Source: Aplectana chamaeleonis
Taxonomy: Eukaryota > Nematoda > Chromadorea > Rhabditida > Cosmocercidae
Length of the DNA: 64,000 bases
Assembly (NCBI GenBank): GCA_029168955.1
Contig: JAPDOI010000953.1
Span: 164,501 to 228,500, forward strand
Reading direction: 5' to 3'
Shown piece after piece: positions 1-64,000 of this stretch (positions are counted from its first letter, which is position 1; each line of letters begins with the position of its first letter). The notes beneath the pieces were generated by a model, which was given only the letters and a program-made list of their open reading frames with translations, made no database searches and was not told the origin of the DNA. The position numbers were made by a program, and so were the translations under genes.

Positions 1-289
1 ATGCGAGCTGACCTGAGTAAAGAGAGAAGTTGAGAATGAAGGAAAGAACGGGGCTTATGATTGGAAATCATCACTCATCTCACGATCTCGAGCATTCATT
101 TGTTCATGTCGGTGGGCGTGTGTTGCGCTTTTGGGATTTGCCTTGCGCTCGAAGTGGCAACTTTGGACTCTTTTGGAGCTTTTCCTGGCTCGTTTTATGC
201 GTTCTTTCGGCGTCAATGTTACAGTGTGCCCCTCCACTTCCCATTCCTAGTGTAAACTAAAACACATTTTTTTTTCGTGATCACTGCCT
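1..289. mobile_element. TTAA-type MITE (family A), truncated by window start
   Basis: The right end reads ACTGCCT followed by TTAA at 290-293, the same end as the complete copy at 19902-20387. The internal text (spacer around 50-150 and the segment around 160-240) matches that copy in reverse orientation. The left end lies outside the window. No transposase is encoded; short open frames here are repeat sequence. A non-autonomous element moved by a piggyBac-like transposase is inferred from the TTAA target. Confidence 0.75.
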
Positions 290-779
290 TTAAAATGTTC
301 GAAAAACCATGAATAAACTTTTCGGCCGGTTCGAATACCTGCACAAGGCTTTCCCAAAATGCTTCATCGAGTAGGAGCAGTGAAACGAAGATAAAGAAAA
401 CGAAAAAAAAACTAGTGCGCCACAAAGGTTCAGGGAATTTAAAGACAGCGTCCGAGCAGAAAACAACATTCCTTTTTTTCTCCTCAATCCAATGTTTGAA
501 CCAAGTGGAGATATTTGGCTAATCTTGAGACCTCAATGCTGCGTATTCATAATGCTATAGCTTCTGGACGACCGCTCCGTGGTCTGGGAAGGCGTTTTCC
601 CGGTAGATCATCTAGCCCGAGGCGCAGAAGCGCCACAGCATGCTACCACAGACCGGGGAAGTAAAAAAATTTCATATTCTTTATTTAGAGAGATCCTCGC
701 GTTCGAACGTGTGTATTGGTAGCTTCTTATTTTTGGAGAATTCTAAACAATGAAAAAAACCAAAGGAAATAATTAACCT
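290..779. other. non-genic stretch, no recognisable gene
   Basis: AT-rich sequence with only short open frames and no recognisable protein motif. A weak inverted similarity exists between CCGTGGTCTGG near 590 and CCACAGACCGG near 646; it is too imperfect to name. Confidence 0.5.
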
Positions 780-1020
780 AAAAAGTCAAATCATATACTG
801 GTGCCATTCGAATGGATTCGAATCGATATACTCGAATAATTGCCATTCGAATACGTATTCATTATCGGAATTTCTGAAATCGCACCATTCGAATCTGTTG
901 AAAAATCGGACCCAAAAAAACGGGGTCATTGGGATCTATTCAATATTTCAATATTCGAAGCCTACGGTTGGAATGAACATTGGAATAGCTATAGTTTCGA
1001 TTTGTTTCGAATAAACCTGC
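780..1020. repeat. TTCGAA-rich diverged repeat
   Basis: The palindrome ATTCGAAT and its one-base variants recur many times (for example near 806, 815, 829, 844, 888). A related stretch with the same ATTCGAAT plus CGGACC...AAAA...GGG pattern occurs at 10660-10880, so this is a dispersed, decayed tandem-like repeat. Confidence 0.5.
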
Positions 1021-1038
1021 CCCGTCGTCGCTATTTAA

Positions 1039-1525
1039 AGGCACTGTTCGCGATAAACTTCATCCTCGAATTTTTCATGACAAACGCTTCTCGTGGCTCT
1101 CAGAAGCAGAACAGCGTCGAAAAAACGGGACGAAAAGCTACCCAGGAGCCACAAAACGGCTAAGAAAAGTGGGCAAACCCCGCCGCTGTGGGCAAGTCCC
1201 GCCTCTTCCTGCCCCTCGACGTGAACAAAGGAACATTCGAAATCGTGAGTTGAGCGATGGTTTCCGATCAAAAGCCCCGTTCTTCCTTTCACTCTTAACT
1301 TCTCTCTTTACTCTTTTCAGCTCGCATACATCGGCTGCAAAAGACGGAAGTTACAAGCCTCGTACAACTCGTCCACCGTGTTTCCTTAGCTAAGTTTTTA
1401 AGGAACCATAACTCCGTTCCCAGAAGGTCTTGTACGATTTCAGAGAGACATCATTGGAAACACCATGGGGGCGTTTTCAAGATAGGAGAAAAAAAGCAAA
1501 GCGATTCTTATTGTGAACACTGCCT
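1039..1525. mobile_element. TTAA-type MITE, complete copy
   Basis: Left end AGGCACTGTTCGCGAT at 1039, right end GTGAACACTGCCT to 1525, flanked by TTAA at 1035-1038 and 1526-1529. The two ends are inverted repeats of about 16 bp with mismatches. The interior carries the family's GC-rich stretch (1140-1210) and the conserved part with GACGGAAGTTACAAGCC near 1343. About 487 bp, no coding capacity. Confidence 0.8.
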
Positions 1526-1529
1526 TTAA

Positions 1530-2014
1530 AGGCAGTGTTCACGATAAAAATCCCTTTTCTTCTTTCTCGCCTATCTTGAAAACGGTCCCATGCTGCTTCC
1601 AATGGTGTGTTTGAAATCCAACAAGACCTTCTGGGAACGGAGTTATGATCCCTCAAAAATTGAGCTGGGGAAGCAGGGTTGACGATTTGTCCGAGGCTTG
1701 TAACTTCCGTCTTTTGCAAGCAATGTATGCGAGCTGACCTGAGCAAAGAAAGAAGCTGAGATTGAAGGGAGGAACGGGGCTTTTGATCGGAAACCATCGC
1801 TCATCTCACGATCTCGAGTGTTCCTTTGTTCACGTCGAGGGGCGGAAAGGGGCCGGACTTGCCCAAAGCGGCGGGGTTCGCCCATTTTTCTAAGCCGCTT
1901 TGCGGCTCCTGGGTAGCTTTTCGTCCCGTTTCTTCGACGCTTTTCTGCTTCTGGGTGCCACGAGAAGCGTTTGTCATAAAATTTCGAGATTGAAGTTTTT
2001 CGTGAACAGTGCCT
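1530..2014. mobile_element. TTAA-type MITE, complete copy in opposite orientation
   Basis: Begins AGGCAGTGTTCACGAT at 1530 and ends GTGAACAGTGCCT at 2014, with TTAA at 1526-1529 and 2015-2018. It is the reverse-complement arrangement of the copy at 1039-1525 and shares that copy's right TTAA, so the pair forms a head-to-head palindrome. The overlapping 106- and 80-codon open frames are repeat sequence. Confidence 0.8.
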
Positions 2015-2018
2015 TTAA

Positions 2019-2034
2019 AGGCAGTGTTCGCGAT
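2019..2034. repeat. orphan MITE end
   Basis: AGGCAGTGTTCGCGAT follows the TTAA at 2015-2018, but the sequence after 2035 no longer matches the family. It is a terminal stub of a third copy, left by deletion or by nested insertion. Confidence 0.6.
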
Positions 2035-3226
2035 AATCTTCGATTCTGAGATTAATCGCTAAATCAATTGTTTGGCCCCCGAGTAGAACTGAAATGACAA
2101 AGAAACCGAGAAAAACGCACCAGAAGGGCACGAGTTCCTTCTTTCTCACCCCGCTTCTTTACTCTCAGTAGAACTGTTTGTTGTGACAACGAAATCGTTT
2201 GTGGACCCGTCTTTTGCAAATCTCTATTGTGTGTTGCTCCGTTCTTTCCTTCGGTCCCTAACTCATACTGTTTTGCCCAAAATATTCTTCCATTTTCTAT
2301 TAGTCCCATTTTTTACCGGTGACAACCACCGTGGACATGTTCATCCAACCGGACAACTAGTCCAGGCCAGAGAATAATATCACCGAAATAAGACGATTTA
2401 GTGCGTTCCTCGCCATTTCTTCGAAATTTTGGTAACACTTGGTAGCCAACGCATTGTTTTGAGTGGAAAACTCGGGAACGAAAATCATCTTGAATACTGC
2501 TTTTAAGGTGGACGGGAGGTAGCCGTGTATTCCTTTGGCAGGGCCCGTAGTAAACCCAAGTCAGCCGAGCGAAGACGGTTGGCGGCACCCGGCTGGCTGT
2601 AGCAAGCAATAGCGATCGAGGGCTGTGACCAGTCGTATTGATGCCGGATGCATGCGACGAATTCAGGGTTGGAGTGTTCCGCCAGGGGCTTGATTTTGTC
2701 AGAGAACTCATCATATTCACCCTTCGCCAGAGAGTATGGCCTGTCTCAGGTCCGAAATGTACCAGAACTTCACCAGAAGCTTCCCGGTGATCTCTGGCAG
2801 GCGTGCAATTATCTTTATTTCATGGCAATCAACTTGAGAATTTTTCGTAATTTTCGGTTTAAGGTTACTATGTTGAATTATCAGACAACTACTACACGAT
2901 TCTGCCTAAACTAGTTACCTCTCAAAATCTATCAAAAGTTGTTACAGAAAACGCATGTACGCACGCTCCTACGCTTTTTCCAGCAATCGCGCGCGCGGAC
3001 CTATCCGCGCTCAGATCCATTTCCCGCTTCGCGCGACTGTTTTTCATCCACATCTGCCAAAATCGATATGACTGATATGCATGGTTGCAGTCATTCGTAG
3101 CGCAATAAGTAAACACCTCCGTATCGTAGCACACTCACGCGCATTTGCAAAAATGCCTGCACGCGCCTGCGCGTCTGTTCGCGCACGAACACGCGTGCCA
3201 GTGTATGCACACACCTGCCTCGTATG
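2035..3226. other. non-genic stretch with an unrecognised minus-strand open frame
   Basis: The longest open frame is 2313-2720 on the minus strand (135 codons, Arg/Ser-rich). I do not recognise any domain in it, and an adjacent frame reads equally plausibly, so I do not call it a gene. The part from 2960 to 3220 is rich in CGCG and GCGC words. No RNA gene seen. Confidence 0.4.
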
Positions 3227-3481
3227 TCATCTGAAGCCCTGCTGATTTCCACGACGTGATGATAACGTCATCTTAAGCCCTGCTGATTTCCACGACGTCC
3301 TGACGACATCATTTGAGGTCCTATCTGTTTTTCCACGACGTCCCGATAACGTCACCTGAGACCCTGCTGATTTCCACGACGTCCTGCTGGCGTCATCTGG
3401 CGCACTAACAACTTTCCACGAAGTCCTGACGACGTCATCCGAAGTCCTACAGATTTCCACGACGTCCTGCTGACGTCGTCG
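3227..3481. repeat. minisatellite, about 41-bp period, six units
   Basis: The words TTTCCACGACGTCCTG and ACGTCATCTGA recur at about 41-42 bp spacing (units anchored near 3242, 3283, 3325, 3366, 3406, 3448). Units differ from each other by several substitutions. The 99-codon minus-strand frame across it is a by-product. It shares the 9-mer GACGTCCTG with the large satellite to the right. Confidence 0.75.
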
Positions 3482-4046
3482 AAAGGTTTGAATCCCGTGT
3501 TTCGAAGCTTTGCGTCTCTTCCCCAAATTGCAGCTCGAGTCGTAAGTAGCTATTTTGTAACTTACGACTTGGGCTGAAAATACTCTCCAATAGCAGTGCT
3601 ATTTCGTAGCTTGCTAGAATCCGGATGATTATAAGAGTCCATCTGATTTCCATCTGATTTTAGGACCTGGCCAGGTATTGCGCCGGTGCCCTCGCCTGCT
3701 ATCCAACAACGTGCGTGTCTGCATGCTGACAGCCGGCTGTCAGGTTAACAGTCCGGATGATTTAATCAGCCGGACTGGGGGTTTACTACGGACCAGGTAT
3801 GACCACGTCAAAGGATTTCGAAATCACTTGGCGCCTCGCTGCGTGACAAAACAACATGGTTTTGTGTGCATCCTCACCGCAGTTTCTGCGTTCATCAGCA
3901 CTGCAACAAATGATTGTTGTTACTAGTCCCACCTCATTAAATGTAAGTATAAGTACAACTTCATTACGAGTGCATAAGGCAAACGTGAGAAAAGAGAAGC
4001 ACTAACTACGCGAACATTTCACAACAATTTCGAAAACAAAATGAAA
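3482..4046. other. non-genic stretch, nothing recognised
   Basis: Only short open frames (82 codons or fewer) without motif. It lies just downstream of the LINE remnant's stop codon (4047-4049, minus strand) and may include the LINE 3' untranslated end, but no poly-A or tail repeat is visible that would fix the boundary. Confidence 0.4.
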
Positions 4047-4544
4047 TTAAACACTAAAAATATAACGCAGTGAGGTCAGTCTCGCGACTTGATAACTGAT
4101 TCTTGTTTTTTGCACTAAATTTACCCCATGGCGTTTGAATCGACTCAAAGATAGCGGCGAAGTGATACTCTTTGTCACTTTAAGGTACGCACTGCCCGCT
4201 CTAAACTCAAAAGGGCTTTTCAGAGTGGCCTCGCTGCGAAATTCGCGGCATCGCTTCTCAGAGCGAGTGAAAAAAGGCGTGGCCTATCGATTGCCGCCGC
4301 GTCATATTTCTTTCTCAGCGTCTCTTATTTCTTCGTTGTCCTTTAAGTTTGATCAGAGCGCATAAACATATTGGCGTGCCATCCCTCGCGTGTTCTGCAA
4401 TCTCAGACATTCTGGAATAGATCAACAAAAACGAGTTATAGGTTTCGAATAATATACCAGGAGACACTACCACCAGTAGAATCACCTTCAACTGAAAAGA
4501 TTTGCATAACAATAATGGTGTCCACAACAAAAAATTATTAAACG

Positions 4545-4688
4545 CCATGACGAAAAAAATCCTGGATGACCAATTAAATACCATGACGAAATAAATTCTG
4601 GATGACAAATCAAGTGACATGAGGAGATAGTTCCTGGATAAACAATTAAATACCATGACGAAATTTATCCTGGATGGCAAACATCTAG
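4545..4688. repeat. 36-bp minisatellite, four units
   Basis: CCATGACGAAAT-type starts lie at 4545, 4581, 4617 (variant ACATGAGGAGAT) and 4653, exactly 36 bp apart, each followed by a TCCTGGATGAC-type core and an AATTAAATA-type end. Because 36 is divisible by three, a minus-strand frame reads a 12-residue repeat (SSRIYFVMVFN type); no sign that this is expressed. It lies inside the element at 4212-5024. Confidence 0.8.
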
Positions 4689-4729
4689 TGAAATAGGCAA
4701 AAAAATGATTCTACAGAGAGTTAATGGGC

Positions 4730-4792
4730 AGATAGTAACGAAGGAACACTAACTAATACGAGATAGTAACGAAGGAACACTGACTAATATGA
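4730..4792. repeat. 31-bp tandem duplication
   Basis: AGATAGTAACGAAGGAACAC occurs at 4730 and again at 4761, with the following ACTAATA also repeated. Two units, one substitution apart over most of the length. Confidence 0.75.
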
Positions 4793-6882
4793 AGAAACTA
4801 CAGCGACAAATAGCGACAGCGACAAAAATGGTCGAGACCATTTGCCTCGCAAAACGTCGCAACACGTCGCAGAACGTCGCTCCCAGCTCGCGCCGTCGCT
4901 CCCACTCTGAAAGCGCGACGTTCGCTCCCGTCGCGCGGCACGGTTTGCGCTGCGTACCACCCCCCATCTCTCACCACGTCGCCGCTACAGCGAATTTTTC
5001 TGCGACGCCACTCTGAAAGGCCCTAAAGAAACTACGCCGCAATGCAGTGCGAGGGCGCACCAAGATGAGTACAGTTTCTCCACCTCTTTTACGAGAGTGT
5101 CGTAATTTGAAAAAGTTATGATTGCCGGAGATACCCGAGTTGTGCAGCATTTTATATAGCATGCACAAGTCCGACACTTGACGTCGGGTCTCACGTGACG
5201 GAAGACCTAGATATTTATTTCTGATTCCCGCTCTAGATATTTGGGGATACAAGAAACCACCAACTCTAACTAGTAATTTTCGCGTGAAGTTATTCAGAAC
5301 TTTCTCAATCGCTTGTATATCCCTCACTTTTCTTGGGTAGAACACAGTAGTACCCGATTCTAACATTGGACGAATATAAGTCTAGTAAACTCTCAGGAGA
5401 ATGCTTTTGTTTTTAGTGCATAAACCTTTGAAAATATGAAATGTTCTAGAGAGAGAGCCATTTTGCAACGAATTTGAGTATTTTTGGAGAATTCAAGTTA
5501 ATCACTGTAGTACAAGCCTAGATCCCTAACAGACTCCACACGAGGTATATTAAATGCGCCTACTAAGTACGAATATTCCGGAATGGATCCCACCGTTCCT
5601 ACTCGCATGGAAATGGTCTTCTGCGGAGTTAGCGGTAACTGCCGTAACCCGGCCCACTTCCATATCTCATCGTCTGCAAGCTGGAGGGATTTTGAGTCAT
5701 CTAAAATAGATATAGCCCTACAGATTTGGATGTCGTCAGCATACATTTTACAGCTAACTCCAAAAGTTTCGAGGGCAGAGGGCAAATCCCCAGAAAAAAT
5801 GTTGAGCAGAATGAGAGACAGAACGCTCCCTTGGGTACTCTACTTTCAATGCATTTTACCTCAGAATAAACCCCACCAAATCTGACCTGAAAGCTTCTCC
5901 TGGTGAGATACTCGGTTATCCACTTCAACAAAACAGGGTGAATCTTAATTTTGTTCACTTTGAAGAGAAGCTTCACATGAGACACTCGATCGAATGCTTT
6001 TGCGAAGTCAGAGTAAACGACATCACTAACGCTCTCACTGTCGATAGCAGCTGACCAGCCATCTAAGCATTCCAGAAGATTAGTCTTGACAAATCGTCCT
6101 GAAACGAATCCATGCTGATTTCTCGGTATGATGTTCTGAGAAGCAAGATGCATGACTAAATGTTGTTTCAGAACTTTTTCAAAAACTCTGAAGATGGACG
6201 TGATGCTAACTGGTCGATAGTTTTCAGGATTGGAAGCAGGCTCTTTTTTTTCAAAACAGGGGTTAAAAGCTAGCGCTTCCACTTACTTGGCACTTCACCA
6301 TACATGAGTGACTGATTGAACAAATAGGATAAAGGCCCTGCAATCACACATTCCACTCTTCTAATATAGAAGAGCGGTATTTCATCGGGGGTAACGGAGA
6401 AGGATTTGGGCCATTTGATTGTCAAGTCACGAACCTTTCTAGAATCGAACCATGGAAAATCCAGCATTGGCTCACAGTCAGGAGAGAATGATTAATCGAT
6501 AAACCCATTGTCTTTTTGAAATGCAGCAGAGAACTGGTCAGCAAGCATATTAGCCTTATCGATAGGAGTTGTCGCTAAAACATTCCGTTTTCGCAAACAA
6601 CCGATGAACCGTTTTCGCTGAACTTTATTATTGGAAGAGAACCCCCTATTATCTCCAGATTCGATAACCTTTTTCTCGACGTTACAATTGTAAGCTCAGC
6701 AGCGGATTTTGTGGCAAACCCTTCATATTTTCGCCAGTTGTTGGTTCTTCTAGCGTCATGAAACAAACAGTTAGCCAGGTAGGCGGGTTGCCTTCACAGA
6801 TGAAAACATTTTGAACGAACATTCAATAGTGGCATGAATAATTGACAGGAATTCCTCATATTTGTCATTTACATTCGACTGA

Positions 6883-7354
6883 CAAGGGAAGTATAAGAAG
6901 CGTAGGTCTGAACGGTAGAAATCAAATGTCATGTGAGAATGTTCACGTCTTACATAGTGGAACAGTGTCGATGACCCGCCGCGAAACATAGACCTGAAGG
7001 AGTTATAAGCTCCGAAAGTTTGACGGCCATTGATCTCCTCCTAGTCTACGATTTCAAAGGCGAGGACTACAACAGCATCGACGGCGCAGAGGAAGGAATG
7101 GCTGATGGTAGGCACTAGACCAGGGTTCGAATCCTCTCCAGAGTTCCTGTTTTGCAAATTCACGGAACTTCCATATTTTGATCAAGAATTATATCCCAAA
7201 TGTCATTTTATCTTTTTGCTGCGCGATCTGGGCATACCGACGTTGAAATAGACTTGGTTACAAGGAATTCAACGATTCGCTTCCCATCAAGGAGTTCCCA
7301 TTGATTTGGAGAATTTACGTGATTCGAAAATATTACAACACATATTTGGAACAA
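6883..7354. repeat. left arm of a 472-bp inverted repeat around a transposase gene
   Basis: The reverse complement of this stretch is found at 8557-9028 with the same length and scattered substitutions (for example CAAGGGAAGTATAAGAAG at 6883 against CTTCTTATACTTCCCTTG ending at 9028). The outer ~107 bp is LINE coding sequence that continues unbroken outside the arm to the left, so the arm is not a plain transposon terminus. The inner end stops at 7354, inside the open frame of the transposase. Confidence 0.85.
7090..7150 (+). other. tRNA B-box-like sequence in inverted arm
   Basis: GGTTCGAATCC near 7130 matches the RNA polymerase III B-box consensus exactly, and GGCTGATGGTAGG lies upstream, but the spacing to any A box is too short and no cloverleaf can be folded. 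A tRNA-derived SINE relic is possible. The mirrored copy near 8780 carries a mutated version. Confidence 0.3.
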
Positions 7355-8518
7355 GTTACTCGCTCTGGCAGTTAACCATGGAATGCCTGATCCAGTTTTG
7401 GGATTCAAGGCCTCCCACTGTTGGCTGAACAACTTCAAGAGACATGTTGGAATCTCCGGGCGTCGCATAACTCGATTCGTGCAAAAAAAGTCATTTGTGG
7501 ATCAAGAAACAGTCGAGAGAGCTGCCGCTGATTTTGTTGCAAAGGTTAGAGCAAAAATGAACGTTATCCCAATCGCATCTTTCGTCAATATCGACCAGTC
7601 CGGCCTGAACGAAGAGACAACGGTGAGTAAAAAACTACTAATTCGGAAGAGGTAGAAGAAAATCAGCTATGTTCCAAATTTACAGATGCCGAGATGTTTG
7701 TCCTTCAAAGGGGAGAAGAACACGGTGCGGTTGGTGCAGTCGGCTTCTGCGACTACCCATAGCCTGACCATCATGCCCCTCATTTTCACATCAGGCAAGG
7801 TCGGAGAAATGCTCTTTGTTCAATTGCCAGAGCCGGGCGACCGCTTCCCATTGAAGGGTGTATTCAAGACGACGAATCTTCACGTCGTCAGCGGATTATC
7901 CCATATCATGACGACGTCAACTACACATGAATTTTTCGAGCATGTTTTCATGCCGCAAATGCCGAAGAGTTGTGTTCTGCTCCTCGACTCGTGGAGTGGT
8001 TTTTCCAATCAGAACGCTATACAGGCTCTTGTGCCGGCTGGGAAAAACTTGCAGATTTTTACGGTACCACCTGGCGCTACGAGCCTGGTTCAGCCGGCAG
8101 ACGTCGGGTTTTTCAGCTATGTGAAAGCGCTGTTTAAGCGATTGCACACGCACGTGATCGTCCACGATCTTCCTTTTGACATCCAGAAACGAGACAATAT
8201 TCTGAAGGTACATGGATTTCAGTTATGACTATTGCGCTCCTCACAATCAGAACTTCGAATTTTTAGGTCGTGTCACTGGTACACCGTATCTTGTGTCATA
8301 CATCACTCGAAAAGCTTGCAGAGTGCGCGTGGTTCAAGGCCGGCTACGTTCTGGCCCGCCCGGGTCTTTTCGAAAGTCCAACTGATCTCGTATTCCCAGT
8401 AGAGCTTGGCCCCTGTGAGGAGATAGGTTGCGAGGAGCCTATCGCGTTCATTCGCTGTCCCTACTGTGCAGTTTGCTTATGTTTCATGCATTATGTGCCC
8501 ATTTACCACTGGTGCTGA
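7323..8518 (+). CDS. pogo/Tigger-like DDE transposase with CENP-B-type DNA-binding part, 5' end missing
   Basis: Three exons join in frame: up to 7622, 7686-8207 and 8267-8518 (stop 8516-8518). Both introns (63 and 59 bp) have GT..AG ends and phase 0; intron 1 ends TTTACAG and intron 2 ends TTTTTAG. Exon 1 encodes a CENP-B/Tc5-type helix-turn-helix end (GFKASHCWLNNFKRH, ISGRRITRFV) and the first DDE block (VNIDQSG). Exon 2 has the second Asp (LLLDSWSGF) and, about 37 residues on, the third (QPADVGFF). Exon 3 ends in a Cys/His-rich tail (CEEIGC, RCPYCAVCLC, YHWC), probably zinc-binding. The product would cut and paste DNA in the nucleus. The frame is open to 7323 but a first exon and start codon are not seen; the inverted arm ends at 7354 and seems to have replaced the 5' part. 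No stop or frameshift interrupts the rest, unlike the neighbouring LINE. First ATG in frame is 7383. Confidence 0.75.
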
Positions 8519-8556
8519 AATTGGTTATGTATTTTGCGTCCCACAGACTGATAAAA

Positions 8557-9028
8557 TTGTTCCAAATATGTGTTGTAATATTTCCGAATCATGTAAATTC
8601 TCCAAATCAATGGGAACTCCTTGATGGGAAGCGAATCGTTGAATTCCTTGTACCCAAGTCTATTTGAACGTCGGTATGCCCAGATCGCGCAGCAAAAAGA
8701 TAAAATGACATTTGGGATATAATTCTTGATCAAAATATGGAAGTTCCGTGAATTTGCAAAACAGCAGCTCTGGAGAGTATTCGAACCCTGGTCTAGTGCC
8801 TACCATCAGCCATCCCTTCCTCTGCGCCGTCGATGCTAATGGAGTCGGCGCCTAGGAAATCGTAGACTAGGAGGAGATCGATGGCCGTCAAACTTTCGGA
8901 GCTTATAACTCCTTCAGGTCTATGTTTCGCGGCGGGTCATCAACACTGTTCCACTATGTAAGACGTAAACATTCTCACATGACATTTGATTTCTACCGTT
9001 CAGACCTACGCTTCTTATACTTCCCTTG
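8557..9028. repeat. right arm of the 472-bp inverted repeat
   Basis: Mirror image of 6883-7354. Divergence is concentrated around 8836-8866, and both arms are equal in length. The outer end carries the LINE fragment (reads FDFYRSDLRFLYFPC on the plus strand) and then stops being LINE-like at 9028. TGA occurs immediately outside both arms (6880-6882, 9029-9031), which could be a 3-bp duplication or chance. Confidence 0.85.
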
Positions 9029-9350
9029 TGAGATTAAAAGAGCTAGATTATTGCAAAACTTTTTGTAATCGTACCCAATGAATCTGTAACTAAAAATATT
9101 TTGACTAGGGAATCAGAGGAGCACGCTCAAATTCTAAGTGTTCGAGAACCTCCAATAGTCTTTTTTGTCATAAAAGTCCTAACCCCTTAGAAATGCCAAA
9201 ATTGCGACGAAAATCCTTCCAGAGGCATACCGATTCCTGCAAATTCCAAGATTAGAAAACCAAATGATACAAAATTGTGGCGTAAACGCAGCCTTTTTTA
9301 GGGAAATGAACCAGTTGAGAACTCGTGCCAGTCGATCCGTTAATCCTCGG

Positions 9351-10160
9351 ATGGCGGGCTGGTGGTAGTAATTGGGATATGAACTCTGCCAGCGCGTAGC
9401 TAGTTGCCTCACACGGAAACCGGAGATGCCCAGGGTTTCGGAGGCATCTAATCTAATTTTGACCCGAGATTTTACGTAAATTGCGGAAAGTTTAGCCTCA
9501 TTTGGTGAAATTATAGCTACAGCGCCCGCATATTCTACGTAAATTCTCGCTACGGCTTCCGCGTATTCTACGCAAATTCTCGTTAGAGCACTCGATCGAT
9601 CGACCCACCCAGTCCAGATCCGTTCTAGGAAGGCGATCACAACTGTGATCGACAACATCGCCGTTTCTCCCCCACGGCCTGCCGCATCCCAATGGTCAAA
9701 ATTGTCCTCACCATGGTCTCCCAAAGAGCGACACGGGGTCACCCCCCACGGTTAGCCACAGAGTGTCGACTAATCTCACTCAGTGAGATGGCTGAGCCAG
9801 CACTGTTCGAACGGCATCCCTGCGTTCCGCGTAGCCAGCGCGGGCTTAAGATTGCATTTCAACACAGGCTGTCGCGAAATCCGTAGATTCTTGCCACAAA
9901 ATTATAGCGAGAATATACGGGTTTAGCGACAGAGAGATCAATGTGTCGAATTTAGCCTTCTTTTTTACGTAGAATACGCGCAGAATTTGCACCCTTGTAC
10001 CGTCGACACAAGAATATGCGGATTTTAGCTATCGTAGGTAAAACCCGTAAATTCTCGCTACATGGAATGGGGCGGCGTTACAGGCCGCTCACTCGGGGGC
10101 ATCTAGCTACGCGTTGGCAGAGAAGTTGACGAATTCTTCCCGTTCCAATTATTACCATCT
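9351..10160. mobile_element. putative foldback element with diverged inverted ends
   Basis: The segment around 9351-9412 and the segment around 10098-10160 are inverted copies: CTAGCTACGCGYTGGCAGAG then CAATTAYTACCA. Between them, words such as TAGCGAGAATTTACG and its reverse complement recur on both strands (9475-9590, 9900-10070). No coding capacity is seen; the 187-codon minus-strand frame at 9179-9742 has no motif. True ends and target duplication were not found. Confidence 0.5.
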
Positions 10161-10640
10161 AATACTTTGCCCGTTTTTTTTTAAACTGAAAAATGTTTAC
10201 AGCGATCATTAAAGGCAGTATTGAATAATAATTTCTATGTCGATATCATTAGCTGAAACGAAGGGTTGACTACCTGACAGAGCTGAATTTGTTAAGATAT
10301 TGTGTAAAGACGAAATCATAAAAATTCTTCGAAGGCAATGGTTTAAACCACCTTCAACTTATCACCAGAAACGTAAGGTCCGTTGCCCACTGCAACAACA
10401 GTGGTGAAAAGCGGCTTAAAACGAGTAACCAATAGCAATATGCTGCCCCGAATTTTTGAATATGGTGTGTTAGTCCCGCCCACATCCTCGGTAGCCACAG
10501 GAAAGTGGATGAAGGGGGCACATCACATTCAGGTTTAGGGATCGTATGGCGGGAGTGTGGGGCCAAGGGGACGTAGTATACGCGCGCCCACGCTCACGAT
10601 CAATGCCAGTAAGATTCGCTCCGAAATAAAGGATACACTG
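10161..10640. other. non-genic stretch, nothing recognised
   Basis: Short open frames only. A TTAAAGGCAG word near 10209 resembles a MITE end but the rest of the terminus (GTTCACGAT) is absent. Confidence 0.4.
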
Positions 10641-10654
10641 ACTGCTGAACTGGG

Positions 10655-10890
10655 TTGTTTACATTTTGTCGATTCGAAATTGTTCGAATATATTCGAATC
10701 GAATTTACTCGAATGCATTCGAAATTCAGAACTCGAAAAAAGAGATCATTCGAATATATTCGAAATTCGGACCTCAAGAAAAAGGGCCATTTGAATGTAA
10801 TCAAAAACCGGACTCTCAAAAAAGGGGGTATTCTAATCTCTGTAGAAATCGAACGATAAGAAAGGGAGTCATTCGAATCTATTTGATATT
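10655..10890. repeat. TTCGAA-rich diverged tandem repeat
   Basis: ATTCGAA/TTCGAAT words recur, grading into units of roughly 40-45 bp with CGGACTCTCAAAAAAGG-like cores (near 10768, 10810, 10890). Related to 780-1020. The two overlapping plus-strand frames (100 and 157 codons) are Arg/Lys/Ile-rich repeat readings, not recognisable proteins. Confidence 0.5.
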
Positions 10891-11439
10891 CGGTCTTTTT
10901 GTCCAGGGCGCAACCATATTATATCGGCTTAACCATTTCAGACGTCTAGCATTTCCGAAATTCGTGTATTACACAAGACACACTGGACAGACGTGGAAAA
11001 AGAGGAAGTTGAATGCTCTTAGATTTTCAAATGAGTTTTCCCCGGATTTTGAGAGATCCACATCATCGGCATCGATGATCTCTGATATCAAGAAAATCAG
11101 CTATCTTGTTTCAACCCATAAACAATAGCCTCCGGACTGACCTGCTCAAGAATTTCTGTCCTTGTCGAGTTAAAAATTCAACAAAGGGCTTGTTTTCATT
11201 GTTCAACTGTTTTTATTAGGTAAATTTTCATTTATTTCTTCCTCTGCATGTCGATGATTTTTTACTGCTCAGGATAAGACTACGATCTTTTTGGGTGGAG
11301 CTGTACACATGTGCACGAATTGGCTGCTTAGGATCTCAATAACTATATTTATAGCTCGTTTCTTGCCGCGTTACCTTCGTGGTCTTGTAGCCGTTTGCGG
11401 ATCAAACTGATTTTTATTGTTTTTCCCACAACTTTTCTC
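10891..11439. other. non-genic stretch, nothing recognised
   Basis: No open frame with recognisable motif. Some T-rich runs near 11210-11270. Confidence 0.4.
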
Positions 11440-11455
11440 ATCGCGGCCACTGCCT
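11440..11455. repeat. orphan MITE end
   Basis: ATCGCGGCCACTGCCT followed by TTAA at 11456-11459 matches the right end of the TTAA-type MITE family with two substitutions. The body to its left does not match, so only the terminus is left. Confidence 0.5.
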
Positions 11456-11512
11456 TTAAAGACCTGTGGGACGGCGCCCCGCTTCTGACAAAATCGTTCG
11501 AGCGCAGTTTAA

Positions 11513-11906
11513 GGTGCGTCCGAATGAGAATGGCGGCCCATGCGGCCGGCGAGCTTGGCAGGCGGCTGTGTATACATTGGACCCGAATCGAAAAACGGAT
11601 ATCCGAATCATTTTAAAAACGATGGTCGCGGGGGTCCAATTCATCCGAATGAATTCAAAATAAAAGCACTGCTATTCCGATACTACTTGCTACCACTCGG
11701 TATCTATCTGAATGCTTCCGGATATCCACAACCATGTTTTTTTTAAATGATTCGGATATCCGATATTCGATTCGGGTCCAATGTATAGAGAAGAGGGGAT
11801 GGCCGTCTTTGAAATCCAACACTCGTCCGAGGGCGACACATGCGACGGCCGCCTGCCAAGCACGCCGGCCGCGTGGCCCGCCATTGTCATTCGGCCACAC
11901 TTTACC
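11513..11906. mobile_element. 394-bp TTAA-flanked foldback element
   Basis: TTAA lies at 11509-11512 and 11907-11910. Nearly the whole element folds back on itself: GGATATCCGAATCATTTTAA near 11597 mirrors TTTAAATGATTCGGATATCC near 11743; TACATTGGACCCGAATCG near 11573 mirrors CGATTCGGGTCCAATGTA near 11768; GCTTGGCAGGCGGC near 11549 mirrors GCCGCCTGCCAAGC near 11848. The loop is about 90 bp. Non-coding; MITE with TTAA preference, ends different from the AGGCA family. Confidence 0.75.
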
Positions 11907-11910
11907 TTAA

Positions 11911-12905
11911 AAGTTATGTTGACCTCGGGCTTATTTTGACTGATATCATACCTTTGCATACATATCATTGTCACTCAGTTAGACTTCCATTTAACCTACA
12001 CCTTTGCATGTGTGTCCTTCATACCTAAGAAAAGTGATTTTGAGTGATAATGAATGGATTGTGTGCATCTGTTTATGTGATGATTATTGAATGGAACAAC
12101 AGAGAAGGGAATCTCTACTCTGTAGTAGTTGTATTGTACAGTTTTTCCTACATCAAAGGTGGTTATGACAAGATTGTTCCGGTTCTTTCCTACTAATGTT
12201 CTGATTTCTCTTCGTGTCCCTCAACACTGTCGAACTCTTTCATTGGTCATGGTTGACCTTCTTTCAATCATGTTGAAGTTTGTTGATGAAAAGATTTTTC
12301 TTTGTATCGTTTCAAGCACACATATTTATTATACTTATGCAGCTGTGTAGAGTAGTATCCACTGTGTTCTGTATAGCGTTCATTGCGATTTTTCGCTCTT
12401 CAGTTAATCACTTTTCTTGTAATGTTCAGACGAAACTCTCTGAAGAGACTAACTCCTTTTCTCTACATGTTTTCTGATGCTGCTCGATGACATGCTTCAG
12501 CATGGGTCGACAGGTCGGTGAAATTGGTAAAATTTAACAAGTTACAAAAAACGCCAAGCAATCGTCCCTCTGCAGACGGTGCTTTTGGTCGCATGCTCAG
12601 TAGGAGGAGCGAGAAAAGTGCGAAGTGATTCGCAACGGTCACTCTCGAATCTGACCAGCTAGCGAAAAAACTTTTTTCTCTCATTTCTACTAGAATAGCG
12701 AAAGTAGCGCAAGGGGACGAGCCCCCGCTCGAGGAGCTTGTGCTGCCTTTGTGTCGCTTTTAACAGCACGTGCTGCCCTCGTCCTCCATTTGTCGCCTCA
12801 GCTGCTGCTCTGTGTTGTGGCCAGCACAGTGTGGTAACACTGCTCAAAGTGGTCCCTTGGGTAACTACGACCATACTCATAATCAACATTTGAAGTTCTT
12901 TCCTT
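11911..12905. other. non-genic stretch, nothing recognised
   Basis: T-rich sequence on the plus strand (12080-12480) and a CTGCTGC/TGTGCTGCC-rich piece (12740-12830). Open frames of 87 codons or fewer without motifs. Confidence 0.4.
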
Positions 12906-12909
12906 TTAA

Positions 12910-13383
12910 AGGCACAGTCCAATCTCAGAGGTGAAATCTGATATTATGGTCCGGTCGCCGCCTATAGCAACCCTGCCGAGCGCGGAAACTCAATTCGCTC
13001 AAATAAGCGAGAAAAAGCTAGGAAGAAGTCGACCACGCACCCTTGAAAGAAAAAAATGGGTAACGCCCCCTGCCAGGTTTCGACCCTAATAGGGAAGAGA
13101 CGCGCGAATGATTTCATTCAAAACCTATGTTCTTCGATTTGTTTTCGGTCTGGCTATATATTGTGGCCTGCTTCAGAACGATGGATGCAAATAACGAGAA
13201 AATACGGGCTTGAGACAACTCGTCCGCGAACTTCTAACCGTTCAAAGTTGAAATTTTTGAGGAGCCGTAACTCCGTTCGTAGTGGGTTCTGAGCGATTCT
13301 GGAGACACCAATGTGATCAGCGTGAAATTCTCTCCAAGATAGGCGAAAAAACCGGAGAATCGATCCCGGGTTGGACTGTGCCT
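12910..13383. mobile_element. TTAA-type MITE, diverged subfamily B
   Basis: Starts AGGCACAGTCCAATC after TTAA (12906-12909) and ends GGTTGGACTGTGCCT before TCAA (13384-13387, a mutated TTAA). The right half (13190-13370) matches family A over the GACAACTCGTCC and GGAGCCGTAACTCCGTTC blocks, but the termini differ from AGGCAGTGTTCACG. The same right end occurs at 19792. Confidence 0.7.
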
Positions 13384-13387
13384 TCAA

Positions 13388-13757
13388 GAACATGAACATG
13401 CCCACTCATGACTGAAAACCCGACTATAACAAGGCAACCGATTATCAAACACGGGTGTACACTTTTTCGACAGTCCTGATATCAGCTCGACTGTACCAAT
13501 ATCTGTTGCTCGCAAAAAGCAATAGAGGGAGTTCAAGACAAACGGTCACTACTCATGAATCTGCAGCTAAGTTTTTCAATTTAATACCAGTTTGTCTTCG
13601 AGTTAATGACCAGGCGCCGCCCGGTCGCCGTCGACCAAGGCACGCTGCCAGCCAATCGCCAAGTCGCCGCGACCTGACGCTACTAACTACCAACTGCTCG
13701 ATGCCATTTTTCAACACTTCCATTTCATGTCCAACTGGTCGCCCTTCTATGACTCAA
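13388..13757. other. non-genic stretch, nothing recognised
   Basis: A 104-codon plus-strand open frame (13455-13769) has no recognisable motif and runs into the next element's end. Confidence 0.4.
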
Positions 13758-14231
13758 GCCGAGTTTTGACTGCATCGCTGCTGTTTTTCATCGCAGCGAT
13801 TTCACACCCGCTGCTGCAGCGATGTAGCAGCGCCAGCGATTCTGTTCATAGTGCATAGCCTCATGCATGATCGAAGAAATTCAATCAATCAGTGAAAATA
13901 ATGCCTGATAGTTATCAATAACACGTTTCGACCCGTAAACACTGATCTTTTCATGTGAAAGGGTCAATATTCACTAGACGAAACGTGTCATTCGCTGGCC
14001 ATCGCTGCATCGCTGCCATAATGGCAGCGATGGAGCGATGATCAGCGACCACCGAGAATCGCTCCTCCAGCAGCAAAGCAGTAAAACATAGGATTTCGTC
14101 GCCGCGACCCAGCGATGTAGGACGTTTGCCACGAAGCGATCACAATTGGAGCGGATTTCCATTACGCGCGATGAAAAAGGAACAGTAGTCCCTCGCATGG
14201 CCGCAGCGACCACTTGCAGTCAAAACTAGGC
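13758..14231. mobile_element. inverted-repeat element with GCAGCGA-rich interior
   Basis: Ends GCCGAGTTTTGACTGCA (13758-13774) and TGCAGTCAAAACTAGGC (14215-14231) are inverted repeats with one mismatch. The interior has many CAGCGATG words on both strands, clustered just inside each end (13775-13845 and 13995-14220), as in subterminal transposase-binding repeats. Flanks CTCAA and TTCAA may be a degraded 5-bp duplication. No coding capacity; superfamily undecided. Confidence 0.6.
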
Positions 14232-15685
14232 TTCAATCTCCGGCTAAACGTGCGGTGGTGGTCAATGAATTGCGCGGAGAGCTCACTTTTATCAGCGCGC
14301 GATCTCTCAAACCTGGTACTTGTATGCTAGATTCACATTTTCGTTGGAACGAGTCTTCAAAAAAAAAACTTTCGGTATTTTTCTGACTATCAAATCAAGC
14401 GTTGTTCCACTCTGAAGAAAATGTCAATTTAAAAAGGCACCCTCGAGAAAAGTAGTCCCTTGCGAGCAATTTGAACGGTTCAGCTTTGCTAAAAACTGAA
14501 GAATTATTCTGGAAATAGGGATGATTCGTCATTCTCATCGGATGGTGATTGTGTGTAACCGGCCAAAAATTCGAGAGGTGTTCGACTCTCCTAAATAGAT
14601 TTATTTAGCGTGTTCTTCCAGACTTGCAACATTTTGTCTTTTTTAACTCTGGAAGGTGTAAGTCGGAAAATGTAAGATCACTTTCTGACTCCTAAATGTG
14701 TTTCCATAAACTCAAACTTTACTCGCATTTTCCATAGAAAACCCAATTGTTCTGGTTTTGGGCGAAGACTTGTATTTTTCAAATGCTAATCGGCGATGGT
14801 TTGCAAAAAATTAAACGAAATGGAGAATACTTTTTCCTAACGAAAAGCAGAATGTTTAGGGAATAAAAAGCCGAAAGAACCATTTTTCCAATGAAATCAA
14901 TTAATCGAGCACTTCCGGAAAATGTTCAGGAAAATAATTTAGAAATAAGAAAAAATGCTCAAGAAATTCAAAAATCGTTGTTTTTTGTAAGAAAAGAAAT
15001 CACCATTTACAGAAAGATCAAAAAACGATGAATACTCTGGATTCCATTTGAACCCTGGACATTCTTCTAAGCAGTGCGAATTTCAGCGACTTAAGAATAT
15101 TTTGAGGAGAACTTTATTTTAGTTCAGCATTCGCTTCCTTAAAATTAAGTTCGGATTATGCACCCCGTTCTTTTCCTTCTTTCAAGCGCAAAGCTACGAG
15201 TATTCTTCTTGCGTCGTAATTTTTCAATTTGTTTTTGTGTTGCATCATATTCTATGCCCGTTTTTTCACGTCTACCCTATGTGTCGTGTTGAATAAATGA
15301 ATAAATAATTCGTCTTTCAAAACGAGAGAAACATATTATCACGCTTAATTCACATCTCTACAGTCACGAAACAGAGTGAGAGTCAATTCATGTTCAAGTT
15401 ATAGAGAAAGTCTGTGAAAAGAAATGTTTTTGGAGACACCGCAATCACTACTGACCGAGGCCTGTGTTGAACGGCCCTCGCAAACTCGTGCCAGATACGA
15501 GGCCGCCTAGGGTGGGCATGAGACAGCCCATCATTTCCCCAGTTGTGGCAGAGATCAATGGATATAAGCAAGGAAAGTCATCAAAGAGCCTCACTGGGTT
15601 CTTTATTTTTGATGGGTTGGCGCAGCGCTGCTGCTGAGCTCGACACATCTTCCGGAGAAGGGTAATGAGAAAAAAGGAAAGATCA
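14232..15685. other. non-genic AT-rich stretch
   Basis: Long AT-rich region with few open frames over 60 codons. Nothing recognised on either strand; no RNA gene signature. Confidence 0.4.
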
Positions 15686-15689
15686 TTAA

Positions 15690-15905
15690 TGAGGAGCAGC
15701 AATTGGGGAAAGAAAAGAGGCAGTTGGGGCCACAATGAGGAGCAGCAGTTGGGGCCACAAGCAGGAGCAGCAGTTGGGGAGACGACTGGAGCAGTTGGGG
15801 CGACTGTAGCAGCACGTGAGGCCACTATACGAGCAGCAGTTGGGGCAGTGAGCGGAGCAAGAGGACACAACGTGCTGCCCTGGGCAGCAGTTGGGGGAAC
15901 GAAAG
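15690..15905. repeat. GCAGCAGTTGGGG minisatellite, irregular
   Basis: GCAGTTGGGG or a close variant recurs about eight times (near 15705, 15719, 15746, 15769, 15788, 15836, 15887) with GAGGAGCAGCA or GCAGCAG leading in and GCCACA following. Spacing varies (about 14-50 bp), so it is a decayed minisatellite. Overlapping Ala/Gly-rich or Cys/Pro-rich frames are by-products. The G runs could form quadruplexes on the plus strand. Confidence 0.65.
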
Positions 15906-16798
15906 GAACTTACACCTCGACGAGTAACTGCGTTAGTAATCCCTTCGTGCTGCCTTACTAAGCCGCGAGTATCTGAGTCCTTGTCGTGGATCCAGGGGGG
16001 ACCTTCTCCGCCGTGGGACCGCGACAACCCTGGGCGACATGCTTGTGGTGAGTTTTAAAATGAACCACCCGTGAAGTCAATGACGTCATCGTTCGGGTGC
16101 TCGTTGGGGGTCCCCGCTATGCCTTTAGGTAGTGTCCCGACCGTGACTGTGACGTGATCACGAGCGTTGCGATGCTGTACTCCCGCTGCCCTTCATCGTA
16201 TGACTCCGAGTAGGTCTGTGTTTTTTCTCCTATCGGGAGTCTTACGCGGAGTGTCCCCCGATTCGCCTAAGAAGCGCTACCCTTTTCCCGAGACTGAGCA
16301 CGCTCCAAACAAAGCGCTTCTCACCTTCGCTACTCAATCATCTCCTATTGAGAGCTATGTACTTTCCACAAAGCGCGCCCGCCCCTCCAACGATGCGCTG
16401 CACCGATCTCAATGAAATGCGCACGCTTTCCATGTTACGCTTACCACCTTCAAAGGCTCTGCGCAATCTCTGAAAGGAACGCTACTCCCCAAAAAGCGCA
16501 CACGCACTCGTTGGAGCAATGCTTATTATATACGACGCTGCACTCGTAGCTCGTTGAGCACTTCCCACTTCTTATGGCTCTGTGCGCGCTTCGTGTAAAA
16601 CGCTACTATCATGACACGGCACACAATATCATGAGGCACCACACACTTAACAGCAAGACGAATTTCAATTTCGACGACGCAAAAATGATTGAAAATCCGC
16701 CGATTTCTTCAATGAAAATATCATGATTGGTGCACTTTACGATCATACAATTTGACTTGATTCAACTTTGACTCAATCAGAATTATTGCTGCTTGGGC
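15906..16798. other. non-genic stretch with AAGCGC words
   Basis: AAGCGC or GCGCTT recurs between 16270 and 16600, at irregular spacing; may be a decayed repeat. No gene recognised. Confidence 0.4.
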
Positions 16799-16860
16799 GC
16801 TATTCATACTCCTCAACGCCAGCGCGTGATGCGCAGGCGTGGCGTTGGAGTATGAATAGC
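16799..16860. repeat. perfect-looking hairpin, about 22-bp stem
   Basis: GCTATTCATACTCC(T)CAACGCCA at 16799 pairs with TGGCGTTGGAGTATGAATAGC ending at 16860, with one bulged base and a GC-rich loop. A related word (GACGAGTATGAATTGCG) lies at 17112. Could be the end or core of a small foldback element. Confidence 0.65.
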
Positions 16861-17329
16861 CTGACGACACGCCAACGCGGCACGCTTCTGACGCCCGCTC
16901 CGCAGTAGCTTATTAATACACCAAAAATTCCATTGCGTTTCATAATATTTAATTCCAGTATTATCCTTTGCTACCATGGTGGTGAACGTACGCACAGAAG
17001 TCGCGTGTTTGTGAAAGTTGAGGTCCACGTTATACCGCTTCGCCATAGCGTTCCCGCTTGCGTTTTCATAGTCTCCGCAGGTGCGTGACGCGCGTAACGC
17101 AATGGCGCAGACGAGTATGAATTGCGACTTACAACGACTCGTCGGAACATTGTTATCTACTATTGCAGCAGAGCTCGTCCAGACACTGAGCTGACCAACT
17201 TGTTTATAATTTCGTGTTTGAACAAGAATGAGCCGTTCAGATCCCCGAAGCTCTGTACCGAACGTCCTCAACAAAGGAAGGACACATGAACATAAAGGTT
17301 ATTCGAAACGGAATAAACGTTTCCAGGAC
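16861..17329. other. non-genic stretch, nothing recognised
   Basis: Minus-strand open frame of 153 codons (16813-17274) has no recognisable motif. Confidence 0.35.
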
Positions 17330-17700
17330 CATTTTTGAAGTAGAATTTGGATTCGCTCTCGCACTGAAGAGGCAGTAATGGAGATGAGACCTGGTGGTAA
17401 GTAAACTGGGCCTGGTCTCAGCCGAGGTGTGAAAATCGAAACATTGAGGTTCAGCAGTCTGGCTGACAAAGTTCTTCAACCAGGTTTTCACAGAGATGAA
17501 AACGCCGGCGGACTGGCAGCAGAGCACAACGATCCCATTCCGGAAAAGGAAAGGCAGCCCTGCCGGCTGTGTCAATTATCGGGTCATACACCTACTCACT
17601 CACAGCATGAAGATTTTCGAGCAAATTATCGATGGTCGCATTCGAGAAATCGTGGAGACGCCCAATATCCAACGTGAATTTGGTGTTAATCCAATTGCTG
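17330..17700 (+). pseudogene. RTE-type LINE reverse transcriptase fragment
   Basis: The frame WLTKFFNQVFTEM (from 17460) continues as TPADWQQSTTIP, GSPAGCVNYR and HSMKIFEQIIDGRIREIV (to about 17665). This order is the N-terminal fingers region of RTE-clade reverse transcriptases, where NYRPI and the KIFER..D.RIRE block are typical. Upstream, 17330-17455 looks like the decayed preceding part in other frames. The catalytic YxDD part is absent, so this is a 5'- and 3'-truncated relic. The RTE label is from recalled family resemblance. Confidence 0.75.
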
Positions 17701-18650
17701 AAGAGCTCCGTGGACCAGGATTGCAATGATATTGTCATGTTCTGCGTGGTAAAGACGATTCCTTTCGAGAGATCGCTTTTGTTTTAGAATTCGATGGCAA
17801 GAGAACAAACGAATATCAGAAGCAGCGCTGGCTTTCCATGCTGCACAACGATCCGAAGGCTGCTGGTATACATTCCGATCAGAAACACGATCGGGAAAAA
17901 TAGGCGCCAATGCGCTATCTATTCGGACCCTGCAAGAAAGTGAGACAAACGCTAAAGAAGAAGAATTCGAATTTGCCCGTCCCTCCCCATAGGTGTCGTG
18001 CTTTCTCTGAACAGAGTGGAGACATGAACGCTCGACCATCGAAACGAGCAGTTGTGAATCTTGGGCGTGCCCAAACCCTTTGGAGCCACGAGAGGTTGAA
18101 CTTCATTTCGTCTGAGGTTTATTCAGAAGGGAATTTCGGTTGTTCTATCTATTTTTTATCCATTACAAATTACGGCATGCTACCGTAGCTAGCGTTGCGT
18201 GATGTACCTATGGTAGCCTACAAGAAAAAGGCTTGTAACTCCGCTTATAGAAAGGCGTCGCACCTATGAAGGGAAATTTGAATTTCCCGTTAAGATGCTG
18301 GGAAAAAATATAACGCTTTCGAAACGGTCAGTGTGCCCATGTTTCCATCCTCCGTAGGAAATTTGTAACGACTGGCGCGCCACTTCGTGCTCGCGTACTG
18401 ATTGCTTCAGCGAGCTTGTTTCCTGGGTTAAAGTCGCCTTACTCAAGCTTGTATCACACCAGAATTCCCTCGAATCTGTAATTTTTTCCAACGTGACGCA
18501 AAAAAAGGTAGATGGGCGAGCGCCGTTCAATAAACATTGAAATAACATAGTCGCCGCATCCGACAATGATGAGTTGAAAACCTTCTGAAGGGGATAAAAC
18601 GTTATTTATATACAGCAGCCTCCCAAACAGGAATGCGCGGCAAAGGCTTT
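17701..18650. other. non-genic stretch, nothing recognised
   Basis: Several open frames of 60-117 codons on both strands, none with a motif I recognise. Confidence 0.35.
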
Positions 18651-18654
18651 TGAA

Positions 18655-18722
18655 AAGTCGGCAAACGGCAATCGGCAAAATTTGGTCAAAAAGGGCCGGC
18701 AAACGACAAACGGCAAAAGTAA
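18655..18722. repeat. short GGCAAACGGCAA repeat
   Basis: GGCAAACGGCAATCGGCAAA at 18659 is followed by GGCAAACGACAAACGGCAAA at 18699. A similar run, GGCAATCGGCAAACGGCAA, occurs at 23569-23590, so it is dispersed. Confidence 0.6.
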
Positions 18723-18939
18723 AAAACTACGCCTCAACACGGTATAATTGCTTCAAAAGTGAAACAAAATTAGTGTTTATCTTGCTTGGTACACTTCTTC
18801 CTACTTTGTTCTTTCAAGATTTACCGAATTTCGAAGCATCAAGTTTTCGAAAGCACTAGAAAGCAGAAGCCTGATGGGCCCTGAACTTTTACCAAAAAAA
18901 CATATTGAATCGCGTTCAGTTGGTTCTGCGTTTCTCTCT

Positions 18940-19185
18940 CTATTTCGAAAACGGTCCCACGCTGAGTCCAATGATGTCTCTGAAATCGTACAAGACCCCC
19001 TTAAAACGGAGTTATGGCCCCTCAAAATTTGAACTGTGGAAGCGTGATGGACGAGTTGTCCGAGGCTCGTACCTTCCGTCATTTGTAACCGATGCTTGCG
19101 AGCTGACCTGAACAATGAGAGAGGCTGCGAATGAAGGGAAGAACGGGGCTAATGATTGAAAGTCATCTCTCATCTCGCCACCGTT
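18940..19185. mobile_element. MITE half-copy, left arm of a composite palindrome
   Basis: Family text CGAAAACGGTCCCACGCTGA through GGGAAGAACGGGGC, in the orientation of the copy at 1530-2014. It stops at the foldback element at 19186. Its outer terminus is not recognisable. Confidence 0.65.
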
Positions 19186-19504
19186 GAGCTCGGAAGATCG
19201 TAAAAAGGGCGTGCCAAAGTGGCTTCCCGAGATGGGCGCCCCATGGTGGCTTCCCGCTATTACTCGCCTATTCGGAGGAATTGAGAGCTCGCATTTGGCA
19301 GGTGTTATACGGGGTTGGTCTACTTCACCACTAGGTGAAAATCTCAGATTTCGTCCCTGAGCTTGGGTAGACCCACACCATATAACAACTGTCAGGTGCA
19401 AGCTCTCAATTTCTTCTAATAAGCGAGATATAGGAGGAAACCACCCTGGGGCTCCCACACCCGGAAGCCACTTTGGCACGTTCCTTTTACGATCTTTCGA
19501 GCTC
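19186..19504. mobile_element. 319-bp foldback element between two MITE halves
   Basis: Begins GAGCTCGGAAGATCGTAAAA and ends TTTTACGATCTTTCGAGCTC. The arms also share GGCACG/CGTGCC, GTGGCTTCC/GGAAGCCAC, AGGAATTGAGAGCT/AGCTCTCAATTTCT, so the stem covers about 130 bp per arm with a central loop near 19310-19390. Non-coding hairpin element. Confidence 0.7.
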
Positions 19505-19792
19505 AATACTAGCGTGATGAGCGATGATTTCCGATCAATACCCCGTTCTTCCCTTCGTTCTCTGCCTCTCTATTTATTGAGGTAGGCTCGCATACATCGG
19601 TCTCAAATGACGGAAGTTACAAGCCTCGGACAACTTGTCCACCTTACTTCCGCAGCTCAATTTTTGAGGAGCCATAACTCCGTTCCCAGAGGGTATCGAG
19701 CAATACTAAAGACACCTTTGGAATCAGCGCAGGACCGTTTTTTGGATATAAAAAAAAAACAGAAAAAACGATCATGAGGTTGGACTGTGCCT
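19505..19792. mobile_element. MITE half-copy, right arm of the composite palindrome
   Basis: Same family segment as 18940-19185 but inverted, and it keeps the subfamily-B terminus GGTTGGACTGTGCCT ending at 19792 before TCAA. Confidence 0.65.
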
Positions 19793-19901
19793 TCAAGGGC
19801 AGGATACACACCCGCAAAAGTGGATGAGGTACCGAACTAATAGACCCGAACTGCCCGCATAACAACGCTTGCGCCGTTGGGTACGTCAAAGGCGAGCTTA
19901 A

Positions 19902-20387
19902 AGGCAGTGTTTACGATGAAAAAAGTTTTCGAAATTCCACGAGGATTGGGTAGTGGAGGGACACTCTGTAACGTTAACGTCGAAAGAGCGCATAAAAACG
20001 AGCCAGGAAGAGCCCCAAAAGAGCCCGAATTCGCAACTTCGAGCGCATTGAATACCCCAAAAGCGCATCACACGCCCACCGACGTGAACAAATGAATGCT
20101 CGAGATCGTGAGATGAGCGATGATTTCCAATCATTAGCCCCGTTCTTCCCTTCATTCTCCGCTTCTCTCTTTACTCAGGTCAGCTCGCATAGATCGGCTG
20201 CAGAAGACGGAAGTTACAAGCCTTGGACAACTCGTCCACCATGTTTCCATAGCTCAATTTTTGAGGGACCATACCTGCGTTCACAGAAGGTCTTGTATGA
20301 TTTTAGAGACACCATTGGAATCAGCATGGGGCCGTTTTCAAGATAGGCGGAAAAACAGAAAAACGATTTTCATCGTGAACACTGCCT
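19902..20387. mobile_element. TTAA-type MITE, complete reference copy
   Basis: Starts AGGCAGTGTTTACGAT and ends ATCGTGAACACTGCCT, flanked by TTAA at 19898-19901 and 20388-20391. The unlike bases outside (GAGC left, ATAACC right) make the TTAA the true target duplication. 486 bp, no transposase. This copy best defines the family in this window. Confidence 0.85.
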
Positions 20388-20391
20388 TTAA

Positions 20392-21117
20392 ATAACCGTA
20401 TTCGAGCAATACTTGGCTTCCGAGGCGTGGCACTCCACCCGCTTTCCTCTGAAACAGCGACATCACCTTCAAAAATTTCAAAAATTGCTTTCACCACACT
20501 AATGTAACCTGCTGACAAAGTGTTGAAGGCAGGGTCCATGACAAGAATTATCTTTCAGTTTCTACCGAGAATCTGAAAGACGGAGGCCCTGTGCAAGGAC
20601 CACGTTGAAAAACGGAGTTGAGCAATAATCATTTGACCCCATACGCCCCTGAAGCTAACCGCGCAAGCCTACGAGGTCCAGATCGCTCAACAGTGGTCTC
20701 ACGCCATCACTGACGTGAACATGTTGGATTCGCCTGATTGTAGCTTCTTGAAATCCTATCATTCCTCCTCACATGTCTACTTTAGGGTCAAAGGCAGGAT
20801 GTCCGAAATCTATTTTTTCTTCGATTTGCTGATTTCTTTCTTTGATTTCCTAATTGCTGCACTAGGCCCCATACCCTTCGATCTCTGGTGATGATGCGAG
20901 GACCGTTCTGATCGTGATCACTGCATTCGAAAAATCGCGAAGTTCCACGCATGACACCTGCACGATAAATGAGAACAAGTCTTCCAGATATCAATTGATA
21001 GCTGCGGTAGATTTGAGTCTTTGAAGCTCTCCGCAGCGTAAGCCTTTTGGTACAAGCCGTACGAGTAACTATCTCCAAGATAGCTTGTGGGATGGGGAGC
21101 GGTTACTTGAAGGCTAC
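20392..21117. other. non-genic stretch, nothing recognised
   Basis: Open frames of up to 96 codons without motifs, between the MITE and the Tc1 element. Confidence 0.4.
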
Positions 21118-21119
21118 TA

Positions 21120-22712
21120 CAGTGCTTATCAAAAACAAAGGGACACCCTAATTTTTGCCAATTGCGAGCTTGCTAGCAATCGACGCAATCTGAAATCATC
21201 ACCATTCGATACACAAGGTTTAAAAACCTATACATTATTACATTCAAACTTCAGCGTAAGAAATAAAAATTTGTTTATTAATATTTTTGCAAAATCACTG
21301 TATCAAAAACAAAGGGACACCTTGGCATAATAAAATTTTTGTCAACAAAATAAAGATCAATCAGGCAGTTAATAACTTGTAGGTCCTCCTTTGTTCTTCG
21401 CAACTTCAAATATCCTTTTTGGCATACTGGAGAAAAGGTTTGCGATGGGACCAGGCTCCAAATTCTGCCATGCCTACATAATAGCCTTCTTAAGCTCTTG
21501 AACCGTATTAAATTGCTTGTTCTTGGCATAAATCCTTCTCACTAGTATTCCCCATACGTTCTCGATGGGGTTCAAGTCGGGTGAACAGGCAGGCCATTCC
21601 AAAACCTCGACGTTATTGGACGCCAACCAAGTTTGAGTAGACTGACTTGAGTGCACTGACGCGTTGTCTTGCATGAAAACAAAGTTTCGACGACGGTGAC
21701 GCCTAAAAATGAAAGCAAGTGGTCCTGGAGAACCTGCTGATAATCTGAACTGTCCATTCTGCACGAAACGAATGCGAGTGACAGAACGCCAAGGCTCGAA
21801 ATCGCTCCCCGGACCATGAAACTTCCACCGCCGAAGTTCCGCTTTGAAAAGTAGAGTGGTTCCCTGCGAAGATCCCTCCAGTACGACGCGAATCTATCTG
21901 GGCCATTCAAGTTAAACCTTTTTCGTCGGACCAGATCATCTAAATAAATATCTTGGCAGGAATTGCAGTTTTGTTAACAGGCAAGTGCCACGATGGAATA
22001 CAACATACCTGATTCCAGTTCGTTGTCAAGTTCCTCTCAATAAATTGAAATCTGGCAGCTTTGTGACGACTTGTCAATCTCGGCGCCGCCCTCATGGTTT
22101 GTCGCATGATGTGTTTCTGACCTTTGACAGCTCTCCAGATGGTCATGCTTGACGCAGACAGTCTCAGATCAGCTTTCAGTTGTCTTACGCTGGTCGTAGA
22201 ATTCGGAACATGACGTCCAATTTGCCTCGTGGTAGCCTCGGAAAGTATCCTGGGCCGGCCCAGACTCCTCTTCTTGTCGTAGTTTCCTGGATCTTTCAAG
22301 TAGTTGCAAATTGAGTTGGGAAACCGACCGATCTCGTCGACGATTCAACGACAGCTTAATCAGAGCTTGTGCAGAATATCTATCTGAGCTTGTTCTTCCG
22401 AAGAGAGGTAAAATCCACGAAGCATGATGAGTAGTGAGAAGACAAGTGGATATGCTAACTGCCTATAGCGTTTGCTCTCCAATAACGATCAATATAGATC
22501 AAAACGCCTAGCTGTCCCTTTGTTTTTGAGACGCTGCCATTTTTGTTTTTTTGTTATAAAAAAATTATACATCAACACCGACATGACATAGCACTTATAC
22601 TTAGGTTTTCAGACATGCTTAATCGAATGGTAGATGTTTCAAATTGTTTGGAAAAGTCAAAAGTTCAGAATCGTGAAGAAGTGTGGTGTCCCTTTGTTTT
22701 TGATAAGCACTG
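21120..22712. mobile_element. Tc1 family transposon with IR/DR ends
   Basis: 1,593 bp between TA dinucleotides (21118-21119, 22713-22714). Ends CAGTGCTTATC are inverted repeats. Each end has two direct copies of the TATCAAAAACAAAGGGACAC core or its variant: outer at about 21120-21147 and inner at about 21296-21326 on the left; inner at about 22509-22536 and outer at about 22685-22712 on the right. This is the IR/DR layout known from Sleeping Beauty-like and some other Tc1 elements. It carries a decayed transposase on the minus strand. Confidence 0.88.
21369..22425 (-). pseudogene. Tc1 transposase (DD34E), broken
   Basis: Reads from an ATG at 22425 to a TAA at 21369, about 350 codons, the normal size. 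Order: a first helix-turn-helix starting LSSEEQAQIDILHKL with two stops near codons 22-28; a second helix-turn-helix after GRPRILSE (VRQLKADLRLSASSMTIWR); first catalytic Asp in WSDEK at 21925-21927; second in QDNASVHSS at 21666-21668; Glu in PIENVWG at 21561-21563, exactly 34 residues later. Frameshifts occur just after WSDEK and near 21720-21760, and a TAG replaces a Gln-type codon after LKKAIM. The catalytic triad survives but no single frame reads through. It would have bound the element's DR repeats and moved it into TA sites. Confidence 0.88.
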
Positions 22713-22714
22713 TA

Positions 22715-23972
22715 CAACACTGGACTTTGCGTTCCTGATCAAGTGTTTGGTCAAACTCAGTGCGCGTATTTTAAAACCAATGTGTTCGCTCCAGCGCACA
22801 CGAGGGAACGCAAAATATCAGTGCGATTCGTGACAACTGTACGCAGTGTACGCAGCCATTTGTATGGAAAAAATGCGAATTCCTCAGGCTCCCGCTTACT
22901 ATTTGATTTGGGAAAAAGTTCATGCTCCCAAATTGTTTTGTTGTGACAGAAAAATTCAAGGAAAAGAGAATACTATAGGAAGGGATCAAGAACGCGCACA
23001 TGTCGGAGGTTTTAAATTTGACGCCATGCCACCGTACAGAGAAAGCACATGGTATCTGCGTGAAGGCACGTTTTTGAAGGTTGCGAGTGGATATAATGCG
23101 AATTGATAATATCGTTGACACGAAGAATCGGTTAGGACAACCGAGGTGTCAGAAGACTATCGAACTCCTAATCATTGGCCTAAATTCTCTTTAGCTAAGA
23201 TTTTCTCGACAATAGCGATCTATGACCATTATTGCCATCCTTCCACACGTGCCACCATCCTGCATAGGGTCAACGTGTTCAGTTTGATCTAGTGAATTGA
23301 AGGGGCTGCGAAGGTAGATCGCCGCGCGCTAGCGAAACACCGTTGACTGGTGTTTCCGCCAACGCCGCACGGCCGGCCGCAATGATCGCCATTGGTCCAC
23401 TCACTAGACTAAATTCGATACGGAGACCTTAACTGCACCGTGGTAAACGACTTAAATGATATGGACTATACAGCTTAGCATCCCCAAGTCGCGAACAAAT
23501 GCACACCGAAATTTGTCTACTCCAATTTTCCGAATTTTGTCGGAAACATAAGCAAAAGCCCGCCAAATGGCAATCGGCAAACGGCAATTGCCGCACACCC
23601 TCGCTCACAATGCTGGACAGGTGATTGGTTGAAGAGCACATTTTATCCACCTCTTCTTCGAATGGGGTTGATTGTCGCAATGCGTTACCACTTTAGTGCA
23701 AACAGAAGGCTTGAGCCAAATTTGAATTTCATCATTTCACAACCAAATTTATTTAAAGGAGACAGTGAAGCTACGATATTTGGAGCGGTAGCGCGAGAAT
23801 ATGGCTTAAATGACAATCGATGGAGGTGATCTACAAATAGCGTTTCATCAAAATACATCACAAAAATATTAACAGAATTTCCGTTCTCTAAATCGTTGTT
23901 GGACCATTGAGCCACGATTGCAATTCTTCCTGTTCCTTTGATTGTGTGTAGCTATGCCTGAAAATAAGAAGT
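22715..23972. other. non-genic stretch, nothing recognised
   Basis: Overlapping short frames on both strands (up to 116 codons, 22771-23121 minus) without motifs. Contains a GGCAATCGGCAAACGGCAA run at 23569-23590 and a small hairpin GAAACACC..GGTGTTTC near 23334. Confidence 0.4.
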
Positions 23973-24684
23973 AAATTCCTGAAAGCTTAGGTTTCTGGAA
24001 AAACTGATGATTTGGCATTGTCATATTTTCGAATAACTGAAAATACACTCAGTGAAAACTGGGAAATATTCCCCACCAAGTATTCAATTGTGAAAAAGTT
24101 TTGGAATGTTTCAGAGAATGATTTGGCGTAGCATAATTTGGCTTTTGGGAAATGTAGTGAAATAGCTGAAAGTATGGTTTGGCAGTCCAGCTCGCACCAA
24201 CTATTGATAAGTATAGTGCGAAACGAGAGGTCGCATTGTATAAGCTTATCCGTAGAACTTATCAAAGCAAAATCACGCGCGGTATGGATCAAACAGTTGA
24301 GTTTACTTAATTAAGACCCGCTGGCTGTCGGATTACAGCTCCTGAAAGAACTTTCACTGCTCCCCATATCACGCGTGATTTTGCTTTGATAAGTTCTACG
24401 GATAAGCTTGTACAATGCGACTTCTCGTTTTGCATTACACTTATCAATAGTTGGTGCAAGCTCGACTGCCAAATCATACATACTTTCAGTTATTTCACTA
24501 TATTTCTCAAATATCAAATTATGCTGCGCCAAACCATTCTCTGAAATATTTCAAAACTTTTTCACTCTTCGAAAACTTGGTAGGGAATATTATTCCCGTA
24601 TTCACTGAGTATATTTTTAGTTACTCGAAAATATGACAATGGCAAATCACCACTTTTTGCCAGGAACCTATGCTTTCAGGAATT
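23973..24684. repeat. 712-bp palindromic element next to the satellite
   Basis: AAATTCCTGAAAGC at the left end mirrors GCTTTCAGGAATTT at the right end. Arms of about 315 bp (to about 24287 and from about 24365) match with substitutions and small indels, for example GATTTTGCTTTGATAAGTTC and TTTGATTTGGCAGTC-type blocks; the spacer is about 80 bp. Frames of 60-101 codons on each strand are mirror readings. A foldback transposon is likely; no coding capacity. Confidence 0.75.
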
Positions 24685-26061
24685 TCATTTATTTTTCCTA
24701 AAGGTTTCCTTTCTAACATGATTGATGCCTGATGGTGTTTTTTTTTCGAAATAAACACCCGTCCTGCACAGCGAGTAAACGTCCTGCGCACTACCACTGA
24801 CGCTCTGCACACTTTCTATGACGCCCTGCAGACTCCCACTGATGTCCTGCACACACTCTAAGGCGTCCTGCACACTCCCACCGTTGTCGTGCGCACTCCC
24901 ACTGCTGCCCTGCACAGTCCCACTGAAGTGCTGTACACTTTCTATGACGTTCTGCACTCTCCCACTGATGCCGTATGCACTGCCACTGGGGTCCTGCACA
25001 CTTTATATGACGTCCTGCACACTCCCACTGAAGTCCTGCACACTTTCTTTGACGTCCTGCACACTCCCACCGTTGTCGTGCACACTCCCACTGATGTCTT
25101 ACGCACTCCCACTGGGCTCCTGCACTTTTTATATGACGTCCTGCTTACTCCCACTCAAGTCCTGCGCACTTTATATGACGTCTTGCACACTCCCACTGAC
25201 GTCCTGCACCCTCCCACTGATGTCCTGCACACTCCCTCTGATGTCCTACGCACTCCCACTGGGCTCCTGCTTTTTTTATATGACGTCCTGCTTACTCCCA
25301 CTGAAGTCCTGCACACTTTCTTTGACGTCCTGCACACTCCCACCGCTGTCGTGCACACTCCCACTGATGTGCTACGCACTCCCACTGGGCTCCTGCACTT
25401 TTTATATGACGTCCTGCTTACTCCCACTGAAGTCCTGCGCACTTTCTATGACGTCCTGCACACTCCCACTGACTTCCTGCACACTCCCACTGATGTCCTG
25501 CACACTCCCACTGATGTCCTGTACACTCCCACTGATGTCCTGTACACTCTCACTGATGTCCTGCCCGCTTCCACTGGGGTTCTGCTCACTTTCTATGACG
25601 TCCTGCACACTCCCACTGACGTCCTGCACACTCCCACTGGTGTCCTGTCCACTCCAACTGATGTCCTGCACACTCCCACTGATGTCCTGTAGACTCCCAC
25701 TGATGTCCTGTACACTCTCACTGATGTCCTGCCCGCTCCCACTGGGGTCCTGCACACTCCCACGGATGTCCTGCACACTCCCACTGATGTCCTGTACACT
25801 CCCACCGATGTCCTGTACACTCTCACTGATGTCCTGCCCGCTCCCACTGGGGTCCTGCACACTTTCTATGACGTCCTGCACACTCCCACTGATGTCCTGC
25901 ACACTCCCACTAATGTCCTGTACACTACAACCGAGGTCGTGCACACTCCCACTGATTTTCTGCACACTCCCACTGGGCTCGTGCACACTCTCTATGACGT
26001 CCTGCTTACTCCCACTGATGTCCTACGCACTCCCACTGAGCTCCTGCACTTTTTATATGAC

Positions 26062-26440
26062 GCTCTGCGTACTCCCACTAAAGTCCTGCGCACTTTCAAT
26101 GACGTCCTGCACACTCCCACTGACGTCCTGCACACTCCCACTGATGTCCTGCACACTCCCACTGATGTCCTATACACTCCCACTAATGTCCTGTACACTA
26201 CCACCGACGTCGTACACACTCCCACTGATGTTCTGCTCACCCCCCTGGGCTCCTGCACACTTTCTATGACGTCCTGCACACTCCCACTGATGTCCTACGC
26301 ACTCCCACTGAGCTCCTGCACTTTTTATATGACGCCCTGCTTACTCCCACTAAAGTCCTGCGCACTTTCTATGACGTCCTGCACACTCCCACTGACGTCC
26401 TGCACACTCTCACTGATGCCCTGCACACTTCCACTGATGT
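26062..26440. repeat. H-G-F variant cassette within the satellite (example pair)
   Basis: The run H, G-like (CTTACTCCCACTAAA), F or CGCACTTTC, then CGCACTCCC/CACACTCTC...GATGCCCTG and E is found here and again near 26320-26440, 26690-26810, 32766-32890 and 60520-60640. The same monomer order at distant sites shows that multi-monomer blocks, not single monomers, were copied. Confidence 0.75.
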
Positions 26441-27553
26441 CCTGTACACTCCCACTGATGTCCTGCCCGCTCCCACTGGGGTCCTGCACACTTTCTATGA
26501 CGTCCTGCACACTCCCACTGATGTCCTGCACACTCCCACTAATGTCCTGTACACTACCACTCACTGATGTCCTGCTTCAGCTGCACACTCCCACTGATGT
26601 TCTGCTGACTCCCACTGGGCTCCTGCACACTTTCTATGACGTCCTGCACACTCCCACTGATGTCCTACGCACTCCCACTGAGCTCCTGCACTTTTTATAT
26701 GACGCCCTGCTTACTCCCACTAAATTCCTGCGCACTTTCTATGACGTCCTGCGCACTCCCACTGACGTCCTGCACACTCTCACTGATGCCCTGCACACTT
26801 CCACTGATGTCCTGTACACTCCAACTAATGTCCAGTACACTCTCACTGATGTCCTGCCCGCTCCCACTGGGGTCCTGCACACTTTCTATGACGTCCTGCA
26901 CACTCCCACTGATGTCCTTCACACTCCCACTGACGTCCTGTACACTCCCACTGACGTCCTGCACACTCCCACTGATGTCCTGTACACTCCCACTGATGTC
27001 CTGTACACTCTCACTGGATGTCCTGCACACTCCCACTGGGGTCCTGCACACTTTCTATGACGTCCTGCACACTCCCACTGATGTCCTGCACACTCCCACT
27101 GACGCCCTGCACACTCCCACTGATGTCCTGCACATCTTCCGTGATGTCCTGTACACTCACTGATGTCCTGCCCGGGATCCTGCACACTTTCTATGACGTC
27201 CTGCACACTCCCACCGATGTCCTGTCAACACGTCCTGCACACTCCCACTGATGTCCTGCACACCTCCACCGATGTCCTGTACACTCCCACCGATGTCCTG
27301 TACACTCCACTGGGATGTCCTGCCCGCTCCCACTGAAGTCCTGCACACTTTCTATGACGTCCGGCGCACTCCCACTGACGTCCTGCACACTCCCACTGAT
27401 GTCCTGCACACTTCCACTGATGTCCTGTACACTCCCACTGATGTCCTGTACACTCTCACTGATGTCCTGCCCGCTCCCACAGGGGTCCTGCACACTTTCT
27501 ATGACGTCCTGCACACTCCCACTGACATCCTGCACATTCCCAGTGATGTCCCT

Positions 27554-30043
27554 CCCTTTTCTTCAATGACGTCCTGCACGCTCCCACTGACGTCCTGCAC
27601 ACTCCCACTGATGTCCTATACACTCCCACTGATGTCCTGTGCACTCTCACTGATGTCCTGCACACTCCCACTGGGGTTCTGCACACTTTCTATGACGTCC
27701 TGCACACTCCCACTGAAGTCCTGCACACTTTTTACGACGCCCTGCACACTCCCACTGATGTCCTGCACACCTTCTGTTATGTCCTGCACACTCCCACTGA
27801 TGACCTACGCACTCCCACTGGGCTCCTGCACTTTTCAGATGACGCCCTGCTTACTCCCATTGAAGTTCTGCGCACTTTCTATGACGTTCTGCGCACTCCC
27901 ACTGACGTCCTGCACACTCCCACTGATGTCCTGTACACTCTCACTGATGTTCTGTACACTCTCACTGATGTCCTGCCCGCTCCCACTGGGGTTCTGCACA
28001 CTCCCACTGATGTCCTGCACACTTTCTAAGACGTCCTGCACACTCCCACTGATGTCCTTCACACTCAAACTGATGTCCTGTACACTCCCACTGACGTCCT
28101 GCACACTCCCTCTAGGGTCCTGCACACTTTCTATGACGTCCTGCACACTCCCACTGATGTCCTGCACACTCCCACTGATGTCCTATACACTCTCACAGAT
28201 GTCCTGCCCGCTCACACTGAGGTCGTGCACACTTTCTATGACGTCCTGTACACTCCCAGTGATGTCCTTCCCTTTTCTTCAATGACGTCCTGCACACTCC
28301 CACTGACGTCCTGCACACGCACACTGATGTCCTGCACACTCCCACTGATGTCCTGTACACTCTCACTGATGTCCTGCCCGCTCCCACTGAGGTCGTGCAC
28401 ACTTTCTATGACGTCCTGTACACTCCCAGTGATGTCCTTCCCTTTTCTTCAATGACGTCCTGCACACTCCCACTGATGTCCTGCACACTCCCACTGGGGT
28501 TCTGCACACTTTCTATGACGTCCTGCACACTCCCACTGATACCCTGCACACTCCCACTGATGTCCTGTACACTCCCACCGAGGTCGTGCACACTCCCACT
28601 GATTTTCTGCACACTCCCACTGGGCTCGTGCACACTTTCTATGACGTCCTGCTTACTCCCACTGAAGTCCTGCGCACTTCCTACGACGTCCTGCACACTC
28701 CCACTGACGTCCTGCACACGCACACTGATGTCCTGCACACTCCCACTGATGTCCTGTACACTCTCACTGATGTCCTGCCCGCTCCCACTGAGGTCGTGCA
28801 CACTTTCTATGACGTCCTGCTTACTCCCACTCTCGTCCTGCACACTCCCACTGACGTCCTGCACACCCTGACTAATGTCCTGTACACTCCCACTGATGTC
28901 CTGCACACTTCCACTGAAGTCCTGCGCACTTTCTATGACGTCCTGCGCACTCCCACTGACTTCCTGCACACTCCCACTGATGTCCTGCACACTTCCACTG
29001 ATGTCCTGTACACTCCCACTGATGTCCTGTACACTCTCACTGAGGTCGTTCACATTTTCTATGACGTCCTGCACACTCCCAGTGATGTCCTTCCCTTTTC
29101 TTCAATGACGTCCTGCACTTTCCCACTGATGTCCTGCACACTCCCACTGGGGTTCTGCACACTTTCTATGACGTCCTGCACACTCCCACTGATGTCCTGC
29201 ACACTCCCACTGATGTCCTGTACACTCCCACCGAGGTCGTGCACACTCCCACTGATTTTCTGCACACTCCCACTGGGCTCGTGCACACTTTCTATGACGT
29301 CCTGCTTACTCCCACTGAAGTCCTGCGCACTTCCTATGACGTCCTGCACACTCCCACTGATGTCCTGCACACTCCCACTGATGTCCTGTACACTCCCGCC
29401 GACGTCGTACCTACTCCCACTGATGTTCTGCACACTCCAACTGGGCTCCTGCACACTTTCTATGACGTCCTGCTTACTCCCACTGAAGTCCTGCGCACTT
29501 CCTATGACGTCCTGCACACTTCCACTGACGTCCTGCACACTCCCACTGATGTCCTGTACACTCTCACTGATGTCCTGCCCGCTCCCACTGAGGTCGTGCA
29601 CACTTTCTATGACGTCCTGCACACTCCCAGTGATGTCCTTCCCTTTTCTTCAATGACGTCCTGCACACTCCCACTGATGTCCTGCACACTCCCACTGATG
29701 TCCTGCACATCTTCTGTGATGTCCTGCACACTCCCACTGATGTCCTGCACACTCCCACCGATGTCCTGTACACTCCCGCCGACGTCGTACCTACTCCCAC
29801 TGATGTTCTGCACACTCCAACTGGGCTCCTGCACACTTTCTATGACGTCCTGCTTACTCCCACTGAAGTCCTGCGCACTTCCTATGACGTCCTGCACACT
29901 TCCACTGACGTCCTGCACACTCCCACTGATGTCCTGTACACTCTCACTGATGTCCTGCCCGCTCCCACTGAGGTCGTGCACACTTTCTATGACGTCCTGC
30001 ACACTCCCAGTGATGTCCTTCCCTTTTCTTCAATGACGTCCTG
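27554..30043. repeat. sub-array marked by 23-bp J monomers
   Basis: The odd monomer CCCTTTTCTTCAATGAC starts at 27554, 28270, 28440, 29093, 29641 and 30021. Spacings 170, 653, 548 and 380 are each a multiple of 21 plus 2, because J is two bases longer than normal. Each J shifts all reading frames, so no long coding frame crosses the sub-array. Confidence 0.8.
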
Positions 30044-32239
30044 CACACTCCCACTGATGTCCTGCACACTCCCACCGATGTCCGTCCACACTCCCACTGA
30101 TTTTCTGCACACTCCCACTGATGTCCTGCACACTCCCACCGATGTCCTGCACACTCCCACTGATGTCCTGCACACTCCCACTGATGTCCTGCACACTTTC
30201 TATGACGTCCTGCACCCTCCCACAGATGCCCTGCACACTTTTTGTGACGTCCTGCACACTCCCGTTAATGTTCTGCGCACATTCTGTGACATCCTGCACA
30301 CTCACACTGATGTCCTGCACACTCCCACTGTTGTCCTGTACACTCCCACTGATGTCCTGCACACTCCCACTGATGTCCTGCTCTGCCCACTTTCTATGAC
30401 GTCCTGCACACTCCCACTGATGTCCTGTACACTCCCACTGACGTCCTGCACACTCCCACTGATGTCCTGCACACTTCCACTGATGTCCTGTACACTCCCA
30501 CTGATGTCCTGTACACTCTCACTGATGTCCTGCCCGCTCCCACAGGGGTCCTGCACACTTTCTATGACGTCCTGCACACTCCCACTGATGTCCTGCAGAC
30601 TCCCACTGATGCGCTGTCCAATCCCCCTGATGTCCTGCACACTCCCACTGATGTCCTGCACACTCCCACTGATGTCCTGCACACTCCCACTGATGTCCTG
30701 CCCGCTTAAACTGGGGTTCTGCACACTTTCTATGACGTCCTGCACACTCCCACTGACGTCCTGCCCACTCCCACTGGTGCCCTGTCCACTCCCACTGATG
30801 TCCTGCACACTCCCACGGATGTCCTATACACTCCCACTGATGTCCTGCACACTCCCACTGATGTCCTGTACACTCTCACTGATGTCCTGCCCGCTCCCAC
30901 AGGGGTCCTGCACACTTTCTATGACGTCCTGCACACTTTCTATGACGTCCTGCACACTCCCACTGATGTCCTGCACACTCCCACTGAGGTCCTGCACACA
31001 GGTCGTGCACACCTATGATTTTCCTGTACACTCACTGAATGTCCTGCGCACTTCTTCAATGACGTCCTGCACACTCCCACTGACGTCCTGCACACTCCCA
31101 CTAAAGTCCTGCACACTCCCATTGATGTCCTGTACACTCCCAGTGATGTCATGTACACTTTCACAGATGTCCTGCCCGCTCCCACTGAGGTCGTGCACAC
31201 TTTCTATGACGTCCTGCACACTCCCAGTGATGTCCTGCACACTCCCACTGAGGTCCTGTACACTCCCACTGACGTCCTGCACACTCCCACTGATGTCCTA
31301 TACACTCCCACTGATGTCCTGTACACTCTCACTGATGTCCTGCACACTCCCACTGGGGTTCTGCACACTTTCTATGACGTCCTGCACACTCCCACTGATG
31401 TCCTGCGCACTTTCCATGACGTCCTGCACACTCCCACTGATGTCCTGCACACTTTCTGTGATGTCCTGCACACTCCCACTGATGTCCTGCACACTTTCTG
31501 TGATGTCCTGCACACTCCCACTGATGTCCTGCACACTTTGCATGACAACCTGCACACTCCCACTGATGTCCTGCACACTCCCACTGATGTCCTGCACACT
31601 CCCACTATGTCCTGCGCACTTTCTATGTCGTTCTCCACACTCCCACTGATGTCCTGCACACTCGCACTGATGTCCTGCACACTCCCACTGATGTCCTGCA
31701 CACTTTCCACTGACGTCCTGCACACTCCCACTGATGTCCTGCACACTCCCACTGATGTCCTGCACACTTTCACTGACGTCCTGCACACTCCCACTGATGT
31801 CCTGCACACTCCCACTGAGCTCCTGCACACTTTATATGACGCCCTGCTTACTCCCACTGAAGTCCTGCGCACTTCCTATGACGTCCTGCACACTCCCACT
31901 GACGTCCTGCACACTCCCACTGATGTCCTGCACACTTCCACTGATGTCCTGTACACTCCCACTGATGTCCTGTACACTCTCACTGATGTCCTGCCCGCTC
32001 CCACTGGGGTACTGCACACTTTCTATGACGTCCTGCTCACTCCCACTGATGTCCTTCACACTCCCACTGAGGTCCTGTACACTCCCACTGACGTCCTGCA
32101 CACTCCCACTGATGTCCTATACACTCCCACTGATGTCCTGTACACTCTCACTGATGTCCTGCACACTCCCACTGGGGTTCTGCACACTTTCTATGACGTC
32201 CTGCACACTCCCACTGTAGTCCTGCACACTTTTTACGAT

Positions 32240-32720
32240 GCCCTGCACACTCTCACTGATGTCCTGCACATCTTCTGTGATGTCCTGCACACTCCCACTG
32301 GGGTTCTGCACACTTTCTATGACGTCCTGCACACTCCCACTGTAGTCCTGCACACTTTTTACGACGTCCTGCACACTCCCACTGATGTCCTATACACTCC
32401 CACTGATGTCCTGCACACTCCCACCAAAGTCCTGCGCACTTTCTATGACGTCCTGCGCACTCCCACTGACGTCCTGCACACTCCCACTGATGTCCTGCAC
32501 ACTTCCACTGACTTCCTGCACACTCCCACTGATGTCCTGCACACTCCCACTGATGTCCTGCCCGCTTCCACTGGGGTTCTGCACACTTTCTATGACGTCC
32601 TGCACACTCCCACTGACGTCCTGCAGACTCCCACTGATGCGCTGTCCACTCCCACTGATGTCCTGCACACTCCCACTGATGTCCTGCACACTCCCACTGA
32701 TGTCCTGCCCGCTTCCACTG
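32240..32720. repeat. duplicated satellite block, copy 1
   Basis: Contains the rare monomer CACACTCCCACCAAA (CCACCAAAG at 32421) in a fixed context: I, D-like, B, a TTTTTACGAC monomer, then F, E with GACTTCCTG, and GATGCGCTGTCC. The same order recurs at 34070-34545 and, over a shorter span, at 62150-62450. Confidence 0.8.
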
Positions 32721-34069
32721 GGGTCCTGCACACTTTCTATGACGTCCTGCACACTCCCACTGAGCTCCTGCACTTTTTATATGACGCCCTGCTTACTCCC
32801 ACTAAAGTCCTGCGCACTTTCTATGACGTCCTGCGCACTCCCACTGACGTCCTGCACACTCTCACTGATGCCCTGCACACTTCCACTGATGTCCTGTACA
32901 CTCCCACTAATGTCCTGTACACTCTCACTGATGTCCTGCCCGCTCCCACTGGGGTACTGCACACTTTCTATGACGTCCTGCACACTCCCACTGACGTCCT
33001 GCACACTCCCACTAATGTCCTGCACACTTCCACTGATGTCCTGTACACTCCCACTGATGTCCTATACACTCCCACTGATGTCATGTACACTCTCACTGAT
33101 GTCCTGCACACTCCCACTGGGGTTCTGCACACTTTCTATGACGTCCTGCACACTCCCACTAAAGTCCTGCACACTCCCATTGATGTCCTGTACACTCCCA
33201 GTGATGTCATGTACATCTTCTGTGATGTCCTGCACACTCCCACTGATGTCCTGCACACTCCCACTGATGTCCTGCACACTTCCACTGATGTCCTGCACAC
33301 TCCCACTGATGTCCTGCACACTTTCTATGATGTCCTGCCCACTCCCACTGATGTCCTGCACACTTTCTATGACGTCCTGCACTCCCACTGACGTCCTGCA
33401 CACTCCCACTGATGTCCTGCACACTTCCACTGACTTCCTGCACGCTCCCACTGATGTCCTGCACACTTCCACTGATGTCCTGCCCGCTTCCACTGGGGTT
33501 CTGCACACTTTCTATGACGTCCTGCACACTCCCACTGACGTCCTGCAGACTCCCACTGATGCGCTGTCCACTCCCACTGATGTCCTGCACACTCCCAAGG
33601 ATGTCCTGCACACTCCCACTGATGTCCTGTACGCTCCAACTGATGTCCTGTACACTCTCACTGATGTCCTGCCCGCTTCCACTGGGGTTCTGCACACTTT
33701 CTATGACGTCCTGCGCACTCCCACTGACGTCCTGCACACTCTCACTGATGCCCTGCACACTTCCACTGATGTCCTGTACACTCCCACTGATGTCCTGTAC
33801 ACTCTCACTGATGTCCTGCCCGCTCCCAAAGGGGTCCTGCACACTTTCTATGACGTCCTGCACACTCCCACTGATGTCCTGTACACTCCCACTGACGTCC
33901 TGCACACTCCCACTGATGTCCTGCACACTTCCACTGATGTCCTGTACACTCCCACTGATGTCCTGTACACTCTCACTGATGTCCTGCCCGCTCCCACATG
34001 GGTCCTGCACACTTTCTATGACGTCCTGCACACTCCCACTGGTGTCCTGTACACTTTTACTGATGTCCT

Positions 34070-34545
34070 GCACACTCTCACTGATGTCCTGCACATCTTC
34101 TGTGATGTCCTGCACACTCCCACTGGGGTTCTGCACACTTTCTATGACGTCCTGCACACTCCCACTGTAGTCCTGCACACTTTTTACGACGTCCTGCACA
34201 CTCCCACTGATGTCCTATACACTCCCACTGATGTCCTGCACACTCCCACCAAAGTCCTGCGCACTTTCTATGACGTCCTGCGCACTCCCACTGACGTCCT
34301 GCACACTCCCACTGATGTCCTGCACACTTCCACTGACTTCCTGCACACTCCCACTGATGTCCTGCACACTCCCACTGATGTCCTGCCCGCTTCCACTGGG
34401 GTTCTGCACACTTTCTATGACGTCCTGCACACTCCCACTGACGTCCTGCAGACTCCCACTGATGCGCTCTCCACTCCCACTGATGTCCTGCACACTCCCA
34501 CTGATGTCCTGCACACTCCCACTGATGTCCTGCCCGCTTAAACTG
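34070..34545. repeat. duplicated satellite block, copy 2
   Basis: CCACCAAAG at 34246, 1,825 bp from copy 1 (87 monomers minus 2 bp). The third copy has CCACCAAAG at 62207, about 28 kb away. Confidence 0.8.
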
Positions 34546-37500
34546 GGGTTCTGCACACTTTCTATGACGTCCTGCACACTCCAACTGGGCTCCTGCACAC
34601 TTTCTATGACGTCCTGCTTACTCCCACTGAAGTCCTGCGCACTTCCTATGACGTCCTGCACACTCCCACTGACGTCCTGCACACTCCCACTGATGTCCTG
34701 CACACTTCCACTGATGTCCTGTACACTCCCACTGATGTCCTGTACACTCTCACTGATGTCCTGCCCACTCCCACAGGGGTCCTGCACACTTTCTATGACG
34801 TCCTGCACACTCCCACTGATGTCCTGCACACTCCCACTGAGGTCCTGTACACTCCCACTGACGTCCTGCACACTCCCACTGATGTCCTATACACTCCCAC
34901 TGATGTCCTGTGCACTCTCACTGATGTCCTGCACACTCCCACTGGGGTTCTGCACACTTTCTATGACGTCCTGCACACTCCCACTGAAGTCCTGCACACT
35001 TTTTACGATGCCCTGCACACTCTCACTGATGTCCTGCACATCTTCTGTGATGTCCTGCACACTCCCACTGACGTCCTGCACACTCCCACTGATGTCCTGC
35101 ACACTTCCACTGACTTCCTGCACGCTCCCACTGATGTCCTGCACACTTCCACTGATGTCCTGCCCGCTTCCACTGGGGTTCTGCACACTTTCTATGACGT
35201 CCTGCGCACTCCCACTGACGTCCTGCACACTCCCACTGATGTCCTGCACACTTCCACTGACTTCCTGCACGCTCCCACTGATGTCCTGCACACTTCCACT
35301 GATGTCCTGCCCGCTTCCACTGGGGTTCTGCACACTTTCTATGACGTCCTGCACACTCCCACTGACGTCCTGCACACTCCCACTGACGTCCTGCACACGC
35401 ACACTGATGTCCTGCACACTCCCACTGACGTCGTACACACTCCCATTGATGTCCTGTACACTCCCAGTGATGTCCTGTACACTCTCACAGATGTCCTGCC
35501 CGCTCCCACTGAGGTCGTGCACACTTTCTATGACGTTCTGCTTACTCCCACTGAGGTCCTGCACACTCCCACTGACGTCCTGCACACTCCCACTGATGTC
35601 CTATACACTCCTACTGATGTCCTGTACACTCTCACTGATGTCCTGCCCGCTCCCACTGAGGTCCTGCACACTTTGTGTGACGTCCTGCACACTCCCACTG
35701 ATGTCCTGCACACTCCCACTGAGGTCCTGCACACTCCCACTGACGTCCTGCACACTCCCACTGATGTCCTATACACTCCTACTGATGTCCTGCACACTCT
35801 CACTGATGTCCTGCACACTCCCACTGGGGTCCTGCACACTTTCTATGACGTCCTGCACACTCCCAGTAATGTCCTGCACTCTTCAATGACGTCCTGCACA
35901 CTCCCACTGATGTCCTGCACACTCCCACCGATGTCCTGCACACTCCCACTGATGTCCTGCACGCTCCCACTGGGGTTCTGCACACTTTCTATGACGTCCT
36001 GCACACTCCCACTGGTGTCCTGCACAATTTCTATCACGTCCTGCCCACTCCCACTGACGTCCTGAACACTCCCACTGTTGTCCTGCACACTCACACTGAT
36101 GTCCTGCGCACATTCTATGACGTCCTGAACACTCCCACTGTTGTCCTGCCCACTCCCACTGACGTCCTGCACACTCCCACTGAAGTCCTGCACACTCACA
36201 CTGATGTCCTGCACACTCCCACTGATGTCCTGCACACTCCCACTGATGTCCTGCCCGCTCCCACTGATGTCCTGCACACTTTCTATGACGTCCTGCACAC
36301 TCCCACTGATGTCCTGCACTTTTCTATGACGTCCTGCACACTCCCACTGATGTCCTGCACACTTTCTATGACGTCCTGCACACTCCCACTGACGTCCTGC
36401 ACACTCCCACTGATGTCCTGCACACTTCCACTGATGTCCTGCACACTCCCACTAATGTCCTGCACACTCCAACTGATGTCCTGCACACTCCCACTGATGT
36501 CCTGCACACTATCTATGACGTCCTGCACACTCCCACTGATGTCATGTACACTCTCACTAATGTCCTGTACACTCCCACTGACGTCCTGCACACTCCCACT
36601 GATGTGCTGCACACTCTCACTAATGTCCTCTACACTCCCACTGACGTCCTGCACACTCCCACTGATGTCCTGCACACTTTAAATGAGGTCCTGTATACTC
36701 CCACTGATGTCCTGCACACTTTCCACGAGATCCTGCACACTCCCACAGATGTCCTGCTTACTTTCTACGACGTCCTGCACACTCCCACTGACGTCCTGCA
36801 CACTCCCACTGATGTCCTGTACACTTCCACTGATGTCCTGTACACTCTCACTGATGTCCTGTACACTCTCACTGATGTCCTGCCCGCTCCCAAAGGGGTC
36901 CTACACACTTTCTATGACGTCCTGCACACTCCCACTGATGTCCCGCACACTCCCACTGATGTCCTGTACACTCCCACTGATGCCCTGTACACTCCCGCCG
37001 ACGTCGTGCCTACTCCCACTGATGTTCTTCACACTCTCACTGAAGTCCTGCGCACTTCCTATGACGTCCTGCACACTCCCACTGACGTCCTGCACACTCC
37101 CACTGATGTCCTGTACACTTCCACTGATGTCCTGTACACTCTCACTGATGTCCTGTACACTCTCACTGATGTCCTGCACACTTTCCAACTGATGTCCTGT
37201 ACACTCTCACTGATGTCCTGCCCACTCCCACAAGGGTCCTGCACACTTTCTTCAATGACGTCCTGCACACTCCCACTGATGTCCTGCACACTCCCACCGA
37301 TGTCCTGTACACTCCCGCCGACGTCGTACCTACTCCCACTGATGTTCTTCACACTCTCACTGAAGTCCTGCGCACTTCCTATGACGTCCTGCACACTCCC
37401 ACTGAAGTCCTGCACACTTCCACTGATGTCCTGTACACTCCCACTGATGTCCTGTACACTCTCACTGATGTCCTGCACACTTTCTATCACCTCCTGCACA

Positions 37501-38189
37501 CTCCCACTGATGTCCTGCGCACTTTGCATGACGTCCTGCACACTCCCACTGATGTCCTGCACACTTTCTGTGATGTCCTGCACACTCCCACTGAAGTCCT
37601 GCACACTCCCACTGAAGTCCTGCACACTTTCTATCACCTCCTGCACACTCCCACTGATGTCCTGCGCACTTTGCATGACGTCCTGCACACTCCCACTGAT
37701 GTCCTGCACACTCCCACTGAAGTCCTGCACACTTCCACTGATGTCCTGTACACTCCCACTGATGTCCTGTACACTCTCACTGATGTCCTGCCCGCTCCCA
37801 CTGGGGTCCCGCACACTTTCTATGACGTCCAGCACACTCCCAGTGATGTCCTTCACACTCAAGCTGATGTCCTGTACACTCTCACTGATGTCCTGCACAC
37901 TCCCACTGGGGTTCTGCACACTTTCTATGACGTCCTGCACACTCTCACTGATGTCCTGCACATCTTCTGTGATGTCCTGCACACTCCCACTGATGTCCTA
38001 CGCACTTTCTGTGACGTCCTGCACACTCCCACTGATGACCTGCACACTCCACACTGATGCTCCTGCACACTTTTTATGATGTCCGCCCTGCTTACTCCCA
38101 CTGATGTCCTGCACACTTTCTATGACGTCCTGAGCACTCCCACTGACGTCCTGCACACTCCCACTGATGTCCTGCACACTTCTACTGAT

Positions 38190-38670
38190 GTCCTGTACAC
38201 TTCCACTGATGTCCTGTACACTCTCACTAAGGTCGTGCACACTTTCTATGACGGTCTGCACATTCCCAGTGATGTCCTTCCCTTTTCTTCAAAGACGTCC
38301 TGCACACTCCCACTGACACTTTCTATGACGTCCTGCACACTCCCACTGAAGTCCTGCACACTTTTTGCGACGCCCTGCACACTCCCACTAATGTCCTGCA
38401 CATCTTCTTTGATGTCCTGCACACTCCCACTGATGACCTACGCACTCCCATTGGGCTCCTGCACTTTATATATGACGCCCTGCTTACTCCCATTGAAGTC
38501 CTGCGAACTTTCTATGACGTCCTGCACACTCCCACTGACGTCCTGCACACTCCCACTGATGTCCTGTACACTCTCACTGATGTCCTGCCCGCTCCCACTG
38601 AGGTCGTGCACACTTTCTATGACGTCCTGCACACTCCCAGTGATGTCCTTCCCTTTTCTTCAATGACGTC
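38190..38670. repeat. second duplicated satellite block, copy 1
   Basis: Marked by the unique text TTCTTCAAAGACG at 38286, CACTGACACTTTC, TTTTTGCGACG and CATCTTCTTTGAT, which reappears in the same order at 41213-41670, offset 3,023 bp. Confidence 0.8.
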
Positions 38671-41212
38671 CTGCACACTCCCACTGACGTCCTGCACACT
38701 CCCACTGACACTTTCTATGACGTCCTGCACACTCTAACTAACGTCCTTCACACTCCCACTGAGGTCCTGTACACTCCCACTGACGTCCTGCACACTCCCA
38801 CTGATGTCCTATACACTCCCACTGATGTCCTGTACACTCTCACTGATGTCCTGCACACTCCCACTGGGTCCTGCACACTTCCTATGACGTCCTGCACACT
38901 CCCACTGATGTCCTGCACACTTTTTATGACGTCCTGCACACTCCCACTGATGTCCTGCACACTCCCACTGAGGTCCTGCACACTCCCACTGATGTCCTGC
39001 ACCCACTGATGTCCTGCACACTCCCACTGATGTCCTGCACACTCCCACTGAAGTCCTGCACACTTTCTATGACGTCCTGCACACTCCCACTGACGTCCTG
39101 CACACTTTCACTGACGTCCTGCACACTCCCACTGATGTCCTGCACACTCCCACTGATGTCCTGCACACTCTCACTGATGTCCTGCCCGCTCCCACTGGGG
39201 TCCTGCACACTTTCTATGACGTCCTGCACACTCCCACTGATGTCCTGCCCACTCCCACTGACGTCCTGCACACTCTACTGATGTCCTGCACACTCCCACG
39301 GATGTCCTGCACACTCTCACTGATGTCCTGCACACTCCCACTGATGTCCTGTACACTCTCACTGATGTCCTGCCCGCTCCACTGGGGTCCTGCACACTTT
39401 CTATGACGTCCTGCACACTCCCACTGATGTCCTGCACACTCCCACTGAGCTCCTGCACACTTTTATATGACGTCCTGCACACTCCCACTGAAGTCCTGCA
39501 CTTTCTATGACGTCCTGCACACTCCCACTGACGTCCTGCCCACTCCCACTGGTGCCCTGTCCACTCCCACTGATGTCCTGCACACTCCCACGGATGTCCT
39601 GCACACTCTCACTGATGTCCTGTACACTCCAACTGATGTCCTGTACACTCTCACTGGTGTCCTGCCCGCTTCCACTGGGGTCCTGCACACTTTCTATGAC
39701 TTCCTGCACACTCCCACTGATGTCCTGCACACTCCCACTGATGTCCTGCCCGCTTCCACTGGGGTTCTGCACACTTTCTATGACGTCCTGCACACTCCCA
39801 CTGACGTCCTGCACACTCCCACTGGTGTCCTGTACACTCCCACTGACGTCCTGCACACTCCCACTGATGTCCTGCACACTTCCACTGATGTCCTGTACAC
39901 TCCCACTGATGTCCTGTACACTCTCACTGATGTCCTGCCCGCTCCCACAGGGGTCCTGCACACTTTCTATGACGTCCTGCACACTCCCACTGATGTCCTG
40001 CACACTCCCACTGAGGTCCTGTACACTCCCACTGACGTCCTGCACACTCCCATTGATGTCCTATACACTCCCACTGATGTCCTGTACACTCTCACTGATG
40101 TCCTGCACACTCCCACTGGGGTTCTGCAGACTCCCACTGATGCGCTGTCCACTCCCACTGATGTCCTGCACACTCCCAAGGATGTCCTGCACACTCCCAC
40201 TGATGTCCTGTACGCTCCAACTGATGTCCTGTACACTCTCACTGATGTCCTGCCCGCTTCCACTGGGGTTCTGCACACTTTCTATGACGTCCTGCACACT
40301 CCCACTGATGTCCTGCACACTCCCACTGATGTCCTGTACACTCCCACCGAGGTCGTCCACACTCCCACTGATTTTCTGCACACTCCCACTGAAGTCCTGC
40401 GCACTTCCTATGACGTCCTGCACACTCCCACTGACGTCCTGCACACTCAAACTGATGTCCTGTACACTCTCACTGATGTCCTGCACACTCCCATTGGGGT
40501 TCTGCACACTTTCTATAACGTCCTGCAAACTCCCACTGAAGTCCTGCACACTTCAATGACGTCCTGCACACTCTCACTGATGTCCTGCACACTTCACTGA
40601 TGTCCTGCACACTCCACTGATGTCCTGCACACTCACACTGAGCTCCTGCACACTTTCTATGACGCTCTGCTTACTCCCACTAAAGTCCTGCGCACTTCCT
40701 ATGACGTCCTGCACACTTCCACTGACGTCCTGCACACTCCCACTGATGTCCTGCACACTTCCACTGATGTCCTGTACACTCCCACTGATGTCCTGTACAC
40801 TCTCACTGATGTCCTGCCCACTCCCACAGGGGTCCTGCACACTTTCTATGACGTCCTGCACACTCCCACTGATGTCCTGCACACTCCCACTGAGGTCCTG
40901 TACACTCTTACTGATGTCCTGCTCGCTCCCACTGAGGTCGTGCACAGTTTCTATGACGTTCTGCACACTCCCAGTGATGTCCTTCCCTTTTCTTCAATGA
41001 CGTCCTGCACACTCCCACTGATGTCCTGTACACTCCCACTGATGTCCTGCACACTCCCACTGATTTTCTGCACACCTCCCACTGAGCTCCTGCACTTTTT
41101 ATATGACGCCCTGCTTACTCCCACTAAAGTTCTGCGCATTTTCTATGACGACCTGCGCACTCCCACTAACGTCCTGCACACTCCTACTGGTGTCCTGCAC
41201 ACTTCCACTGAT

Positions 41213-41670
41213 GTCCTGTACACTTCAACTGATGTCCTGTACACTCTCACTAAGGTCGTGCACACTTTCTATGACGGTCTGCACATTCCCAGTGATGTCC
41301 TTCCCTTTTCTTCAAAGACGTCCTGCACACTCCCACTGACACTTTCTATGACGTCCTGCACACTCCCACTGAAGTCCTGCACACTTTTTGCGACGCCCTG
41401 CACACTCCCACTAATGTCCTGCACATCTTCTTTGATGTCCTGCACACTCCCACTGATGACCTACGCGCTCCCATTGGGCTCCTGCACTTTATATATGACG
41501 CCCTGCTTACTCCCATTGAAGTCCTGCGAACTTTCTATGACGTCCTGCACACTCCCATTGACGTCCTGCACACTCCCACTGATGTCCTGCCCGCTCCCAC
41601 TGAGGTCGTGCACACTTTCTATGACTTCCTGCACACTCCCAGTGATGTCCTTCCCTTTTCTTCAATGACG
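41213..41670. repeat. second duplicated satellite block, copy 2
   Basis: Same order of rare variants as 38190-38670. The second J monomer is offset by 3,002 instead of 3,023, so exactly one 21-bp monomer was lost in this copy (or gained in the other). Confidence 0.8.
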
Positions 41671-43299
41671 TACTGCTTTTTCCCACTGATGTCCTGCACA
41701 CTCCCACTGGGGTTCTGCACTTTTTCTATGACGTCCTGCACACTCCCACTGATGTCCTGCACACTCCCACTGATGTCCTGTACATTCCCACCGAGGTCGT
41801 GCACACTCCCACTGGGCTCGTGCACACTTTCTATGACGTCCTGCTTGCTCCCACTGAAGTCCTGCGCACTTCCTATGACGTCCTGAACACTCCCACTAAA
41901 GTCCTGCACACTTTCTATGACGTCCTGCACACTCCCACTGATGTCCTTCACAATCCCACTGAGGTCCTGTACACTCCCACTGACGTCCTGCGCACTCCCA
42001 CTGATGTCCTATACACTCCCACTGATGTCCTGTACACTCCCACTAAAGTCCTGCGCACTTTCTATGACGTCCTGCGCACTCCCACTGACGTCCTGCACAC
42101 TTCCACTGACTTCCTGCACACTCCCACTGACTTCCTGCACACTCCCACTGATGTCCTGCACACTCCCACTGATGTCCTGCCCGCTTCCACTGGGGTTCTG
42201 CACACTTTCTATGACGTCCTGCACACTTCCACTGACGTCCTGCACACTCCCACTGATGTCCTGCACACTTCCACTGACTTCCTGCACACTCCCACTGACT
42301 TCCTGCACACTCCCACTGATGTCCTGTACACTCCAACTGATGTCCTGTACACTCTCACTGATGTCCTGCCCGCTTCCACTGGGGTCCTGCACACTTTCTA
42401 TGACGTCCTGCACACTCCCACTGATGTCCTGCACACTCCCACTGAGCTCCTGCACTTTTTATATGACGCCCTGCTTACTCCCACTAAAGTCCTGCGCACT
42501 TTCTATGACGTCCTGATCACTCCCACTGACGTCCTGCACACTCCCACTGGTGCCCTGTCCACTCCCACTGATGTCCTGCGCACTCCCACGGATGTCCTGC
42601 ACACTCTCACTGATGTCTGGCACTCCTCACTGATGTCCTGCACACTCCCCATGACGTCCTGCTCACTCCCACTGATGTCCTTCACACTCCCACTGATGTC
42701 CTGCACACTTTCACTGACGTCCTGCACACTCCCACTGATGTCCTGCACACTCCCACTGATGTCCTGTACACTCCCACTGATGTCCTGCACACTTTCTATG
42801 ACGTCCTGTACACTCCCACTGACGTCCTGCACACTCCCACTGATGTCCTGCACACTCCCACTGACGTCCTGCACACTCCCACTGATGTCCTGCACTTTCC
42901 CACTGATGTCCTGCACACTCTCACTAATGTCCTGTACACTCCCACTGATGTCCTACACACTCCCACTGGGGTCCTGCACACTTTCTATGACGTCCTGCAC
43001 ACTCCCACTGATGTCCTGCACACTTCCACGACGTCCTGCACACTCCCACTGATGTCCTGCACACTTCTGTGATGTCCTGCACACTCCCACTGATGTCCTG
43101 TACACTCCCACTGATGTCCTGCACACTCCCACTGGGGTCCTGCACACTTTCACTGACGTCCTGCACACTCCCACTGATGTCCTGCCCACTTCCTATGACG
43201 TCCTGCACACTTCCACTGACGTCCTGCACACTCCCACTGATGTCCTGTACACTCTCACTGATGTCCTGCCCCCTCCCACAGGGGTCCTGCACACTTTCT

Positions 43300-46200
43300 A
43301 TGACGTCGTGCACACTCCCACTGATGTCCTGCACACTCCCACTGAGGTCCTGTACACTCTCCTACCAGGTCCCGCACACTCCCACTGATGTCCTATACTC
43401 TCCCACATGTTCTGCACTCCCACTGATGTCCTGCATACCTTCTATCACGTCCTGCACACTCCCACTGATGTCCCGCACACTCCCACTGATGTCCTGTACA
43501 CTTTCTATGACGTCCTGCACACTCCCACTCATGTCCTGCACACTTTCTGTGGTCTCCTGCACACTCCCACTATGTCCTGCGCACTTTCTATGACGTCCTG
43601 CACACTCCACTGATGTCCTGCACACTTTCTGTGATGTCCTGCACACTCCCACTGATGTCCTGCACACTCCCACTGATGTCCTGCACTTTCACTGACGTCC
43701 TGCACACTCCCACTGGGGTCCTGCACACTTTCTATGACGTCCTGCACACTCCCACTGATGTCCTGCACACTCCCACTGATGTCCTGTACACTCCCACTGC
43801 TGTCCTGCACACTCCCACTGATGTCCTGCACACTCCCACTGATGTCCTGCACACTCCCACTGATGTCCTGCACACTTTCTATGACGTGCTGCACACTCCC
43901 ACTGATGTCCTGCACACTTTCAATAACGTGCTGCACACTCCCACTGATGTCCTGCACACTCCACTGATCCTGCACACTCCCACTGACGTCCTGCACACTC
44001 CCACTGATGTCCTGCACACTTTTTATGACGTCCTGCACACTCCCACTGATGTCCTGCACACTTCACTGATGTCCTGCACACTCCCACTGACGTCCTGCAC
44101 ACTTTCTATGACGTCCTGCACACTCCCACTGTATGTCCTTCACACTTTTCTTCACTGACGTCCTGCACACTCCCACTGATGTCCTGCACCCTTCCACTGA
44201 TGTCCTGCACACTCCCACTGATATCCTGCACACTCCCACTGATGTCCTGCGCACTCCCACTGACGTCCTGCACACTTTCTATGACGTCCTGCACACTCCC
44301 ACTGATGTCCTTCACACTCCCACTGAGGTCATGTACACTCCCACTGACGACCTGCAGACTCCCACTGATGTCCTGCACACTTTCTATGACGTCCTGCACA
44401 CTCCCAGTGAATGTCCTTCCACTTTTCTTCAATGACGTCCTGCACATTCCCACCTAAGTCCTGCACACTCCCACTGATGTCCTGCACACTCCACCTAAAG
44501 TCCTGCACACTCCCACTGAAGTCCTGCTTACTGTCTATCACGTCCTTCGTACTCCCACTGTAGTCTTGCGCACTTTCTATGACGTCCTGCACACTCCCAC
44601 TGATGTCCTGCACACTCCCACTGATGTCCTGCACACTCCCACTGATGTCCTGCGCACTCCGACTGATGTCCTGCACACTTTCTATGACGTCCTGCACACT
44701 CCCACTGATGTCCTGCACACTTTCTATGACGTCCTGCACACTCCCACTGATGTCCTGCACAATCCGACTGATGTCCTGCACACTTTCTATGACGTCCTGC
44801 ACACTCCCACTGATGTCCTGCCCACTCCCACTGGGGTCCTGCACACTTTCTATGACGTCCTGCACACTCCCACTGGGGTCCTGCACACTTTCTATGACGT
44901 CCTGCACACTCCCACTGATGTCCTGCACACTTTCTATGACGTCCTGCACACTCCCACTGGGGACGTCCTGCACACTCCCACTTTTTCTCTCAATGACGTC
45001 CTGCACACTCCCACTGATGTCCTGCACACTCCCACTGATGTCCTGTACACTCCACTGATGTCCTGCACACTCCACTGATGTCCTGCACACTCCACTGGGC
45101 TCCTGCACACTTTCTATGACGTCCTGCACACTCCCACTGACGTCCTGCACACTTCCCACTGACTTCCTGCACACTCCCACTGACGTCCTGCACACTCCCA
45201 CTGATGTCCTGCACTCCCACTGATGTCCTGCACACTCCCACTCATGTCCTGCACACTCCCACTGATGTCATGCACACTCCCACTGATGTCCTGCACGCTT
45301 TCTATGACGTCCTGCTTACTCCCACTGATGTCCTCCACCCTTTCTATGACGTCCTGTACACTCCCACTGATGTCCTGCACACTCCCACCGATGTCCTGCA
45401 CACTGATGTCCTGCACACTCCCACTGATGTCCTGCACACTCCCACTGATGTCCTGCACGCTTTCTATGACGTCCTGCTTACTCCCACTAATGTCCTACAC
45501 ACTCCCACTGATGTCCTGCACCCTCCCACTGATGTCCTGCACACTCCCACTGATATCCTTCACACTCCCACTGATGTCCTGCACACACCCAGTGATGTCC
45601 TGCACACTTTCTATGACGTCCTGCACACTCCCACTAATCTCCTGCACACTTTCTGCTGTGACATCCTGCACACTCCCACTGATGTCCTGCTTCACACCTC
45701 ACTGATGTTCTGCCCTTTCACTGAGATCCTGCACACTCCCACTGTGACGTCCTGCACACTCCACTGAACGTCCTGCACACTCCCACTGATGTCCTGTACA
45801 CTCTCACTGATGTCCTGCACTCCCACTGGGGTCCTGCACACTTTCTATGACGTCCTGCACTCCCACTGATGTCCTGCACACTCCCACTGAGGTCCTGCAC
45901 ACTCCCACTGACGTCCTGCACACTCCCACTGATGTCCTGTACACTCCCACTGATGTCCTGTACACTCTCACCTGATGTCCTGCACACTCCCACTGAAGTT
46001 CCTGCACACTTTGACGTCCTGCACACTCCCACTGATGTCCTGCACACTCCACTGATGCCCTGCACACTCCCACTGATGTCCTGCACACTCCCACTGATGT
46101 CCTGCACCCACTCCCACTGGGGTTCTGCACACTTTCTATGACGTCCTGCACACTCCCACTGTAGTCCTGCGCACTTTTTGTGACGTCCTGCACACTCCCA

Positions 46201-49200
46201 CTGATGTCCTGCACACTCCCACTGATGTCCTGCACACTCCACTGATGTCTGACACTCCCACTGATGTCCGCTCCTGAAGTCCTGCACACTTTCTATGACG
46301 TCCTGCACACTCCCACTGATGTCCTGCACACTTTCTTCATGATGTCCTGCACACTCCCACTGATGTCCTGCACACTCCCACTGATGTCCTGCACCTCCCA
46401 CTGATGTCCTGCACACTCTCACTGATGTCCTGCACACTCCCACTGACGTCCTGCACACTTTCTATGACGTCCTGCACACTCCCACTGGGATGTCCTGCAC
46501 ACTTTTCTGATGACGTCCTGCCACACTCCCACTGATGTCCTGCACACTCCCTGATGTCCTGCACACTCCCACTGAGCTCCTGCACACTTTCTATGACGTC
46601 CTGTACACTCCCACTGATGTCCTGCACACTTTCTATGACGTCTTGCACACTCCCACTGATGTCCTGCACACTCCCACTGATGTCCTGCACACTTCCTGTG
46701 ACGTTCTGCCAACTCCCGCTGATGTCCTGCACACTTTCTATGACGTCTTGCACACTCCCACTGATGTCCTGCACACTTTCTATGACGTCCTGCACACTCC
46801 CACTGATGTCCTGCACACTCCCACTCATGTCCTGCACACTCCCACTGATGTCCTGCACACTCCCACTGATGTCCTGCACACTCTCTCTGGCGTCCTGCCC
46901 ACTCCCACTAATGTCCTGCCTACTCTCACTGATGTCCTGCACACTCGCACTGATGTCCTGCACACTTTCTATGACATCCTGCCCACTCCCACTGACGTCC
47001 TGCACACTTTCACTGACGTCCTGCACACTCCCACTGATGTCCTGCACACCTGTGATGTCCTGCACACTCCCACTGATGTCCTGCACGCTCCCACTGAGCT
47101 CCTGCACTTTTTATGACGTCCTGCTTACCTCCCACTGATGTCCTGCACACTTTCTATGACGTCCTGCGCACTCCCACTGATATCCTGCACACTCCCACTG
47201 ATGTCCTGCACACTCCCACTGATGTCCTTCACACTCCCACTGATGTCCTTCACACTCCCACTGATGTCCTGCACACTCCCACTGAAGTCCTGCACACTTT
47301 CTATGGCGTCCTTTACACTCCCACTGAAGCCCTGCACACTTTCTGTGACGTCCTGCACACTCCCACTGATGTACTGCACACTCCCACTGATGTCCTGTAC
47401 ACTCCCACTGATGTCCTGTACACCTCACCATGACATCCTGTACACTCCTGATGTCCTGGCTTTCTTCAACACTCTTTCTATGACGTCCTGCGCACTCCCA
47501 CTGATGTCCTGCACACTCCACTGATGTCCTGTACACTCCTCACTGACGTCCTGGGTACACCCCACTGATGTCTACTGCACACTCCCACTGATGTCCTGCA
47601 CACTCCCACTGATGTCCTGCACACTCCCCAGTGATGTCCTGCACACTTTCTATGACGTCCTGCACACTCCCACTGATGTCCTGCATGCTTTCTATGACCT
47701 CCTGCACACTCCCACTGATGCCCTGCACACTCCCACTGATGTCCTGCACACTCCCACTGATGTCCTGCACACTCCCACTGATGTCCTGCACACTCCCACT
47801 GATGTCCTGCACACTTTCTATGACGTCCTGCACACTCCCACTGATGTCCTGCACACTCCCACTGATATCCTTCACACTCCCACTGATGTCCTGCACACAC
47901 CCAGTGATGTCCTGCACACTTTCTATGACGTCCTGCACACTCCCACTGATGTCCTGCATGCTTTCTATGACGTCCTGCACACTCCCACTAAAGTTCTGCA
48001 CACTCCCACTCATGTCCTGCACACTCCCACTGATATCCTGCACCCTCCCACTGATGTCCTGCACACTTTCTATCACGTCCTGCATACTCCCACTGATGTC
48101 CTGCACACTTTCCATGACGTCCTGCACACTCCCACTGATGTCCTGCACACTTTCTGTGATGTCCTGCACACTCCCACTGAAGTCCTGCACACTTTCTGTG
48201 GTGTCCTGCACACTCCCACTGAAGTCCTGCACACTTTCTATCACGTCCTGCACACTCCCACTGATGTCCTGCACACTTTCTGTGATGTCCTGCACACTCC
48301 CACTGATGTCCTGCACACTCCCACTGATGTCTTGCGCTATTCCCATGACGTCTTGCGCACTCCCACTGATGTCCTGCCCACTTTCTGTGATGTCCTGCAC
48401 ACTCCCAGTGAAGTCCTGCACACTTTCTGTGGTGTCCTGCACACTCCCACTGAAGTCCTGCACACTCCCACTGATGTCCTGCACACTTTCTATGGCGTCC
48501 TGCACACTCTCACTGATGTCCTGCACACTTTCTATGACGTCCTGCACACTCCCACTGATGTCCTGCACACTCCCACTGATGTCCTGTACACTCTCACTGA
48601 TGTCCTGCACACTCCCACTGATGTCCTGCACACACTTTCTATGACGTCCTGCACACTCCCAGTCCGACTTTTCTTCGTCCACACTGCACACTCTGGGATG
48701 TCCTGCACACTCCCACCGATGTCCTGCACACTTCCCACTGATGTCCTGCACACTCCCACTGTAGTCCTGCACACTTTCTACGACGTCCTGCACACTCCCA
48801 CTGATGTCCTGCACACTTCCTGTGATGTCCTGCACACTCCCACTGATGCCCTGCACACTTTCTATGACGTCCTGCACACTCCCACTGATGTCCTGCACAC
48901 TTTCTGTGACGTCCTGCACACTCCCACTGATTTCCTGCACACTCCCACTGATGTCCTGCACACTCCACTGACGTCCTGCACACTCCCACCGATGTCCTGC
49001 ACACTCCCACTGATGTCCTGCACACTCCCACTGATGTCCTGCACCTCCCAATGATGTCCTGCACACTTTCTATGAGGTCCTGCACTCCCACTGACGTCCT
49101 GCACACTCCCACTGATGTCCTGTACACTCCCACTGACGTCCTGCACACTCCCACTGATGTCCTGCACACTCCCACTGATGTCATGCACACTCTCACTAAT

Positions 49201-52200
49201 GTCCTGCACACTCCCACTAATGCCCTGCACACTTTCTATGACGTCCTGCACACTCCCACTGATGTCCTGCACACTCCACTGACGGTCCTGCACACTCCCA
49301 CTGAAGTCCTGCACACTCCCACTGATGTCCCGCACACTCCTACTGATGTCCTGCTCACTCCCCCTGATGTCCTGCACACTGCGACTGAACACCTGCCCAC
49401 TCCCACTGAGGTCCTGCTCACACCCACTGATGTCCTGCACTCTGCCACTGATGTCCTGCCCACTCCCACTGATGTCCTGCACACTCCCACTGATATCCTG
49501 CACCCTCCCACTGATGCCCTGCACACTTTCTATGACGTCCTGCACACTCCCACTGATGTCCTGCACGCTTTCTATGACGTCCTGCACATTCCCACTAATG
49601 TCCTACACACTCCCACTGATGTCCTGCACCCTCCCACTGATGTCCTGCACACTCCCACTGATGTCCTGCGCACTCCCACTGGTGCCCTGCACTCCCACTG
49701 ATGTCCTGCACACTCTCACTGATGTCCTGCACTCCCACTGATGTCCTGCACACTTTCACTGATGTCCTGCACACTCCCACTGATGTCCTGCACACTTTCT
49801 ATGACGTCCTGCACACTCCCACTGATGTCCTGCACACTTTCACTGACGTCCTGCACACTCCCACTGATGTCCTGCACACTTTCTACTGACGTCCTGCACA
49901 CTCCCACTGATGTCCTGCCCGCTCCACTGGGGTCATTGCACTTTCTACTGACGTCCTGCACACTCCACTGAAGTCCTACACACTTTCACTGACGTCCTGC
50001 ACACTCCCACTGATGTCCTGCACACACTTCTGCACTCCATGATGTCCTGCACACTCCAACTGGTGGACTGCACACATTCTATGACGTCCTGCACACTCCC
50101 ACTGATGTCCTACACTCTCCCACTGATGTCCTGCACACCCTGACTAATGTCCTGTACACTCCCACTGACGTCCTGCACAATTCCACTGATGTCCTGCACA
50201 CTTTATATGAGGTCCTGCACACTCCCACTAATGTCCTGCACACTCCCACCGGACGTCCTGCTATCTGACACTCCCACTGACGTCCTGCACACTCCCACTG
50301 ATGTCCTGCACACTCCCACTGATGTCCTGCACACTAGCACTGGGGTCCTGCACACATTCTGTGACGTCCTGAGCACTCCCCCTAATGTCCTGCACAATAC
50401 CACTGATGTCCTGCACACTCCCACTGATGTCCTGCACACTCCCACTGATGTCCTGCACACTCCCACTGATGTCCTGCACACTCCCACTGATGTCCTGCCC
50501 GCTCCCACTGGGGTCCTGCACACTTTCTATGACGTCCTGCACACTCCCACTGACATCCTGCACACTCTCACTGATGCCCTGCACACTCCCACTGATGACC
50601 TGCACACTCCCACTGATGTCCTGCACACTCCCACTGATATCCTGCACCCTCCCACTGATGTCCTGCACGCTTTCTATGACATCATGCACACCCCCACTAA
50701 TGTCCTGCGCACATTCTGTGACATCCTGCACACTCCCACTAATCTCCTGCACACTTCCACTGATGTCCTGCACACTCCCCACTGATGTCCTGCACACTCC
50801 CACTGATGTCCTGCACACTCCCACTGGGGTTCTGCACACTTTCTATGACGTCCTGCGCACACTCCACTGATGTCCTGTACACTCTCACTGATGTTCTGTA
50901 CACTCTCACTGATGTCCTGCCCGCTCCCACTGGGGTTCTGAACACTCCCACTGATGTCCTATACACTCTCACAGATGTCCTGCCCGCTCACACTGAGGTC
51001 GTGCACACTTTCTATGACGTCCTGCACACTCCCACTGATGTCCTGCACACTCCCACTGAGGTCCTGTACACTCCCACTGACGTCCTGCACACTCCCACTG
51101 ATGTCCTGCACACTCCCACTGATGTTCTGCACACTTTCTCTGATGTCCTGTACACTCTCACTGATGTCCTGCACACTCCCACTGGGGTCCTGCACACTTT
51201 CTATGACGTCCTGCTTACTCCCACTGAAGTCCTGCGCACTTTCTATGACGTCCTGCACACTCCCACTGATGTCCTACGCACTCCCACTGAGGTCCTGTAC
51301 ACTCCCACTGATGTCCTGCACACTCTATGACGTCCTGCACACTCCCACTGACGTCCTGCACACTCACTGATGTCCTGCACACTTCCACTGATGTCCTGCA
51401 CCTCCCACTGATGTCCTGCACACTCTCACTGATGTCCTGCACACTCCCACTGATGTCCTGCACACTTTCTATGACGTCCTGCACACTCCCACTGGGGTCC
51501 TGCACACTTTCCACTGACGTCCTGCACACTCCCACTGATGTCCTGCACACTCCCACTGATGTCCTGTACACTCCCACTGATGTCCTGCACACTCCCACTG
51601 ATGTCCTGCACACTTTCTATGACGTCCTGCACACTCCCACTGATGTCCTGCACACTCCCACTGATGTCCTGCACACTTTCTACTGGATGTCCTGCACACT
51701 CCCACTGATGTCCTGCACACTCCCACTGATGTCCTGCACACTTTCCACTGATGTCCTGCACACTCCCACTGATGTCCTGCACACTTTCTATGACGTCCTG
51801 CACACTCCCACTGACGTCCTGCACACTCCCACTGACGTCCTGCACACTCCCTCTGATGTCCTGTACACTCTCACTGATATCCTGCACACTCCCACTGGGG
51901 TTCTGCACACTTTCTATGACGTCCTGCACACTCCCACTGAAGTCCTGCACACTTCAATGACGTCCTGCACTCCCACTGATGTCCTGCACACTCCACTGAT
52001 GTCCTGCGACGCACTCCCACTGATGTCCTGTACACTCTCACTGATGTCCTGCCCACTCCACTGATGTCCTGCACATTTTCTGACGTCCTGCACACTCCCA
52101 CTGATGTCCTGCACACTCCCACTAATGCCCTGCACACTCCCACTGATGTCCTGCACACTCTCACTAATGTCCTGTACACTCCCACTGACGTCCTGCACAC

Positions 52201-55200
52201 TCCCACTGATGTCCTGCACACTCCCACTGATGTCCTGCACACTCCCACTGATGTCCTGCACACTATCTATGACGTCCTGCACACTCCCCCTAATGCCCTG
52301 CACACTCCCACTGATGTCCTGCACACTCCCACTGATGTCCTGCACACTTCCACTGATGTCCTGCACACTCCCACTGATGTCCTGCACACTCTCACTGATG
52401 TCCTGCACACTCCCACTGATGTCCTGCACACTTTCTATGACGTCCTGCACACCTCCCACTGATGTCCTGCACACTCCCACCGGGATGTCCTATACACTCC
52501 ACTGACTGTCCTGCACACTCCCACTGATGTCCTGCACACTTTCTACTGATGTCCTGTACACTCCCACTGATGTCCTGCACACTCCCACTGATGTCCTGCA
52601 CACTTTCTATGACGTCCTGCACACTCCCACTGATGTCCTGCACACTTTCCACTGATGTCCTGCACACTCCCACTGATGTCCTGCACACTTTCTATGATTT
52701 CCTGCACACTCCCACTAATGTCCTGCACCCTGCCACTGATGTCCTGCACTCTCCTACTGATGTACTGCACACTCCCACTGATGTCCTGCACACTTTCTAT
52801 GATGTCCTGCACACTCCCACTGATGTCCTGCACGCTTTCTATGACGTCCTGCGCACTCCCACTGACGTCCTGCACACTCCCACTGATGTCCTGCACACTC
52901 CCACTGATGTCCTGCACACTCCCACTGATGTCCTGCACACTCCCACTGATGTCCTGCCCACTCCCACTGATGTCCTGCACACTTTCTATGATGTGCTGCC
53001 CACTCCCACTGATGTCCTGCACACTCCCACTAGTGTCCTGCTCACTCCCACTGATGTCCTGCACACTCCCACTGATGTCCTGCACACTCCCACTGATGTC
53101 CTGCACACTCCCACTGATGTCCTGCACACTCCCTTTAAAGTCCTGCACACTCCCACTGATGTCCTGCACACTCCCACTGAAGTTCTGCACACTCCCCTAA
53201 AGTCCTGCACACTCCCTTTAAAGTCCTGCACACTCCCACTGATGTCCTGCACACTCCCACTGAAGTTCTGCACACTCCCCTAAAGTCCTGCACACTCTCA
53301 CTGAAGTCCTGCACACTCCCACTGATGTCCTGCACACTCTCACTGAAGTTCTGCACACTCCCACTGATGTCCTGCACACTCCCACTGATGTCCTGCCTCT
53401 CACTGATGTCCTGCCCGCTTCCACTGATGTTCTGCACACTTTCTATGACGTCCTGCATACTCCACTGACGTCCTGCCCTCCCACTGAAGTGCCTGTCCAC
53501 TCCCACTGATGTCCTGCACACTCCCACTGATGTCCTGCACACTCCCACTGATGTCCTGCACACTTTCACTGATGTCCTGCACACTCCCACTGATGTCCTG
53601 CACACTTTCTATGACGTCCTGCACACTCCCACTGATGTCCTGCACACTCCCACTGATGTCCTGCACTCACTGATGTCCCTGCCTACACCACTGGGGTCCT
53701 GCACACTTTCTATGACGTCCTGCACACTCCCACTGATGTCCTGCACACTCCCACTGATGTCCTGCACACTCCCACTGATGTCCTGCACACTCCCACTGAT
53801 GTCCTGTACACTCCCACTGATGTCCTGCACACTCACTGATGTCCTGCACACTCCCTATGACGTCCTGCACACTCCCACTGATGTCCTGCACACACTTTCC
53901 ACTGATGTCCTGCACACTCCCACTGATGTCCTGCACACTTTCACTGATGTCCTGCACACTCCCACTGATGTCCTGCACACTCCCACTGATGTCCTGCACA
54001 CTCCCACTGATGTCCTGCACACTCCCACTGATGTCCTGCACACTCCCACTGATGTCCTGCACACTCCCACTAATGTCCTGCACACTCCCACTGATGTCCT
54101 GCACACTCCTACTGATGTCCTGCACACTCTCACTGATGTCCTGCCCACTTTCTACGACGTCCTGCACACTCCCACTGATGTCCTGCACACTTTCTATGAC
54201 GTCCTGCACACTCCCACTGATGTCCTGCACACTCCACTGCTGTCCTCCACCCTCCCACTGATGTCCTCCACGCTCTCAGTGATGGGCTGCACGGGCTCAC
54301 TGATGTCCTGCCCACTTTCTGTGACGTCCTGCACACTCCCACTGATCTCCTGCAGACTCCCACTGATGTCCTGCACACTCCCACTGATGTCCTGCACACT
54401 CCCCTTGATGTCCTGCACACTCCCACTGATGTCCTGCACACTTTCTATGACGTCCTGCACACTCCCCCTGATGTCCTCCCCACTCCCACTGATGTCCTGC
54501 CCACTCCCACTGACGTCCTGCACACTCCCACTACTGTCCTGCACACTCCCACTGATCTTCTGCACACTCCCACTGATGTCCTGCACACTCCCACTGATGT
54601 CCTGTACACTCCCACTGATGTCCTGCCCACTCCCACTGATGTCCTGCACACTTTCTATGACGTCCTGCACACTCCCACTAATGTCCTGCACACTCCCACT
54701 AATGTCCTGCACAGTCCCACTGATTTCCTGCACACTATGACTGATGGCCTCTACACTCCCACTGACATCCTGCCCACTCCCACTAATGTCCTGCACACTC
54801 CCACTGATGTCCTGCACACTTTCTATGAGGTCCTGCACACTCCCACTGATGTCATGCACACTCTCACTAATGTCCTGTACACTCCCACTGACGTCCTGCA
54901 CACTCCCACTGATGTCCTGTACACTCCCACTGACGTCCTGCACACTCCCACTGATGTCCTGCACACTCCCACTGATGTCCTGCACACTTTCTATGAGGTC
55001 CTGCACACTCCCACTGGGGTCCTACACACTTTCTATGAGGGCCTGCACCCTGCCACTGATGTCCTGCACTCTCCTACTGATGTACTGCACACTCCCACTG
55101 ATGTCCTGCACACTTTCTATGATGTCCTGCACACTCCCACTGATGTCCTGCACGCTTTCTATGACGTCCTGCGCACTCCCACTAATCTCCTGCACACTCC

Positions 55201-57000
55201 CACTAATGTCCTGAACACTCCCACCGATTTCCTGCACACTCCCACTAATGTCCTGCACCCTGCCACTGATGTCCTGCACTCTCCTACTGATGTTCTGCAC
55301 ACTCCCACTGATGTCCTGCACACTTTCTATGACGTCCTGCGCACTCCCACTAATCTCCTGCACACTCCCACTAATGTCCTGCACCCTGCCACTGATGTCC
55401 TGCACTCTCCTACTGATGTTCTGCACACTCCCACTGATGTCCTGCACACTTTCTATGACGTCCTGCACACTCCCACTAATCTCCTGCACACTTTCTGTGA
55501 CATCCTGAACACTCCCACCGATTTCCTGCACACTCCCACTAATGTCCTGCACACTGCCACTGATGTCCTGCACACTCCCACTGATATCCTGCACACTTTC
55601 TATGACGTCCTGCACACTCTCACTGATGTCCTGCACATCTTCTGTGATGTCCTGCACACTCCCACTGATGTCCTACGCACTCATACTGACACTTTCTATG
55701 ACGTCCTGCACACTCCCAATGATGTCCTGCACACTCTCACTAATGTCCTGTACACTCCCACTGACGTCCTGCACACTCCCACTGATGTCCTGCACACTCC
55801 CACTAATGTCCTGCACACTCCCACTGATGTCCTGCACACTCTCACTAATGTCCTGCACACTCCCACTTATGTCCTGCACACTTTCTATGAGGTCCTGCAC
55901 ACTCCCACTAATGTCCTGCACACTCCCACTGATGTCCTGCACACTCCCACTGATGTCCTGCACACTCTCACTGATGTCCTGCACACTTTCTATGACGTCA
56001 TGCACACTCCCACTGATGTCCTGCACACTCCCACTAATGTCCTGCACACTCCCACTGATGTCCTGCACACTCTCACTGATGTCCTGTACACTCCCACTGA
56101 CGTCCTGCACACTCCCACTGATGCCCTGCACACTCCCACTGATGTCCTGCACACTCTATGACGTCCTGCACACTCCCACTAATGTCCTGCACCCTGCCAC
56201 TGATGTCCTGCACTCTCCTACTGATGTACTGCACACTCCCACTGATGTCCTGCACACTTTCTATGATGTCCTGCACACTCCCACTGATGTCCTGCACGCT
56301 TTCTATGACGTCCTGCGCACTCCCACTGACGTCCTGCACACTCCCTATGACGTCCTGCACACTCCCACTGATGTCCTGCACACTCCCACTAATGTCCTGC
56401 ACACTCCCACTGATGTCCTGCACACTTTCTATGATGTCCTGCCCACTCTGACTGATGTCCTGCGCACTTTCTATGACGTCCTCCACACTGCAACTTATGT
56501 CCTGCACATTTTATGACGTCCTGCACACTCCCACTGATGTCCTGCACACTCCCACTAATGGCCTGCACACTCCCACTGATGGCCTGCACACTACCACTGA
56601 TGTCCTGCACACTTTCCATGAGGTCCTGCACAGTCCCGCTGATGTCCTGCACACTTTCTGTGACATCCTACACACTCCCACTGACGTCCTGCACACTCCC
56701 ACTGATGTCCTGCACACTCTCACTAATGTCCTGTACACTCCCACTGACGTCCTGCACACTCCCACTGATGTCCTGCACACTCCCACTGACCTCCTGCACA
56801 CTCCCACTGATGTCCTGCACTCCCACTGATGTCCTGCTTACACTCCCACTGATGTCCTGCACACTCCCACTGATGTCCTGCACACTTTCTATGACGTCCT
56901 GCACACTCCCACTGATGTCCTGCACACTCCCACTGATGTCCTGCACACTCCCACTGATGTCCTGCACACTCCCACTGATGTCCTGCACACTCTCTATGAC
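43300..57000. repeat. simpler, indel-rich central part of the satellite
   Basis: Here the common monomer and B dominate, and the C-D-B and H-G-F cassettes become rare. Many small length changes appear (for example CTGCACTCCCACTG lacking bases near 45209, 45851, 49083, 49730; CACTTTCCACTG or CACTTTCTACTG additions near 51510, 51677, 52544, 57030). Limits are approximate. Confidence 0.6.
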
Positions 57001-58554
57001 GTCCTGCACACTCCCACTGATGTCCTGCACACTTTCCACTGACGTCCTGCACACTCCCACTGATGTCCTGCACACTCCCACTGATGTCCTGCACACTCCC
57101 ACCGACGTCGTACCTACTCCCACTGATGTTCTGTACACTCCAACTTCGCTCCTGCACACTTTCTATGACGTCCTGCTTACTCCCACTGAAGTCCTGCGCA
57201 CTCCCACTGATGTCCTGCACACTCCCACTGATGTCCTGCACACTCCCACTGATGTCCTGCACACTCCCACTGATGTCCTGCACACTCCTACTGATGTCCT
57301 GCACACTCTCACTGATGTCCTGCACAATTTCTATGACGTCCTGCACACTCCCACTGATGTCCTGCGCGCTCCCACTGATGTCCTGCACACTCCCACTGAT
57401 GTTCTGCACACTCCCACTGGGCTCCTGCACACTTTCTATAACGTCCTGCTTACTCCCACTAAAGTCCTGCGCACTTTCTATGACGTCCTGCGCACTCCCA
57501 CTGACGTCCTGCACACTTTCTATGACGTCCTGCACACTCCCACTTATGTCCTTCACACTCCCACTGAGGTCATGTACACTCCCACTGAGCTTCTGCACTT
57601 TTTATGTGACGCCCTGCTTACTCCCACTAAAGTCCTGCGCACTTTCTATGACGTCCTGCGCACTCCCACTGACGTCCTGCACACTTTCTATGACGTCCTG
57701 CATACTCCCACTAATGTCCTCCACACTCCCACTGATATCCTGCACACTCCCACTAATGTCCTGCACACTCTCTATCTAAAGTCCTGTACACTTTCTATGA
57801 AGTACTGCACACTTTTTGTGACGTCCTGCACACTCCCACTAAGTTCCTGCACACTTCCACTGATGTCCTGCTCACTTCCTATGAAGTCCTGCACACTCCC
57901 ACTGATGTCCTGCACACTTTCTATGACGTCCTGCACACTCCCACTGATGTCCTGCACATCTTCTGTGATGTCCTGCACACTCCCACTGATGTCCTGCACA
58001 CTCCCACTGATGTCCTGCACACTCCCACTGATGTCCTGCACACTTTCTATGACGTCCTGCACACTCCCACTGGTGTCCTGCACACTCCCACTGATGTCCT
58101 GCACACTCCCACTGATGTCCTGCACACTTCCACTGATGTCCTGTACACTCCCACTAATGTTCTGCACACTCCCACTCATGTCCTGCACACTCCCACTGAT
58201 ATCCTGCACCCTCCCACTGATGCCCTGCACACTTTCTATGACGTCCTGCACACTCCCACTGACGTCCTGCACACTCCCACTGATGTCCTGTCCACTCCCA
58301 CTGATGTCCTGCACAATCCCACTAATGTCCTGTACACTCCCACTGATGTCCTGCACACTTTCTATGAGGTCGTGCACACTCCCACTGATGTCCTGCACAC
58401 TTTCTATGACGTCCTGCACACTCCCACTGACGTCCTGCACACTCTCACTGATGCCCTGCACACTTCCACTGGGGTCCTGCACACTTGCACTGACTTCCTG
58501 CACACTCCCACTGATGGCCTGCATACTCCCACTTATGTCCTGCCCGCTCCCACT

Positions 58555-59394
58555 GGGGTACTGCACACTTTCTATGACGTCCTGCTCACTCCCACTGATG
58601 TCCTTCACACTCCCACTGAGGTCCTGTACACTCCCACTGACGTCCTGCACACTCCCACTGATGTCCTATACACTCCCACTGATGTCCTGTACACTCTCAC
58701 TGATGTCCTGCACACTCCCACTGGGGTTCTGCACACTTTCTATGACATCCTCCACACTCCCACTGAAGTCCTGCACACTCCCATTGACGTCCTGCACATT
58801 CCCAGTGATGTCCTGCACACTCTCACTGAAGTCCTGCGCACTTTCAATGACGTCCTGCGCACTCCCACTGACGTCCTGCACACTCTAACTGATGCCCTGC
58901 ACACTTCCACTGATGTCCTGTACACTCCCACTAATGTCCTGTACACTCTCACTGATGTCCTGGCCGCTCCCACTGGGGTACTGCACACTTTCTATGACGT
59001 CCTGCTCACTCCCACTGATGTCCTTCACACTCCCACTGAGGTCCTGTACACTCCCACTGACGTCCTGCACACTCCCACTGATGTCCTATACACTCCCACT
59101 GATGTCCTGTACACTCTCACTGATGTCCTGCACACTCTCACTGATGTCCTGCACACTTTCTATGACGTCATGCAAACTCCCACTGATGTCCTGCACACTT
59201 TTTACGATGTCCTGCACACTCCCACTGATGTCCTGCACATCTTCTGTGATGTCCTGCACACTCCCACTGATGTTCTGCACACTTTCTATGACGTCCTGCA
59301 CACTCTCACTGATGTCCTGTACACTCTCACTGATGTCCTGCCCGCTCCCACTGAGGTCGTGCACACTTCCACTGAAGTCCTGCGCACTTCCTAT
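58555..59394. repeat. 420-bp higher-order repeat, first location
   Basis: GGGGTACTGCACACTTTC starts at 58555 and again at 58975, exactly 420 bp (20 monomers) apart, with the same monomer order after each for about 180 bp. Part of the same order occurs at 32006 and 61939. Confidence 0.75.
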
Positions 59395-61631
59395 GACGTC
59401 CTGCACACTCCCACTGACGTCCTGCACACTCCCACTGATGTCCTGCACACTTCCACTGACTTCCTGCACACTCCCACTGATGTCCTGCACACTCCCACTG
59501 ATGTCCTACCCGCTTCCACTGCGGTTCTGCACACTTTCTATGACGTCCTGCACACTCCCACTGACGTCCTGCAGACTCCCACTGAGGTCCTGCACACCCC
59601 ACTGACGTCCTGCACACTCCCACTGATGTCCTATACACTCCCACTGATGTCCTGTACACTCTCACTGATGTCCTGCACACTCCCACTGGGGCTCTGCACA
59701 CTTTCTATGACGTCCTGCACACTCCCACTGTAGTCCTGCACACTCCCACTGATGTCCTGCACACTCACTGAAGTCTTGCACACTCCCACTGAAGTCCTGC
59801 ACACTTTCTATGACGTCCTGCACACTCCCACTGATGTCCTGCACACTCCCACTGATGTCCTGCACACTCCCACTAAAGTCCTGCGCACTTTCTATGACGT
59901 CCTGCACACTCCCACTGATGTCCTTGTCCTGCCCGCTTCCACTGGGGTCCTGCACACTTTCTATGACGTCCTGCCCACTCCCACTGATGTCCCGCACACT
60001 CCCACTGATGTCCTATACACTCCCACTGATGCCCTGTACACTCCCACAGATGTCCTGCGCACCTCCACGGATGTCCTGCACACTCCCACTGATGTCCTGT
60101 ACACTCCCACCGATGTCCTGCACACCCTCACTGATGTCCTGCCCGCTCCCACTGATGTTCTGCACACTCCCACTGGGCTCCTGCACACTTTCTATGACGT
60201 CCTGCCCACTCCCACTGATGTCCCGCACACTCCCACTGATGTCCTGCACACTCCCACTGATGTCCTGTACACTCCCACCGACGTCGTACACACTCCCACT
60301 GATGTTCTGCACACTCCCACTGGGCTCCTGCACACTTTCTATGACGTCCTGCACACTCCCACTGGGGTTCTGCACACTTTCTATGACGTCCTGCACACTC
60401 CCACTGTAGTCCTGCACACTTTTTACGACGCCCTGCACACTCTCACTGATGTCCTGCACATCTTCTGTGATGTCCTGCACACTCCCACTGATGTCCTACG
60501 CACTCCCACTGAGCTCCTGCACTTTTTATATGACGCCCTGCTTACTCCCACTAAAGTCCTGCGCACTTTCTATGACGTCCTGCGCACTCCCACTGACGTC
60601 CTGCACACTCTCACTGATGCCCTGCACACTTCCACTGATGTCCTGCCCACTTCCACTGACTTCCTGCACACTCCCACTGATGTCCTGCACACTCCCACTG
60701 ATGTCCTGCCCGCTTCCACTGGGGTTCTGCACACGTTCTATGACGTCCTGCTCACTCCCACTGATGTCCTTCACACTCCCACTGAGGTCCTGTACACTCC
60801 CACTGACGTCCTGCACACTCCCACTGATGTCCTATACACTCCCACTGATGTCCTGTACACTCTCACTGATGTCCTGCACACTCCCACTGGGGTTCCGCTT
60901 ACTTTCTATGACGTCCTGCACACTCCCACTGTAGTCCTGCACACTCCCACTGATGTCCTGCACACTTCCACTGACTTCCTGCACACTCCCACTGATGTCC
61001 TGCACACTCCCACTGATGTCCTGCCCGCTTCCACTGATGTCCTGCACACTTTCTATGACGTCCTGCACACTCCCACTGATGTCCTGACCACTCCCACCGA
61101 TTTCCTGCACACTCCCACTAATGTCCTGCACCCTGCCACTGATGTCCTGCACTCTCCTACTGATGTTCTGCACACTCCCACTGATGTCCTGCGCACATTA
61201 TGTGACATCCTGCACACTCTCACTGATGCCCTGCACACTCCCACTGACGTCCTGCACACTTCCACTGATGTCCTGCACACTCCCACTGATGTCCTGCACA
61301 CTCCCACTGATGTCCTGCACACTCCCACTGATGTCCTGCACAATGGCTATGACGTCCTGCACACTCCCACTAATGTCCTGCGCACTTCCACTAATGTCCT
61401 GCACTTTCCCACTGACGTCCTGCACACTCCCACTGATGTCCTGCACACTCCCACTGATGTCCTGTACACTCTCACTGACGTCCTGCACACTCTCACTGAT
61501 GTCCTGCACACTTTCTATGACGTCCTGCACACTCCCACTGATGTCCTGCACACTCCCACTGATGTCCTGCACACTCCCACTGATGTCCTGCACACTCTCA
61601 CTGATGTCCTGCCCACTTTCTATGACGTCCT

Positions 61632-61799
61632 GCACACTCCCACTGATGTCCTGCACACTCCCACTGATGTCCTGCACACTCCCACTGATGTCCTGCACAC
61701 TCCCACTGATGTCCTGCACACTCCCACTGATGTCCTGCACACTCCCACTGATGTCCTGCACACTCCCACTGATGTCCTGCACACTCCCACTGATGTCCT
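61632..61799. repeat. eight identical monomers in a row
   Basis: Eight consecutive copies of the common monomer without a substitution. Such a run is the signature of recent local slippage or unequal exchange. A similar run without variants lies at about 53960-54060. Confidence 0.85.
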
Positions 61800-62945
61800 G
61801 CACACTCCCACTGAAGTCCTGCGCACTTCCTATGACGTCCTGCACACTCCCACTGACGTCCTGCAGACTCCCACTGATGTCCTGTACACTCCCACTGATG
61901 TCCTGTACACTCTCACTGATGTCCTGCCCGCTCCCACTGGGGTACTGCACACTTTCTATGACGTCCTGCTCACTCCCACTGATGTCCTTCACACTCCCAC
62001 TGAGGTCCTGTACACTCCCACTGACGTCCTGCACACTCCCACTGATGTCCTATACACTCCCACTGATGTCCTGTACACTCTCACTGATGTCCTGCACACT
62101 CCCACTGGGGTTCTGCACACTTTCTATGACGTCCTGCACACTCCCACTGTAGTCCTGCACACTCCCACTGATGTCCTATACACTCCCACTGATGTCCTGC
62201 ACACTCCCACCAAAGTCCTGCGCACTTTCTATGACGTCCTGCGCACTCCCACTGACGTCCTGCACACTCCCACTGATGTCCTGCACACTTCCACTGACTT
62301 CCTGCACACTCCCACTGATGTCCTGCACACTCCCACTGATGTCCTGCCCGCTTCCACTGGGGTTCTGCAAACTTTCTATGACGTCCTGCACACTCCCACT
62401 GACGTCCTGCAGACTCCCACTGATGCGCTGTCCACTCCCACTGATGTCCTGCACACTAAAAGGATGTCCTGCAAACTCCCACTGATGTCCTGTACACTCC
62501 CACTGATGTCCTGCACACTCCCACTGATGTCCTGTCCACTCCCACTGATGTCCTGCACACTCCCATGGATGTCCTGCACACTCCCACTGATTTTCTGCAC
62601 ACTCCCACTGGGCTCGTGCACACTTTCTATGACGTCCTGCACACTCCCACTGAAGTCCTGCACACTTTTTACGACGCCCTGCACACTCTCACTGATGTCC
62701 TGCACATCTTCTGTGATGTCCTGCACACTCCCACTGATGACCTACGCACTCCCACTGAGCTCCTGCACTTTTTATATGACGCCCTGCTTACTCCCACTAA
62801 AGTTCTGCGCATTTTCTATGACGTCCTGCGCACTCCCACTGACGTCCTGCACACTCCCACTGATGTCCTGCACACTTCCACTGATGTCCTGTACACTTCC
62901 ACGGATGTCCTGTACACTCTCACTGATGTCCTGCCCGCTCCCACT

Positions 62946-64000
62946 GGGGTACTGCACACTCCCACTGATGTCCTGCACACTCCCACTGATGTCCTGTACA
63001 CTCCCACTGATGTCCTGCACACTTCCACTGATGTCCTGTACACTCCCACTAATGTCCTGTACACTCTCACTGATGTCCTGCCCGCTCCCACTGGGGTACT
63101 GCACACTTTCTATGACGTCCTGCTCACTCCCACTGATGTCCTTCACACTCCCTCTGAGGTCCTGTACACTCCCACTGACGTCCTGCACACTCCCACTGAT
63201 GTCCTGCACACTCCCACTGATGTCCTGTACACTCCCACTGATGTACTGCACACTTCCACTGATGTCCTGTACACTCCCACTAATGTCCTGTACACTCTCA
63301 CTGATGTCCTGTACACTCCCACTAATGTCCTGTACACTCTCACTGATGTCCTGCCCGCTCCCACTGGGGTACTGCACACTCCCACTGATGTCCTGCACAC
63401 TCCCACTGATGTCCTGTACACTCCCACTGATGTCCTGCACACTTCCACTGATGTCCTGTACACTCCCACTAATGTCCTGTACACTCTCACTGATGTCCTG
63501 CCCGCTACCACTGGGGTACTGCACACTTTCTATGACGTCCTGCTCACTCCCACTGATGTCCTTCACACTTTCCAGTGAGGTCCTGTGCCCTCCCACTGAG
63601 GTGCTGCACACTCCCACTGATGTCCTGCACACTCCCACTGATGTCCTGTACACTCCCACTGATGTCCTGCACACTTCCACTGATGTCCTGTACACTCCCA
63701 CTGATGTCCTGTACACTCCCACTAATGTCCTGTACACTCTCACTGATGTCCTGCCCGCTCCCACTGGGGTACTGCACACTCCCACTGATGTCCTGCACAC
63801 TCCCACTGATGTCCTGTACACTCCCACTGATGTCCTGCACACTTCCACTGATGTCCTCTACACTCCCACTAATGTCCTGTACACTCTCACTGATGTCCTG
63901 CCCGCTCCCACTGGGGTACTGCACACTTTCTATGACGTCCTGCTCACTCCCACTGATGTCCTTCACACTCCCACTGAGGTCCTGTACACTCCCACTGACG
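62946..64000. repeat. 420-bp higher-order repeat, tandem copies to window end
   Basis: Copies start at 62946, 63366 and 63766. The first step is exactly 420 bp; the second is 400 because of a short deletion and an irregular piece near 63568-63610. Each has two GGGGTACTG sites 147 bp (7 monomers) apart (62946/63093, 63366/63513, 63766/63913), so the unit is a 7-monomer plus a 13-monomer block. Confidence 0.85.

Follow-up and report, generated by a model that had tools for sequence, protein, structure and literature searches.

A 21-bp satellite array as the probable expanded central repeat of a Helentron-like transposon

Introduction

The locus analyzed here, a stretch of 64,000 nucleotides (hereafter, the window), raises the question of what a very long array of 21-bp monomers represents, and how its ordered succession of monomer variants came about. 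We consider it likely that a non-autonomous, high-copy transposon of the rolling-circle type (Helentron/HINE-like), in a nematode-like genome, is the source of the array, which would be its central repeat grown to an extreme length.

The array and its monomers

TRF identifies a single 21-bp tandem array in the window (24781-63998). The satellite, at 24781..64000 on the forward strand, consists of monomers of two classes, with the consensus GTCCTGCACACTCCCACTGAT for class p and GTCCTGCACACTTTCTATGAC for class Y; it extends 19,218 bp past the window, as far as the 247,718-bp contig goes, for a total of 58,438 bp. Within the window, 1871 monomers were cut, of which 569 are distinct strings. The large 21-bp satellite of at least 39 kb reported in the preliminary description is thus real, with the start at 24781 rather than at 24761, given that positions 24761-24780 are degenerate transition sequence with no clean 21-bp monomer, and with a contig-wide extent of 58.4 kb. 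A search of open-licence PMC papers found no description of a 21-bp nematode satellite, the viral contigs searched with a 27-base probe yielded 0 matches, and Rfam and ARAGORN gave 0 matches on the 64-kb window. Kinship of the array to a 41-bp repeat at window positions 3226-3477 was considered and set aside, the matches (common GACGTCCTG) being of 10-11 bp only.

The order of the variants is non-random, as the preliminary description had claimed: the lag-1 mutual information of the variant string is 0.748 bits, whereas 500 shuffles average 0.287 bits and reach 0.320 bits at most. The same description proposed that multi-monomer cassettes, not lone monomers, were the copied unit, and this is borne out at two scales. 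When words that are more than half canonical monomer are excluded, there are 106 pairs of repeated 6-monomer words. None of 100 shuffles produces any such pair, and 100 shuffles that preserve doublets average 5.6 pairs, with 16 at most. Near-identical array segments with a score of at least 250 number 21, with 0 in each of five monomer shuffles, and those with a score of at least 90 number 1508 versus 164-273 in the shuffles (n=5). The longest duplicated segment, of 1300 bp, is found at 31876..33175 and 33701..35000, both on the forward strand, and the two copies are 95.8% identical.

The recurrent cassette C-D-B was decoded from the coordinates at which it had originally been noticed, C being GTCCTGTACACTCTCACTGAT, D a CCCGCT-type monomer and B a TTTCTATGAC-type monomer; an example of three monomers occupies 25537..25599 on the forward strand. 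At the 12 places for which it was claimed, the cassette holds up with small changes: C is matched exactly at 9 of them and with a single changed base at the other 3, and the D and B slots are present in all 12. Across the whole contig array, a CCCGC-type monomer is next in 54 of the 96 cases of an exact C monomer, and a Y-class monomer comes after that in 48 of these 54; more generally, Y follows GGG-ending monomers in 155/176 cases, with a base rate of 17%. The window array is a higher-order-repeat satellite, with multi-monomer units repeated as blocks. No regular higher-order period was detected in it at lags up to 129 monomers (median identity 0.808, best 0.817, lag 1 0.797).

One rule of this order had been missed: a Y-class monomer almost never follows another, YY neighbors accounting for 2 of 2784 pairs, compared to 79 expected. 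The near-absence of such neighbors can be attributed to unequal exchange confined to same-class monomers, so that selection is not needed. In a simulation of this exchange, zero YY under strict class matching is true by construction; the simulation shows that the rule can persist, rather than the route by which it actually arose. A functional constraint on columns 4 and 11, which are rarely variable, was judged weak, these columns holding 4 and 2 of the 157 singleton mutations, with a mean of 7.5 per column.

The left module and its junction with the array

On its left, the window array is joined to the left module of a dispersed element. This module lies at about 23961..24739 on the forward strand, as delineated by inverted repeats, a genome search and alignment with two copies elsewhere, C63 and C1396. 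It is mostly one imperfect hairpin of about 735 bp, with nested inverted arms at 23962-24003/24655-24696, 23999-24062/24595-24658, 24090-24176/24479-24565 and 24172-24287/24364-24479. The genome search returned 5614 first-look candidates, of which the best 40 were scored, producing 89 match rows with common boundaries; full-length copies elsewhere start at the equivalent of about 23959-23977 and mostly end at 24739. The module is followed by a transition (24740..24780, forward strand) made up of a run of T and then degenerate monomer-like sequence; the run at the module end is of T in the window versus C in C63 and C1396, and it is no clear example of the microsatellite that ends the left module of HINEs.

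In HINEs, the 3' subterminal inverted repeat stands ahead of the palindrome and has a complementary copy within the left module. A putative 5' subterminal repeat, GATTTGGC, is located at 24009..24016 on the forward strand (the word also occurs at 24120) and is the inverse of GCCAAATC, which directly precedes the 3' palindrome of the right modules. The match is 9 bp long in the C63 copy and 8 bp only in the window: AGATTTGGC is present near the 5' end of the C63 copy, and GCCAAATCT immediately before the palindrome at positions 4437-4445 of locus L052 and again inside the C63 left module.

The right module, complete copies and candidate transposition partners

The right module of the window array is not seen because the contig stops within the array. 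Elsewhere, the right-module query gave 3276 first-look candidates, and all of the best 40, which were scored, match; in the 37 scored copies outside the C4 contig, the alignment starts at query positions 1-8 and stops at 611-618. The module is about 0.6 kb long and terminates in a 21-bp palindrome plus ACAATT. Among the 18 ends examined (16 of the 37 non-C4 modules, C4 and C1), the palindrome is present in all with at most one mismatch, and ACAATT follows exactly in 13 and with a single changed base in 5; beyond it, there is no common sequence. Helentrons insert at TT, with no target-site duplication.

The C63 and C1396 copies, which were read directly, proceed in one order on one strand, from left module through 21-bp array and a relic dimer to the start of the right module. 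The tandem array between left and right modules that characterizes HINEs is thus observed in these two copies, and the window contains the left module and the array only. By match coordinates only, a scored left module of matching strand lies at a distance of 1196-3035 bp from 5 of the 37 non-C4 right modules, and some copies may have one module only. The spacing between the modules in six other copies is 1.2-3 kb, versus an array of at least 58 kb in the window copy.

There are 13 exact seamless joints of a 3' end to a 5' end, compared to 0 in the reversed-pattern control. Such head-to-tail joints are what rolling-circle replication predicts; a second possible source is one copy nesting at the end of another. 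Of 44 candidates for the Helitron_like_N profile, 42 match rows exceed the cut-off. Several of them lie in open frames of more than 1000 aa, long genes of this kind being present on C61 and C1733, among others, and the profile was detected in 0/14 control genomes; the respective Helitron-like genes are candidate transposition partners of the element. A Pfam match on an arm ORF was below the cut-off and was taken as chance. As separate observations, a reverse-transcriptase fragment has 114 protein relatives, of which the two bearing an organism name come from a beetle and a coral and none bears that of a nematode, and locus L057 contains an SL1-like 22-mer, one change from what we take to be the canonical SL1 form; Rfam at the gathering threshold gave nothing on that locus.

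Two further arrays of the window monomer lie in the interior of the contigs C1 (8.1 Mb) and C4 (6.8 Mb), bordered by other DNA and with no left module in the sequence examined. The C1 array has fixed nested higher-order units of 105 and 315 bp, and such fixed units occur in C1 only. At C4, an inverted pair spanning about 33 kb meets head to head, in the order right module, array on the reverse strand, joint, array on the forward strand, right module.

Alternative explanations and the favored scenario

The hairpin of the left module and the symmetry of C4 could suggest a foldback or TIR (cut-and-paste) transposon carrying a satellite, akin to the foldback elements whose inverted arms contain tandem repeats. 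The outer arms of C4 are 97.6-98.1% alike and have a common 7-bp word within 12 bp outside their ends, a match equaled by 64 of 20000 random pairs. However, these arms run about 2.2 kb beyond the palindrome of the right modules, an extension not common to C1, and in 17/17 non-C4 right modules examined, the palindrome is immediately followed by unshared sequence; the symmetry of C4 therefore seems to reflect an inverted duplication of local origin. With the C63 and C1396 copies being asymmetric and the seamless joints a better fit to rolling circle, we regard a foldback origin as unlikely. A structural satellite of the ordinary type (centromeric, holocentromeric or heterochromatic), with pieces of transposon simply lying next to it, would account for the length of the array and for the 5840 exact 32-mers genome-wide, and in the available text on repeat-based holocentric plants, some species have centromeric arrays that are scattered along the chromosomes (PMC12692304). 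This reading is nevertheless highly improbable: the flanking sequences are modules whose boundaries are constant across the scored copies (best 40 of 5614 left and best 40 of 3276 right), and among the matches listed the 32-mers pass from C1 (one) to C4, with none in C2 and C3 if the order is that of the contigs, a pattern unlike regular spacing. The centromeric or subtelomeric role entertained in the preliminary description is unsupported, given the interior position of the C1 and C4 arrays and the left module of a dispersed element at the edge of the window array.

A repeat gene coding for a 7-amino-acid unit is brought to mind by the arithmetic (21 = 7 x 3) and by stop-free frames of up to 803 aa, with long ones on both strands, but the length changes by a multiple of 3 in only 13 of the 164 length-deviating monomers, and substitutions between recent duplicates are equal across codon phases (247/245/232). 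The indel lengths and the substitution phases contradict a coding role, the probability of which is negligible. A variant of the transposon scenario, to which we assign a low probability, is that the element actively manufactures satellite: errors in rolling-circle replication of the central repeat would seed, time and again, arrays ten to fifty times larger than the element itself, and YY neighbors would be prevented not by class-matched exchange alone but also by some demand on the sequence, such as a pairing step or a protein for which Y must be flanked by p.

Under the Helentron/HINE-like scenario that we favor, the element would spread by rolling-circle transposition via Helitron-like proteins encoded elsewhere in the genome, and the array would grow afterwards through unequal exchange and block duplication among same-class monomers. 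We propose that both the cassettes and the near-absence of YY result from this same-class copying, without selection.

Comparison with known systems

In alpha-satellite higher-order repeats, two monomer classes are told apart at one box, and the higher-order units are nested. The present satellite is similar in having two classes that differ at one box and nested units, which measure 105 and 315 bp in C1, and differs in its 21-bp monomer, its transposon-borne state and its unsupported centromere role.

According to the available portion of the oyster study, Cg_HINE non-autonomous Helentrons of Crassostrea gigas contain satellite-like central repeats between left and right modules, subterminal inverted repeats of 11-12 bp and a complement of the subterminal repeat within the left module (PMC7492417). 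The modules around satellite-like central repeats recur in our element, and the putative subterminal inverted repeats would be a further likeness. The differences include the 21-bp monomer, the right module of about 0.6 kb, the nematode-like host and a single array that is at least 58 kb long and built of higher-order cassettes; two further ones count against a HINE assignment, namely, a left module hairpin unlike the HINE left flanks described in that portion and subterminal repeats of 8-9 bp (PMC7492417). In Caenorhabditis elegans, some satellites are said, in the part of the source at hand, to be propagated by Helitron transposons (PMC4595182), a parallel from a nematode. A review, in its accessible section, names Drosophila DINE-TR1 and Tetris as sources of emerging satellites (PMC12628747); there too, a satellite grows from the internal repeats of a transposon, although the elements differ. 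Most long satellites in two Caenorhabditis species are said to have higher-order structure, with unequal recombination given as the growth mechanism, and the available text describes no element with the structure left module-array-right module (PMC5748669). In view of these Caenorhabditis satellites and the satellite-like arrays in oyster Helentrons (PMC7492417), as covered by the same excerpts, to call the organization of the window array unusual, as had been done, is too strong.

Implications

The monomer grammar is a readable record of the exchange process: a neutral class rule would mean that homology is checked during exchange on a scale of a few mismatches per 21 bp. Stages of the transposon-to-satellite transition seem to coexist in one genome: copies whose modules are 1.2-3 kb apart, the homogenized 105/315-bp higher-order array, the inverted pair (about 33 kb) and the window array, at least 58 kb long and still joined to its left module. 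On the favored reading, the array is better viewed as an apt illustration of how a transposon becomes satellite DNA than as a possible centromere.

Organization of the 21-bp array

The 21-bp satellite array extends from window position 24781 to the end of the contig (58,438 bp) and includes 2785 monomers, of which the window holds 1871, of 569 kinds. The monomers fall into two classes, p (..CCCACTGAY) and Y (..TTTCTATGAC), that differ mainly at columns 12, 13, 15 and 16. Their order is strongly non-random compared both with full shuffles and with shuffles that preserve every neighbour pair, which implies that the copied blocks exceeded two monomers, and near-identical blocks within the array reach 1300 bp. 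The ordered array noted in the preliminary description is thus borne out by the shuffle tests and now reaches the contig end. No fixed higher-order period is detectable in the window array at lags up to 129 monomers, in contrast to the array on contig C1, where a 105-bp unit (a 5-mer, ppYpY) is nested in 315 bp, at 93-94%. A protein-coding repeat was considered and rejected: only 13 of the 164 off-length monomers differ by a multiple of three, and substitution phases in recent duplicates are even (247/245/232).

We found no paper on this 21-bp satellite in the open-licence literature. The genome contains 5840 matches to a 32-base probe, 221 of them within the window and 56 within the 19.2 kb that follow; scaled from these counts, similar array would amount to roughly 1-2 Mb genome-wide, an estimate from a probe that under-counts diverged arrays such as that of C1. 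The 41-bp tandem repeat at window 3226-3477 has GACGTCCTG in common with the satellite, their kinship being unproven.

Scarcity of YY neighbours

The monomer order obeys a rule that the preliminary description missed, the avoidance of adjacent Y monomers. The contig array contains two YY neighbours in 2784 pairs, against 79.0 expected, and four samples of the C1 and C4 arrays contain none in 714 pairs, against 86.6 expected; a looser method finds a single YY pair (in stretch L058) among four stretches taken from two additional copies of the element. The edges of the C4 array consist of an old, roughly alternating 42-bp dimer. Simulated unequal exchange between any two monomers produced 17-371 YY pairs, near or somewhat under chance, compared with 1-128 and 0-28 under 10% and 1-3% between-class leakage, respectively, and none in all 8 runs of strictly within-class exchange, a zero that follows from the construction of this simple model. 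A founder array devoid of YY, combined with homology-checked exchange, would suffice to keep YY absent. The simulation outcomes imply that the rule requires no selection, and selection on it is compatible with them too.

Relationship of the array to a dispersed element

The same sequence, the right module, adjoins the C1 array on its right edge and the C4 array (~33 kb, within a 6.81-Mb contig) on either outer edge. A genome search with a 641-bp piece of this edge gave 3276 first-look candidates, and all of the best 40, which were scored, match: 3 on C4 at 98-100%, and 37 elsewhere at 92-94%, beginning at query positions 1-8 and stopping at 611-618, just beyond a perfect palindrome, GGTGAGCGCTTCGCGCTCACC. 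We read 18 3' ends: 16 of the 37 non-C4 copies, C4 and C1. All carry the palindrome with no more than one mismatch; the next bases are ACAATT in 13 ends and a single-base variant of it in the other 5, past which the sequence is unshared. The palindrome-terminated edge marks where a dispersed mobile element ends on its 3' side.

On contigs C63 and C1396, a 21-bp array lies upstream of the right module; between the two are the alternating relic dimer and a common insertion of ~0.3 kb. This short inverted-repeat insertion has one and the same position, after the array and before the relic, in stretches L058 (~1000-1310) and L059 (~1015-1340), and may define a sub-lineage. Upstream of the C63 and C1396 arrays, the sequence is alignable to the left flank of the window as far as the array, and the flank-to-array junction falls at the identical point in all three, the left module of C1396 being truncated. 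A search with window 22800-24800 gave 5614 first-look candidates, the best 40 of which yielded 89 rows because the hairpin matches both strands; among these 40, full-length left modules span window ~23959-23977 to 24739, some copies are incomplete, and on two contigs the rows represent a different repeat further left. For 5 of the 37 non-C4 right modules, a scored left module lies on the same strand, at 1268 bp (C1353), 2610 bp (C111), 3035 bp (C428), 2961 bp (C1410) and 1196 bp (C1479), distances computed from search coordinates with the intervening DNA unread; in C63, where it was read, the distance is ~2.0 kb. Given the common left module, the junction and the module pairing, the best interpretation of the window array is that it forms this element's inner repeat, being at least 20-50 times longer than the inner stretch of those copies. 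Immediately left of the left module in C63, the opposite strand carries two weakly satellite-like pieces (L060 1243-1304; 4 and 7 mismatches), perhaps remains of a second array; on that strand, the 4 kb left of the window's left module contain no such pieces.

On C4, two arrays lie head to head with right modules outward, and the outer arms are alike at 97.6-98.1% over ~2.8 kb and end in AAGTATCACTTC/GAAGTGATACTT (marks at L029 ~6520, L030 3962 and L055 ~1701). A 7-bp word recurs just outside both arms, a similarity that 64 of 20000 random pairs equal. We read the symmetry as a later inverted duplication, the competing reading being a foldback insertion. A third right module on this contig, at 99%, is 159 kb away.

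Genomic setting

The window corresponds to C2041:164501-228500 in an assembly of 2087 contigs (1.037 Gb). Runs of TTAGGC are present (a five-unit probe matches 252 times forward and 68 times in reverse), and locus L057, which has no Rfam match, carries an SL1-like 22-mer with one change from canonical SL1; from these two marks, we take the host to be a nematode. Some contig-internal TTAGGC tracts run forward and then reverse, within 1-3 kb (L027/L028; C18:1491736-1494529; C55:747246-748507), an arrangement resembling a head-to-head joint of two chromosome ends, such as a fusion, a misjoin or a site of programmed elimination would give.

Within its left 24 kb, the window carries fragments of transposases (DDE_1 and Tc3-like) and of a reverse transcriptase; for a fragment of the latter, the relatives with an organism name belong to a beetle and a coral. 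A 489-bp inverted repeat, 95% complementary (window 6879-7367 and 8544-9032), flanks the open frame with the DDE_1 match, together perhaps a pogo/Tigger-like element. Inverted neighbouring copies of a dispersed repeat family lie at window 1-196, 1073-2014 and 18930-20392, with arms 75-90% complementary; a search with window 1000-3000 gave 17722 first-look candidates, the best 40 yielding 106 match rows. Right of the C1 array, Pfam matches two GIY-YIG fragments, L056 2031-2516 (+) and 6476-6979 (-), the latter slightly below cut-off; such domains occur in Penelope-like retroelements.

Kind of element and proposed growth of the satellite

In the C63 copy, the 9-bp word AGATTTGGC close to the 5' end has an inverted counterpart immediately ahead of the 3' palindrome, and the complement of the word is found again in the left module; the window copy matches at 8 bp only. 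The 3' end at L067 (contig C1035) runs into the apparent 5' end of another copy. Seamless passage from 3' end to 5' end, pattern GCGCTCACCACAATTCCTGAAAG, occurs 13 times (reversed control, 0). Helitron_like_N has 42 match rows above cut-off in the genome, three of them in frames longer than 2000 aa, and none in 14 control genomes. The subterminal word, the joints and these matches fit a non-autonomous Helentron (HINE) of the kind reported from oyster (PMC7492417), compared with which the left module, ~735 bp and mostly one hairpin, is atypical. We infer rolling-circle-type transposition and an autonomous partner.

The structural role suggested for the satellite in the preliminary description finds no support, the left side of this array being joined to a transposon module. 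A transposon origin of this very array is well supported on its left side, the right side being absent from the assembly. A review (PMC12628747) describes satellite growth out of such transposon inner arrays, as well as intermediate arrays that have parts of the element on just one side, and some satellites of C. elegans are reported to have been spread by Helitrons (PMC4595182).
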